Of a stretch of 64,000 nt of DNA, positions 1-64,000 are shown one piece after another; the first letter of the stretch is position 1; each line of letters starts with the position of its first letter. The translations under genes were made by a program, and so were the position numbers. The stretch comes from Polytrichum commune (Eukaryota; Streptophyta; Polytrichopsida; Polytrichales; Polytrichaceae), in contig OX485804.1 of the NCBI GenBank assembly GCA_950295325.1, positions 17,608,001 to 17,672,000 of the forward strand, read 5' to 3'. The notes under the pieces are model-generated. The model saw nothing but the letters and a program-made list of their open reading frames with translations, was not told the DNA's origin and did no database searches.

Positions 1-1284
1 AAAAAGTCCAAAAAGTTGGGTAGTTTGACCTATGGTACATGTATTAAAAAATCATATAATTAGGTTTTTAATGCAATTATATGCATCAAAATATATTCAT
101 TTCATATATATAATTACATTTTTGGATTCCTTGTTAGAAGGGCTACAAGGGTTTCCTACATTAAAACAAATTGTATCACTCAATATTGGACTAAAACGCA
201 TTATACGTGATTATAATCAGGACCATATAATACGGGAGTTGCGTACCCGGGGTTTGCCAAGGTTCCACAAAGGGGCAATCATTTAGAGCTCACAACAAAG
301 AATAGTTCAAATTGGTTGAGCTGCAACAAAACAACACATTCAAATAGCAGCAGGCGATGAATCCCAGGACATTAAACCTCCTTGCAAACTGTAGTTGCAT
401 TTGTGTGGAGACAAAGACTGCAATCAACCCAAAAATGTGGATTGTTGAAGACTGTAGCCTGGCACACGAACTCGACACTTTGCCAATTGGCATTCAATCA
501 CGACAATTGACCTCACCGAATCCAAGTTGAGTCCAATCAACTTGACGCACAATCTAGACAAATGCAAAGCAAGAATGGAATCCAAAATGCAACCAAGAAC
601 TGAGGATGACTCGCCTTCTGAGCATACTCAGGAGTCAAAGCCGGCATAGTCGGTGCGGAGCTGCGCTAAATTGATTATTGCCTTCCTCTCAATCTCTTGG
701 CCATTAACTCATGCTGCTTCGGTAGTTGCTTCACATCGTAGCTTGAGTCCTCCCCTTCGTTGTCTGGGAAATCATCAGAGCCTAAATTACCGATGTTGCC
801 CTACTAGCTCAGTATAATCTCTTGTTTGCATTACCCCCCAAAGTCTATATCAGGCATCAATTTGAACCTCTCCTGCATCTCGTTGCCCTCAGCGATGCTA
901 ACGACAATTGATTGAACCCAAACTTGTCTCGATCAATTCTCCTCACCAATTTGTGCTCCAAATGTGTAATTTCAATATCCAAAGGCTCATCGTCTTGTGT
1001 TGATACGGTGGGTCTTCGCCGTTGCAGTTACCTCAATAATTTGCAGACTCGGAGCTCAATTGCACCTATTGTATGCGCTACCTGCCGCCTTCAATTGTAT
1101 GCCCGCCGATCTAATTTTGAACTGGCTGGATTGTAGTCGTGAGGAGGCCTTGTTGGTGGCGCTGCAACATTGACCTCCCTCAAGTGCCGCCCCTTGAGCT
1201 CGTCACCAAGCTATGAGTTGGCATTTTCTGATCGTGGGGCATTCGTTCTATAAGTGACACGTGTACCCAGTGCAAGGGCCCTTA
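1..1284. other. Low-copy degenerate stretch
   Basis: No intact gene is visible. The minus strand between about 1130 and 600 gives short coding-like runs, for example DDEPLDIEITHLEHK and GEDSSYDVKQLPKQHELMAK, in different frames separated by stops. That is what an old coding remnant looks like. I recognise no family. Nothing else structured is seen. Confidence 0.3.
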
Positions 1285-1781
1285 GGCCCACTTCACACAC
1301 GAGACTGAGAGCCCGTAACCATTTCACTTCAAGCACTCTCATTGGTGGAAAAGGCGGGGCCGGTCCAAGTTCGCTTCACACTACACTTGAGGAACCAATG
1401 AGTATGTGAATGCAAGATAAATGTAAAGTCTGCATGGATTCCTACATGGCATCAAATGGATCATGTTTCCTGGTCAGCTGGACTATTTTCAAAAACCACC
1501 TCTTGGAGGTAGGCTTAACACAAAACCGGGAGACCATGGCAATCCGAACGCTCATAACCGTTGATTTATTCTATTTTATCATGTGTGAAGACCCACATGA
1601 ATAAAAATTTATTGAAATAGCATTTGGTTGAGGGCCCAGTACATGTGATTTCACACTACACTTGAGGGTCTGTGACCACAGTACATGATTGTGGAGGTGT
1701 CTTGGGACGGCCTTTGGACACTTTCTTCTGGGCTCTCACAATTTCACGGTCACGGCTCTTGGCTCATGTGTGAAGTGGCCC
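1285..1781 (+). mobile_element. PIF/Harbinger-type MITE, copy 1
   Basis: A 497-bp non-coding element. The left end (GGCCCACTTCACACACGAG) and the right end, read in reverse complement (GGGCCACTTCACACATGAG), form a terminal inverted repeat that continues through GAGCC and GTGACC blocks. A close full-length copy lies in the same orientation at 28654-29153. That copy is flanked by TAA on both sides, which is the 3-bp TWA target duplication typical of PIF/Harbinger and Tourist elements. Here the flanks are TTA and TAC, so one duplication has mutated. No transposase is encoded, so movement would have needed a helper element. Superfamily assignment is inferred from the GGGCC start and the 3-bp target. 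Confidence 0.8.
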
Positions 1782-2092
1782 TACGATATCTACCATGGGC
1801 TGCCCAAAGCTGCTACTACCAGGTTCTTACACCCCTCGTTATCTGGCCCTTGCTGAGTTGGTGCAAGGGCATGTTATAAGGGTTTATGTCAGCACGGCTT
1901 TAAGGTCGAATCTAGACCTCTGCATTGGATAGACCATGCTTTAAGGCTCACATACCTCAAGGTACATGGGTATTATTTGCTTCGTTTTCATGTTCTCCAA
2001 CTTCTACCAATCAAATTTTCACAAGGAAACTTGTGTTGTTTTAACAATCATATGTTGAAGCATTAGCAAAAACCGGATTGAAAATTGGACTA
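1782..2092 (+). repeat. Dispersed module M, plus-strand copy
   Basis: From about 1965 the sequence AAGGTACATGGGTATTATTT starts a module that recurs at about 14930, 33590 and 62328 and in inverted orientation at several other sites. The part around 2040-2090 (ATGTTGAAGCATTAGC, then CGGATTG) matches 15010-15060 and more weakly 34790-34860. The class is unknown, with no terminal repeats seen. The TA-flanked MITE at 2093 follows directly. Confidence 0.5.
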
Positions 2093-2649
2093 CACCGTTT
2101 ATGATATTTAGTGTCACTTACTATTCATAGTTATGCATTGCTATAGCATTTTATTATCAACGTAGTGTTTTACCAAGTAGAGATGTTAATTTCTTATAGT
2201 GTTCAAACAATCAATTTGTCCTTTGCTAGGTAAAATCGAGATCTACAGTAGAAAGTTATAGCACAAAGTAATTTCGAATATTGTAGGTTAATAGCAGAAT
2301 GGGCAAGTTTTGTCCAATAGTTAATTAATTTAAACAAAGGCTTAAGTGGTCTTAAATAAATTTTGTGAAAAATTCAAGCAAGTATGTATAAGTATATTTA
2401 TTCATTTAGGCACATAGAAAATCCTACATACAAATCCATGTATTGTAACTTAATTTTCATTCATTCATGACTTTGGATTGACTTTCCAATGTACCAATTT
2501 TTTTTAAAATCTAGGAATTTTGATGATTCTTTTCTCTTTCATTTGGGCCATCTAGCCCAATAAGTTCCAAAAAAATAAGGTTTAATTATTTTGAAGCCAA
2601 CCTGCTATCAGCCTACAGTAGTAAGTGACACTAAATACCATAAACAATG
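2093..2649 (+). mobile_element. TA-flanked MITE, TIR CACCGTTTATGRTATTTAGTG
   Basis: A 557-bp element bounded by TA at 2091-2092 and 2650-2651. The left end (CACCGTTTATGATATTTAGTG) and the reverse complement of the right end (CATTGTTTATGGTATTTAGTG) match over about 31 bp with three differences and continue into TCACTTACT. TA flanks fit a Tc1/mariner-type target, though the ends are not the Stowaway consensus. The interior is AT-rich and non-coding. Related elements lie at 5477, 14309, 29162, 31461 and 33231. Confidence 0.75.
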
Positions 2650-2689
2650 TAATCCAACATGGTTTGTTGATTATTTAACTAAATGTAAA

Positions 2690-2880
2690 GATCCTCTCAA
2701 CCATGTTCACTATTGAGTGTGGAGTAGTTGATAAAATTTGACAATGCAATCCAATCTCTTTTAAACACGTGTCTTTATGGTGCTTGTGAATCGATCGTCA
2801 CCAAACCACAAACCAATCTAGTAGAGTTGTCCGATTAAGAATACTAACTGAACAGGACCCGCATACCTTCTACCTAAGTC
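2690..2880 (-). repeat. Dispersed module M, minus-strand copy
   Basis: About 190 bp beginning CATGTTCACTATTGAGTGTG, with an internal ACGTGTCTTTATGG block and ending near CGCATACCTT. The same order of blocks recurs at 7150-7250, 15120-15310, 27676-27830, 40390-40570, 49265-49410 and 63057-63250. Plus-oriented partial copies begin AAGGTATGYRGGTGTTATTC. No target duplication or TIR could be fixed, so the class (LTR, Helitron or SINE) is open. Confidence 0.5.
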
Positions 2881-2926
2881 TTTTAAAAAAGAGAGGGTAT
2901 AATGCCATCTTGGTTGGAAGTTTGAA

Positions 2927-2985
2927 GGGGGTGGGGGGAAGGGGGAGGGGGGAGGGGGGAGGGGGGAGGGGGGAGGGGGGAGGGG
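2927..2985 (+). repeat. G-rich GGGGGA minisatellite
   Basis: A run of GGGGGA/GGGGGGA units, almost pure purine on the plus strand. Repeated runs of five to six G separated by single A make it a strong candidate for G-quadruplex formation. On the minus strand it reads as PPPPSPLPPPP, which explains the proline-rich open frame across it; that frame is not taken as a gene. Confidence 0.9.
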
Positions 2986-3740
2986 ATCAGAACAGGCTCT
3001 GAACAGGCTCCACTCCACCTCTCGTAAGTTGTAACCTTCTTTAGAAAATGACAATGGAATATCATAAGTAACAGATGTGACTTGCAGTTGAGTGACTTCT
3101 CTGAAGCTGAAGCAGCCTGATAAAACTTTTGAATATTTAGCACTGAAGAATTCTAACTTACAAGACAGGAAACACTTCAGCTCTTGATGGTACCAAAGAA
3201 TAATTTTTTAAAAGGTGATTCCACTTTGCAATTTCTCGAACTCCTCAACAGATAATCCAAAGGGGCTCAATAATTCTTTCAGACAGATGGGCTATTTCCG
3301 CAAGAGCCCAAAATCCATTAATGACTTCCATTTGTGTGGAAACTTCAGTGAGAGTGACCTAAGGAGCCTGGCTAGGCAGTGCCTTTAAATTGTGACCCAT
3401 GAGTTTAAAAGTGGCTGGAACTCATCGCTAACCTGCAGCAGGGAGGACACGTCACCTGGGACTCATCTCTCCAGTCCCTGCAGGAGTCATCTGCCACGCT
3501 ATTTCATTGATGCCCAATCGGCCGCTACCTTTCTCCACAGGGACTCTTTTAAAAGTGAAAATGAAATTAAGGTGCAGGCCCGGCGCAAGTTAATAAATTT
3601 CTCTGCAATATTCTCAATTCTCAATCAACACGAATCGATGACAACTGCTGCTGTGGAATGTTTTTACATACACGTAACTGTAAAAGCAGTTACCCTCGTC
3701 AGCTGGCTTGCCTCGAAGAGATGAAGTGATGATTCTTTGA
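2986..3740 (-). other. Low-copy stretch with weak minus-strand coding signal
   Basis: The minus strand at about 3350-3250 reads TEVSTQMEVINGFWALAEIA in one frame and then EEFEKLQSG in another. Around 3140-3060 it reads NIQKFYQAASASEKSLNCKS. This looks like fragments of old exons, but no complete frame, family or splice structure can be defined. The plus strand from 3392 is open for 110 codons without a recognisable product. Confidence 0.25.
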
Positions 3741-4949
3741 CGCACATAAATGAACCACTACTGTGAACTTGGGCCCTTGGGCGCACCATGGATCAATTTG
3801 GTAGTAGCCAGCCGCTTGCTCAACTCCGTATAAAAAAATTTATACATACGTGAATTTGTATCGTCATCTTTCAAGAGGAAATAACTTATACAGTTGAATG
3901 CAATCATCGCCCACAATGAGCAGCAATTCCTCCCTCGTCCTCCATTTCTCCACTTTGGTGCACCATGTTTATGTGCCTTTTGCAGCCAGCATCGATGCTA
4001 TAAATATTATGTGCAGACATACTCACTTACTACTACAGGCTTGTGCCTGTACAATATTCATTTTCATAGCTTCCTATCATAGGCAGAATGGTTAGTATCT
4101 GTCAGACTTCTGTTCTGGCCCGCCGCACATCCCAGTTCTTCGAGTCCGAATGCACTGTGCACGTCAATGATCTATAAGTTACAACTTACAGTTGAGGTTA
4201 CATCTATCAGCACCTATTAGCTTCCTGCATCTGCCAAGTAAGAGTCCCCCACGTACAATTTACTAGTTATAACTATCCTCGATTTACAAGTGTCAGATAT
4301 ATGGCCCAAGGTGGCCTTCAGAAGCCACAGATATGCACGCTCCAAATATTGAATGCCCCACCGGGCACCCAGTTCATGATCACAAAGGACCCCATGGTCC
4401 ACTGCCATGCACTAAGGTAATGCAGGCCTATAACGGACACTCCGAACTCCACATACACTTTTGGCCGCTGGATATAATTCTGAATTGTCTAATCTCGTGT
4501 GTGATTGTGAATCATACCGGTTGTTGTTCCAAGTGTCAAAATCCAAGTTGACATGCAAAAGTTATAAGAGGTCAAATTATGATTCTTCTTTCTCTTTGAG
4601 CCCCTACCAATTCTGATGTAATCCTTATTCTCAGCACGTTGTCCAGTGTTATTGTAACACGTGTCTCTTTGGTATTTGTTTTTACCAACAAGACTTGCCA
4701 TATACCACTCAAACATCAAAGGTGTCTGCATAAGTTTAGGGTTTGACTGATGCATGTGCACCTTATGTTATCTCTTCTCCACTCTTTTCTTCTACTCTTG
4801 CATGTGCATGTTGATTACAATTTTATGATCCGTCTAGTCTAGTGCAACCACTACGTTACAATATACGTGAAAGCTTGATAAATACATTTGATCTTACTCA
4901 ACACGAGATGATGAGCAACTAATAGATCACACCCATCATATGCTCACTT
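3741..4949. other. Unassigned intergenic DNA
   Basis: Mixed-composition sequence without terminal repeats, tandem repeats or a convincing reading frame. Around 4640-4680 there is a short resemblance to the ACACGTGTCTCTTTGGTATT block of dispersed module M. Nothing else can be supported. Confidence 0.3.
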
Positions 4950-6475
4950 GTGCTAGCATGTGAATCACAGAGCACATGTGCTCCCTCCTATGCAATTGAA
5001 AATTTGCAAATCTACCATCACGATAGATTTAGGGTTATGTGCATGAGTATGACTTGTGCTTCAAGACTCGTGTGCCAGTGGTGTCTTTTGTTGAAAATCT
5101 ACCATTATGGTAGATTCAATTTGTTTACCAATTGTGCAACAGGACGCGCAATGCTTTGGGACTATATCCTTGCTAGTAGTGGCTTCAATTGCAAATCTAC
5201 CATAGTGATAGATTTGCAAATTTCTCCAATTGCTCAACATGAAGTGTGCTCCATGACTCATATCCTAACTAGTAGTCGCTCCTTCAGTTGCAAAAATACA
5301 ACCATGGTCCGCAATTATTGGTTCGCATTATTCTCTCCCATTTGTGCAACAAGATATGTGCTATGGGACTCGTATGCTAGCTAGTAGTGTTATCTTTGGT
5401 TGCAAATCTACAACCATGTTTTTCTCTTTTCCAATTGTGCAACATAATGTGTCCTCCGGGACTCCTATGCTAAGTACACTATAAGTTGTATTTAGTGTCA
5501 TATGGTATTTTATGTCACTGTCGTAACTTTTCTGATGACACTTTGTATGAATAAGTATTCAAGTATTGTCATCCTAACTTATGTAGAGTTCATCGAAATG
5601 CCAATTATTGAAACAAACCTTGATATATTCTGCATCCAAAACCTTTCTGCATTGAAATACTGTCATGGATGATGGAGATTTGGATGGAAAATCACGTAGT
5701 AAGTGACAGTAATTACAACATTGGAAATCTATAATTCCCCCCAAAAAAATTTACAAGGAATGACAAATAATATTAGGTTACAGGTAGTGTTGGTGACATT
5801 ACACTGGTTGTTTAATTAAAATCAATTTTGACCAGGACAAATAGAATTGGTGACACTAAATGCAATGTTTAGTGTAGTAGTGGCTACCTCAATTGCAAAG
5901 ATTCCACCATTGTGATAGATTCGCAATTTTTTTCCAGTTGCGTAACTACTAATAGGTTGTGTGCTCTGGGATCGTATGCTATCTAGTAGTAGTGCTTCTT
6001 CAGGTGCAAATCTACCATCATGATAGATTCGCATTCTTTATTCTTTCTTTTTCCGAGTTGCATAACAAGGCGTGTGCTTTGGGACTCGTTTACAACCTAG
6101 TAGTGGCTTCGTCAAATCTACCATCATGAAAGATTTTCATGTGTTTCCAGTCGCTCACCCAAACATGTGCTCTGCCACTAATCTGCTACCTAAGTAGTAG
6201 TGGCTCCTTCAGTTGCAATTCGCATTTTTCATTTTTTTAGTTTATTTATTTTTACAGTTCCATAGCCGAATGGATGCTTTGAAAATCATAATAACAGCCA
6301 GTAGTGGATTCTTCAAAACTACCATTGTGATAGATTTGCAATTCTTCCTCAAGTTGCTCAGCAGAACATGTACGTACTCCAGTGGGAACTCGCATGGCAG
6401 CCGCACGCTCGTCGTGGCTCCAGCTTCCATTGCAAATCTTCCATCAAGACGGATTTGCAAATTTTCTTCTGGTAC
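4950..6475 (+). repeat. Tandem array of ~105-bp palindrome-bearing monomers
   Basis: About ten monomers of roughly 90-115 bp. Each carries a core such as GCAAATCTACCATCATGATA followed by GATTTGC, a near-palindrome, plus a spacer with GGGACTCGTATGCTAGCTAG and AGTAGTGGCTCC. Cores are seen near 5006, 5094, 5198, 5290, 5402, 5896, 6006, 6113, 6316 and 6430, with a weak one near 6208. The array is cut between 5402 and 5896 by a MITE; removing it brings the spacing back to one monomer. Monomers are well diverged, so the array is old. Confidence 0.8.
5477..5874 (+). mobile_element. TA-flanked MITE nested in the tandem array
   Basis: A 398-bp element with TA at 5475-5476 and 5875-5876. The left end reads CACTATAAGTTGTATTTAGTG and the right end in reverse complement reads CACTAAACATTGCATTTAGTG. 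Internal motifs (CAACTTTTC, then GATGACAC; CAAGGAATGACAAATAATRTTAG; CACTG..GGGCAGTTTA-like) recur in the copies at 14309 and 29162. It lies inside one monomer of the 105-bp array, so it inserted after the array formed. Confidence 0.8.
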
Positions 6476-7140
6476 GCGGAAGGGCTCCAGACCTCATAGC
6501 TAGCATGCCGCCTCGCCTTGCTGCTAGCAGTAGCTCACCTGAGGCACACTCGCTATAATTGTGTGCTTCAGCTGTGGGATGCACCGGGCAGGCTAGGCTG
6601 GGCTGGGCTTTGATCATAGTCTTCTGATTACGTGGGGGCTGTCTGTCTGGTTGGTTTGCATAAATTGGTCGTGTGTGCTGAAAGCCAAGGAGGCAACGCC
6701 AACAGAACAGGCCGAGGGAGTAGGACACACAGGATATCTATTTCGTTTTGAAGAGATGTGCCTGCCCGCCCGCCCACCCGCCCGTGGTTTTGAATGGACT
6801 GAGTGCCGCACGGATTTTGACCACCACCAAGGCAGGGCAGGGCAGGGCAGGGCAGGGCAGGGCAAGAGAGTTCGACCTTGCTCAAGTTTGTCAGTAGCTT
6901 CTTAATAGCGTTCTTCTGTAATCTTACTCAAGATCGGAGCAGGGCAAATCGGAGCCCCCGAGAAGTTTAGGGCACCCAAGTGGTGTCATGCCCCTGTCAC
7001 GGGTGTCCTTGGCTGATCTAACCCTCCTGCCCGCCCGCTTGCCCCGCGGGTGTATTCGCGGCCAGTGGATGGGCGGGGTTGTGGAGGCTGGGGCGAACCA
7101 ACCCGTATATTGGTTCTTTGGAGGCCAGGGTTTAGGCATC
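6476..7140. other. GC-rich low-copy patch
   Basis: A patch clearly richer in G and C than its surroundings, with CCCGCC runs near 6770 and 7030 and a GGCAG tandem repeat at 6831-6863. Several overlapping open frames exist on both strands because GC-rich DNA has few stops. None has a recognisable product, so none is called. It could be the edge of a former CpG-rich promoter, but no TATA box or exon structure is visible. Confidence 0.35.
6831..6863 (+). repeat. (GGCAG)n minisatellite
   Basis: Six perfect GGCAG units followed by GGC. Confidence 0.95.
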
Positions 7141-7837
7141 CAACAATCTTTTTCGAACACGTGTCTTTTTGGTATTTGTTCTTGGAGCCACATCAAACCA
7201 CACACGACTCAAATATAGGTGTCCTAATAAGAAGAGTAACCAAATAAGGAATGTCTACTTTCGTGCTCTATTTATTTCTTAAAACACTCGGGGAGATTTT
7301 GTTGTGTTCATGAGAGGGCAATTCTTCCCATAATTCTCCCTTTCTCAAGGCATGGCATTATGTGGGGAACAAAACCATTATAAGTGGCTTGGAATGCATT
7401 GTGCCGCTTGAATCTCTCTAGCGCCCTAAGTAGGGGAAGGTCCTTTGTGTTGTGGATTCTATAAATGTCAGGCCATGCCCTCAAGAAACATTGGGCTACG
7501 TATGTTTATCTAGAGCCAACTTGACTCTTAAAACAAGGTCAAATCTAACCTTAATTTAGTCAAATATAATCCAATTGGAATGATTTAACAACAATGTCGG
7601 GAGGAACATGTTTTCATTGACCCCCCCACCAATGGTACGATATATAATTTTTTTTAGTGTCAACCACACTATGTACATCAATGACGCACGCCAATGAGCA
7701 TTGAAGTAATTGTCATGATCTAGATTATTATTCGTGTTATATATATTACTATTACTATTACTATTACTATTACTATTCATTATTGTGGACCAAATTATTC
7801 ATCATGAATATGTGTAGTTAGTTTTTTGCTATGACTC
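7141..7837. other. Module M copy and unassigned DNA
   Basis: From about 7150 to 7250 lies a copy of dispersed module M (ACACGTGTCTTTTTGGTATT, ACCAAATAAGG). The rest is AT-rich with no gene. A hexanucleotide ATTACT repeat runs from 7745 to 7777. Confidence 0.5.
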
Positions 7838-9420
7838 AAAATTACAAACCCAGAGAACCAAGTCTCCCGGAAGACTGAGATAGTGTCTATGAGGGTTAAT
7901 GTCACATTGGACTAAGGCTCTAATAACAATCTAGGTCTTTTACTCCTTTCTTTCCTCTTCCTCGCATTTAATTTCCATTCTTACGGTTCATTGGTGCTTT
8001 GAGTTGTGCGTGGGTCTGTCCTATCTGACAACTCATGTTACTCTAGTTTCACACTTTCTAATTTTGTTGTGAAGCTCAAAAGCTTTGACAATAGTCTTTT
8101 TTGTATCTCGGCAATAGTCTTTCAATGGATTTTCATCCTATTGGGGTTAGTATCTTTTGGCTTTCATAAAACAACAGTGCGATACCTTCAATCCTAATTC
8201 AAATAATTTCATTCAACACAATGTTTCAATTAGTTATTTTACTTGCATTACTATTCCTTTAGGAACTTATCTCATTCATGAACCATCACACATAACATCC
8301 TGGTCAGCAATTTCTACACAATTCAAGATAAAACAAACGTACATGGCTATATTTTGTACTAGCTTAAAGCTTTAATTAGCCAAATGTTAATCACGTCAAA
8401 TACGATAATTAATATCAACCACTCATTTCTTAGTCGATCATCTCAATGTCATGTGCATATTTCACATACTAAGTAATGATGAATGTTACACTTCTCAGCC
8501 CATATTTCGCTCACATCCAAGATTAACACGTCTCGGCTCTCATCATTAGACTACACTTCGTTTCACTCTACCCATGCTCTTTCTCACAGGTTGCTAACTT
8601 CCCAAAATGGCTATAGTCTTCCTCTAATTTCCTAGTATCAAGATTGCGCCATAGCTTTGTGGCATCCTCTCACATCACTTCACTCCTTGCCATCGGTTTG
8701 CTCTCAAATTGGCTCTCGGCGACCTAAGTTAGATTAACTTTCGATATAACATTCATGTGTCTTCTCTTTGTATCTAAACTCTATCTGGCTATATTTTAGC
8801 TGCTTTGGCATCACTCTGTTCCTCTCCTCAATGGCTCATTCACCCTCTCATCTCTCTCTGACCCTCCTGTTTCAATTACTTCCTCATTGCTGTGTCATTT
8901 CTTATCCCGAGTTGCCTTCACTCGTACATGCTCTATCATGTTGTTTGCTTCTCAGACAATCAATTTCTTGGATTCTCACTCACACTGTGGCTCTAATCTC
9001 TTACTTTAACACGTTCACTTCAAACCTTCCCTTCACAACATGGTGTTACTATCATGCACTTACACTGTCAGTAAAATGACTCAATTACTTTGTGGCTATA
9101 GCCTGATTACAATGTCTAATCTCCACTCTATCATAGAGTTGAAGTCATGTCTTTCAATTTTCGGCACTTGGCCAATCCTACACATTCTTCGCTAATTGTG
9201 ACTACTCTAGCCTATTGCCCGGAAAACTCTTTGATTATGGCCTATTTTCTCTCTACGGCAATAGTCTCTTCTCTTTCCTTCTCTCACGCGGTTATAACTC
9301 CTTCCTAGGGCCATTCGGTTGTTAAAACCGCTATTGAAGTACTTTCATATGACTATAGCCCAATTTTTCCATCCATTCTTCAAAAAGCTCGGTTCAAACT
9401 ATAGCCCAAAAATCTATTGA
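7838..9420 (+). repeat. Pyrimidine-rich dispersed repeat, copy 1
   Basis: From about 7838 the sequence parallels 24500-24780: GGGTTAATGTCACATTGGA, then CAATCTAGGYCTTTTA, then GTTGTGAAGCTCAAAAGCTT. The remainder is a long C/T-rich stretch full of CTATAGCC and CTCTC-type words, similar in style to 24850-27130. The TCACATTGG phrase resembles blocks found in many plant LTRs, so an LTR-retroelement remnant is likely but not proven. No reverse transcriptase or integrase motif is seen on either strand. Confidence 0.5.
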
Positions 9421-11636
9421 GTCTACAACATGATTTAATGTGGGTTTGTAAATCATTTCAAGTGGCATAGACAATGTGGGAGGTGGCAATAAAATGAGAG
9501 GCTTCAAGAATTTGTAATAAGACAACACACTAATTTTAGAAATTTGATTATTAATGTGGCCCTACAATAAGTTTGCAACATATCAATTCTAATGCCGGCC
9601 AATTCGGATATATAGTAGTAGGTGGATCTAATGTAGCCATTCTTCATGGTTGTATGCATGTATTTGAGTGGTATATGGCAAGGCTTGTAGGTATGAACAG
9701 GCACAAAAAAGACAACATGTCATGATGATTTTGGATTATGTGCTCAAAATATAGACACCATTCTAGGTTTAGTAGTGAACATGATGGGGAGGGCCTCATA
9801 TGTGATTATTGAAAGAGGAAGAGCATCTACATCTAACTTCTTATGATGTTAGCATCTTCACTCTTATTTCAAAATTTGAAAGGAAAATATTTGTGATTTG
9901 CAATTGGGTTCAAGTAAGGTAAAGTAAACCCTTCGTGATCCTTGTCTTGCTTGAATGGAAAATGGGCAAGAAGTGCATGATTAAAGCATTGGAGATGAAA
10001 CATCTCACCAATAGGTAGAGGATGTTACATTTAAGAAAGAAAGAAAGAAAGAAGAGATGACTTCAATATTGTCAACATCCTAAACTATGGTGTTGCTTCA
10101 TTTTCATGTTACTCTAAATCTATAGACAGTCCCGAAGCGGGCATTACAAGAATTAGAGGGTCCCCGACATATAATAATAACCAATTGAAAGAGGAAAAAA
10201 TATCTCTTGAAATGAAAAAGATAGGTATACACATAGCATATGCAAGTGACCAAATGATGCAAGCGAGATTAAGTAGGTGTAAAGTGCATCAAAAAGTATG
10301 TTCCATAGAATTTCAATACAATGGAGCACTCAATATTATGATTTTTTTTAATATTTCAAGGTTTTCAACGTAATAAGTAAAGCGCCAAAGCATGATAAAG
10401 TGAACACTTTGTGCACCTTATCAATTTAGAGGGGCAAGTAGCCACATTTCCTAGTTCTATGATTCAAAACAACAATATTCAATCGTATTATTCAATCATC
10501 TTAAGATGGATCATAATGTTTTCACAATCATTTTAGCAAACTACACTTTACTTTCATAGCATTTGATTCTAAACCATGTAGCATGTACATGCATAAATGT
10601 CGGATTTTAGAAAGAAAGACCAAAGTAGATCTTAAGAATATGTATTTTGCTCCAAAAATTGCGGTGCACTAATATACAATACGATCTTGTCAAGGACTTC
10701 ATCTATACACATAAATCATAAGATATTTTGGAACGAAGTAGGTTTTAGCTTAAAGTAACCACTCGATTTAGAATCTACTTCATATGTGTCTCGATAACAT
10801 TAACAAGGCACAAATTGTACTATGTTTGGTTCAAAACCATTGGAGGGCTCTATGGTCTCGGAGTGACATTCGACATAGAATTGAGCCTACTTCTTTTGCT
10901 ATATATGACAAACCTATCACATGTGATAGGCATACCACTTTTCTTGTTCACTCGTCCATGCTCCAACCCTATATCCAAATAAAAGCTTGGTAGTTGGAGT
11001 TCAATTGTACTATCCATATGCTATATGTACTATCCCTCAAATTTTGGACTTAGATTCAGAAGTATATAATTTAAGGAGTCATAAAAAGAAGTAATGAAGT
11101 AATGGTTAAATTTGCATCACATGTATGCTCTTAAGAAATGGGAGATTTTCATAAATGAGGTTGCAAAACCACTTTTTGGTCCATTTTATCTTGATTGGAC
11201 CCAATTGTTGAATAGATTATATGATTTCCAAATCGATCCAACGGTTATAGTTGTCTATAGTGTTGGACATACCCACGAGCAAGAGAGAGCGAGAGAGAGA
11301 GAGAGCTCTTTGGTGTTGGCATGAATGAAAGATGCTTCACCTTGATCATAACTATGAGCTCATATGTGAACCCAAGTCAAGTTTACTAAGCATGGCTATG
11401 GGACAAGTGCTTAGGACTACAAACCTTACTACTACACCTCCCAGTAAATCAACCACACAAGTTTGAACTTTAAACAAAATTTCAACACTTTCAGGATATG
11501 GGGTGTCTCCCAAATGACCATTACCTCCTTGATTTGTTCAAATGGCGACAAATTTCCATTGTAAAATTGTCCTTGATATGTTCATATAAGTTGCAGTTTA
11601 TTGAAAATATTCCATTCTTAAATCAGACTTTGCAAA
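9421..11636. other. Unassigned AT-rich DNA with small microsatellites
   Basis: No gene or element ends could be fixed. A GAAA repeat lies at 10033-10052 and a GA repeat at 11282-11305. The plus strand at 10784-11330 reads in coding-like blocks in two frames (NKAQIVLCLVQNHWRALWSR; LKKWEIFINEVAKPLFGPFY). This may be an old coding remnant, but the family is not recognised. Confidence 0.3.
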
Positions 11637-11639
11637 CTA

Positions 11640-11859
11640 CACTAGTAGAAAACTATGCCCAAAAAACCTGCATGATCTGCAGTCACTAAACGACTGCAAA
11701 TTTGTTTTTTTGGTTTAGCGATTGAAATTTTAGGAATTTGGGGACGTGTTATATAATATTGAATAATTTGTAGTTGTTTAGCGACTGCAGAACATGCTGG
11801 TCAAAAAAACTACAGTTGATTTTGGCTTCGGTTTTTTTGGGCATAGTTTTCTACTAGTA
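11640..11859 (+). mobile_element. CACTA-type MITE, 220 bp
   Basis: The left end is CACTAGTAGAAAACTATGCC and the reverse complement of the right end is TACTAGTAGAAAACTATGCC: one base differs at the tip. Three-base direct repeats CTA flank it at 11637-11639 and 11860-11862. A CACTA start with GTAGAAAA and a 3-bp target duplication is the signature of plant CACTA (En/Spm) elements. Subterminal blocks (CTGCAGTCACTAAACGACTG and its inverted counterpart) also pair, so the whole element can fold. A related interior without these ends is nested at about 31798-31990. Confidence 0.85.
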
Positions 11860-12289
11860 CTAGTGATGAATTATAGAAGTGAATGTCAACGTGCATTTTG
11901 TGGATGTAAACTTGGATTGTATACTCAAATTTTGTAGTCAGGCCACAAAATGGGCTAGAGATTTGTTGGGTCTTTGTGCACTAGAAGGAAGGTGAAGCGT
12001 AGCTATGTCCAAAACGGCTTCAAAGCTCCTGAATATTAATCTAGTAGAATCAAATTCGCATGAACCGGGCCTCGATGTGTAGGGGATAATTTTTCCTCAA
12101 TCTCCTTCATCCATGATGGATAAGTCTACCTAGATGTCATAAATCCTAAGCCTGCAAAATGCCCTCTTGAATTAAGAACTTTGGGGGTTTATGGCAAGCT
12201 ATGTAAACTCGTCCATTGTGGATGAAGGTGCTTCAATTTTAACACAAACCTATCTCTTACAAGGCAAAGAGCCAATTCATTCCAATTGG
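11860..12289. other. Unassigned DNA
   Basis: From about 12170 the sequence (TCCATTGTGGATGAAGGTGC and following) matches 58200-58270, so this is the start of the dispersed family also found near 58 kb. Nothing else is seen. Confidence 0.4.
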
Positions 12290-12800
12290 ACTCCACTAGA
12301 CTAACTTGGGATCTTTGAATCTACTTCCAGAGTCTAATCATTTGCTTAAAATAAAAAAATAAAAAAATAAAAAATCTACATGCTATAATATAATTCACTA
12401 CATTTTCACCTTCACATTATATGAGTTCATGTAGACACCACAAACCCCTAGCTTGCAGTTATGCCATTTTACTTGAGTTTTGTCATGGACACCACTAGAC
12501 TACTTCGGGAACTCTGTAGCCATTTCCAAGGTCCAATCATCTAGACAAAAATGCTAATCTACATGCTACAATATAATTCACCATGTATTCACCTAGGTCG
12601 CAATCGATGAGTTTACACAGACACCACGAACCCCTAGCCAACACTTCGGCCCTAATACTTGGGTTTTTGTCATGGATGCCACTAGACTAATTTGGGAACT
12701 CTGAAGCTACGTCCGGGGTCCAATCATCTGGAAGAAGAAAAAATGGTAATCTACATGCTACGATGCAATTCACCACGTTCTCACCTTCACAGGACACGGT
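12290..12800 (+). repeat. Three diverged ~190-bp tandem units
   Basis: The block CCACTAGACTA recurs at 12292, 12492 and 12679. Each is followed by TTCCAGAGTCTAATCAT-like, AATCTACATGCTAYRATRYA and TTCACCTTCAC blocks. The third unit is partial. The same block order occurs as a single diverged copy at 58200-58400. Confidence 0.75.
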
Positions 12801-13540
12801 CAGTGTTGGAGATTTGCGCCCATCACATACCCGTCAAATGTGCATGGCGTGTACATTTGAGGTTGTGATTTCGGCCATTCCTGGTTTGTGATGGGTGCAA
12901 ATCTCAACCCTCCCACTGGCTCTGCCTGCCTTCAGGCCGGAATTAATACTGGAGTTTTTGTGGGGAGCTGTTAAGTTATCCCTCCCTCGATTCACAACCT
13001 TCAGTTCCTGAGGCACTTTGGCACTTGATCTCACACACTTCTTAACTTACAACGGCAACTACTTCCAGACAGCGCAGGGGAAGAGCGAGCACACATGATC
13101 AAACAGAGTCAGCCACAGCACAGGCGGCATATATAGGCCTTAATATTAACTTACATAAGCAAGTAAGTGAGTGGCTTCATCAGGCTGAAGCTAGCTAGGG
13201 CAGTGACAATAATAAGGGAGTCCACATAATGCAGCAGCCTCCCTCTGCATGCGGCGCTGGGCCGGTCCTCCTTCAACGGCCACTTTCTGGAGATTTGCTG
13301 AGACTTAACAAGCTCCTGAGTCTCATTCATTTGGATTACTAGCTTGTTGTTATATGTTAGCCCACCCTGGTACGTTGGTGGCTTTGACTGCAAAAGCCGG
13401 CGTGCGTCCCTCTATTCCAACCGGAAATAAATGATGCGGCCTCGCATTCTACCATGTACGTATCACCCTCACTTGCTACGTACTTTGCTTCACTTGGATC
13501 CCACGTTGGAACTGGCTTATGGCACTAGTGTTGTTTATTC
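12801..13540 (-). other. Low-copy island with possible minus-strand promoter
   Basis: Sequence complexity and GC content rise here and repeats stop. On the minus strand a CCTATATATGCC sequence at about 13124-13138 resembles a TATA box. It is followed by a purine-poor leader and small open frames with no recognisable product. The hairpin at 12809-12905 lies about 220 bp downstream on that strand. This could be the 5-prime end of a small or non-coding transcript, but no exon can be defined. Confidence 0.3.
12809..12905 (-). other. Compound hairpin with two competing stems
   Basis: The outer arms GAGATTTGCGCCCATCACA (12809-12827) and TGTGATGGGTGCAAATCTC (12887-12905) pair at 18 of 19 positions. 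Inside, GTCAAATGTGCATG and CGTGTACATTTGAG form a second stem. It can be extended by a second TGTGAT, which would use the same ATCACA that the outer stem uses. The two folds are therefore partly exclusive. It may be a miRNA-like precursor, a small foldback element, or a chance structure in a leader; the sequence alone does not decide. Confidence 0.5.
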
Positions 13541-14308
13541 GATTGTTTGGGGGTTTGTAGAACATATATATATATGTATATGTATATAAACACCTCAATT
13601 CTGTAAAGAAAAAGTGAGAATTAAGACAAATATTTTGTGTTGTCGAAACGTAATGTTTTGAATAAGTTTAATGCATGTTTAGCAACGATTTGTCTAAACC
13701 GTCTTGGAATAACGGTTGTATAGATGAGTAAAGCAACTTATCACTATATTCGGTAATTGGAGACTTTTTCATGATTTTGAGACTATTTAAGGACATTATT
13801 TTCAAATAAAGAACAAGAACAACACAAAAATATACTCGATGTGACATAAAGTGTTTCACGTGGGCAACACTAACTAATTTGGCACAAATACATGTCATCA
13901 TAATAAGAAATTGGACAAGATATTAAACCACTTGCATTTACTTTAAGACTTTCCAAAGTCTCTAATTAACAAATATAATATTACTTGTTGGAAATTGTAT
14001 CAATATTGGGTATCCTTAGATTGAGTCATGACTGTTGAAGGTGACATCTTGGTGTCAAAAGGGTCAAAACATGCAACTATCCAAGTTTTGAGCGTTTCTA
14101 TTCATTTAACAAGACGGACAAGACTCTTATCATTCATGTTCTTATGCAATATGGTCGATTGTACACACACAAAACAAAGAATAACTAAATAAATGTGTGT
14201 GAGTTTTGAACACTCCGTTTTGTGTTCCATACATTGACACGCCAATTTTTACATCTAACCTAACACTTCAGCCGACACACGCATTGAGAATCACTCGTAG
14301 ATTCTAGG
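13541..14308. repeat. Dispersed AT-rich family, copy 1
   Basis: The block ATCACTATATTCGGTAATTG, then GAGACTTTTT and GATTTTGAGAC (about 13737-13790), matches 16045-16110 and, inverted, 16280-16320. A short AT microsatellite lies at 13564-13588. No coding sequence is seen. Confidence 0.45.
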
Positions 14309-14669
14309 TCAAATGTAGTGCAACTTTTCTTGTGACACCCCTTATGAATAAGTTTACAAATGTTGTCATGGATGATTGAAATTTGGATGAAATTCATGCC
14401 AATTATTGAAACACAAAGTTTGGTATGTTCTGCATTCTAAAACTACTAAATGTAATGTTGTCCAGGATGATTGAAAATTGGATGAAAATCCAATCAGTAA
14501 GTGATAGTAATTGCAAATTATGAATATATTGTGCCCAAAACATATACAAGGAATGACAAATAATGTTAGGTTTACATTTACTGTAGTGTTGGTGACACTA
14601 CGTGGGCAGTTTACAATTAGTATTGAGCATGAAAATTAGAATTGGTGACAATAATTACAATAGTTAGTG
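14309..14669 (+). mobile_element. TA-flanked MITE, left end eroded
   Basis: The interior and right end match the element at 5477-5874: GTGACAC, CAAGGAATGACAAATAATG and a final ACAATAGTTAGTG followed by TA at 14670-14671. The left 40 bp or so no longer resembles the inverted end, so this is a decayed copy. Confidence 0.65.
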
Positions 14670-15479
14670 TAGTTGGTTTTACGAATTCATTTTGAAAAAG
14701 GGAAGAAAAAGAGAGAGGGTCGGACATGTTTCAAAGTTTTTGGGATGTTGTAACTTCATCCGAGGACGGCGAGTAGAGTCATCATACACTTTGTGCACAT
14801 GTCATCATACACAAGTGCAACAAACAATGAAGATTCCACATAGTAGGTAATAGATATGTGTTGTGGCCTTTTAAATTCCAAATGACATTTTTCGTCAATG
14901 TGAGTGTGGTGATCTCACTCGTTCCACTACGGTATGCAGGTGTTATTCGGTTCATTTTTCTTGTTCCCTATCTTCTATCGATCATAACTACAATTTTAGA
15001 ATTGTGTTGCATTAGCAAACTTATGATGAAGCATCAGCAAATATCGGATTGGAAATTAGGCCTCCTATGATTTGGTTATGGTCCCATTGGAAGTGCATGT
15101 TTGTAGATTTCTAAGTTGAATACATACCATGTCCTCCTAATTGTGTTCACTATTGAGTGTGGAGTAGTTATTGAAAGTTTGAAACATAGTAATCCAGTCT
15201 CTTACGAACATGTGTCTTTATGATATTTATTCTTTGATCCTCATCAAACCACACACCAATCAAATACAAATGTCCAATCAAGGAAAGTAATTGAATAACA
15301 CCTACGTACCTTAGCCCCTAAGTTCCCAAGCAACCAATTTATGGTTGATGGATGATTTCTTCCCTACATAAACCCCACCTTACTTTTTCATCCACAATCA
15401 AAATAATTATAATCATTGAGGCATCATGAATATCTACACATAGACACATGAGCCATGCAATTTGTAGATGAGTAGAATG
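14670..15479. repeat. Two oppositely oriented pieces of module M
   Basis: From about 14930 (ACGGTATGCAGGTGTTATTC) to 15070 lies a plus-oriented copy matching 1965-2092. From about 15120 to 15310 lies a minus-oriented copy matching 2690-2880 and 63057-63250. The close head-to-head arrangement suggests the two are the ends of one larger inverted unit. No coding frame is convincing. Confidence 0.5.
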
Positions 15480-15827
15480 CTCGGGGGGGGGGGGGGGTAG
15501 TCATTGGTTGGAGTAGCAATACACGTGCGAACAAATGATAGGGTATTTTAAAAACATGGGAGCAAAAAATTATAATTGGGCTTAAGAGTAATGTAGGGTA
15601 TCAAAAATGGCACTGGACATCTTTAAAGTACTATAGGGTATGGAATAATAGGTAATTTGGAATCATAAGTAATGCAAGCCATTTTTCTATTAACCCAAAG
15701 TAGAAATTTACATAATGATAGCATGTGAAAAAAAGAAGAGAATTGAAAGTAATACCCCCCTATAAAATAGTGGTTGTTCGCACCTATATCCTTAACTTTT
15801 TAACACACTGCCCCCCCCCCCCCCGAG
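15480..15827 (+). mobile_element. CTCGGGG-family TIR element, 348 bp, 8-bp TSD
   Basis: Starts CTCGGGGG and ends CCCCCGAG, each extended by a homopolymer run of about 14-15 bases. It is flanked by perfect 8-bp direct repeats GTAGAATG at 15472-15479 and 15828-15835. Further in, GTGCGAACAA near the left end is matched by GTTCGCAC near the right. The interior words TAGGGTATTTTAAAA and ATTATAATT also occur in the copies at 18276, 20653 and 40693. Non-coding. The 8-bp duplication fits hAT, P or Merlin-type transposases, but the terminal bases do not fit any of these consensus ends well. Confidence 0.85.
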
Positions 15828-15835
15828 GTAGAATG

Positions 15836-17429
15836 TGTAAAAATATGTCAAAGTGGGAAGTGGTCATGTTTTTGTTGTGTTGGGAGCTCATGTGAGGGTG
15901 TTGACTCCAAATCGATGTTTGCCACTTCAATGCAAACTTTGCGTGAACATCAAAGATGCTTATTTTGGTAAAAGTGTTTTTTTTTTTTATGTTCATGTAG
16001 AAATGGCATGTGTGCTCACATCAACCGTTCAGTCTAACATTTGGACACTCTCAAATCATTATATTCGTTAATTTGGGACTTTTTTGGCATTTTGAGACAG
16101 TTACAAATATAAGAACATGGATAAAATCACACATATATTGGAGAATGTTGTAAGATGCAAATACTTTGAAGCGGGTGCTCATATCAAGATCCCAATTAAG
16201 AAATCATATCAAGATGGTTTAGGTAGGACGACCCAAACATTAGACCATATTGTTGTGGTCCATATATTAATTTGAGACAAGAGAAAGTCTCAAATTAATG
16301 AATATAGTGATAAATGTTTATGGAAATCTTTGCGTATATGTATGTTTAGAAGTGTGGGACAATTTACATACTCCAAATGCAAGGTAGCTAGCTTATTGTG
16401 ATTTGCACATTTTGGTATGAGAATTTGTGAAGATGCTCATTTATCAAGTTGTTCCCATCTAGTGGATCACCCATGCCTTCCACTCATTTTCCAAGTGAAT
16501 TGGTCAAAGGCGTTTTTGGGAGGATAAAACATGCATGTTCTTGTGCATCACTTCCTTCAATTGTTATGATCTAAAACTACCAAGAGTTATATGTGCCCAT
16601 TTTTTCCCTCATTTTAGCTCATCTATCATGTTTCGAAATCCTATGAACAGATCCACTTTAACCTCAAGACTTGTCCATAAAAATTTCACAACCAACCTTG
16701 AGTGAAATGCACTCAAAACAACCCCTTGGCTTGGGAAGTCAAGGGTTAAATCTGAGACTTGATGGGCCAGGTTGGTCCATGGAGTGTTGTGAATAGATAA
16801 TTTGTATTTCCAAGCACGTCGTCTCACTATAAAATTAGACTGCATTCCGTTGGCATGGAATCCTGGAAAAGAGGAAAACAATATGTAGATATCTCAATAT
16901 TGTAACCGTTAGTAGTAATTTGAGGATTAATTGTTATAAGTTTGTCATGCTTCAAGTGCTACCAAAGCATTCTTTCATGTCCTTTTTCTATCCCAATTAA
17001 GGTATATGGGTCCTAAATAATTACTTTTCCGACTAGCCCATTATTCCTAGGATAGGAAACACACAACACTAAGATAGGAAAATAAAAAACAATGGATGGC
17101 CATTATTAGAAGCACTAAAGTAAGGTAGAATGATTCTTATGTGGATCCAAAAAGGTTAATTGTAAAGGTGGTGGTCCAAAAGGATGCAGTGATAGGTGGG
17201 ATGCAATGATTGGCCGGATAGGTGTTGTTTCACATCACTTGCAATCACTTTTGGGTGTCATTGAGTTCACTATTTGACTCACTTGCCACTTTAGGAAAAT
17301 GTGACTAATTATTTACAAGGAATAAAATTATGAAAGAACTTAGATTCCTCTTCATTCCCTCTACTCCGTCTTTGAAAAATATTGCACAAATTTCAAGCCG
17401 CTCTTTTGGCCGAATCAAATTATTTTCAT
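15836..17429. repeat. Dispersed AT-rich family copy and unassigned DNA
   Basis: About 16020-16440 is a diverged copy of the family at 13.6-14.0 kb. It contains a perfect hairpin, ATTAATTTGAGAC with GTCTCAAATTAAT, at about 16267-16301. From 16441 to 17429 no gene or element is recognised. Confidence 0.4.
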
Positions 17430-17935
17430 TGTTTTCCATATATGTACCTTACAAGCATCATGTGGTCAAGTCACTAGCAGATCAACCAATTTGGAAGATG
17501 AAAATAGGACATACAACTAGTCCATTTTTAGAATATTATGTAGTATATTGCAGTGGGACAAAACCAATGGTTGCATCCACCCACAATGCAATGTTGATTG
17601 AATAAGGTTGCATTCAATTAAAATAGTTTTGTGCATTAAATATATCCAAGCAAAACACCCCACCAAGCAATTCACCTACGTCTACTTGGGCTACATCTAC
17701 AAGGATCATGTGGTCAAGTCACTGGCAAATCGACCAATTTTGAAGAAAGAGGTGGTGCATATCACTATTCTATTTTTAGATTATTATATAGTATATTGCA
17801 ATTGGACGGAACCAATGGTTGCGCCCAACCACAATGTAATATTATCTTATATAAGTTTGCATACAGTCAAAAAAGCTTCTTGCATTAAAACTGCCCAAAC
17901 AAAAATCCCACCAATCAATATAATTATTCAAGGCA
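17430..17935 (+). repeat. Two ~248-bp tandem units with a shared reading frame
   Basis: The blocks ATCATGTGGTCAAGTCACTR (17457 and 17705), TAGTATATTGCARTKGGAC and ACCAATGGTTGCRYCCAMCC recur in order with a period of about 248 bp. Both units read similarly in protein, HHVVKSLADQPIWKMK against DHVVKSLANRPILKKE and later VVYCSGTKPMVA against IVYCNWTEPMVA. Protein-level similarity between diverged copies suggests an old coding source, but I recognise no family. Confidence 0.7.
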
Positions 17936-18275
17936 TTACAAAGTATACATAAGGGATTTGTATTATTTTTCTCTAGTGTATGCATTTAGAAAGGCTATTA
18001 AGAATTTTGAAATAAAGGTAAATTTGACTTGGAATATAGACTTAATTACATTCAATCACACTTAATTAGTTTGAATGCGAATGAATACTTGTGAAAGTAG
18101 ACGGCATTACCTAAAATATTATAAAATATACATGCTAAATCTACACACTAATTTAAGTGTCATCTTTTGAATAACAAAGACAATTTCAAATGGTAAGTCA
18201 CAAAAATTATAAGCTCAATGTTAATGAGGATTTTGTATTTTTTTGACATCCAAGTTAATTACGTGCTTCATTGAT
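17936..18275. other. Unassigned AT-rich DNA
   Basis: No coding frame, terminal repeat or tandem structure is seen. Confidence 0.4.
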
Positions 18276-18910
18276 GGTTTCACTGGCGAAAATCATAGAA
18301 ACAACGTGCAACAAATAATAAGGTCTAATATATTCATTATAGATAAATTTTGTAAAAATGTACATATAATATAGGGGGTTTTAAAATAGTGAAACATGTT
18401 TACATGTAAAATACCATCACATATAATGGCCTCTTTTATCTAGTCAGTACATGTAAAATAGCGTGGAAACAATTACTAGGATTAGTGGGTCTAAGGTAGG
18501 GTTTGTGGCAGTGGATGGAAAGAGGTAATTTTCTGTTGAAAAGTCTTGGATGGATGACTTCACAAGCTGGTTGCGTGGCTGGTTGGCTTGAACGTTATTG
18601 AACCAATGTATCCAATGTGGAGTTAATGTCCTCTACCTACATGCCGGGAGGGGAAATTTCAGCGCGTTGTTTGAATTGCAATGTTCCTTCCAATTTTCTT
18701 TGGCAATATGAGTAAAATAAGGTGTTTTTAAATGATTCCCCAAAAAAATTGTAATTACTAAAAGGGTGTATTAAAATACAAGCATTTACCTTTATTTTGA
18801 AAAATACCATACCTTATAATCTTTTATGCAAGGTACATAGCCCCCCGATAAATAACTACTAAGCGCACGTGTATGCAGTAATATAAGAGGGAGTGACCCC
18901 CCCCTGGTGA
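18276..18910 (+). mobile_element. CTCGGGG-family element, eroded left end
   Basis: Aligns along its whole length with 20653-21277 and, inverted, with 40693-41318. Shared words are AACAACGTGCAA, AATATATTCATT, AAACATGYTTACATGTAAAA, GTTGGCTTGAA, AGCGCGTTGTTTGAA and ATATAAGAGGGAGTGACC. The left tip that should read CTTGGGGAGGT has been lost or altered. GGTTTCACT appears at both edges and may be the target duplication or a coincidence. Non-coding. Confidence 0.7.
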
Positions 18911-20411
18911 GGTTTCACTTCTAGAATGAAATCCCAATCAATTGGTTATTTACTAATTGGAAGTGCACATATATATAGAATTTCAGACCTTGCAAGTGAA
19001 GTGCATTCAATATGGGATTTGTAGTCAAGTGGTCTTCAAGAATGCAAGGATAATATTTATTTTCAAAGTTGGGCGAGGCAGGTAGCAGTTTTTAGTCGGG
19101 TTCATAAATTTCCCTGGAGGGCTGCCCCAACCCAGATATGACATCCCCAAAAGTTCGTGCGGGGGTATTTATTGTCCGCCGTGAAATCATTGGGTGGTGA
19201 CTTGGGACTTCCCCACTCTCCAAGCTAGTGTGGCTACCCTAGTGAAGGCATTTGGCCTCCTTAGCTAGCCGTATTTGTAAGGGTGTACCCAAACTCAATT
19301 AAGGGTTGTAAAGGTAAGGAAATAAAGAAAGAAGAATTCCGGTCTCAACTAAGGGGCCGCAATGAATAGAGTGTTTGTACATAGAACAACCTTGGTCACG
19401 TCCTAAAGGGCATTGATTTTAGATATAAAACTATTTAACCATTTCCAGGGAGTAGACACTACATTAGTAGCTAGTAACAAGAAATAAGAGCTAGTAACCT
19501 ATAATTGTGAGTTGTTGGGTGTTTATTCCAAAGAGTAGTATTGTTGAGAGGGTAGGATATACGGTGGGTTATGGGGTGCGTGAACACCATGTCGATAAGA
19601 TCCATGTTGGTTGAGAATGAATGATTAGTTCCATATTATTTGGTTTGGGTTTGATTCATGTTGAAGTCATTTGAGTGCATGTGAATGAAAGTGACATGTG
19701 GTTGTCATGTGGGTTCTGGGAGGGAATGTAGTTATTAGCCAACGGCCTATCCTTAAGCATTGCTAATTGAGCTAGAAGAGTGGTGTGTACCACTATTCAA
19801 GTAATGTAGTTTTTGGTGTGGGTTGTGTCATTAGTGGTTTTTTTACTTTAGGTTGTCTAAGGTGGGTCTGGGAACTTGTGGTATCAAATTGTGAGGTTGT
19901 TTGGATATTGTTGGGAACGCAATGCTATGAGTTATAGGACATTCATAGGTTGCAATTTGTGTATTAGGTCTATCCTATTAAAAACATGATCTAGAATGAT
20001 GAAAGTTAGAAGGAACCAACCAAGATTGGGCATGGTAAGGTTGTAACCATGGGACAAGATAGGTCTAAGGAGACATGTTCATGTAGTGTAGTGGTCATGG
20101 TTGTGGCTCCAAAAGTGAATGAGGGAGGCATGGCGGTTTTGACTAGACTTGAGGAGTACAATCTACCCTCTATAAATGTTAACCCTCGGGAGTGGATCAA
20201 AGTTAACATCTATAGAGGTGTTAACAATTAACAATTAACAATTTACTTTTTTGAGCAATATACAAATCTTAACATTTATAAATATAAGCAATTGTGAAGA
20301 GTCCTTGTGAGAGAATACCATTCATAAAATTGCAAACCCAATCAAAACTTTATTCAATATCAAGTTTACAAATCACGGGTGAAGTATGAATCAATGGTTC
20401 TTTGGTGAGAT
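18911..20411. other. Unassigned DNA with one long palindrome
   Basis: No gene is recognised. CTCTATAAATGTTAAC at 20168-20183 pairs with GTTAACATCTATAGAG at 20202-20217, a 16-bp stem with one mismatch. It is followed by three TTAACAA units at 20219-20240. Confidence 0.4.
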
Positions 20412-21647
20412 TCATCTGCATGCACAACTTGCAAACATTTCGCGGTGGGTGGATCTAACTAGACTCAAGGAGTGAATAGGTAGAAATGATGAGAAGCCTC
20501 TTGTCACGATCCTAGGCACGATAGTAACAAGGAATTGTATAGGGGGCATGCTACAACACCGGGCCATGTGAAACCAAAAAATTAAAGATAGATCATAAAC
20601 CGTCCATTGGTCCAACCAGGAGGTACATGGTTGGGAATCGACAAGGTCATGGCTTGGGGAGGTCACTAGCAAAAATTGTAGAAATAACGTGCAATAAAAA
20701 ATAAGGTCCCATATATTCATTGTGGATAAATTTTGCAAATAACGTACATAAAATATAGGGTTTTTTAAAATAATGAAACATGCTTACATGTAAAATACCA
20801 TCACATTTAATGATCTCTTTTATCTAGTTAGTACATAGAAAATAACATGGAAACAATTACTAAGGGTGGCAGGTCTAAGGTAGGGTTTGTGCTAGTCGAT
20901 GAAAAGAGGTAATTCTTTGTTGAAAAACCTTGGATGGATGACTTCGCAAGCTGGTTGGCTTGAATGTTATTAAACCAACGTTTCCAATGTGGAGTTAATG
21001 TTCTCTACCTACGTGTCGGGAGGGAAAATTTGAGCGCGTTGTTTGAACTGCAATGTTCTTTCCAATTTTCTTTGGCAATATAAGTAAAATAGGGTATTTT
21101 AAAATGATTCCCACAATAATTATAATTATTGATAAGGTGTATTAAAATACAAGCATTTACCTTTATTTTGAAAAATGCCATACCTTATATTCTATTCTGC
21201 AAGGTAAATAGCCCCCTGATAAATAGGTCATGAGCCCACGTGCATCCATTAATATAAGAGGGAGTGACCTCCCTGAGGGTCGTGGCTAGACATGAGCCTG
21301 ATTTGGGGGTGAGCGCCATGCACAAAGTGAGAACAAGGCCCAAGATTGACCCACGCACATGAAAAGCAAAGGATGGTGAGAAATCGGCTTAACAAGGATC
21401 CTGAGGCTAGTGAATAATAACGGTAGTTTGTAGGGAGTTGGGGGCATGTCCCTAGGACCGAGGGTTGAGTGACTCCTAAAAGCCCGTTGGGCAAGGGGTC
21501 TAGGGTCTCCATTACCGGGGCATGTACCATGCGCTTTGAATTCATGTTTGGAGGAATGAAGGCTAACGTTTTTGTGGCCATTGTTTGTGCTAAGTTGGCG
21601 ATATTGTGAATACATTGTTTCCCCCTAGGTAGACCCCATTGATACAT
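20412..21647 (-). pseudogene. 200-codon unknown reading frame split by a transposon
   Basis: On the minus strand a frame opens at an ATG at 21645-21647 (MYQWGLPRGKQ). It runs to 21278, where the 625-bp element at 20653-21277 interrupts it. Beyond the element the same frame resumes at 20644 (LVDSQPCTSWLDQW) and ends at a TGA at 20412. Taking out the element and one copy of the 8-bp duplication leaves 603 bases, 201 codons including the stop, in one uninterrupted frame. The joint reads CAC GAC CTT in register on both sides. The deduced protein has several Cys and His residues but no motif I can assign. GC content is higher than in the neighbouring DNA. An alternative is a chance antisense frame; a second frame of 109 codons overlaps the first half. 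The TE interruption itself is well supported. Confidence 0.4.
20653..21277 (+). mobile_element. CTCGGGG-family TIR element, 625 bp
   Basis: The left end CTTGGGGAGGTCACT and the reverse complement of the right end CTCAGGGAGGTCACT form a 15-bp inverted repeat with two differences. The flanks are GGTCATGG (20645-20652) and GGTCGTGG (21278-21285), an 8-bp duplication with one change. It is a full-length relative of 18276-18910 and of the inverted copy at 40693-41318. Non-coding. It sits inside the minus-strand reading frame 20412-21647. Confidence 0.85.
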
Positions 21648-22692
21648 AATGGGTTGCCTTCAATATGAATGTGGGTTTGGGTTGTGATATAAAAGGAATT
21701 GTATTGCACATTCTACAAAAGTGTGTTGACTCTTAAAGGTCTTTAGCCCTTGAAGGATGTAGGGGCTTAATGTACAACATGTATGCGTAATTTCTATGAC
21801 CCTCACCAAGTCTTAAAATCGTTTGTTTTTATATTACAAGGATTTAAACTTTATTTTAAACTTTATCTTATGTCAAGAATAAAATAAACTATACTCATAT
21901 GCAACAATGATGATCAAAACACTAAGTATGTATTTGCATCCAAGGAAGCTAAGGTTGTGTATTTGAACCCGAAATCCTCAATAAAATCAACATATTCAAC
22001 CTATTTGAAGTATACACTTGGAGAATGGATTAATTTTGGGTGGGGCCACTTTGGACCAACTAGCTAAAAATGAAGGTATGTAACACAAAGACATGTTTTT
22101 TTTGTGTGCATGGAGAGGCCCAAATTGGGCTTCTTATACGCTTAAGGGTTAAGGGTAAAAGAAACTATAAATTAGACTTAAATTTCTTAGAACTTACGGT
22201 TAGTGAAGGCCTTAAATTAACACCAAACAAATCCCATGTTAATTCCCAATGAGGCAATCTCTTCTTTGGAGTGAACTTGGAACTAAGGGTGTGTTTATAG
22301 TAGTCACCAATGACTAGTGAGCACAACCACTGCTTTCTCATAGTCTCACTCATTGAGAATTGGGTGGTCATCTCTCGTTGTTTTACGAAACATCACCAAA
22401 AATAAGAGTGTCCATGTCAAAACATGGATGAGAAAGTGACATGGAACTAACATGGAGTCCTACATGTCCATAAGTGGATGTTGTTTGATTGCCACACGAA
22501 TTTTGCAACACGAGTTTCACCCAAACATGTTGTGTTAGCAAAAAAACGAAAGCAACCATTTTATTTTCAAACCTACTTTTATCCAAATTTCATTTTGGAG
22601 ATGTATAGTTTTAGTTTTAAATAAAAATTATTATGTCTTTATTTTCAGTATTTCTGAATTAAAATTATAACAGTACGTCGAGTGAACAGACT
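21648..22692. other. Unassigned DNA
   Basis: No structure could be fixed. At 22278 the sequence TAAGGGTGTGTTTATAG looks like the left end of a Tourist-type element, but no matching right end was found. Confidence 0.35.
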
Positions 22693-22992
22693 TTGAAAAT
22701 GTGCTTTGGATTTCTCTTGGTCATGGTCTATGGAGCGCCGACCATGTCCACAAGAAATCCTAAATCATTGTTTCTCACGGCCCTTGGTCACGTGTGTAAA
22801 GGAGGCCATAGAGAGTATCTGTTGATGCAGAACACTCACTGCAGGCTTATTGTTGCTCCTTGCCAAAATTATGACCCCTTTCCTCCTGGAGGGTGGATGG
22901 GATTAACCATTACATTCGGGGACGTTGAGGCCACTGCAACCAATGCATTCTTCGATCGGCTAACCTCTATATTGTCAAAGTTAACTTCATAG
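22693..22992 (+). CDS. Unrecognised 99-codon open frame
   Basis: Open from an ATG at 22699 (or an earlier in-frame start) to a TAG at 22990. The protein starts MCFGFLLVMVYGAPTMSTRN and later contains PPGGWMGLTITFGDVEATAT. It lies in an island of higher GC (22690-23370) with no repeat similarity elsewhere in the window, so it could be one exon of a low-copy gene or a remnant. No splice sites or neighbouring exons could be connected. No family is recognised. Confidence 0.25.
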   Translation: MKMCFGFLLVMVYGAPTMSTRNPKSLFLTALGHVCKGGHREYLLMQNTHCRLIVAPCQNYDPFPPGGWMGLTITFGDVEATATNAFFDRLTSILSKLTS

Positions 22993-23800
22993 AGCATATT
23001 CAGAAAAGAGTCTCCCTAGCTACTTCATCAACGTTCGAGACAATCCAACATCGCAAAGCTGAAGATCGAATGGGTGCAGCTAGTAAATATTTTTACAGAG
23101 GCTGAGACTTCACTGGCAGCATCTTATGTCCGATTTTGGGAGTAAGATTGCAACTGCTGACCAGAAGATAAGACATTTCTCCATCCGATCCTCCATTGCC
23201 CAAATACTCTGTGGAGTAGTAGGGCGACACACGCCTTTAGATCAGATTCAATGGAACAAATCACAACAACAAATTCACTGTATGTATCCAGGGGAACTTG
23301 CACAGTTTCCAACAACTCATGATGCATGTTGTAATAAGCAACGACAATGCGGTTCAGTTACCAGCTGATCATCCATAAGAAGATTGAATGTGAAACGTCA
23401 GGCATGACAATGTCACATGACAGATAATCCTGTTGGAGGAGTAATTACTTCCGGCCATAAACACTAGCGTTACAACTGTTTGATCCATGTTTTTGGTTGA
23501 AATGTCCCCAAAAATTGATTGAAAACTGCAGGTGCTGTAGTTGTATCAATTAGTCCTGTATTTCCCTTAGATTCTGTTTTGTTGATCTTATCAAGAAGTC
23601 AAATGCCACACACTAAGTTATCAGTTTCCCATGATTCACTTCCTTGTGCGTCCCCAAGCCATCTTCAGGTGGGGCTAAAGGTATGTTAGCCTAGAGCTGA
23701 ATGTCACCAATGTAGGAATTCCCTAGTTTTGCGTTTTAGAATGAAGAGTCCACTGTTAACTCACATTTGAGAAGATAATTTTGTTTTGTAGAAGGTCTCA
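22993..23800. other. Continuation of low-copy island
   Basis: Between 23108 and 23370 both strands are open for 60-80 codons (the minus strand contains LLETVQVPLDTYSEFVVVIC). This is likely part of the same low-copy sequence as 22693-22992. The product and exon limits are unknown. Confidence 0.25.
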
Positions 23801-24499
23801 AGTGGAGGGCTGTCCTATATGTAAGGGCGCTGAGGCCGAGGGCGAGTTTGCACTAAATAGTCATATTACTGTGGGCCACAATAATTGTTTTCCAGAACCC
23901 ACGCCAATTCTCATAATGAGAAGCAATGTGCGTCACATTAATTTTCAACCCATGTTAAGTTTCTAGTAAAAATGAATGTGGGTGATTCTTTCATTTTGTG
24001 CTACTCATGTCCTATAACTTATATTCAATGTGTTGGTTGGAAGTCTTCATGAAGCCTTAGGGGAAGACTTGGGGACTTGGACTCTTGTCAATTCCACCTT
24101 GATTAGAAAATTAGTGTAATCCATGCTAATTTTACACCCGCACTAATAGGACTCTTTAGTGTACCTATTACACAAAATCTTTGTAATTTTTTTTAAAGAA
24201 GTCATATGCACAAAAAACTTGTCCAATATATTTCATCAATGGAATAACACCACCATGTGGGGCACTTGATGACACCATTAATTGCCAATATGATATTATT
24301 TGTCAAGCATAAGTAGCCTATCTAAGTAAAAATTTACTTACATTACAACATTTAGTGTAGCACATTAGGATACTTGAGATGATTTTTTTGGCATTTCAAT
24401 ATGGAATGGAAGATATTCTTGAGCATGCTAGTGACAAGTGTCATGTGTTTACATTTTAGTATGCAAGATGTAATTAGGGTTTCACTATCACTTTAACAC
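23801..24499. other. Unassigned DNA with a possible MITE right end
   Basis: ACAACATTTAGTG followed by TA near 24345-24360 resembles the right end of the TA-flanked MITE family, but a left end was not found. Nothing else is seen. Confidence 0.3.
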
Positions 24500-25471
24500 T
24501 CAAACAAAAACAACCCAAGGAACTAGATCAAAAGGAAGGCTGAGCTAGGGTCTATAAGGGTTAATGTCACATTGGATAAAGGAATACAATAACAATCTAG
24601 GCCTTTTATTCCCCCATTCTTTCTTTATTAAGCTTAACTCACACTTGTATGGTTCATTTTACTTCTTCCATCGAGTGTGATTTCTATCCTAGGTGCCTGT
24701 GGACTTCTATCACTTTGACTCCATCCTCTAATTCAGTTGTGAAGCTCAAAAGCTTGGCAAGTTCTCAATGGTTATTTGTCAAGACAATGTCCGGGGTAAT
24801 GTCTTTTGAGTGACCACATAGTCTTCAAAATGCCATGAATTGAACTTGAATTGAGTTCTTTTAATCAAATTACAACCATCATATTTTTCTTCAAATAACC
24901 ATAGTCACCACCTTCATCTTCAAGTATTTGGCGACTCGTCTCAAACAATCATCCACATGTCATTACTAAATTAATGCATTGACAACTAGGCTAGATTCTT
25001 TAATTAAGCCTTTAGTATGTTATGATCCGAAAATGACTTGCATTTGGTAAAGTCTTACTCCAATAAGGTAAAATTTCCCTCCTTTGGATGTATTGTCTTC
25101 GCAACCTCTAGCATGCTTCTAATCCTTTCAGTGTCATGAACATAGACAACCAACCTTCCCCTCTATAAAACACTATTACTATAGTCACTTAATATCACGG
25201 TGTGACCAAGGTAATTGTCATGGCAATGGCCTACCAGACACTCCTCCTTTCTAGACGTTACCCATCTCATGTGTCTGCATCTTTCTCTCTCATGCCTAGT
25301 TTCAGCAACTTGGCCTTGCTCCGTCCTCTCTCGGCTATTGCCCTTCAAGATCTTTCTGACCCACTCATTGGTTTATTGTTTTCTTACATGGCTATTGATC
25401 GTCGATTGCTACCCTCTTGATTACTCTCTTAAAACTATTGCTCTTATCTTTCCTCACTTGGCTAATTGCCT

Positions 25472-26256
25472 CTCGGGGGGTGCACTGTACTAAACATGTA
25501 CGAGTATACGTGAGTGCACAGGAGGGGTATTGATTTGGACCTTGCCGTATTACGTATACATATGGTATACATGTTATAATTTATAGTTACGTACATATAT
25601 GGAAGGCCTTTAAAAAGTATACAATAATTGTACTTGTATGGTACTGTTATTATACTACATATCATAAGTTTTCATATTGGATGAAATTAGGATTAACTAG
25701 GATTAATGATTTTTGTTAGCAACCTTATAGGGTAGTATGAACCATGTACAAGGTGTCAAGGTAATATCGGGGAAAGAGGCAGTATTAGGGTTTTGAAATG
25801 ATTCGTTCAGCTCAAAGTAACAAGGAGATTGGTTTATGTTGGTATCAAAAAGGGGCTAACAACAAGTGGACATATGATCTTACTGATCATTTGATGGTAG
25901 ACTTAGAGACAATAATTGCATTGGCTACAATGACATATATTGGTGAATCAAATGTTTATGAGGTACATCCGGGAGATGAAAAAGTTTTCAACGACTTTGC
26001 TGATGAAAGCTAGGATATTTTGTTATACATATTATAGGGGTTGATTATTGTTCAAAAGTATATTTGTATACTTATGTTAATGACTATATATGAATGGATG
26101 TTTTTTTGCGTATACATATTGTCACTTGTATATTTATTGTTGCAATTGTATGTGTATTACTTCATTTCACAAAAAATAACTTGTATATAGGGGGTTTTTA
26201 GAGTATGCAGTGAACGCACGTGATTCTAGGTTTTAATGAAAGGTGCACCCCCCGAG
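25472..26256 (+). mobile_element. CTCGGGG-family TIR element, 785 bp, carries small ORF
   Basis: A perfect 14-bp terminal inverted repeat CTCGGGGGGTGCAC. It is flanked by perfect 8-bp direct repeats AATTGCCT at 25464-25471 and 26257-26264. The six-base palindrome GTATAC occurs four times near the left end (25504, 25554, 25565, 25617) and twice near the right (26066, 26110), like the subterminal binding sites of many cut-and-paste transposons. It holds one small open frame (25798-26013) shared with the longer relative at 53356-54637, so it looks like an internally deleted derivative. Confidence 0.9.
25798..26013 (+). CDS. Small protein remnant carried by CTCGGGG-family element
   Basis: A 71-codon open frame beginning MIRSAQSNKEIGLCWYQKG and ending at a TAG. 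Its core EIGLCWYQK, then WTYDLTDHLMVDLETI, then VYEVHPGDEK matches, residue by residue, a frame in the related element near 54183-54370. There the flanks contain several short frameshifts. Two tryptophans followed by a MVDLE segment are faintly like a WWE domain, but length and spacing do not allow that call. It could be the tail of the family's transposase or a captured host exon. It lies 3-prime of centre in the element with no visible promoter. Confidence 0.4.
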   Translation: MIRSAQSNKEIGLCWYQKGANNKWTYDLTDHLMVDLETIIALATMTYIGESNVYEVHPGDEKVFNDFADES

Positions 26257-27130
26257 AATTGCCTACACTTACCTTTCTCGGGTTAAGTGTCTTATTCTAA
26301 GCTTATTGCCTCTCATGCTTCTTGCTCACATAACTCTTATCTTGCTTTCTTTTTTACATGCTTTTCATGTCCATCAAGTTCCTTCTTGGAATAGATGTTT
26401 TGCCACTCTTTAGCCTCTCCCAAACTATTGCTTCACACATTTCCTCATAATGATACAACCTTCCTCGCTAGTTCATACTTCAAACGTTTCCCTCTTTAAG
26501 TTATTTCTAAGACTTTTATAGATTTCAACCAATAGTCAAAGTAAGTTTCTCTCTCTCTTAACTCTGGCTCGCTTAACCTTCACCAAACTCAATTATTGTT
26601 ACAACACAAGATTACTTGCCCCTGTTAGCATCAACATTAACAATCTTTACTTTCACATATCACAACTTTGTACACAACCAAACAACATCATGACTTGCTC
26701 TCTCTCTTTCAAAAATAACAAAGACAATTGCTCATACAACTTCATGTCTTTACTTATCAAAGTTTCTAAGACATTCTTGAATTCGAATCATTCAACTCTT
26801 ATGTCTATTGCTAATCCTTACAAGCCTCACGCTTTGGGATTTGACTAAGGCCTCACTCAACCATTGAGTCTCATACCTTCTAAGACTATTGCTAAAGCTA
26901 ATGTTGAGACTACGTTGGATTTCTACAAAATGATAATAGCCTCCTTCTCCACTGCTTGGCCTCCGCCTTATTGAGGGGAAGGATGAGGTGGTTACGGCAA
27001 CCGTCTTGGAGCGGCAATAACCCCCTGAAGCCACTCATGATGAACTTCTAATTGTCAATGGCATGCTAACTCTTACTAATTCTGAAATTTAGCCTACATG
27101 CCAGACTATAGCCAAAAAATTGAGCTTACA

Positions 27131-27830
27131 CAAGAGCAAGATATTCTTGAGCAAATAAATATCAAGTGTCACTTGTGTACACTTTCGTAAACTTGTAGAC
27201 CATTGTGTAACATAGACATAGACGTCATCCACTATTGAACATATTCATGCCAAGGTGTCATGAGGTAAGCACACTTGGACACCAAGTGTCATGAGGTAAC
27301 ATTGATGTGAAGTTGTTGATCATCAGTGTACCCCAACATATGGCTCAAAATAGGGTAAGTGACACTATTACACATTTAACACCAAATACCAACACTGTAT
27401 TTTGTTCATTGGTACTATTTTGTACTATAAGGCCCTACTATTACTAAGGAGATAGAGGAAAATCAACACTATGGATGAAGCTACAAGGAAGGGCATGGTC
27501 GATTTCAACTAGCTCACTTCTCCTAGGGTATGAAATATGCGATTAGTACAAGATGGTAGCAAATCCACATTGAGGCCGTAGCCACTTTCCTCATACTTTT
27601 TGGAGCTCATATGAATGTCTTATTCATTATCAAACCGTAGATTTCTTATTCTCCTTAAACGATCACATCCGTCCTCCCAATTATGTTGACTCTTGAACTT
27701 AAAATGCTTATCACATTTTGAGCACGCAATCCAATCTCTTTGAAGCACGTGCCTTCTTGGAGGCACACCACTCAAATAAGGTATAGTTGTTTGATTAAGA
27801 AAAGTAACTGACTTAGACATGTCTGCCTTA
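27131..27830. other. Unassigned DNA and a copy of module M
   Basis: About 27676-27830 is a diverged minus-oriented copy of module M (CTCCCAATTATGTTGACTCT, ACGTGCCTTCTTGG, ACATGTCTGCCTTA). The rest has no visible gene or element. Confidence 0.4.
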
Positions 27831-28653
27831 CGTTAGATCAACCAACGATCAACCACGCCCTTCAATTTGACGTAAGTTAGTTCACGTGTGATGAACCAGT
27901 TGGCGATCTTCTCTCCTAAAATACATTTTAATATATAAACTACTCCCGCATACAAATACGAACTAACCTCGATCACAAACACGCACCATGCACAGATTCC
28001 AATGACTCCTGATCCATCTTGTGATGAATCATGATAACCTCTCTCTCTCTCTCTCTCTCTCCCACACACACACACACACCCATCCATTTGGTTAACTTCA
28101 CACACCAGCTAATGAATGGTCAGAAAGAGATTTGCTGCAAAGGCTCATAAGTGACTGTTCTTGTCGCCACTAACTCCGATGTTTGATTACTTTTATAATA
28201 TTCTCATACATATAATATAATCTTCTGATCACTTCTGTGAGTCTGCCATCTGTCAATGTATGTCGATCCTGGGTCATGGCCAATCTCCCACTTCTTTCTC
28301 TCCCGCTATCTTGAACACTGGCTAGAAGCTCACATGCAATGAGGCCGATCTTCGAGCCTCAACTACAATACGCTGCCATCAACAGAACAAATCACAACTA
28401 TAAATATGGGTAGCACACACTCCAACACCTCCTCCTCCTCATCATCATCATCATCAACAACAACATCCATGTTGTGAGGAGAAACTATCTTACATGCAGT
28501 AATCAAATCAAGTTAAGCTACTTGTTACACTGCAGTGGCATTAACTGGTGACCAGGGTATTTTTGCAATGGATACTGCACATGGGCTTGTTGCCCTGTGC
28601 AGGTGCAGGCTTTGTGCTGTCCACACTAATAGGCTCACCACTGGTGCGACTAA
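27831..28653 (+). other. Low-copy stretch resembling a plant promoter and leader
   Basis: A compound microsatellite (CT then CA, 28039-28079) is followed by low-repeat sequence. The box TATAAATA lies at 28399-28406, then a CT-rich and CTC/TCA/ACA-repeat leader (28429-28466) typical of plant 5-prime untranslated regions. The first ATG after it (28470) is followed at once by a stop (ATG TTG TGA). No long frame follows before the Harbinger MITE at 28654, so if this was a gene its body is missing or begins after an intron I cannot place. Confidence 0.3.
28399..28406 (+). promoter_or_regulatory. Candidate TATA box
   Basis: TATAAATA, followed 30-60 bp later by a CT-rich trinucleotide-repeat leader. 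There is no coding sequence to support it. Confidence 0.3.
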
Positions 28654-29153
28654 GGGCCACTTCACACACGAGACTGAGAGCCCGTGACCATTACACTTCA
28701 AGCACTCTCATTGGTGGAAAAAGGCGGAGCCGGTCCAAGTTCACTTCACACTATGCTCGAGGGACCAACGGAGTATGTGAATGCAAGATGGGTGTCGAGT
28801 CCACATGGATTCCTACATGGCATCAAATGGATCATGTTTCATGGTCAGCTGGATTATTTTCGAAAACCAACTCTTGGAGGTAGGTCTAATACAAAATTGG
28901 GAGATCATGACACTCCGAATGCTCACAATCGTTGATTTATTCTATTTTATCACGTGTGAGGACCCACATGAATAGAAACTCATAGAAATAACATTTGGTT
29001 GAGGGCCCGGTCATGTATGACTTCACACTACACTTGAGGGTTTGTGACCACACTACATGATTTTGGAGGTGTCTTGGGATGGCCTTTGGATACTTTCTTT
29101 TGGGCTCTCACGATTTCATGGTCACGGCTCTTGGCTCGTGTGTGAAGTAACCC
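28654..29153 (+). mobile_element. PIF/Harbinger-type MITE, copy 2
   Basis: A 500-bp element flanked by TAA at 28651-28653 and 29154-29156. The left end GGGCCACTTCACACACGAG and the reverse complement of the right end GGGTTACTTCACACACGAG match at 17 of 19 positions. A near-identical, same-orientation copy is at 1285-1781. Non-coding, with a further internal inverted block around GGTCATGTATGACTTCACAC. Confidence 0.85.
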
Positions 29154-29161
29154 TAACACTA

Positions 29162-29495
29162 CACTAAATTTTGTATTTAGTGTCATATAATATGTCACTG
29201 TGGCAACTTTTCTAGTGACACCACTTATGAACAAGTATACAAGCCTCGTCATGGAGGATTCTATTTTAAAAGAAATCCATGCTAATGAGCAAACAAAATT
29301 TGATATTTTTTGCATCTTAACAGTTTGTAGTGAAATATTGTCATAGATGATTGAAACTTGGATAAAATTTTACTTAGTAAGTGATGGTGATTGCAACATT
29401 GCAAATCTACAATGCCCAAAGCCTTTTACAAGGAATGACAGTTAATGGTAGGTCTACCTTTAGTGCTGGTGACACTGCACGGGCAGTTTACATTT
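29162..29495 (+). mobile_element. TA-flanked MITE, right end truncated
   Basis: Starts CACTAAATTTTGTATTTAGTG after TA at 29160-29161. It runs through the family's CAACTTTTCTAGTGACACC and ACAAGGAATGACAGTTAATG blocks to GGGCAGTTTACA, then stops about 70 bp short of the expected right end. It begins only a few bases after the Harbinger MITE. Confidence 0.7.
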
Positions 29496-29781
29496 TATAA
29501 ATAAATAATTACATACAGTATTTGATACGTAGCAACTGTAATATTGGATCAAGGTCCAAAATAAGGTAGCATAGAAAATAGATTATTACAAAAACCTTGA
29601 TTGTACAATAACATATGCACTCACTTAGCTTCACGTGTCCCCATGTGTCTTGTGGTGAAATTGACTCTAGATTGGTAACTTGGAATCACAAGTCAACATA
29701 GTAAGTCACAATGATTGAAAGGTCACCCTAATAAGCATCTTTATTGTAGGTAAACCCATCCATAGTGAATGATGGAACTAA
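29496..29781. other. Unassigned AT-rich DNA
   Basis: Nothing recognisable between the truncated MITE and the next element. Confidence 0.4.
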
Positions 29782-29802
29782 GGGCTAGTTTACACTATGG
29801 AC

Positions 29803-29872
29803 CATGAAGTTGGACCATGGAAGATGTCTTTGTCAATGGTCCGAGTTCATGGTGCAACTTCCATGGTCCAAC
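29803..29872 (+). other. Perfect hairpin near left end of Harbinger-like element
   Basis: GAAGTTGGACCATGGAAG and CTTCCATGGTCCAACTTC are exact inverted copies of 18 bp separated by about 34 bp. This is a second, subterminal foldback inside the element end, sharing the GGACCAT word with the TIR. Confidence 0.8.
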
Positions 29873-30251
29873 TTCTTAAAAATTTAGTTTTGAAAGCCTT
29901 GGGCCCCTCACTAGGTGTGAGGCCAAACCGCCCACCCTTAAGCGTCCTAGTCCGGGTGAGGGAATGGGTATCACATTCGTTTCACATAGCTCCCTCTTAC
30001 CAATTAGTAAAACTCCATTTCCATTTCCATCAATTCTTGCACACTGATTTATTCCATAGTGAGAGTACAAGCATTGAAAAATGTTCTTTCCTATCTATCC
30101 TCTTCTCCCTACACTATTTCACACACCAACCTTCACTCACTACCAAAAGCTCACCCACCTAGACCACCATCTAATTATGGAGCAAAATCCCCCTTAGTAC
30201 CTTTGCCCTTGGCCCTACCCGGCCCCTCATTAATCTCAGCATTAATCCCAG

Positions 30252-30567
30252 CTTAGTCCCGGCAGTCCGAGGTTGCTCCAGAATAATACCACTTAGTCCA
30301 CCAGTCTGAGGTTGCTCCAGAATAATACCGCTTAGTCCAACAGTCCGAGGTTGCTACAGAGTAATCCCAGCTTAGTCCAACAGTCTGAGGTTGCTACAGA
30401 GTAATCCCAGCTTAGTCCAATAGTCCGAGGTTGCTCCAGAATAATACCGCTTAGTCCAACAGTCCAAGGTTGCTCCAGAATAATACCGCTTAGTCCAGCA
30501 GTCCGAGGTTGCTCCAAAATAATACCCCTTAGTCCAGCAGTCCGAGGTTGCTCCAAAATAATCCAGC
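30252..30567 (+). repeat. Eight 39-40-bp minisatellite units
   Basis: Units begin CTTAGTCC at 30252, 30292, 30331, 30371, 30411, 30450, 30489 and 30528 and share AGTCCGAGGTTGCTCCAGAA. Because 39 is a multiple of three, the minus strand reads as a repeated 13-residue peptide (EQPRTAGLSGIIL). That frame is broken by the 40-bp units and is not considered a gene. Confidence 0.95.
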
Positions 30568-30591
30568 CGTCCCAGCAGTCTCTAACTAATT

Positions 30592-30706
30592 CCTACTAAG
30601 TCCCCTACCCAATTTTCATTAATTCTCCTAAGTCCCCTACCTAATTTCATCAATTCTACTAAGTCCTCTACCTAATTTCATCAATTCTACTAAGTCACCT
30701 ACCTAA
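30592..30706 (+). repeat. ~31-bp minisatellite
   Basis: Four diverged copies of a unit like CTACTAAGTCCYCTACCTAA plus TTTCATCAATT. It directly follows the 39-bp array and is followed by a purine-rich GAGAGGA stretch to about 30805. Confidence 0.85.
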
Positions 30707-31348
30707 TTCCCACATTTTTCCTGAGCTCGGAAAGCTCAACTTCCTAGAGAGGAGAGAGAGAGAGGAGAGGAAGAAGAAAGAAGAAGGGAAGAGGAGGAGA
30801 GAGGGCACCCAAACCACAAACCCCTCAACCTTCTCCTGCTTAGTAGGACCTTATCCTATCCACTAAACCCTCACCCTCTAAACCAACAAGAGCATGTTCT
30901 AATTCAAACATTTAAATCCAACGCTCTTCCTCTTGCTTCATCAAACACTACTCACTTAACCAAAACACTCCCTAATGTCACTAAGCTTCTTCTTCACCAC
31001 ACAAAATAGGCTTAAGGCCTAAACATAAATCCACACCAAGCCTCACTCTTTCTATACTTTTGATTGTTTCAATAACACTCCAAATGCACTTCTAAATAAA
31101 TTCTAAACATAAAACAAATATGAGCACTCATTTTGGGCTCATACTAGGTTTGAATCGAATGTGGATCAAGAAGAATGGTCATGCACCAAAAAGTGACGGT
31201 GCTGATTTTTTTAAATACATGCCCAAAAAGGGCAGTTTTGGAAAAAATTCAAGTTTGACCATTCTCTGTTTTTTCTCTTGGGTTTCACATGTCTTCCCTT
31301 GTTAAATGTGTCAAAGATGTGGCTTGCAAATCTTCTCACATCTATTTT

Positions 31349-31391
<43 letters not shown>
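31349..31391 (+). repeat. (AAC)n microsatellite
   Basis: About fourteen AAC units. Confidence 0.95.
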
Positions 31392-31392
<1 letters not shown>

Positions 31393-31460
31393 AAATGAGC
31401 GATTTGATTTCTACATGTTCATTGTAATGTACATGTGACATGTACCTTGTGTTGTCACTA

Positions 31461-31762
31461 CACTAAATAAGATATTTAGTGTTTGATTATATTTAATGTT
31501 GTTATCACCCTACCTTGCTCAACACTAATTTTCAATTCTTTGATAATTAGTGTTAAAAGATGTGTTGGAATTCTCCTTTAATCAATGTTATTTATTTTTA
31601 TATCCTTACTTACACTATTCAAAAATATAACTTCCACATATTATCATAGTTGATATTTAGTGTTTGATATTACATTTAATGTTACTTACTTTCATAGGGT
31701 TATTGATGTTTAGTGTATGCATTCATATCTAGTGTATCAAAGACTAAATATCCTATTTAGTG
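31461..31762 (+). mobile_element. TA-flanked MITE nested in Harbinger-like element
   Basis: A 302-bp element with TA at 31459-31460 and 31763-31764. The left end CACTAAATAAGATATTTAGTG and the reverse complement of the right end CACTAAATAGGATATTTAGT match closely. The word ATTTAGTGT recurs several times inside. It is nested within 29782-32408. Confidence 0.75.
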
Positions 31763-31797
31763 TAGTAGTGAACTATGTGAAAAAGAATCGCAATCGT

Positions 31798-31995
31798 TTT
31801 CCCATTGCAGTTCTTTTGACCACCCTGATCTACAGTCACTAAACAACTACAAATTTTTATTTTTTTTGTGCAACTGTCATTTTTAAACTTCTGGGGTGTG
31901 TAATATACCATTGGAGAGGTATTTACAAGACCTTTCCAACGGTATTTTACAAGCCCCCAAATTCCAAAAATTGCAGTTGTTAGAGCAAAAGAAAA
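31798..31995 (+). repeat. CACTA-MITE-related interior
   Basis: GATCTACAGTCACTAAACAA and following TTTTTTGTG blocks parallel the interior of the CACTA MITE at 11640-11859, and a complementary block GCAGTTGTTAGAGC lies at the far side. The characteristic CACTAGTAGAAAA ends are not preserved. Confidence 0.5.
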
Positions 31996-32411
31996 ATTTG
32001 CACTTGAATTCTTGAGTTCTAGATGTCCCACGTTGTTTGGTGAAAGATGTGGGAGCCGCTTTAAGGGGTAGGGCAAGGTAGTAAAGGTATGTTTCTTGGG
32101 CTATGGTATAATTAAGGCACATAGAGGGTAAATTTATTAAAATTTTATGGAAATGGCATTTCTCTGACATGGGCCTTTGCTTTTTCCTACCAGACCACCT
32201 CTCTTGCCTCTCTCACCACAAAACCCGTTGAACCATGTCAGTGCATTTCTTAGGCCTTAAAAATATATATATTGGAGCCCTCGACCTCCATGACTATGCC
32301 ATTTTTTCCTTAGTGTAAACCAAAGTTGTTTCAGGACAACTTCAGCAGCCAATCAACTGCCTTGCAAAGCCCTAATCCAACTTCATGGTCCATAATGTAA
32401 ACCGGCCCTAA

Positions 32412-33230
32412 GGTATACACACCCATTTCCAATAACTTTAGTAATTTCACATAAGTGTGGTACACGTATGATATTGTCTAGTGATTTTTCAGATGCTTGG
32501 AAATTGAAGTGACAATGTTTAACATAAAAAAAATTAAATTTTAAAAATCACAATATTTTGAAGTATTGAACTTATAATAAATTTTAAAAGGCAAGATTCT
32601 TTCCCAACCCATATTCACATGATAGGTCAACTTATTTCTTATAATTGGTACACAAAAAATGAAGAACATACAATACCCTTTCCAATGAACATATACCCAT
32701 GCTCTTTGAACCTACTTTTCCCATCACGTTGAACTCCTCAACAACTATGACTCGTCTCTCACATGATCACTATCTATTTCCAACATTCCAAACTACATAA
32801 TGACGGCTACATGTTTGAAACTCACTACTTTTAAGTGACTCTATGTATCATGATTTGGACGACTATAAAAAATGGGTATGTCTTCCATAATAATAGTCAA
32901 AACATGCTCCCTATATGCCCAATTCATGTCAATTTGACCATTTAAATTATTTACTTACCAACGAAGAAGGAGGAGGATTGAAGACATAAAAAGACAATTG
33001 AAGAAATTTGGGTTTACTTGTGACAAAGGTATACTTGTGATAGATATTGTACATGGACTTGGGCTTCATGACGTCCTAGGTAAATTCATTCATTGTGAAT
33101 GGAGGAATCTAGTCAATACAAGCCCCTTGCATATTGAGGGTCCAGCTTGATCCCCACCGTACCAAATTGCAATTCTGAGGTCATTTTGAAGCCACTAAGA
33201 TGAAAATAGAATACTTCATATTATAGACTA
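32412..33230. other. Unassigned AT-rich DNA
   Basis: No coding frame or repeat end was identified. Confidence 0.4.
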
Positions 33231-33528
33231 CACCGTTAATAGTATTTAGTGCCACTTACAATTCAGATTACATATTGCAATCACTTCTTGCTCTAGACTT
33301 CACTTACTCTAGAGTATAACACCATTTATGGCATTTTATGTCACTTGCTATTTGGAGGTACGTTGCGCTATAACTTTTTGCCATTTTTTACCACCAAAGG
33401 TCGAATTCGTTGTTTGGACACTATATAACATTAACATCTTTACTTGGTAAGAAAAGTACATCAAGAAAAAATGTTATAGCAATACATAACTTTCAATTAG
33501 TAAGTTACACGAAATATCATAAATAGTT
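33231..33528 (+). mobile_element. TA-flanked MITE, two stacked left ends
   Basis: A first left end, CACCGTTAATAGTATTTAGTG, follows TA at 33229-33230. A second, CACCATTTATGGCATTTTATG, begins at 33320. Only one right end is seen (CATAAATAGTT followed by TA at 33529-33530). It pairs with the left-end family motif and an adjoining GTTATAGCAATACATAACTT block. This looks like one copy inserted into or recombined with another. Confidence 0.6.
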
Positions 33529-33530
33529 TA

Positions 33531-33826
33531 GTTCAATGCAAATTCACCTTCCCAATGGGTGAGTTTACCTAGACGCTACGCAGCTTTGAGATGTCCGGGT
33601 GTTATTCGGTGACCTTTATGATTAGAACACCTTTATGTGAATGGTCTTGGTTAGGTTTGGATCTAAGAACATACATCATAAAAGACATGTTAAAAAAAAG
33701 ATTGGACTACATCTTCAAATTTGTTAATAATCTACACTGAGTAATTAACAAAGTTCAAGATTAGCCTATGCATCCATATTAGGAATCTATATACATGCAC
33801 TTATGATTACTATAACTAAACAAGGG
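33531..33826. repeat. Fragment of module M
   Basis: CCGGGTGTTATTCGGTGACC near 33597 and AAGATTGGACTACATCTTC near 33700 match the plus-oriented module M. The rest is unassigned. Confidence 0.4.
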
Positions 33827-34570
33827 GGGCCATTCACGGTTGGGGTACTACTTTTGGGACAAAGGACTTAAGGACTTTGTCGCTTTGATCTTGGTTTTTA
33901 TCATGATTTACTATTATTTGATCAATAAATTTTACATAAATAAGTAGATAGTTCATAAGCTTTATCAAGAAAGATTTTTATTATTATTTAATAATCACCC
34001 TAAACCCTAGGCCACACCAGTGGCATTTTTTTGCTATTTAGGTGTGCATTGGTGGTCAATTATTTCCTGTTATGTATCTTGGTACCTTGGTAAAAGTGTC
34101 ATGTGTCCATTCATATAAATTTTTTTGTCCAATTCTAATACTAGACATTCCTTTTACGTGTGGCCGTGAGTATATGTATATTTGGACATGTTTGGTGCCA
34201 CATGTAAAGTTGGGCAATTGCTATTCAATACATATTTGGTTCTATTGGTACACACTTGAACGATAATTGTGAGGAAAAAAATTGGGATCATTTCGATTAA
34301 TTCTTGTTGTCCTTTTCGTTCCTTGATCCTAAGGTCAGGAAGTAAGACAACACTCCTGAATGTCCTGTAAGGAATCAAATGGATATCATAGATGACCCTA
34401 TTACTTCTAAATTAACTTTGTCGTTGTACTCAATATGGAGGATGAAATGTAGGTATGATCTAAAATATGCTCCACAATACAAATCCAATTATACCAAGTA
34501 TGTGAAGTTATCAAAAAAAGTCCTTAAACCGTTAGACACCCAAAAGTAGTACCCCAACCGTGAATGGCCC
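33827..34570 (+). mobile_element. 744-bp element with 32-bp perfect TIR
   Basis: The first 32 bases, starting GGGCCATTCACGGTTGGGGT, are exactly repeated in inverse at the right end. The flanks are CAAGGG at 33821-33826 and 34571-34576, a perfect 6-bp direct repeat. A 6-bp duplication is unusual: PIF/Harbinger gives 3, hAT 8, Mutator about 9. The G run at the junction makes the exact border uncertain by one or two bases. Short open frames inside have no recognisable product. The perfect TIR suggests recent activity. Confidence 0.85.
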
Positions 34571-34576
34571 CAAGGG

Positions 34577-35229
34577 TAAGTCCTTTTTTTTGTTGATGTT
34601 TGATCATAAATTTGCTTATGCAACACAAATTAGAATACATCAGTCTGATTAATAGAAGACGGAGACCAAGAAGAACTAACCAAATAATACCCACATGCCT
34701 TAGCCATCACTCACATGCGGGATGTCCGACAGATACTTAACCACACACCATCTTAGGCATTTGGTTTGTGTTCATGTTGTCCAAGCTCTATCGATTGCAA
34801 TGGAACTTGTATCACATTAACAAACCTACGATGAATCATGTACGAAATTCAATCCCAACCTCATCAAAATTCCGGTACCGTATAGATTGCCAACAGGGTC
34901 TAGGCGAAGGGTCATCGAAAATAGGCGCCTCTACCACAAAATTTGGTGGGCAATCTACATTTCCACTAGAACCTACATTTCCTCTCAAAACGAGCGGTTA
35001 TGGCAAACTCTCAACATCAGTCTAAAATATGTTCGCCCCAACTTTTGACTTAAAAAACTCACAACAACTTCATATTTACCGGAAAAAAATGCAGTCCTCC
35101 TTATTTCTATCCTCCTTGACCTGGAAATTTTGCACCGCCTAATACTTCTCCAGATTTGGCACAGAATCTCTTCAACAATTGGTTATGGGCGCCTCTACTC
35201 TAATCACATGTTTCATATTGTAGGGAAAA
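34577..35229. other. Module M remnants and unassigned DNA
   Basis: AACCAAATAATACCCACATG near 34680 is a minus-oriented edge of module M. 34770-34860 is a weak copy of the 2040-2090 block. From 34860 to 35030 the plus strand is open with no recognisable product. Confidence 0.35.
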
Positions 35230-35960
35230 GGTAACCGTTTAAGAGGGGTGAGTGTACCGTGGTTAACTTACACACAACGGCCGGCCGGCCAGCCAAAAAA
35301 CAAAGGGAAGGAGGAGGCTAATTAACTTGGGTTTGGTTTGGTGAGCCGGCCCTCACACGAGTCACCATGGCATCCCGATCGATCCACACTGTGAGGAATC
35401 TGGGCTTCAAAGTGCTTCCTCCTCACCACCTGGGCTTCTATTCCAAACCTAGCTAGCTACCCATCCTCCTTCTAACTTACATTGTAAGTACTTTGTGCTT
35501 TGGAACTCAACAGTGCTCATCACTGGCTCCTCACCCAAAGTCAATGGGTGCTCGTATGTTTGTATGTATATATATATACACACCCCCACGTACATACGGC
35601 CCCGCCCACTTGTATAGCCGGCTGCATGCAGTAGGCACCACAAATTGTTTACCAAATAAAGCCCTTGTGCCCGTGCGGCCAACGCCTAAAGTTACCACAA
35701 TTGGGTCATATGTATACCTAGCAAGCAAGGCCAACTTCCCAAGTTACTGTGCCGAATAGTAAAGTGTGCAAAGGGGAATTCGGGATTCAACGATATTTGT
35801 CAACTGATCTCCGGCAAGTCTTCCCAATTTAGCAACGTCAAGGGTGGCATTCGGACAGCCGCATGCATCATGAGGAGCTCCTCATAAGACGTTTCAAACC
35901 TTCATCACCGAGTTGCTTACATTGGATCGTGTACTTGCACTCAAAATCTGAGTGGAAATG
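35230..35960 (+). other. Low-copy, GC-richer island
   Basis: Repeats stop and GC rises, with a GGCCGGCCGGCC palindrome at 35279-35290, AG-rich leader-like sequence, and an ATG in a strong context at 35366. A GTAAGT donor-like site follows at 35484. It resembles the 5-prime part of a gene, but no downstream exon can be joined. Confidence 0.3.
35366..35455 (+). CDS. 29-residue small open frame in strong start context
   Basis: ACCATGG context followed by MASRSIHTVRNLGFKVLPPH and a TAG after 29 residues. The N-terminus (Ser, Arg, no acid) is like a mitochondrial presequence. It may be a real micropeptide, the broken first exon of a lost gene, or chance. No family is recognised. Confidence 0.2.
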
Positions 35961-36499
35961 AAAACGTCGAACAAATACTATGTTGCATGGCATTAATGTG
36001 GAGCTTTTCATGTGCACCTGTTTTTTTTAGTGGTGTGTGCTTCGGTGTGGCGCCAAGAACAAATATCAAAATGACGATGTGTGTTGAAAAGAGACGTAAC
36101 ATTACACACTACAAGTGTGTTGAAAAGACCATGTTGTTGTCACAAGATGTGACGATGGATTTCGGATGGCAAGGGGTGTGTGCCATTTGGAGACCAAGGT
36201 GAGTTGGAGGGCCCCTGTTTGGGAGTTGGTGTTCCGGAACTATATTGTATTGGACCACATCAACCTGCATACATGCATGTGTTCTCCATTCAACATTGTT
36301 GCGGGTCAGTATTGTTCATTATAACTTTGGCATGCATTTTTGAATCAATGAGGGTTGTACATTGTAAACACTTACTTTGAAAGTGTTTTACACCATAGTA
36401 TATCGTTGCAATGACAACAATTAGATTGTTCATAATAAAGAGTTTGAGTGGGAGTACTTATTTTGGAAGTGCCACCATATTAAACTAGATCAGATTAGG
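35961..36499. other. Unassigned DNA upstream of decayed gene
   Basis: The plus strand is open at 35987-36202 (MALMWSFSCAPVFF), ending at a GGTGAGT donor-like site, and could be an upstream exon of the pseudogene that follows. The link cannot be shown. Confidence 0.25.
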
Positions 36500-38450
36500 T
36501 TCAAAGAAATTAGCCTTTGGTTTAGCAGCAACGATGGTAGATGAAAAGAAAACACCACCTAAATCTCCATGTGGCAGGGATGTCAGTCCAAAGGCGACTC
36601 CAAGGAGGTCTTCATGGTCGGCACCAAGAGGTACACTTGAGAGAAGATGACCAAATGCACCGAGGTGTAGACCACGACCCATCAATTTGGAGGTGATGTG
36701 GGATTCCAACATTCTCATTAATTCAAGATGACAAAAATGGAGTGGGTGTGGATTTATATCAATGTTCAAAGGTATGTGGAGCGCACACATTTGACAAGGG
36801 CGTTCCATCTGAGCTTGAATGTTGAACAAATGTCCAAAGATAGGTATGGCTCATGTAAGGAAGTGAACCATAAGATCTTTGAAGACCGGTGCAAAGAGGT
36901 TTGGGATTTTACACGGGGTGCAAAATCCTACATATCATCGCATACTTAGAGCACAACGCCATTTTAGGGTCATACCAAGTGTCGTACTAGGATGGGAAAA
37001 CAACTGTCTGATTTCATTGGCATACCTCCAACACATCCTCATGCAATCCAATTTATTTATTTTATTTACAATATGGTGTTAGGGTTACCCATTGAACCAC
37101 CTACCAAGTAACAAAGAATTTGGATGACACCACCACATGGACCCCATTTGGTTTGTCCACCATTTTTGCCAGTAGGTGTGGAGATGGCATCAAAGGACCC
37201 ACCACCACAACTAGTAGTTGCAAACTATGACCACGTTTAAGTGTCGAGGGTTGAATTGGTGAAGTGCAAGTTGGACCACGAACAAGAGTTGGAGTTGGTA
37301 TGACAAGAACACTCGAATGAGGTTTGGGATTTGAAGGCTTGGATTGAGGAGTTGACTAACCTTGTGGGCGTTAACCACGAACACCAAGGCTTATCAATGA
37401 TGGCTACGAGTGATGGCAGGGGTGAAAGCTCGAGGGGACATGAAGCGCCACCAACAATAGAGTTAAAAGAAACTTAGGTAAATTTTGTCATGGTGATTAA
37501 CAAATTCCAGGGATTGGAGGATGACTACATGGGCATGATCATGAGCACTCTCTCATATATGCAACACGTGAGAGGGCATTGAGGGACAAGATTGAGAAAT
37601 TGAGGGGTGTGGCCAAACACTGGCATGCCCATCAAGCTCTTTTTACTCCATGGCCAACATTGGATTTCATGTGGCCTAGTTACCTTCCCACCAATGACCC
37701 TAGCACTGACTAGAATGCGCAACCCAGCTTTGAATTCCGGTGGAAGGTCATGGTCTCACCACAATCTTATCTTGAATCATGAAACCTCACACCAAACCAA
37801 CCTTGTTGTGCCCATAAGTAGATCAAGGATGGGAGCATTTATCTCATATGCTCCAATTCTTGGGGACCCAAAAGCACTTGGATCATTGGCTCTTGCAATC
37901 AAATGGTCCATCCAAATTGCTTGATACCTTACATGTTGCAACAACATTTGTGTCCGATGTGCGAAACCCCTCTACATAGCTAGTTGTACAAGTAATTTGG
38001 CATTCAATGGGGAATGCCTATGGATTTCAAATACAATGTCACCTACATCGTACCACTTGCAAAATACAACAATCCTTTTGAGTATAATCGTCGGGCAAGG
38101 AGGGACGTCAAGGCAACCTGTTGGAGATTATAGTCGAGCACATCACAAAGGTGGCCCATGAGTTTTACCTTGGGTCTATGCCTATTGCCCATGGGATTTG
38201 AGCATTTTGTACCAAGTCATAATGAGCCAATACGTGGGAGTTCATCCTAGGCCCTCACCCCGGAGGTTACATATATGACTCTAATGGTAATGTGATCATG
38301 GGGAAACAACCACAAGAGCCCAACCTTGGTGAGGAGACGATTGGGGACATGAAACACATCATGGGTGTTGGAAGGTATTTGAACAATATTGAAAGGTTAT
38401 TTGCCTTGCCATTGAGGGATCCTTCAACGAATTACTAATTCATGTTAGGT
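36500..38450 (+). pseudogene. Decayed gene with RING/PHD-like Cys/His cluster
   Basis: The plus strand carries a long coding-like sequence in three successive frames with in-frame stops that look like decayed Gln or Arg codons. Recognisable stretches in order are MVDEKKTPPKSPCGRDVSPK (about 36533), KIFEDRCKEVWDFTRGAK, an acidic helical part (KCKLDHEQELELV, EVWDLKAWIEELTNLVG), LRDKIEKLRGVAKHWHAH after a frameshift near 37570, FEFRWKVMVSPQSYLES, then PCCAHK and ICSNSWGP leading into CNQMVHPNCLIPYMLQQHLC-PMC. This last block has the C-x4-H-x2-C-x10-C-x2-C spacing of a RING or PHD finger. After another shift near 38130 it reads GPHPGGYIYDSNGNVIMGKQ and GVGRYLNNIERLFALP. Each frame is too long and too protein-like to be chance. 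It could be a host gene relic or a protein of an unrecognised transposon. No flanking terminal repeats were found. The opposite strand has a 114-codon open frame that is probably a shadow. Confidence 0.55.
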
Positions 38451-39019
38451 TGAATGACTTGAAATACTTCAACAACATTATAGCGTTGGGGCGATTGTGG
38501 TAGCCCAAGCATACAAGTGTATTTTGTGCACATACAAGCATACAAGTGTATAAGCCATCAATGAAAGCAAGCGTGGATCAAGGTGTATGGTGTTGTATAG
38601 TTGATAAAATTGCACGTCAACTTTGGAACAATGCCAACAAACTCCTTGGAGGTGAAACCGGGTTATTTTTTATGCTACACTAGATTCCTTGTGTGACTCA
38701 AAAAATAAGGAGTGTATGTCACTGGACTTTTGAAAATATAGGCTAGAGATGAGCTTTGTGGGGTGGGATGAGCCCATACATTTTAAGGAAGAGAGATTAA
38801 GGATTACAAGAAACTTTAGTGTTTTAGCTTCATCATGGGGCTTTCCATACTATCGCTTAGATGATCATTTTTGTAAATTTTGATATATGTGTGATATTTT
38901 TATCATATCACCTTTTTTTTAATACAGGAAATTGTTGGCTATCCTCCTCTTTTTAATGCCACATACTTCATGCCCATATAAGCATCTACATAGGAAGTCC
39001 GTTGCTCACATAACTAGAT
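38451..39019. other. Unassigned DNA after the pseudogene
   Basis: A short imperfect tandem of AAGCATACAAGTGTAT (about 38508-38552). Nothing else. Confidence 0.4.
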
Positions 39020-39325
39020 GATTGCTTGCACAAGCAATCGATTAGTGTGTCGATTGGTCACAAGAGCACTCGGCTCCCTAGTTGACTACTTGCACAAGTA
39101 GTCAACTAGAGTGTCGCTTGCTCATATAATTAAGCACTCAACTAGGGAGCTGATTGCTACAATAATAGTCCGATATAGCATTGACTACCATGGTTAGTAG
39201 TCGAATATTGCATCGACTGCTACCATGAGCAAGCGTTTATTGTATCAATTACTATGATGAATAGTCGATGGTTGCATTGACTACTATCATGAGCAATCGA
39301 CATTGTAATCGATTGCTTTAAGCAA
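39020..39325. repeat. Cluster of palindromes built on GTAGTCGA/CGATTGC words
   Basis: It starts with GATTGCTTG-CA-CAAGCAATC (39020-39039) and TAGTTGACTACTTG-CA-CAAGTAGTCAACTA (39079-39108, 14-bp perfect arms, 2-base loop). Many partial copies of GACTACYATGRTTAGTAGTC and GAGCAATCGA follow to 39325. TCAACTAGGGAGC (39138-39150) can also pair with GCTCCCTAGTTGA (39073-39085), so alternative folds exist. The function is unknown. Confidence 0.75.
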
Positions 39326-39490
39326 CAATTAACTTTGTGATGATGTTGTAAAAAGAAAACCATGTGGTAACAATTTTGTTTTCACATTAACGTTCATCAC
39401 ATCATTTGTGATGTGATGTAACGCCCAACGGCTACATCATGCCCATTTGCAAATCCATGTTAATGAACACGAGAATCTTCACTACTTGGA
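39326..39490. other. Unassigned DNA
   Basis: A short spacer without visible structure between the palindrome cluster and the tandem duplication. Confidence 0.4.
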
Positions 39491-39884
39491 AACACTATCC
39501 ATTCAAGACCCATCTATCTTACTTTGTCCATGGCAATTGAGAATACTTATGCACCATGAGAGGCTTCAAATGTTCTTGATGTAAGTTTCATACTCATCTT
39601 TTTTCGTTCAGTACAAAAACAACTGCTTTTTGGGAGAAATGCACCTCGTGGCATCACCACATTGGTTTGGAACTTGTAGGATCAAGTAACACTAACCATT
39701 CAAGACCCATCTATCTTACTTTGTACATGGCAATTGAGAATACTTATGCACCATGAGAGGCTTCAAATGTTCTTGATGTAAGTTTCACACTCATCTTTTT
39801 TCGTTCAGTACAAAAACAACTGCTTTTTGGGAGAAATGCACCTCGTGGCATCACCACATTGGTTTGGAACTTGTAGGATCAAGT
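39491..39884 (+). repeat. Recent 197-bp tandem duplication
   Basis: Two directly adjacent units, 39491-39687 and 39688-39884, differ at only about three positions (one near the start, TCCATGG against TACATGG, and CATACT against CACACT). All other tandem repeats in the window are far more diverged, so this one is young or homogenised. No coding frame. Confidence 0.95.
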
Positions 39885-40692
39885 GTGAAAATTGCATCTC
39901 CAATTTGAAAATGCCAACACTACACACACCCACACACGAAAAGCTTCTGCTTTGGAACTCATAATAGTTTGGTTGTGTGTTGACTTATATAAGGTCTTGA
40001 TTGTCCCACAAGTGGTTGCAATGCTTTTGAAGTGAATGAACAAGGTTATTTGAGAAGAATTGTCCAAACGTAATTTACAAGTGATGTGGTTCATGAGGGA
40101 TGGTCTTAAGCCACCATACATAGATGCTTAGTAATATTTTAGTTTTGACAGCAAAACTTGCAAATCAATCAATCACATAAAGTGAAAGTGTGTTGAATGG
40201 TTACTTTTTGACCCATTTTTGTTCTTTTCCATAATTCTCAACTAGTTTATCAAGGTTAGGATTTTTGATGGAACCGCAAATGTGGTATGAGACTTTTGAA
40301 ATTAGCAACAATCTTTGAAATTTTCTAGATTGTTGTTACGAGTTTTCAAAGCATAATTGTCAAAGTTATGAAACGATTGGGTAGACTTCCCCAATGATGT
40401 TGACTATTGAACTTAGAATATTGAACAAATTTTGAACACACAACCCAATTGCTTTTAAACATATGTTTGTTTAGTGTCCGTTATATAATCCTCACCTATC
40501 CACACATCACTCAAATACATGTATCCGAATAATATAAGTAACCGAGTAAGGCACATCTACCTTAGATGAATCCATTATTAAGATTGCATTTGCATGGCAC
40601 CTATCACAAGTACATTCAAAACATAAAGTAATTTTTCAAACATTAAAATCAATGATACTATCTATACTAGACATGAGTTGGCACACCATGGT
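39885..40692. other. Unassigned DNA and a copy of module M
   Basis: About 40390-40570 is a minus-oriented module M copy (CAATGATGTTGACTATTGAA, AACATATGTTTG, CACATCTACCTTAG). The remainder is unassigned. Confidence 0.4.
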
Positions 40693-41318
40693 CTTGGGGA
40701 GGTCACTCCCTCTTATATTAATGCATACAAGTGAGCTCAGGACCTATTTATCGGGGGGTTATTTACCTTGTAGCAAAGATTATAAGGTATGGTATTTTGT
40801 CAAAATAAAGGTAAATGCTTGTTTTTAATACACCTTTTCAATAATTATAATTTTTTGGGGAATCATTTTAAAAATACCCTATTTTACTTATATAGCCAAA
40901 GAAAATTGGAAAGAACATTGCAATTCAAACAACGTGCTGAAATTTTCCCTCCCGGCACGTAGGTAGAGAACATTAACTCCACACTAGATACGTTGGTTCA
41001 ATAACGTTCAAGCCAGCTAGCATGCAAAGTCATTCATCCAAACTTTTCAACATAAAATTACCTCTTTTCATCCACTAGCACAGACCCTACCCTAGACATG
41101 CCAACCCTAGTAATTGTTTTCATGTTATTTTACATGTACTGACTAAATAAAAAAGGCCATTATATGTGATGGTGTTTTACATGTAAGCATGTTTCATTGT
41201 TTTAAAAACCCCTATATCATATGTACATTTTTTTACAAATTTTATCTACAATGAATATATTAGACCTTTTTTTTTATCGCACATCATTTCTACGATTTTC
41301 ACCAGTAACCTCCCCGTG
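40693..41318 (-). mobile_element. CTCGGGG-family TIR element, 626 bp, inverted copy
   Basis: Left end CTTGGGGAGGTCACT; reverse complement of the right end CACGGGGAGGTTACT. The flanks ACCATGGT (40685-40692) and ACTATGGT (41319-41326) form an 8-bp duplication with one change. It is the reverse-oriented relative of 18276-18910 and 20653-21277, alignable throughout. Non-coding. Confidence 0.85.
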
Positions 41319-41326
41319 ACTATGGT

Positions 41327-42520
41327 AAATTATTTTGTAAATCAAAAGAACACAATTTAGAATGTTTAGAATACTTAAAAGGTGTAACTTACAAGTGGAC
41401 TAAAATGATTGGAGAATTGGTGTTCAAGTATATAGAATTGTACATTTCATCTAGATATATACATGGATTGCGTGTAATATAAAGGGCTGGACATCCAAAT
41501 ACAATATTCAATTATTTTGAATTTGATACTACAAATTCGATACTACAAATTCGATTTATAGTGTCAATTTATGTCACCATGATGCTAAAATCCGATTGCC
41601 TATCATAGCTCTTAGTAAGTCATAGATTGTGTAATTTGTTATTCCACCACCAATATTGAATTGAATTGATGTTATTTTCATTGTGAACATATGAAAAATA
41701 AGATCTATGACATAAAAATACTTATAAAAGCTTCATGTATACCTATCAAGGGTTCCAATCTATCAAAACATAACGTGCATATATTAGAGTCCCAAATATA
41801 ATCTAATGCAATTCAATTATAATGAATATATCACAAAGACAAGGAGGAGAAAGCAATTATTTGAACTGAACATACACTATAGTTTTGAAGCCCAAGAGGA
41901 TTTGAATGCCATTACATGGATGTTTTCTTTATGTAGATTCAAAGCCATTCATTAATACCCAACAAGGAACATTCAAGCAAAAGAGGTAACTTTAATTGAG
42001 AGGAATTCAACTCCCTCCCTTGAGATTTGATGGAGACATTGGCCCTCATAATCCCTCGGGAATAGAATTCACTCAACCGCGGGGTACCGAAGCTCTAACG
42101 TTACCAAGGGACACAAGTATATTATGGCACCCATTTTATGACGAAGAGGTTGAACCACCTATCATAGTTGCACCGTATATTGTAGTGCACCTTCCTTATC
42201 AATATCATAAGTTTTTAGTTCGCTTGCAAACTCGTTCATAACTAGCCGGGCAAGGTGCTTCCTCCAAACTTCCAACATTTATATTTTGGTGAAGAAAACA
42301 ATATAACATACTACATTGCTATAGGCCTAGCAGCTACAATGATACACTTTTGTTGATATCATAGACCTGCAACATTTGACACCATGCAATGGAAACAAAA
42401 ATCCAAAACCCTTAAATATTAACACAATAGCATGATGAGGTGACTCCCTATGGTCACATTAACTCCTTGGTATTTTCTACATATAAGAATACCAAATGGT
42501 TAGTCTTAGCTTTGTGGTGG
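41327..42520. other. Unassigned AT-rich DNA with one odd open frame
   Basis: Mostly AT-rich without repeat ends. At 41996-42241 the plus strand reads LPPLRFDGDIGPHNPSGIEF and then LWHPFYDEEVEPPIIVAPYI. This is protein-like for its base composition but has no ATG at its start and no recognised family. It may be an exon fragment. Confidence 0.25.
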
Positions 42521-42622
42521 CACTACTAGGAAAGGTGGGTTTACATGACACGTCAATGTAACACGAAGTGTCTACTTTGTGTTAGATTGGTGTGTCATGT
42601 AGACCGACCTTTTCTATTAGTG
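42521..42622 (+). mobile_element. 102-bp CACTA-type hairpin MITE
   Basis: Starts CACTACTAGGAAAGG and ends CCTTTTCTATTAGTG, with TGG on both sides (42518-42520 and 42623-42625), the 3-bp target duplication of CACTA elements. The two halves pair almost to the centre (GGGTTTACATGACACG against TGTGTCATGTAGACC). The transcript would be a single long hairpin of the kind that can feed small-RNA pathways. Confidence 0.9.
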
Positions 42623-42625
42623 TGG

Positions 42626-43094
42626 CTTAAGCCAAGAATCCAGGCCATGCAAGATCTTTCATAAATGAAGGGGAGATAGTAAAAACAAGCCCACTTTGTG
42701 TTACATGCCGTTTTATTTTTAGTTCGATCCATATTGACATGTCCATATTTTTCCAATTCAACTTTGGAATCTAATACCGTAGGTTCATAGCTGGTTCGAC
42801 ACATGTTAGCCGAATAATTAATTAAAGTTCAAAAAGTAGGTTCAGCACCTAAAAATAGTATATTCATATTTTCAGCAAATTTCTCTTTAATTTTAAAATT
42901 TTGGCTTAAATTCATTTTCTATTTAAACTTATATCTTGTACATCTCTCTTGCATTGAATGACAAGTAAGATGTGAGTGTAGAGTTGAGAATGCTCTGTGC
43001 TTTATGCAAGTAGAGCGGAGTTGTGTTCAACAATGCATATGGGATATGTAAACTTTGAGGTGAAGCACCGAGTTAGACTTCATTTTTATAACAC
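42626..43094. other. Unassigned DNA
   Basis: No gene or repeat end was identified. Confidence 0.4.
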
Positions 43095-43440
43095 GCATAA
43101 CTTTTGCATAGAGTCTTCAAATGACATAAAATTTGTTGGAGGTGAAAGATTACTTGATTTATAAACTTTTCTTAGACCAACAAAATTCCAAAAAAATTGA
43201 TCTTCTATGTACAAATGAGCTCCGAAATACTGTTATGAACGCATTTTAATTTTTTGATCTTTACACGGCTGCAATGTTTTGTCCATATCTTTTGCATAAA
43301 GACTTATTTTGACACAAAACTTGTTGGAGGTGGAAGAAGGATTGATTTCTCAACTTTTGTTAGTTGGACAAAATTCTATAAAACTTCATCTTCTATGCTC
43401 AATTGGACTCCAAAAATTTGTGTACAACACATTTGAAAAG
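43095..43440 (+). repeat. Diverged ~188-bp tandem duplication
   Basis: The blocks CTTTTGCATARAGWCTT, ACTTGTTGGAGGTGRAAGA-like and CAAAATTC recur at 43101 and 43289 in order. An old duplication with no convincing frame. Confidence 0.65.
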
Positions 43441-44819
43441 CCTCACCTAGAGTCTTGCTACTTCTTAACCCATATTCTTTGTGGACTAATGTAAGTGAGC
43501 TTGATTACAAAAGGAGCACCTTCTCTCTTTCAAAATTCACATATGCTTCCATTATAAGTAAAACTCTAGTGAGAAGTAAAAATTTCTTACTTTTTGGCAA
43601 TTTTGAAAAACAATTAATTTTATATTCGGCAAAAATGCCAATAATATTGCCAAAAAATTGGCATCTATTTTTAGAATTGTTTTCTGTCGAACCAGCTATG
43701 AACTTACGGTACCCTATGTGTGTGTGTGTGTGTGTGTGTGAGATGAAATACTTGTATGTATTTTCACCTTTCTAATTGATGGGTTTACATTGACCTTGTG
43801 AAACTCTAGCTTGGGTGGGGGAGGATGAATTGGAGGAGGCAAATTTGAGACATGCAATATGGTATAGACTATGTATAGTTTGGCATCATATGGATAATTC
43901 TTATGGTTGAATAAAACTCATTCAAAATGAAATATATTGACACTCCAAAAAGGGCTAATGGTTGGAGTACAAACTAGGTTGACTGTTGTGTAGTATGTTG
44001 AACCATGCAGGGAGAGTGAAAATGATGATTGTTATTGTAGATCCCTAATATTATTATTTTTTACTAAACTTACCCTTGGATCAAGGTCAAAGATCCCAAA
44101 TGAATCCAATGAGCTTAAATTAGGATGAGTCAATAACCAGCCTATAGGTGGGCATGTTTTTATTATAATCCCTTTGGTAGGTGTTAGGAAGCCAAACCAC
44201 TTTAGTCCAACATACAAGGGCATACACCAAAAGGTAATCAACATTCCGCAAGATGCTATTGTGGATTTGATTGATGCTCATTTGAAACTACTCATTTGAG
44301 GTTCACATATGACCCAATCTAACCAATTTTGGCTAGAGCTAAGTGTCTTGCTCTTTGAACTAGGAACCCCCCACCACCACCAATCTCACCAAGGTAAAGT
44401 GGGTATAATAAAATTTGCTCCCATAATGGTATGGTTCATTCATCTCAATGAATTTTGATAAACTTATTAGGGAACTTTGATGCTGATTCCAAAGCTGAAT
44501 TGATAAACTTGATTAATCTACATGTTATTAGGTCATATTGGTGGGGACCGAACTCAAAGACAAAGATATCTAATCATGGCCATTGGTAATTGATCCACCC
44601 ATGAATAAGGTTTTGTGACACCAATTGTGGGGGCAAAGTGAAATTGCTTTAATGCTTGTATAGGCAAGGGACTTTTGATTTGAAATAAATTGACTAGACC
44701 CCTAAATGGAGCCACTACCCCCAATTTAATATAGTGAGACCATTTCATTAACAACAAACTTGTGATATGTATGTTTCTACTACACCCCCACGGTAATAAG
44801 AGATGGAACTATCACATAT
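43441..44819. other. Unassigned DNA, TG microsatellite
   Basis: A TG microsatellite at 43716-43740. From about 44290 the sequence shares phrases such as AATCTACATGTTAT with the 12.3-kb and 58-kb repeats. No gene. Confidence 0.4.
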
Positions 44820-44826
44820 GAATTCA

Positions 44827-45003
44827 CCTCTCGTCCATCCAACATAAAACCATGACCCCCTATAAGTTTGTGACCAATTCATCTCAAATGACTTAAACTA
44901 GACTTATTTGGGTCTTTGAAGCTAGTTTTGGTGTCAAGTCAACTAAAACAATAACATTAAGAATACATGATATTGTAGGGTGTTAAATGTTGGGTGAATG
45001 AGG
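44827..45003 (+). mobile_element. CCTCTCATCCATCCAAC-ended MITE, copy A
   Basis: Left end CCTCTCGTCCATCCAACAT; reverse complement of the right end CCTCATTCACCCAACAT. The interior (AAGTTTGTGACCAATTCATC, GGTGTCAAGTCAACT) is shared with 56985-57165, 58440-58602 and 58651-58830. No clear target duplication. Confidence 0.6.
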
Positions 45004-45387
45004 AGTATGCTTGTATGTGATATATTATCACTCCACAATATCAACCTTTGTAATGTCACTCCTTCTCTAATACACTGAAACCCTAGGGAAAGGTTGTTCT
45101 CAGTTCAAATCTCACTCCTTATAGTCACATTTTCCTCCTTTATATCATGGTTTTTGACATGAATAATAACCACCAAAGTTGTCAACCCATGCCCTCGCAT
45201 TGCACCACATGTCAAGAAATTCCTCTTGCAAGTTCTCCAATGTCATGCTCCTCACGTTCTTCATGTTCTTACTTGAAGTTTCGGTATGCTCAAACAAATA
45301 AATTCAATGGACCACACAAATCGATTTTGTATGAGTCTATTGAGTGTGAGCTCTCTCTCTCTCTCTCTCTCTCTCTCATGACATGGT
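45004..45387. other. Unassigned DNA ending in a TC microsatellite
   Basis: The plus strand is open at 45147-45377 without a recognisable product. A CT microsatellite occupies 45351-45377, just before the next element. Confidence 0.4.
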
Positions 45388-46148
45388 CTCGGGGCGATCA
45401 CACCCCCTAACGTTTTGTAACCACATGCGATAATGAGGTATTTAATGTGGGGATATTTATGCACCTCTCAATTTTTTTCCCGCCTTATTTGTAGATATAA
45501 AGCTACTTTGACGTATTTTTTAGCACCCTATATTTATTTGTAATTATTTAGAGAGGCTAATTTTTGGCACCATTTTTTTTTGTATAAATCAAGTACCAAA
45601 TAGTGGGCGGAATACTATAGCATTGCAAAATCAACTATGTGAGCGACAAACATTCCAGACCATCCATCTTGTCATTCAATTGGTTTTTATTAGTTATACC
45701 AATCCTAAACCATTCAAAGTACCGTTAAAGGGTTATCAATAGACGTGGAGATTACAAAATATACAAGCTAACATAAACAAGTTGTAAACATGGATAGGAC
45801 AAACAAGAATTACAATCAATTGTGACAAGACATAGAATTTTGCACAACTACCTACTCCAAAAAAAAATGCATTCAAATACAAGAAAGCTAAATACAAAAG
45901 CCATAACTATTGTATTGATCCTACTACACACTTTTAGGCGGATCCAATATCTATAACCCTATTTTTTTTATTGATTATTGAAATGGAGGAATTATTCACC
46001 AATCTATTTTACATATAATCATGTAGGGGACATATTTCCAATGCTATATTAGATCTAACGAATTTATAATTTTTACCCTCAACAAATTAAATTGATCCTA
46101 TTTTTTTTCTCACGTGGTTTCTAAAATCCCGAAAGTCACCTCCCCGAG
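45388..46148 (+). mobile_element. CTCGGGG-family TIR element, 761 bp, perfect 8-bp TSD
   Basis: Starts CTCGGGGCGATCAC; the right end in reverse complement is CTCGGGGAGGTGAC. Flanked by perfect GACATGGT repeats at 45380-45387 and 46149-46156. The interior is AT-rich, diverged from the other members and non-coding. Confidence 0.9.
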
Positions 46149-47680
46149 GACATGGTTTGTAAAATTGTTGATGGCAATGATCACCCTAGTGGTGTGATGT
46201 ACCTCACAATGCGGTGATGGTAAGAATGGCTTCAAGATCTGTTCTCCGTGATTTGGTAGTTGCAAAGATGGGGTTAGGGTTAGGATGGGAATCTTAAGTT
46301 GCGGCAAACCTCAAATTTGGATGTGCAATTTGGTTTTTGTGGCTTGAAATTCTAGTATGAAGTTCGTTGGCATAGCTTTGTGAGCAACATTGGCAAATGA
46401 TTGTAGATCTTGTGACCACCATAGATGGAGTTTGCCACATTTTCATTTATTTATCTCTAGAGTATGATTGTGCATTGCATCATACATGAGTGGAAAGTTT
46501 TTTTTAATTTTTTAATTTTTTTAATTTTTTTTCTTCTTAACTCAACTTTGGGATTTTTTGTGTTCTAGGTGCAATATTTGATTATGACAAGGATTCTTGA
46601 AATCTTAAAGCACAAGTAAACTTGTATCTACTATGTGAACATTCATCCCTTGGTTATGACCAATGTAGATTTTTGATCTTCGTTGATGAAATTTGTAAAT
46701 GAAAAATCGCTTACGAACTTCTCCCTCACCTTTGTCTTTGTATCAATTATTGCTAGTGGGCCATGTTATCTCCAACTTTTCCATGTCAAAAACTTTAGGC
46801 CTTATCTCTCAAGTATGATCCTACACTAGTGACAAGTCTTTCTGTTTGAGCTCGTGTTCGGAATTTTTGTATTCTAGGTCTACTTCTAGAGGAGTGGTGG
46901 CATGTGGTTGGGATATGAAGCTTGAAATGTGAAACCATTAGGAATTTTGTATCTACCATGTGCACTCATCTTAACAGAGCAAGTTAGTTTGCAGGGTTTA
47001 AGGTTTTGGATTCTTGCAATGGATTGATTTATGTTTTGAGGGTGGAGGAGCAACATTGAAGCATATGTGCAAGGTACAAATAGATTGTTACTTGCTTGAC
47101 ATCCATGTTGCACCGGGTCCGGGTCCGGGTAAGGGTAAGGGTGTGGATGGTGTTATTCGTGACAAAGAATACATCTTCTTGTAGGTATTGGTTCACTTCT
47201 AGATTTCAAGGAGATAGGGTGATTATCAAGCACCCAATAATGGATGGCATCCTTGTCAAGCTCTCCATCTTTTTCTTTCCAATTTCTACAAGCATAACAT
47301 TGACAAGATATGTATGTAAAGACAATTCCTTCCATGGGGCTTAGAAGAAGTATTTTCATATAAGCATTGATGCAGAAGAGAACTTTTGATGTGGAGATAA
47401 CCATACTTCTATCCATTGTAACAACCACATCATCATATGTGGCTTCAATTTCCATTGCCGACTCTGGAACTATGTGTGCCATGTGTTTACCCACACATTC
47501 TAGCTACACTTTCACCAAAGCTTGAGGATTCATGTATTATGCCCCTCCCTGCTCAATAGCACCTACATTCGAAGTGGAAGTAGGGAACTTGGCCTTGAAC
47601 TCCCCTCCATTATTTAGAAGCTCCACCTTGCACCATTTTGTTTTGTAACCTCTAGATTAAACATATCCTAGAAAGCTTGA
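46149..47680 (-). pseudogene. Decayed minus-strand coding sequence, family unknown
   Basis: The minus strand from about 47680 to 47153 reads in one frame, interrupted only by three or four stops. Successive stretches are YKTKWCKVELLNNGGEFKAK, FPTSTSNVGAIEQGG, YMNPQALVKV, GKHMAHIVPESAMEIEATYD, DVVVTMDRSMVISTSK and RNWKEKDGELDKDAIHYWVL, ending at a TAA at 47153. The last 113 codons are intact from an ATG. Further on, around 47113-46886, a frame reads HGRYKIPNGFTFQAS. Near 46240-46160 another reads TRVIIAINNFTNHVLG, where the element at 45388-46148 has inserted. These may be pieces of one gene or of neighbours. I do not recognise the protein. A GGGTCCGGGTCC/GGGTAA minisatellite (47115-47140) lies between the pieces. 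Confidence 0.4.
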
Positions 47681-48712
47681 GCTTTGCGTATGTGTGCAAC
47701 TTTGAGAGATTATCCATGTCTTATGTATGATATCATCAATTTTAACATTACAATGTTGTACTTTGTGTTATTCCGTAATGTCACATGCTACACTAATTTT
47801 CTTCTATCATTCATCCATGTTAAGTCTATAGAACTTTGGAATATCGCATGCACTTCAGTTGCCACTTTGTGTGATATTCCAGAGTTTAGACTGTCATTCC
47901 CTCTCCCTCATGGTAGGTATTTGTAAAAAAAATGAAAAAAAAATGATCGAAAACCAAATACTTACATAAAGGGTTAAATTTCAAAGAAACAAAAACCTTC
48001 AATTTTCTTATGAAAAAAATCAAAATTACTCAAATCCTTGATTTTTTCTAAAAGAGAAAATTTTATTAATCTTTTGACATTCAAATTATTGGTTCATTAA
48101 TTTTACATGATTTGAATGCTTCGCAAACTAATAAAACTTCAATGCTACATTTTTGTCACTTATATTATCAATGTTTATATATCATTCAAGTAGTTGAAAT
48201 ATTCTTGAAATTATATATAAAAATTTAGTCAAAAATTTTATGGAAATGTAATTTCTTGTGAATATTAAAAAAAATCATAATCATTTAAAAACCAAAACCC
48301 GTTCCCACCATTGCAGATTAACAAAAGTCAAATGTGAGATTTTATATACCAACCATAAACAAGTTAACACACATCATAGCGAGAGGGCAACTTGTCCCAC
48401 ACTCCAAGTGTCTCTCCTCTTTACAAAATTTATACTCAAACTCAATTGCCTACTTTCTTATCAAAGAACATGTGTCATTGCAAGAGTAAAACTACAACTG
48501 AGAAATTGAGCCAACCGAATTGTACCCCCGTGCCCAAAGCTAACTAACCTTACCCTAAAAAACAAGCGAAGTGAAAGTATGAGAAGCTTCAACTCTTACG
48601 GTGGAGCTTTGATCTTGAAAGAGGGGGTGGAGGCTCCGCTCTCTTAGGGAATTGTGTTGTCTTACCACTTGAATCCCTTCCACTACATGGTTACAAATAC
48701 TTGATTGTGGAT
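47681..48712. other. Unassigned AT-rich DNA
   Basis: Short open frames on the plus strand at 47684-47926 and 48258-48509 have no recognisable product. No repeat ends were seen. Confidence 0.35.
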
Positions 48713-48880
48713 TTAGCATAACTTTGCTCAGCGATGTGGGTCCTCATAATATAATAATTGGATGTTAGGAGTTCAACTGTAATATGAGTATCTCTATGTA
48801 ACTTTTTGAGCATCCAATTGTTAAATATGAGGGCCCACGGAACAAGGAAAAAACATTGAATAATGTTATGAGAGTCTATC
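48713..48880 (+). mobile_element. Short foldback MITE, copy 1
   Basis: GTGGGTCCTCATAATATAAT and ATTGGATGTTAGGAG on the left are matched in inverse by GCATCCAATTGTTAAATATG and AGGGCCCAC on the right. Outer arms around CATAACTTTGCTCA and TGAATAATGTTATG also pair. The same design occurs at 54906-55062. Confidence 0.65.
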
Positions 48881-49525
48881 ATCATCTTCACATGTCACAA
48901 ATTCAAATAGTAGAATAGCACTATGATAAGATCATGCAATTCTTGTAACGATTGAACATACGTTTCTGTGAATTCCTCAAAATCAATCAAATTGGGTACA
49001 ATAATGGTCTTGACCTTCAAATAACTTCTTGATGATGTTCCCAAGAACCTTCTCCAAGCCACTCTCCCATAAGATAAGGGGGGCTTAAATAGAAACCTTC
49101 TCCAATTAGCCAACCTCTCCTAGCATATTAAGCACCCAATTAGTACAAGATACTTAGTGATTTGGAACCAAGGTTATAGTGCTTTCCTCATGATTTATGG
49201 AGCTCACATGAATCTATTATTCATTATTGCGTGAAGGTTTTCTTTTATTCTTTAATGATCATATAGGTTCCCCTAAGTGTGGTGACTATTTTAGTCAACA
49301 AATTCTAGATGCATAATTCGGTCTCGTTTAAACTCGTGAAGCCACTACTCAAATGAAGGTGTGTAGTCATGGTAAACGATGAAATCATGTCCGCTTACCT
49401 TAATCAATGTAATGCCATTAGTCAACACAATTTCGTGTGTTTCCGTGAATTCCATGTGTTTTCGACAAGGGTGTGGATGACGTGTCCCAACTAACAAGAC
49501 CTTGAAAGGAAGTGTGTTTTAAATA
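48881..49525. other. Unassigned DNA and a weak copy of module M
   Basis: About 49265-49410 weakly resembles module M. No gene. Confidence 0.35.
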
Positions 49526-50180
49526 CAGTTACCTCCCGCTTAAGTACACAACTTGAACATGTGTAGTTTGTGTGTACTTAGCTGGTAGGTGCGTACTTTA
49601 GGATTTAGGGTTTCCCAAATCGTTACCGCTTGTGTTTCGCTATAGCCGGTAGGTGTGTACTTTAGGGTTTAAGGTTTCCCAAATCGCTTGTGTTTCGCTA
49701 CAATGTCGAAGAAACCAAACGGAAAGCGTCTCAATGAGCATGAACGTTGCGAAATCATCTTGAAGCTTAGCAGAACGAATACTCCGAGTAAAAGGGCTCT
49801 AGCCCGAGAGTACATCGTTAGTGAAGGCGATGTTAACACTCAAGAACTGAATGTCGGTTTAGAAAACGGAGTTATATTCTAGGGTTTTGACTCTCTTTAT
49901 GAGCAGGTTCTTGACATCGAGGATTAGCTGCTCTGCCTTGAAGTTCAATCAGAAGCAGAGGAAACATTTGATGGCCTTAAGAAATCGTTTGAATCATTTC
50001 AGAGCAAGATCCGAGCGGTCGACCTCAAAGCCAAACGCAAAAAACTTCAAAACTTACGCTAAATGACGATTCACGACATGTTCAACTAATAAATCTTAAA
50101 CCCTAATTTTTTTGCCAAAAAATGCGTACTTAACCGGGATGCGTACTTAAACGGGTGCGTACTTAAGCGGGAGGTTACTG
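49526..50180 (+). mobile_element. Pogo/Tigger-like DNA transposon, internally deleted, 655 bp
   Basis: The terminal inverted repeats CAGTTACCTCCCGCTTAAGT and (reverse complement of right end) CAGTAACCTCCCGCTTAAGT differ at one base. TA flanks both sides (49524-49525 and 50181-50182). A CAGT start with TA targets is characteristic of the pogo branch of Tc1/mariner. The right subterminal region has three units of TGCGTACTTAARCGGG. The left has an ~80-bp direct duplication ending GTTTCCCAAATCG...TGTTTCGCTA. Inside is a transposase remnant (next entry). The DDE catalytic core is missing. Confidence 0.9.
49703..50062 (+). pseudogene. Pogo-like transposase: N-terminal HTH and C-terminal tail only
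   Basis: From the ATG at 49703 the protein begins MSKKPNGKRLNEHERCEIIL and continues KLSRTNTPSKRALAREYIVS. This is the pattern of the N-terminal CENP-B/Psq-type helix-turn-helix that pogo and Tigger transposases use to bind their ends. The frame goes off the expected path within about 60 residues. Near 49876-50062 a short tail is still readable (YDSLYEQVLDIED, then EETFDGLKKSFESFQSKIRA and KAKRKKLQNLR), coiled-coil like. Between the two, the roughly 300 residues of DDE catalytic domain normal for the family are absent. This copy could have moved only with a helper transposase. Confidence 0.75.
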
Positions 50181-50182
50181 TA

Positions 50183-51203
50183 CTGATTTTGATGTCCTCA
50201 ATATCACATTGGCATACATAACAGAAAGAATGGTGTTTCGCATCACTCTTCCTATGACACTTTTCTTTGTGGTGATAAGTCCATGATCTCTTTGTGAACA
50301 TAAAGTCATCTACTTGGCTGCTACAAATCCGTGGTCGATGGCCACATTCATGTACTACAAGCATACAAGTTTGGAGACAAATAACTTGTGTTGATGAGAA
50401 ATTATTCTATGTCATTAGAAATATGTAAATCTATCACAAGAGAATGTTTAGGGTACAAACACAGGAAAGTGGATTGCTTTTGATTCATGCAAAGGTTTAA
50501 GTGAAATTGATTCGAAACTATACACTAACTTTGATTTTTATTTCAAAGGGTCTTACATTTGAAAACCATATTGACTTACAAAGCCAAGCAATATATGTTA
50601 ACAAAGACCGGGGGAAAATGAGAATAAAAGTAAGAATAAAAATAAACGTATTTTAGAAGACAGTGCAAGTAGGTGATATTGAACAAGTAATTTTTATTTT
50701 CTAGATAGAGTAAAATTACATAAAATTGATGATGTTTTGCATACGTTCTAATGATAGCACCCTCAAGTTTATATTGAATTCAAGTACACTGTAAGTATGT
50801 TGGAATTCATAATTGAAAATTCCAAGCTCAAAATATTAAAGGTCATGAAATTTACATGTAAACTAAATTTAGCCATTTTATTTTGAGCACTACTTTTAGT
50901 GATAATTTTTTAAAGATCTCAGCTTGATATTCTATGTTTAAGTACTTCACACCAAAAATTAAAAGCACCCATGAAAAAAAAATCCAATCTAGACAACACT
51001 CTTCTATTGTTTTTAGACGTTTGACCAAACAAGTTATGACTTTTTATGTAGCGAGGGAAGTTTTTTCTTTTGGGTCCACTTGATCATGCTTGAAATAATT
51101 AACATGTTTTCTTATTCTCATTGAGGCATGACGATTGCGTAGAAGTCATATGCCGGTGATGTCCGGTGAGTATATTATAGCCAACGGCATGCACCCCATA
51201 CCC

Positions 51204-51244
<41 letters not shown>

Positions 51245-52579
51245 CTTAGAAGCCTTATTTAGCTCCAAAAGACAATACTCCAACATCAATATGCTTATAA
51301 GCCCACGTGACCACTGCACTTTGTGGACAAGCTTGTTTATTTCGTAGTGGATCCATAGTGTATTGCCGAATGCACAAAAGTGGTGGTGGGCCAAGCAATT
51401 GCTAAAACTATTAAGGGGGGCAGCACCAAAAAGAGTAAAAAAAAACCTTCTCTTAAAAAGTAAAATAAACAAAAATCAGTCTAGACTCCTTGTGCACACT
51501 TTGTAATGAGTAAAAAATTGTACTTCCCTGGATGGAACAAAAGATCGAATAATAAATTCACTCAATTTATTGAGCCGAAGCATTTCTTAATAGCCTGGAG
51601 AAAACTTCTCTCGTACTTCTAGTCACCAACTTGATTGAAGTACAACAAAATTGTTGCCGTTTGTTGGAAGTATTGTGTCGAGGGTGTAAAATAGTGTGGA
51701 TTATTCTAAACCATCAAAATGGATTTAATTCATTCATGTGGCCTATACATTTTTGTACTTTTTAGTTGTATTATCCTCCCACAAGTAATACATAATTTGT
51801 GTGTGTGTGTGTGTTTTTTGAGGGCTAGACTTCATCTATACCACCCTCTTGTTGGTCTGCACACAAGTATATGATTCAAAGCCAACATAAAAATTGAGTA
51901 CTATCAAGGTTCTTGAAGAAACTAAATTCCTGCATCATTTGGGGTTTGCTTGTAGGCGTGCAAAGTTTCTTGTCATTGAATTGAACCATACATAATAGAA
52001 ATATCTTTTAATTTGACTAGAATTTTGAGCAAGAGTTGGTTGTTTTGCATATAGTATCCATGTTTGGTAACATATCAGTGCATGCTCGGAGTTGCCGTGG
52101 AGGATTGCACGAAGAACATTCTGTATGAAATCATTGGGGGGCCAAACTCATTTTAGCACCTCTTGGCATAGGTACCAACTTGGTTCACAATGATTGTTCC
52201 AACTTCCTACATCACTGCCTTGCTTTAACAAAAATTTAATATTAATATTATTAATAATCCTAGAGGATCCAAGAAACTAAATTTTTAATCAAAAGCCATG
52301 TCAAGATAAATTTCTTAACCATCTCGAGTAGCTTTCTTGTCAAAGAGTGTGTGTTAACCTTGAAGACCATTGTCCATGACCATCGTCCATCATGCTCGTC
52401 TATAACCTCACAATGACATTGGACACCCAACACCACACCTACAGTGCCATGTGGCAAGAGTAAATCCATAGATATGGGACTCTACCTCCCAAGTTACCCA
52501 CATGTCAATCTCATCTAAAACATGGCCACAACACTTGCTTATTACAATAGGCATATGGGCCTAGCACATGTGCTTTAAA
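50183..52579. other. Unassigned AT-rich DNA with microsatellites
   Basis: A GA repeat at 51209-51243 and a TG repeat at 51799-51814. No element ends or coding frames of substance. Confidence 0.4.
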
Positions 52580-53769
52580 ATAGCCACTTTGAGTATGGCT
52601 ATAGGTGCCACACAGATTGCACATGCCGCAACTCCCGGGGTTTTAGGCCTTCAAGCAACAACAAAACTAGCTTGGGCCTCAATTTCTACTGAGGTAGGCC
52701 TTGGCAAGTAAGTCATCCTTGTGTTTTCTCTACATGGTAACAAAATAATTTGCAAAAAGACATTTTTACTTCCATAATAACAACATTTGTGATAGTTTCA
52801 AGAATACTATATCGCATGAGACAAACAAATAACATTTTATCACAACCACTAAGTAAGCCATGGCGATGTCCACCATGGAACAACAACTTGGCTAAGGTTG
52901 TGGGCACCTCATGTGCCAAGGCCTATAGCCCATGATCCAAGATAAGGCAAATTCACCTTGGTACCTTGCCTTGTGCTAGACATTTGACCACACCAATGTG
53001 AAGTTGTATATGAGTTGACCCCTCCACTTCATGACAATATATTTCACAAGTTGGCACAAATCATCTAGCATATTGGCCCGACCGCTTTTGGACCAACACT
53101 CCAGGGTATTGAAACCCACTTGGAATTGTCCACCCATGTCCGCCTTGCATGACCAAATGGCAATTTTAAAATTGTATCAAAAAGAAATTGGATGTGAGCC
53201 TTATGCAAACCACGTACAAATTTCCCAATCACGACCGGGATCATCCATCCCGGATATGAGTATGCATGCTCTTGAAGGGGATCAATGAATGCAACAAGAA
53301 GCCCACCATGAACATGGTGGCTTTGTCAAAATTGTTGAGCATCATGTCAACATGCCCCGCTGGGTGCACTACAATATCATGTATGAAACCACATGAGTGA
53401 ACAAAAGGAGCATTAATTACAAGATAAGCTAACTAAATACATAGCCCAATTTTAATGTGATAAGAATTGTAAATTTACACATAGGGCCAACCCTTATAAG
53501 ATGTCGATAAGAAGTAACTCTCATGCCACCTCATTGGGGGGCGGATTATATATATATATAATCCATGATTACCAATCCATAGATCTAGTTTGAAAACAAC
53601 ACAAAACTTCCCACTATGCACTTGCCCATTCCCGACCCACCCGTTAAAATTTAGTCCAAAATGATGCAATTGGTCCAAGTTCAAATTGTCCGTCAAAGGG
53701 TGCTGACATTCACGAAGACCCATGTACTAATCCATTTTGCAATTTGAATTAAGTCATGTCTTGGATAGT

Positions 53770-54033
53770 ATGGTTGATGAGCGTGAAGAAATTCCTTTGG
53801 AACATTATGTAGTGCCATTTGTTGTTGTTGATGGTTCCAAGATCTTTAAAAGTACCTTAGTTAGTCAATTAAATGGCAACCCCGCATTGTCCAAGGATAG
53901 GTTGACTAGAATTTCAGTCCGGTTGTTATATACCAAGCATGAAAAGAAATTATTAAGAGTTGGTGTTAATGATTTCAATCTCAAATTGGGATGTGATTAT
54001 GATGTGGCTTTTGTCACTGAGGCAACAATTTAA
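53770..54033 (+). CDS. 87-residue remnant protein, unknown family
   Basis: Open from an ATG at 53770 (MVDEREEIPLEHYVVPFVVV) to a TAA at 54031. The segment DGSKIFKSTLVSQLNGNPAL-SKDRLTRI is strongly protein-like, followed by KKLLRVGVNDFNLKLGCDYD. It belongs to the 1282-bp element and precedes the WYQK-type remnant. The shorter relative at 25472-26256 lacks this part. It may be part of the family's transposase or a captured exon. It is followed by a run of A, the likely site of a frameshift. Confidence 0.4.
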   Translation: MVDEREEIPLEHYVVPFVVVDGSKIFKSTLVSQLNGNPALSKDRLTRISVRLLYTKHEKKLLRVGVNDFNLKLGCDYDVAFVTEATI

Positions 54034-54099
54034 TTTTTTATTTAAAAAAAAAAAACCAAGTATATGGAAAGCATTGAACACTAAAACTTGGTATTTAGG

Positions 54100-54380
54100 A
54101 AGGGTTTATAGAATTGTAGAAAATTTGCTAATAGGTGGGTTGAATATAAAGAACCAAGTGATTTGTTGGAGCAACCATCTCTATGGAAATTGGATTGTGT
54201 TGGTACCAAAAAGATCATGGATCACTATGGACTTATGACTTCACATACCATATTATGGTAGACTTAGAAACTATTATTGTATTAGCTACGGTAAATTTTG
54301 TAATAGGAAAAAACATGTATGAGTTACATCCTATAGATGAAAAATGTTTGATGATTTTATCAATAATAAATAAGTACTTT
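54100..54380 (+). pseudogene. Frameshifted second copy of the WYQK-type remnant
   Basis: In one frame it reads EIGLCWYQKDHGSLWTYDF, MVDLETIIVLATVNF and NMYELHPIDEK, matching the intact frame at 25798-26013. Near 54340 a single-base shift is needed to continue into FDDFINNK before a stop. Upstream, near 54121-54180, KFANRWVEYKEPSDLLEQPS reads in a different frame, so at least two frameshifts have occurred. Conservation of protein rather than DNA between the two elements shows that this was once a selected coding sequence. Confidence 0.5.
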
Positions 54381-54905
54381 TAAAGTGAAAAAAAAATCAG
54401 GCCTATTTTCTAGACCATGTTTTTCATTATATATGCATGTTAGGTTTTTTCTTTTTTGATTTACTTTGAACATGCATACATATGTTAGGCTTTCTTGATA
54501 GATAGATAAATAGATAGATAGATAGATAGATAGACATCACTTTCTTTAATGAAAGGAAAATTGTATATAAAGGTGTCGATTTGGAGGTGATGCACGCACA
54601 TTATGCATGACTTTTAACACTAAGTGCACTCCTCAGGGGACATGCCACCGGCACGGCTAGCAATGCCAAGTAATCTAAAACATCCAAATTGGGGATTCAT
54701 CATCGTGATAAATGAAACCACTCACCCAATTCTTGGCTCGATAACGAACCATGACCTAGGAGGTTGTATCCAAGCGATCATCCATGGTTCAAGATTGTGG
54801 ACACGTCTCTCCCAATTTAACCTCCTCCACCTAAGGTTCTAAGGCCTTAAAGTGACACCTTCCTTTTGGTGACATCTATTTTATTTTTTAATGTCAACAA
54901 GTTTG

Positions 54906-55062
54906 TCATAATATTACTCAACGTTCAACTTTCATCATGTGGGCCTTTGTAATATAACAATTGGATGTTAGAAAAGCTACCTGTGGATATTCATATTCAA
55001 ATTGCACTCTCAACATCCCATTGTTATATTATAAGGGCCCAAGTCATCGAGTAATATTATGA
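54906..55062 (+). mobile_element. Short foldback MITE, copy 2
   Basis: Outer ends TCATAATATTACTC and GAGTAATATTATGA are perfect inverted copies. The inner arms (GTGGGCCTTTGTAATATAAC, AATTGGATGTT; and AACATCCCATTGTTATATTA, AAGGGCCCAA) also pair. A close design to 48713-48880. No clear target duplication. Confidence 0.7.
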
Positions 55063-56946
55063 TGCATCAAGTAAGTCATTATTAAAAGCGATTAATCATA
55101 CGTAACACCAAGTATACAATAGTACCACTCCGGCCATTCATAATAGCGGTGTAAGAAGGATGCAAAAACATGACTAGAATCTAGAAGAGCATCAACTTGC
55201 CCAATCACAATGGCTAATCAAGGATCTATTTGCTCAAGGAAGCAATGTTAGAAGTGATCCCACATAGACTCACATAAACCTCACTAGACGTATTTCACCC
55301 ATTCACTGCACTGCATACAAGACAAAAACTCCTAATAAGTTGGAAACTCTCCCACTCCTCTAACAAGTCAATAGTCTTAGTTTGGGGTTTCTAAAATAAG
55401 TAATATAATGCTCTCAATAATATAAACAAGGTGCTAAGTTTGGAAGACCTTACCCCCATGCGTTATCTTAAGAGTGGCATTTAACCTAGGGTCTATCTAG
55501 TTCCTCACATGAATTTTAGGTATCTACGATTAACTTAGTTTCATCCACATTAGTTGTCTAGTTTCCAAATTCATCCGTATGCATGCATTCATTCCAAGAA
55601 CAAACTTACGAATGAGACGAAAATAGAAAAGCAAATTGAGAGCTGAGTGCTTGGCCTGGGCAGAGCTAATACTAAAACAGAAGTGCCTTTGGAAGATGAT
55701 GAGTCCCATTAGCCTTTTTCAGGCTCCGGGATTTTAAAACCAGTTTGATTGAGAGAGAGAGAGAGAGAGAGAGAGAATTAGCAGGCATTATTATCATCTA
55801 CTCAGATGGATGCAAAATAGGCTTCCACTTTGTTAAAGTGAGGAGAGGAGACAGAGGAACAAGTGGTCGGCCAAGTGGCAAAAACTCCTTCATTTGCCTT
55901 AGAACATTCCACAGAAATAGAAAGTTAATGGGGCCCCTTTCTAATGTCAGCCTGGCTGGGGAGTTCATTATGAAGGTTGTTACATTAGTTGGAATGTGAA
56001 TTGCTTTATGAAACCTTTACAATGGACAACTCCTTACTTAGCCCCACTTTCCCCAACTCTAGTATACATGTACGATCATATGTAGTTCCTTATTATTACC
56101 AAAAGTCTGCCATCGTCCCCCACCTTCTTTGTGTCCGTATCATCATTTCCTCACTTTTAGCTTTAATTTGCATCTATCTTAATTCGCGACTACCCTTCAA
56201 ACCCTAACTTAATGGCTGTAGGAGGGCTTGGAGATTTGTTGGAACTATATGGGTCCCACTAACTAACCCCCCCCCCCTCTCTTCTAGTGCACCCTCACAC
56301 ATTGGCACTTCCCAATGACAAGGTCACTAAGCGGCCGGTTCTCAAGTCCTAAGTCCCAAGTCACTTGAGGTCAATCTATGCAATCTCAACCGTTGACAAT
56401 ATGGAAGTTGGGACTTACCACTTCACACGGGGTTCCAAGTCTCAAGTCCCAACTGTGACACGGATGCCTACATGGCAACATTGTTCTGGAGGTGAGGCTT
56501 GGGACTCGTGTTGCGAGTTGGGTCAAGCCTTTGCAACTATTTTGGTAATATGCACATTTTTCCAAGTTAATGTTGCATTGTGGATGGGTGCCATCATTGT
56601 TTCCGTTTCACTGCAATGTACAATACATAACACTTACCTAAATGGACCAATGACATGCACCATTTCCACCTTTGATTTGTAGTGACTTGACCATGTGGTC
56701 CTCGTAATGGTGGGAAATAAAGAAAATGGTCAAATGACATTTGGTGTTGCATGACAAATCAGAAAGACCATTTTGATAATGAATGTGGCACACTAGTTTT
56801 AACATCACACAAAAATCATATACATATTTGAGGCAGTACTTCCTACTCGCTCCTTTTTCTACCTAGTGCACTTATCAATGTAGTCAACGTGTAGTTGAAA
56901 TGCTTCTAAAGTGATCAACATAGTTCCTACTTGGGTATGCTGAATT

Positions 56947-56984
<38 letters not shown>
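55063..56984. other. Unassigned DNA; possible coding fragment near 55.8 kb
   Basis: After a GA repeat (55751-55776) the plus strand reads DGCKIGFHFVKVRRGDRGTS and CLRTFHRNRKLMGPLSNVSL to a stop at 55999. This is protein-like and in a GC-richer context, but the family is not recognised and there is no clean start. From 56365 to 56682 another open frame has no recognisable product. A second GA repeat ends at 56983. Confidence 0.25.
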
Positions 56985-56985
<1 letters not shown>

Positions 56986-57165
56986 CTCTCATCCATCCAA
57001 CAATAAAACTGGACCCCTAGTAGGTTTGTGGCCGATTCATCTCTAGTAACTTTGACCACACTACTTTGGAATCCTTAAAACTAATTCCAATGTCCAATCA
57101 CCAAAGAATAGTAAGCTCCAAGCCACATACTATTTCAGGGCTTTGATAGTTGGCTGAACGAGAGG
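56985..57165 (+). mobile_element. CCTCTCATCCATCCAAC-ended MITE, copy B, beside GA repeat
   Basis: Left end CCTCTCATCCATCCAACA directly after a GA repeat (56949-56983); reverse complement of right end CCTCTCGTTCAGCCAACTA. The interior (AGGTTTGTGGCCGATTCATC, ACTTTGGAATCCTTAAAACT) matches copies A, C and D. Confidence 0.65.
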
Positions 57166-58111
57166 GGTACGCTCATATACGATATAATTCTCTTGCCCTC
57201 GCATGAAGTAGGCCGAATGAAGTAGGCCGAGTAGGTCAAAATGGAAGCGAAGGAAAGAAGTAGGTCAAGTAGTAGATTATGTGACTCGCTCGGAGTCTTA
57301 GTCAAGAGAGCGTCGAATGGAGTAGCTAGTGGACCCCCCCGCACGCCCGCGAGGTTGGCATTAGTAGGCTAGTAGCCACTTAATATTACTTAACTAGCGA
57401 TGATGAAAGCGTGGGAACCAAGGGGGTCGTAATAGGGGAGTGCATTTAATGCACAAAGCACCTTGTCCCGCTTAATTTAGCGAGGATACTACGATGGGCC
57501 AAAAGCATCAGTACACCTGAGAATCTCCAAAAGCCACTCAAGCTTTCACCTGTTTTTTGGATTCGATCGATGGGGAAGCTAAGGAAAGGAAACCTCCACC
57601 GTCAAACAGTAGTCCTCGACTCCTCACCAACAAATACTAACATAACGTACTATTACCCCCCCCCCCCCTCCCTTCACACCATTTTTACACACTTGCCTAC
57701 AATAGATTTCTAACGTACTCTCAAAATTAGGAGCAAGGGAACAATGGAAGGGGAGAACTGACGGCTATTTACAGGTGAACCGCTTGGGCTCAAGAATAAC
57801 TGGTCGAAGCTCAAGTCTACAGGAATTTCACACATCATTCTAGAGGAATCTAGAGGAATGTATCCCAAATCAGCAAAGAAAAACCAAACGATCACTACAT
57901 GTAATTGATTGGGCTTGGAGACACCACTAGGATCTGTACCAATCATGTCCAACTTTCTTTCTTTCTTTTCCCCAAACACTAATAGCATGTCCACACTTAT
58001 TGGCGTGGGCGACCAACGAACAGTTCCTACCACCCGGGATCATTTTTAGCTTCAATTTGTCCAGTGAGAGCTCTTGGATGTAACCAATGTTAGTAGAACA
58101 TGTTCACTTGG

Positions 58112-58154
<43 letters not shown>
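57166..58154. other. Unassigned DNA, GA repeat
   Basis: A slightly GC-richer stretch around 57170-57480 with short repeats of GAAGTAGGCCGA. A poly-C run near 57656-57668. A GA repeat at 58116-58152. The minus-strand open frame 58033-57710 has no recognised product. Confidence 0.35.
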
Positions 58155-58442
58155 TCTCATTCATCCAACATAAAAACGGCTTGGGATTCATGGGGTATTA
58201 TGTAAACCCATCCATTATGGATGAAGGGGCTCTAGTAGACATCTCCTACAAGATCGAGGGTTGATTCATTCCAATTCAACACCACTAGATTAATTTAGCG
58301 TCTTTCACTTTATTTCTAGAGTTGATTTGCTCTAAAATGGTCATCTACATGTTATAATAAAATTCACCATGTTTTCACCTTCACAAGGGATGAGTTCACG
58401 TAGACACCATGAGTCCTTAGTCCTTAGTCCTTAGTCCATAGA
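58155..58442 (+). repeat. Left MITE end fused to the 12.3-kb repeat family
   Basis: CCTCTCATTCATCCAACAT at 58155, again directly after a GA repeat, runs within 20 bp into sequence matching 12170-12420 (CCATTATGGATGAAGGGGCT, then ACCACTAGATTAATTTAG). A small (AGTCCTT)3 repeat ends it near 58430. Confidence 0.55.
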
Positions 58443-58830
58443 AAAATTGACTACCTATAAGTTTGTTGCCAATTCATGTCAAATGGCATCAAGTACGCTA
58501 ATTGAGGATCTTTCAAACTAATTTTGGTGTCAAGACAACTTCAAAAATTAATCTCCATGTTGCATACTATTTCATGATTTTAAGTTGGATAAAAAAAGAG
58601 GTACAAAAACTCCCTCCCTCCAAAGGGAATCATCACATGCAAACATATTTCTCATCCATCCAACACACCACAACATGACTTCCTATAGGTTTGTGGTCGA
58701 TTTTATCTCAAATGACTTGGACTACACCAATTTGGGGTTTTTATACCTGATTGTGGCGTCAATTAAGCTAGAAATAAAGAACATTCGGTCTAAATACTAT
58801 TTCAAGGTTGTTATGTTGGATGAAAGAGAA
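58443..58830 (+). mobile_element. CCTCTCATCCATCCAAC-ended MITE, copies C and D in tandem
   Basis: Copy C lacks the left tip and ends GTTGGATAAAAAAAGAGG (58585-58602). Copy D runs from CTCATCCATCCAAC (58651) to GTTGGATGAAAGAGAA (58830). Both contain the AAGTTTGTKGYCRATT and TTTTGGTGTCAAG-like interior of copies A and B. The frame open across copy D is a by-product. Confidence 0.6.
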
Positions 58831-60080
58831 GTACGCTTCTATGCGCTAATTCCTTCTCCCTTTGAAATTGGTGTCTCGTATTAATCAGAGTGGTCTTCAT
58901 GAGTTGTTATGTAACACCAAGTGTCATATAACACCTTCTCTAGTTGCCATATCCATCTATTTTTTGGCAAGACAATTAATGTGAACTGATACCGAATATT
59001 GTGGGCTACACTAAAATAGGTGTTTAGTTAAAATGAAACTATAATTTTTGGGCCATAGAGATATCCGACTTGTGGTACACACTTCTAGAAATTCTTGGTT
59101 TGGGGATAAGGTTGTGAAAGCCAAGGCATTTTAGGTGCTAGGACAATACGTATGTGATGCGTACTTTGATCAACCATTGACACTGGTACATTGTATCATC
59201 ATTGTTGCTTATTGTGCCTCAAATCATCAGCTTGTCAAGGTAAATGATCGATGGCATACTAATGTAAAGGATGCCATCTTTCATCTTTACTAGTGTCGGA
59301 ATGTAGTTTCCACATGGGATTAAAGGGATCCCAACCAATATAGGAATAACACTTGATAGAAATTGATGAGAATAATTTTCATTCATTGTCGGATTAGAGA
59401 TTCTTATACAACGACCCAACCCCTGGAGACAACAATAGGATTACATGCTTTTGCTCTTACAACATAGTTGAAAACAAAGCACACCTTGTGCTAGAATGCC
59501 CCCTCTTACAACTACATTCCTAAGAAGTTTTCTTTTTACTTCAAAATGTAGTGTCATGGAGCATCAAGTTTTGCGACCAACTTGATCATCATGTTGATAT
59601 TAGTTCTTACAAAACCATTATACTCAATTAATGAAGAGAAGTAACATATTCGACTCCACCATGATGTACTTCTTGTCCCATAAGCCTTTTGGCTTCCTCT
59701 ACTAAAACAATGGCACTAAATCAAATTATTTCAAGCTATGTATATTGATGTGGGTATTATTTGTTCCCAAAAAATGTCAAAAATGTGTAGAAAGTTATTA
59801 ACGTCACTTTTTGATAACTCAAAAGTTGTCATAAGTGCCTAAATGGGGTACGAAGGGCCAATGTTCAAGACTAGAGTCCCTCATGCATTTCCAAATGAAG
59901 GGCACAAAAATCATTACTTAACCTAATTGTCTTCCTTTATGCAGAGCCCTTCACAAGTATGATATAATTATTATGAAATTGTGAATGTTACCAAAGTTTT
60001 GAAACCAACTATTTAACTCAAAATTTACATAATATGGGTTTTCTTTTTGAAAACATGAAGACATATACTTCTACTCGTAT
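58831..60080. other. Unassigned AT-rich DNA
   Basis: No element ends or convincing frames. Confidence 0.4.
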
Positions 60081-60656
60081 GGCACACTTCTATGTGTTGG
60101 CGAAGTGGGCGAAAACTTCTAGATGACAAAAACTCGCCCCTCCCCCCCAACCCACCACCACCACCACCACACACACATATGGAAGTGTGTGCTAATTAAC
60201 CCTAGAAAACAAAACTCAACAACCGGCATGATTGTAGGGGATAGTGGGAGTTTGAAAAGGGGACTTTGACCGCCTCATTTTTCCAGGATCTCAAATGAAG
60301 GTCACTACCTTCATTTGAGTGGAAAATACTTCATTTTATAAACATGTTGGTGTGGACTCAAAATTGTTCTATTCTTATTTTGTTCATACCTTGTCCGAGG
60401 ATTTGTTTAAATTCAATCAATCTAGATTTGCAACATTGAAAGTGAAACCTAAGTGTGAGGTGAGCCACATCTCCAACTAACATGTTCTAGACAATAAGGC
60501 AAATGTATTTCTCCTCTCACCCCCCCCCCCTCTCCATGTGACCTACACATGGAAGTGTTCGCCCAAAAAGACGCTTGGATATATTGGCGAAAGCTTCACT
60601 AATGCAGGCGAATTCTAGTTTGCTTCGCTAGAACAATTGGTATATAGAAGTGTGCC
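60081..60656 (+). mobile_element. 576-bp TIR element, GGCACACTTCTAT ends
   Basis: GGCACACTTCTAT at the left and its exact inverse at the right, with TAT on both sides (60078-60080 and 60657-60659). Subterminal blocks with GGCGAA words occur in inverted positions. In the centre, CTCAAATGAAGGT and ACCTTCATTTGAG (60290-60319) form a perfect 13-bp stem. Non-coding. A 3-bp duplication or a TA duplication could both explain the flanks. Confidence 0.7.
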
Positions 60657-63482
60657 TATAGTCACTTCCAATGAAAAGAGCATGCATTTCTTAGTCGTTG
60701 TTGATTGTGAAAAATATTGGCCCAACTCATAGATTCATCCCCAAGACTGCACAAGGCACATGCATGAGTGCTTCCATGTGTTTCTTTGTTGGATTCAACT
60801 TTATAACTATCTAGTTGTCATGCAATGTAGTTTGTTAGTTTGTTATGTTTTTTTCCCCATCTTTGACCTTGAGAAATTGGACTTTATTGTGTATGGGTCT
60901 AATAACCTCTTTCTCAGATGCTCTTTGTGGGTGCAAAGAATGCATTTAGGATGGTCAAGCTCCTCTGTACCAAAAAGAGAAGAAAAGATGTAGTTATACA
61001 GGTTATAAGGTACTGAGACCTTAAAGCAACATTTTAAAGAAACTTTTGCTATTTTAAGCAAGTTAAATATATTATAAACATTTCAAAATAATTCCATACA
61101 TTAGAAAATCTATAATGAGTTTACAAAGAAATTAAAATATATATATATATCCATATGCAACCTACATAAATTTTCAAAGTTGTTTATAACCCGTTTACTC
61201 TCCACTAGGGGTTTATGATGTTGGATTGCTAGGTGAGAATCACCACAAGATTAACCTTATTACATGCGAAGATCTTCTATTAGATGAAGGTGTTCTCCCC
61301 TTTTGTGCATCACTTCTTACGTCTCCTCATTGGATAAATCTTGAATTAGCCATTGTGATTGACTAAAGTTGATGCTCTTTTAAGAGCAATCTTGCATCCT
61401 TCTTACACCACTACTATGAATAGCCAAAGCAATGCTTTTCTTTATTTTTTATTACTTAATGCCATATATGATCAATCGCTTTTAGCAATGACTTACTCGA
61501 TGGCACCATTGCACTCACTTGTGGACAACTTGAGAAAAATAGGTGTTGCCAAAAGGAAGGTGTTGCTTCAAAGCCTCAATACCTATAAAGATGTAGTGTT
61601 GAAGTATGTAATCACTCAAAAATACACAAATACCAATATTACAATAGCACAAAGTGGTTTGTTTTTCTACCACACATTGAGGGGTAAAAGCAAAAAATTG
61701 TCCATTGTAGGTTGGTTGCTTATTTATCCCAATTAAGTTCACTAGCCTAATTCAGGGTCTTTGATCTTGATTTGAGAGCTTGAAAAACAAAATATCACCC
61801 CCCCCCCACTCTACACCAATAATCAACATTTCCACCCTTCCCCCCATTCCCCCCCCCCCCAAATTGGATGATTTGAAAATTCATCCAACACAAAACATAA
61901 CATTATTTCCTTGTTGAAAATTATTCTTGGTGCTCCCATAAATGTCTAACTCATAATTAAAGAAATATTATGCTCACCCAATACATGGTCTTAGAAAACA
62001 CAACCAAGGAGCTGAGTATTGTTACGAGGTTACATTACAATAAACATTGATAATAAGTTTCAGAGCTTTCATTACATTGGATTCTAGTTTCCAACAAGTT
62101 GGGAACCACTTTCATGGATAGATGGTCATAATAAGTGTCCACAATGCGACAAACTGCAAAGGTCACGTAAAATTTGTGAAGGAAAATGAACAACTTCACC
62201 TACAAATTATAAAGGTTTTGCCTCTAAACATTCCTGCATAACTTTTGTAAAGGCTATTATTGGGTAACACATGGTCAAGTATAAGCATTTACTTTTTTGG
62301 AGATTGGATATTTTTGCATGAAGCATAAGGTATGTGGGTGTTACTCGGTTTGTTTTTCATGTTCTCCAACTTTTCTATAATGTAGGGGATTATAATAGGA
62401 TTGTTCATAGTGTTCTTGAGGGCAAAACTTTATAAATTTAATTAAGGTTGGTTTTTTGATGGAGCTTCTACTGAAATTTTTTCCAAATGATAAAATGTTA
62501 CTCTCATTCAAAAGAGGGGCACTATACCTAATCAAATCAGCTCACACATCTTGAAACCATTATTTTGTGATTTTTTTGGGAAGCCGATTTGAGGCGGTGG
62601 TCCTACAATTGTGCACCTTCCACATGGATCTACACCCACCAACACATGTCAAACTAAAAATTCCAACATTAGATGTTTAGGATATGTTGCATTTAAGTGC
62701 CATGCAAATTTTCAAACTAATTGGGAATCAATTGCACATAGAGATCAACAAAAAAACATGTTTAGGATATGCTGCCCTTAAACCGTGGAGGTGACAAATG
62801 TCAAGTTTTGGTTCATGGAATCGTTACATTGTAAACCAATTGAGACCACACTCCCATGTTAGAATTGATCCAAAAACAACTTACTCCATTAAATCGTAAT
62901 TATCCACGTAGTAGAACATAGCACACTTGAACATGAACAAGAGGAGTGGTTGAAACATTCAAGAAACCGTCTGAACTAGTGTCAAAGGGATCAAAACGAA
63001 TTGTTGACGACCAAATTATGGTCACATAGGACATTAGGGCTTAGCTGAATACATAGGTCCTCCCAATTATGTTCATTATTAAACGTGGATTAGGTTAAAA
63101 TAAAAAAATAAAAATGTAGTCCAATATCTTCAAACATGTGTCTTTATGGTGTTTGTTCCTTGATCCTTATCTAACCACATAGCAATCAAATATACTAGGT
63201 GTCCAATTAAGGAAAGTAAGTAAAGAATACCTGCATACCTTATGCAAGATACACATGATGAGACTACAACAAACCAAATGTCAAGTGTATAGGCAATCTT
63301 GAGAATTTTGTGCTCGTTTTGAAAGAAACATACTTTCATACAAGAATTTTTTAGAGACCGGCAACATTACTGCTATATTATGGCATGTTAAGAAATCTTT
63401 TTTTGAAGCACACTAGTGCATTCTGTTAGGTATTTTTGCCTCATCCTCAGCTTTTTAGCATGGCAATTGCAGATTATACTCC
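60657..63482. other. Unassigned DNA with two module M pieces
   Basis: AAGGTATGTGGGTGTTACTC at about 62328 is a plus-oriented module M edge. 63057-63250 is a full minus-oriented copy. Poly-C tracts lie at 61798-61807 and 61848-61860. An open frame at 61416-61736 (MNSQSNAFLYFLLLNAIYDQ) has no recognised product. Confidence 0.4.
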
Positions 63483-63837
63483 TATAGGGGCCCCGGGCTA
63501 GATCACATCTTCATTCGGCTGGGCCCCGCCCCTCCCACCCCCCCTGCCCGGTCTTTCTGCCAACACCTTCGTGGGAACTCCTCCTTGTTGGGAACCAATG
63601 TGACAGTACCCAGTCAAAATTACAACTATTCAAGTTGACATCATTTTCACTATTCTCAAGTTAGTTGCCTTCACATGCCAAAGGAGCTTAATGGCTTCAT
63701 CGACCGGATATTATCACATTAGTTCCCAACGAGGAAGAGTTCCCACGCAGGTGTGGGCAGGAAGACCGGGTAGTGAAGGAGGCGTGGGAGGGGCGGGGCC
63801 TAGCCGAACGTAGATGTGATCTAGCCTGGCCCCTATA
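63483..63837 (+). mobile_element. GC-rich foldback element with ~130-bp arms
   Basis: The outer ends are TATAGGGGCC and GGCCCCTATA. The left arm (63483-63612) and right arm (63707-63837) are inverted copies for about 130 bp, roughly 85 percent alike: GGCTAGATCACATC, TGGGCCCCGCCCCTCCCA, CCCGGTCTT and GTGGGAACTCCTCCTTGTTG are matched in inverse. The unpaired centre is only about 95 bp. If TA is the target, the element would run from TAGGGGCC to GGCCCCTA. Much richer in GC than anything around it. Non-coding. Confidence 0.85.
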
Positions 63838-64000
63838 ATGGGTATTCTTTCTCCATGACATGGCCACGAATTGCTTTATGAACAAATGCTTTATTCACTC
63901 CGGCTCTTTCTTCCTGCCATGTTAATGTCCGGCTTGATTCTGGACTTGTTGTCCGTTGTCCTGGTCGATCTGCAGCCTGACTCCTTTAAGTGGTGAGGAG

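Follow-up and report, generated by a model that had tools for sequence, protein, structure and literature searches.

P elements end in a terminal CA, and hAT elements have an A as the second base of their ends. P transposition depends on GTP, and P transposases have the signature D, D, D(2)H, E, in which an insertion domain precedes the E. One account (PMC7776569) describes 8-bp target-site duplications for P elements and confines THAP domains to animals. For the KDZ transposons (Kyakuja, Dileera, Zisupton), another source gives 8-bp duplications in Zisupton and one Dileera family, and CA..TG ends, no terminal inverted repeats (TIRs) and 7-bp duplications in the two described Kyakuja families (PMC12730594). 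The MITEs of 207 plant genomes belong primarily to five superfamilies, according to a survey (PMC12550479), and a 2022 review lists Tc1-Mariner, hAT, Sola, MuDR-Foldback, PIF-Harbinger and CACTA as the TIR superfamilies of land plants (PMC9033089, Table 1). Elements with 8-bp duplications such as those reported here could be classed as hAT from the duplication length alone. A literature search, with Repbase Reports and most subscription papers outside its scope, gave no description of this transposon group among the matches listed.

The window, a 64-kb stretch of the Polytrichum commune genome analysed at its full length, contains seven elements with CTCGGGG-type ends (Table 1). Inverted terminal repeats are present as 14-bp tips, and the flanking duplications are perfect in three elements, carry one mismatch in two and two mismatches in one, the remaining element being decayed. 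The window contains eight exact copies of CTCGGGG where 1.34 would be expected, and none of 100 shuffles has as many; with one mismatch allowed the motif occurs 61 times, against 50.5 expected, and 12 of 100 shuffles reach this number. The one-mismatch tip alone is thus unremarkable, and the evidence for the elements rests on paired ends. Inward-facing tips less than 2 kb apart, with at most one mismatch per tip and an 8-bp flanking duplication with at most one mismatch, form five pairs in the window, compared with a mean of 0.05 in 20 mononucleotide shuffles. This comparison rules out chance pairing of the tips and confirms the first-pass annotation, which had reported CTCGGGG ends and 8-bp duplications for seven copies. 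The start that it gave for one of them, 18276, should be corrected, as this copy begins nearer 18270, with decayed tips and without a duplication. The exact CTCGGGG motifs at 6956 and 7287 were rejected as element ends; they face outward, and no family box or partner was seen nearby.

Table 1. Elements of the two-part-end group and transposase remains in the window (positions of the whole stretch).
Feature	Coordinates	Strand	Flanking duplication or remark
348-bp non-autonomous element; derivative of C5/C4 autonomous lineage	15480..15827	+	GTAGAATG, perfect, 15472-15479 and 15828-15835
Decayed copy of 625-bp group	18270..18908	+	Boundaries approximate, tips decayed, without duplication
625-bp non-autonomous element	20653..21277	+	GGTCATGG/GGTCGTGG, one mismatch, 20645-20652 and 21278-21285
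785-bp non-autonomous element	25472..26256	+	AATTGCCT, perfect, 25464-25471 and 26257-26264
71-codon ORF, truncated C-terminal end of putative transposase	25798..26013	+	Near-identical to the L060/L069 ORF end
626-bp copy of 625-bp group, opposite orientation	40693..41318	-	ACCATGGT/ACTATGGT, one mismatch, 40685-40692 and 41319-41326
761-bp non-autonomous element	45388..46148	.	GACATGGT, perfect, 45380-45387 and 46149-46156
1282-bp decayed element with transposase remains	53356..54637	+	CAACATGC/GGACATGC, two mismatches
99-codon relic of putative transposase	53734..54030	+	Query leading to the long ORFs
Further C-terminal remains of putative transposase	54185..54349	+	Element positions 830-994 of 53356; 69% to 25472

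Beyond their ends, the seven elements fall into five groups by sequence comparison, which rules out a single homogeneous family. The copies at 18270, 20653 and 40693 form one group, with 85-88% identity across about 620 bp, and the elements at 25472 and 53356 have 169 bp in common at 69%; those at 15480 and 45388 gave no match to other window copies, except that 15480 aligns with 40693 over 40 bp. All seven have in common an end signal composed of the CTCGGGG-type tip and an inner ACGTGMG box about 36 bp inside it. This box, which was defined after inspection of the ends, is found in all 14 ends of the window elements and in all six ends of three autonomous elements, and lies at +35 to +37 in 15 of the 20 ends examined. 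The earlier description of a seven-member family therefore stands for the two-part end signal and the 8-bp duplication, and fails for the interiors; the refuting outcome named in that annotation, copies unrelated beyond the tips, is partly borne out, the five groups being tied together mainly by their ends.

Near-identical copies occur at separate sites in the genome. The sequence CTCGGGGRGGTSAC has 304 exact genome matches, against 6 for its reversed control, and CTCGGGGGGTGCAC has 721, against 7. The 785-bp copy at 25472 has identical copies on two other chromosomes, and among 28 copies of this type with both ends found, the 8-bp duplication is perfect in 20, has one mismatch in five and is absent from two; duplication lengths of 6, 7, 9, 10 or 11 bp fit none of the 28, so that the 8-bp length first read from the window holds genome-wide. 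In a nested insertion, the duplicated stretch of the known host sequence measures exactly 8 bp, the host copy being identical to the window copy at 771 of 785 positions when the insert and one duplicate are excluded. For the 625-bp group, 40 of 1394 genome-wide candidates were scored, and other copies are 86-88% identical to that at 20653. A further copy of 15480 was found in L065 (97.1%), and the element at 45388 is 83.5% identical to L003 and similar also to L001, L002, L004 and L008.

Complete elements also occur in the genome. They measure 5.8-8.4 kb, have the same ends and 8-bp duplications, and carry an ORF of about 1,500 codons that is free of stops; thus the full-length copy that the first-pass annotation proposed to seek between CTCGGGG ends exists, with this ORF as its putative transposase. 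One complete element (L077, 5802 bp) has a perfect duplication (TCTAGATT) and 26 identical bases at both ends, another (C6, 8315 bp) has a duplication with one mismatch, and two more (C5, 8426 bp, and C4, 8423 bp) have perfect duplications, with similarity stopping at the tips. The C3 copy (6994 bp, perfect duplication ATTTCAAC) is weaker evidence because its tips are diverged, a second tip is found 16 bp further in and the reading frame is disrupted. Of six ORF-bearing copies examined at their end stretches, two proved to be full length, and four are not counted as such because they have the left tip only; L069 has only the right tip, and L072 neither. Near-full-length stop-free ORFs number eight among 31 scored of 1902 candidates, with roughly 49-100% identity to the query, and the long ORF was found within every complete element examined.

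Two window elements, 15480 and 25472, are linked by sequence to such ORF-bearing copies. Over bases 353-785, the 785-bp element shares 97.7% identity with the 3' end of a copy carrying the ORF, and at L062, L064 and L067 both halves of this element flank a longer ORF piece; the 785-bp type is an internal-deletion derivative of the ORF-bearing element, and in this respect a MITE. The 3' end of 15480 matches the C5 autonomous copy at 86.8% (167 bp) and C4 at 84.3% (166 bp). The loci compared revealed no direct link of this kind for 45388 or the 625-bp group. As with plant MITEs, the elements are short, have many copies, inverted ends and target duplications, and, at least for the 785-bp type, are derived from larger elements; unlike in those MITEs, the putative transposase matches by profile none of the five main superfamilies named in the 207-genome survey (PMC12550479).

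The seven elements are, with a probability of about 0.85 that includes the mechanism, non-autonomous (MITE-like) members of a cut-and-paste group with two-part ends and autonomous partners bearing an ORF of about 1,500 codons. The ORF product would bind the tip and the ACGTGMG box of each end, excise the element and insert it into target DNA at a staggered 8-bp cut, the repair of which would give the 8-bp duplications. Internal deletion of an ORF-bearing element probably produced the 785-bp type, which would now be moved in trans. The active site of the enzyme would be of the DDE/RNase-H type, akin to the one in the P superfamily though far from it. This mechanism is directly testable because stop-free, near-identical copies and matching small derivatives are present.

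Searches of Pfam, NCBIfam and PDB sequences gave no credible match to the product of the long ORF, and no match to THAP. The intact ORFs gave nothing in Pfam beyond a weak Thioredoxin_4 hit, with neither a hAT family nor KDZ transposase similarity among the hits, and no profile library names a transposase. A KDZ model is included in Pfam; Merlin, KDZ, MULE and Novosib were covered by such general profile searches only. Searches for relatives in viral and prokaryotic contigs gave 115 and 68 pattern matches, respectively, of which none was confirmed. Judged from its invariant blocks only, the ORF product is a putative transposase that would have a DDE/RNase-H-type fold and active site. Its invariant core covers about residues 725-1170 of the L077 ORF.

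With blocks of 17 residues, a width fixed after the 21-residue result (D303 at rank 8 of 1449) and on which the similarity to P depends, the P transposase blocks D230, D303 and E531 each score highest, among 1454 positions, at an invariant residue, D, D and E respectively. These matches are reciprocal best with the P active site, and the three blocks in order are equalled in 2 of 60,000 shuffles. The D(2)H block of P is placed 47th among 1454, its reverse best match being G355 and not D339, and 13 of 1000 shuffled sets and 44 of 1000 random-window sets attain the total of the four blocks. The D(2)H-to-E distance is 188-195 residues, compared with 192 from the residue numbers of Drosophila P transposase (PMC8230255), and the D-to-D distance is 119, compared with 73 in P. 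The argument for P from the whole core fails, with an hhalign E of 0.42 and a full gapped alignment no better than shuffles (22 of 60 match it), and no overall similarity to P transposases or profiles was found. For Hermes, the catalytic residues of which are D180, D248 and E572, the E block falls reciprocally on the same invariant E, and the D180 and D248 blocks miss the invariant D residues in both directions, so that only E572 fits.

A transposase that matches no profile and yet has P-like catalytic blocks would mean either that P-type transposition occurs in land plants too or that a new superfamily exists, and the group may be classified, from these protein comparisons, as P-related or as a new superfamily in a bryophyte. 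The first-pass annotation had derived hAT, P or Merlin-like transposases from the 8-bp length and suspected an undescribed lineage. The latter suspicion holds; P should not be dismissed for the missing terminal CA, because the putative catalytic blocks are closest to P. Tentatively, and at slightly less than even odds, the elements may represent a separate eukaryotic cut-and-paste superfamily, at most a sister of P, with an enzyme some 1,500 residues long, two-part ends and 8-bp duplications, comprising several lineages and having moved very recently within one genome; if so, the list of six TIR superfamilies for land plants would grow by one. Alternatively, the group may be a strongly diverged but otherwise ordinary part of the P superfamily, a serious if doubtful candidate. 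This reading would account for the reciprocal best D, D and E blocks, the D(2)H-to-E spacing and the 8-bp duplications, and internal-deletion derivatives and end signals beyond the tip are likewise features of the P superfamily (Drosophila P element, THAP9), but it has to accommodate intact ORFs with no Pfam match except weak Thioredoxin_4, a core alignment without significance, the missing THAP match, the different D-to-D spacing, an ORF of about 1,500 codons and CTCGGGG-type tips without CA.

It is very unlikely that the group is a diverged branch of hAT whose ends are unusual: hAT elements are common in plants and make 8-bp duplications, and the Hermes E block is reciprocal, but neither D block fits, the ORFs hit no hAT family in Pfam and the tips lack the second-base A. 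Another known superfamily missed by the profiles (KDZ/Zisupton, Novosib, MULE or Merlin) is improbable, though less so, as the last three were set apart by profile searches only; for KDZ, the 8-bp duplications of Zisupton and of one Dileera family agree with those found here, whereas the ORFs gave no Pfam hit and the two Kyakuja families differ in ends, TIRs and duplication length (PMC12730594). It is also very improbable that the long ORF is a passenger gene and another protein the real transposase. No library names the ORF a transposase, and a second, shorter ORF lies downstream in two lineages (the two being weakly similar to each other, at 30% over 77 residues, BLASTP 5e-11), but the long ORF is present in all complete elements examined, remains free of stops in eight near-full-length copies, and contains invariant D, D and E residues that match a known active site.

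The ORF product also has an AT-hook-like stretch, which is below the Pfam cut-off, and by eye candidate zinc-finger-like motifs may be recognised at the N-terminus of the protein of about 1,500 residues.

The CTCGGGG-ended elements are, with near certainty, a real transposon group that is distributed genome-wide and has been recently mobile. In the window, five pairs of CTCGGGG-type tips were flanked by 8-bp duplications with at most one mismatch, against a mean of 0.05 in 20 mononucleotide shuffles, which bears out the 8-bp duplications proposed in the first-pass annotation. All seven places listed there were inspected. At 53356 the flanks match in 6 of 8 bases, and the copy given at 18276 starts nearer 18270. 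The tips of this copy are decayed and its flanks carry no duplication. The G run at the tips is not of constant length: the two ends of element 15480 differ in it (15480-15497 versus 15811-15827), and so do the putatively autonomous copies of contigs C5 and C4 (tips L093 and L094).

Elements 18270, 20653 and 40693 (the 625-bp group) are 85-88% identical across about 620 bp, and elements 25472 (the 785-bp type) and 53356 have 169 bp in common at 69% identity. Internally, neither 15480 nor 45388 is related to any other window copy, save for a 40-bp match between 15480 and 40693. Internal relatedness is thus restricted to some copies, and the possibility that they are unrelated beyond the tips turned out to be true in part. 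Common to all is a two-part end: at least six of the seven bases of an ACGTGMG box were found in all 14 window ends, as well as in 6/6 ends of three autonomous elements, at +34 to +44 overall and at +35 to +37 in 15 of the 20 ends, while shuffled ends contained it in a mean of 1.6 of 20. Since the box was defined after inspecting the ends, more weight falls on the constancy of its position than on its presence.

The genome searched comprises 408 Mb in 64 contigs, with nearly all bases in seven large ones; the window is C2:17608001-17672000. One small contig bears rbcL and accD genes that look bryophyte-like, and the seven large contigs would fit a moss with seven chromosomes. The tip sequence CTCGGGGRGGTSAC has 304 exact matches (6 for its reversed control) and CTCGGGGGGTGCAC has 721 (7 for the control). 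Among the first 100 CTCGGGGGGTGCAC matches listed, which all lie on C1, neighbours within 12 kb of each other formed 27 convergent, 2 divergent and 3 parallel pairs; the convergent ones measured 271 bp (two), 702-720 bp (nine), 784-787 bp (five) and 1167-1752 bp (eleven). The 785-bp element gave 1640 candidates, and the 40 scored were near-complete and 98-100% identical, three of them (on C2, in the window, C3 and C7) having the perfect-match score. The 8-bp duplication length holds across the genome: among 28 copies of this type (30 loci, less the nested L028 and L022, which has an altered tip), 20 have a perfect duplication, 5 one mismatch, 1 two mismatches and 2 none, and lengths of 6, 7, 9, 10 or 11 bp did not fit. 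The first eight loci taken from the other tip pattern comprise three paired with at most one duplication mismatch, two paired with two mismatches, and three without a visible pair inside the 3 kb examined. The 625-bp group gave 1394 candidates, and the 40 scored show 86-88% identity except for the window copy itself. By these identities, the 625-bp group is older.

Locus L028 is a natural empty site, where one 785-bp copy sits inside another. The insert has GACTATAT on either side, corresponding to bases 611-618 of the host copy, which, minus the insert and one duplicate, is identical to the window copy at 771 of 785 positions.

With a 99-codon stretch in 53356 as the query, ORFs as long as 1497 codons were identified (of 582 candidates, 150 were scored), and full-length ORF-bearing copies between CTCGGGG-type ends, which the first-pass annotation had suggested looking for, do exist.

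Putatively autonomous elements with CTCGGGG-type ends (C5 and C4 lengths computed by hand from the coordinates)
Element	Coordinates	Length (bp)	Features
L077 element		5802	26 identical bases at both ends; perfect TCTAGATT duplication; 1549 open codons
C6 copy		8315	1497 open codons; flanks ACTAGTGT/ACTAGGGT
C5 copy	C5:50059283-50067708	8426	perfect duplication GTGATTTC
C4 copy	C4:41298156-41306578	8423	perfect duplication GCAATGGT

Samples of the 5' side of the C5 and C4 copies are 99.6% (1201 bp), 99.8% (601 bp) and 99.7% (1055 bp) identical, and the last 302 bp 97.0%; in the sampled stretches, the similarity ends at the tips. Both ORFs have 1518 codons and are stop-free according to the genome-search match, and eight stop-free matches span nearly the whole ORF query (31 scored of 1902 candidates). 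Two 1518-codon stop-free ORFs lie 22 kb apart at C5:50060032-50064534 and C5:50081750-50086252.

The 3' end of 15480 is 86.8% identical to the C5 copy (167 bp) and 84.3% to the C4 copy (166 bp), and the left ends are similar by eye. An ORF-bearing copy at C4:55.01 Mb shares its 3' end, at 97.7% identity, with bases 353-785 of the 785-bp element, a stretch that takes in the last ~60 ORF codons. In L062, L064 and L067, about the first 355 and the last 433 bp of the 785-bp element lie on either side of a more extended piece of the ORF, as internal deletion would leave them. The loci compared included no ORF-bearing copy to which 45388 or the 625-bp group could be linked directly.

Pfam gave no match to the L077 ORF up to E = 10, a single weak Thioredoxin_4 match below cut-off for the L070 ORF and only a weak AT hook for the L060 ORF; a four-member scan again gave just these two. 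NCBIfam returned zero matches or one far below cut-off, the PDB sequence search only weak matches to unrelated proteins (E at least 0.1), and no relatives were confirmed in viral and prokaryotic contigs. Five copies have the invariant stretches AEDET, SDGD.RRR, GLHDQD..HNGKKL, DRQNW and GSD.CE.FFSK. The second D follows the first at 119 residues, the D(2)H comes 47 residues further on, and the E another 188 or 195 beyond that. In L070 and L071 a shorter second open frame lies 3' of the long ORF (30% identity over 77 residues between the two lineages), and in L072 an open frame of repeated peptide (NSSKALRVHI etc.), apparently a tandem repeat, lies downstream (5727-6299 and 6447-6800).

In its mechanism, the ORF product probably resembles P-type DDE transposases. 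For the Drosophila P transposase, PMC8230255 lists D230, D303, a D(2)H at position 339 and E531. The 17-residue D230, D303 and E531 blocks of this enzyme each rank top of 1454 positions at the invariant D, D and E, and the invariant blocks in turn best match D230, D303 and E531, unlike the blocks of Hermes (hAT), of which only the E block lands on an invariant residue. With the catalytic letter fixed, shuffles placed all three on invariant residues in 40 of 60,000 cases and also in order in 2 of 60,000, a figure that flatters the match, since the width was chosen after an earlier run with 19-21-residue blocks, in which E531 ranked first, D303 8 of 1449 and D339 67 of 1451. Further results speak against P: the D(2)H block ranks 47 of 1454 (reverse best match G355), the gapped core alignment is equalled by 22 of 60 shuffles, hhalign gives E 0.42, and the four-block total is equalled by 13/1000 shuffled and 44/1000 random-window sets. 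We do not file the group as P elements; it would represent either a distant P lineage or a new superfamily. Repbase's 2015 list includes P, hAT, Merlin, MuDR, Zisupton and Novosib (PMC4455052), P is absent from the six TIR superfamilies of one land-plant table (PMC9033089, Table 1), and THAP domains are described as restricted to animals in PMC7776569. No literature describing this group was found in the sources covered, which exclude Repbase Reports and most subscription journals.

The window also contains a 101-bp element (42522-42622) that is bordered by TGG on each side, has inverted ends similar to CACTACTAGGAAA and resembles a miniature CACTA element, a G+C-rich inverted repeat (63493-63829; 53-bp arms 89% complementary, 231 bp between), a 197-bp tandem duplication at 98% identity (39491-39884) and a tandem array with 39-bp spacing (30225-30604).
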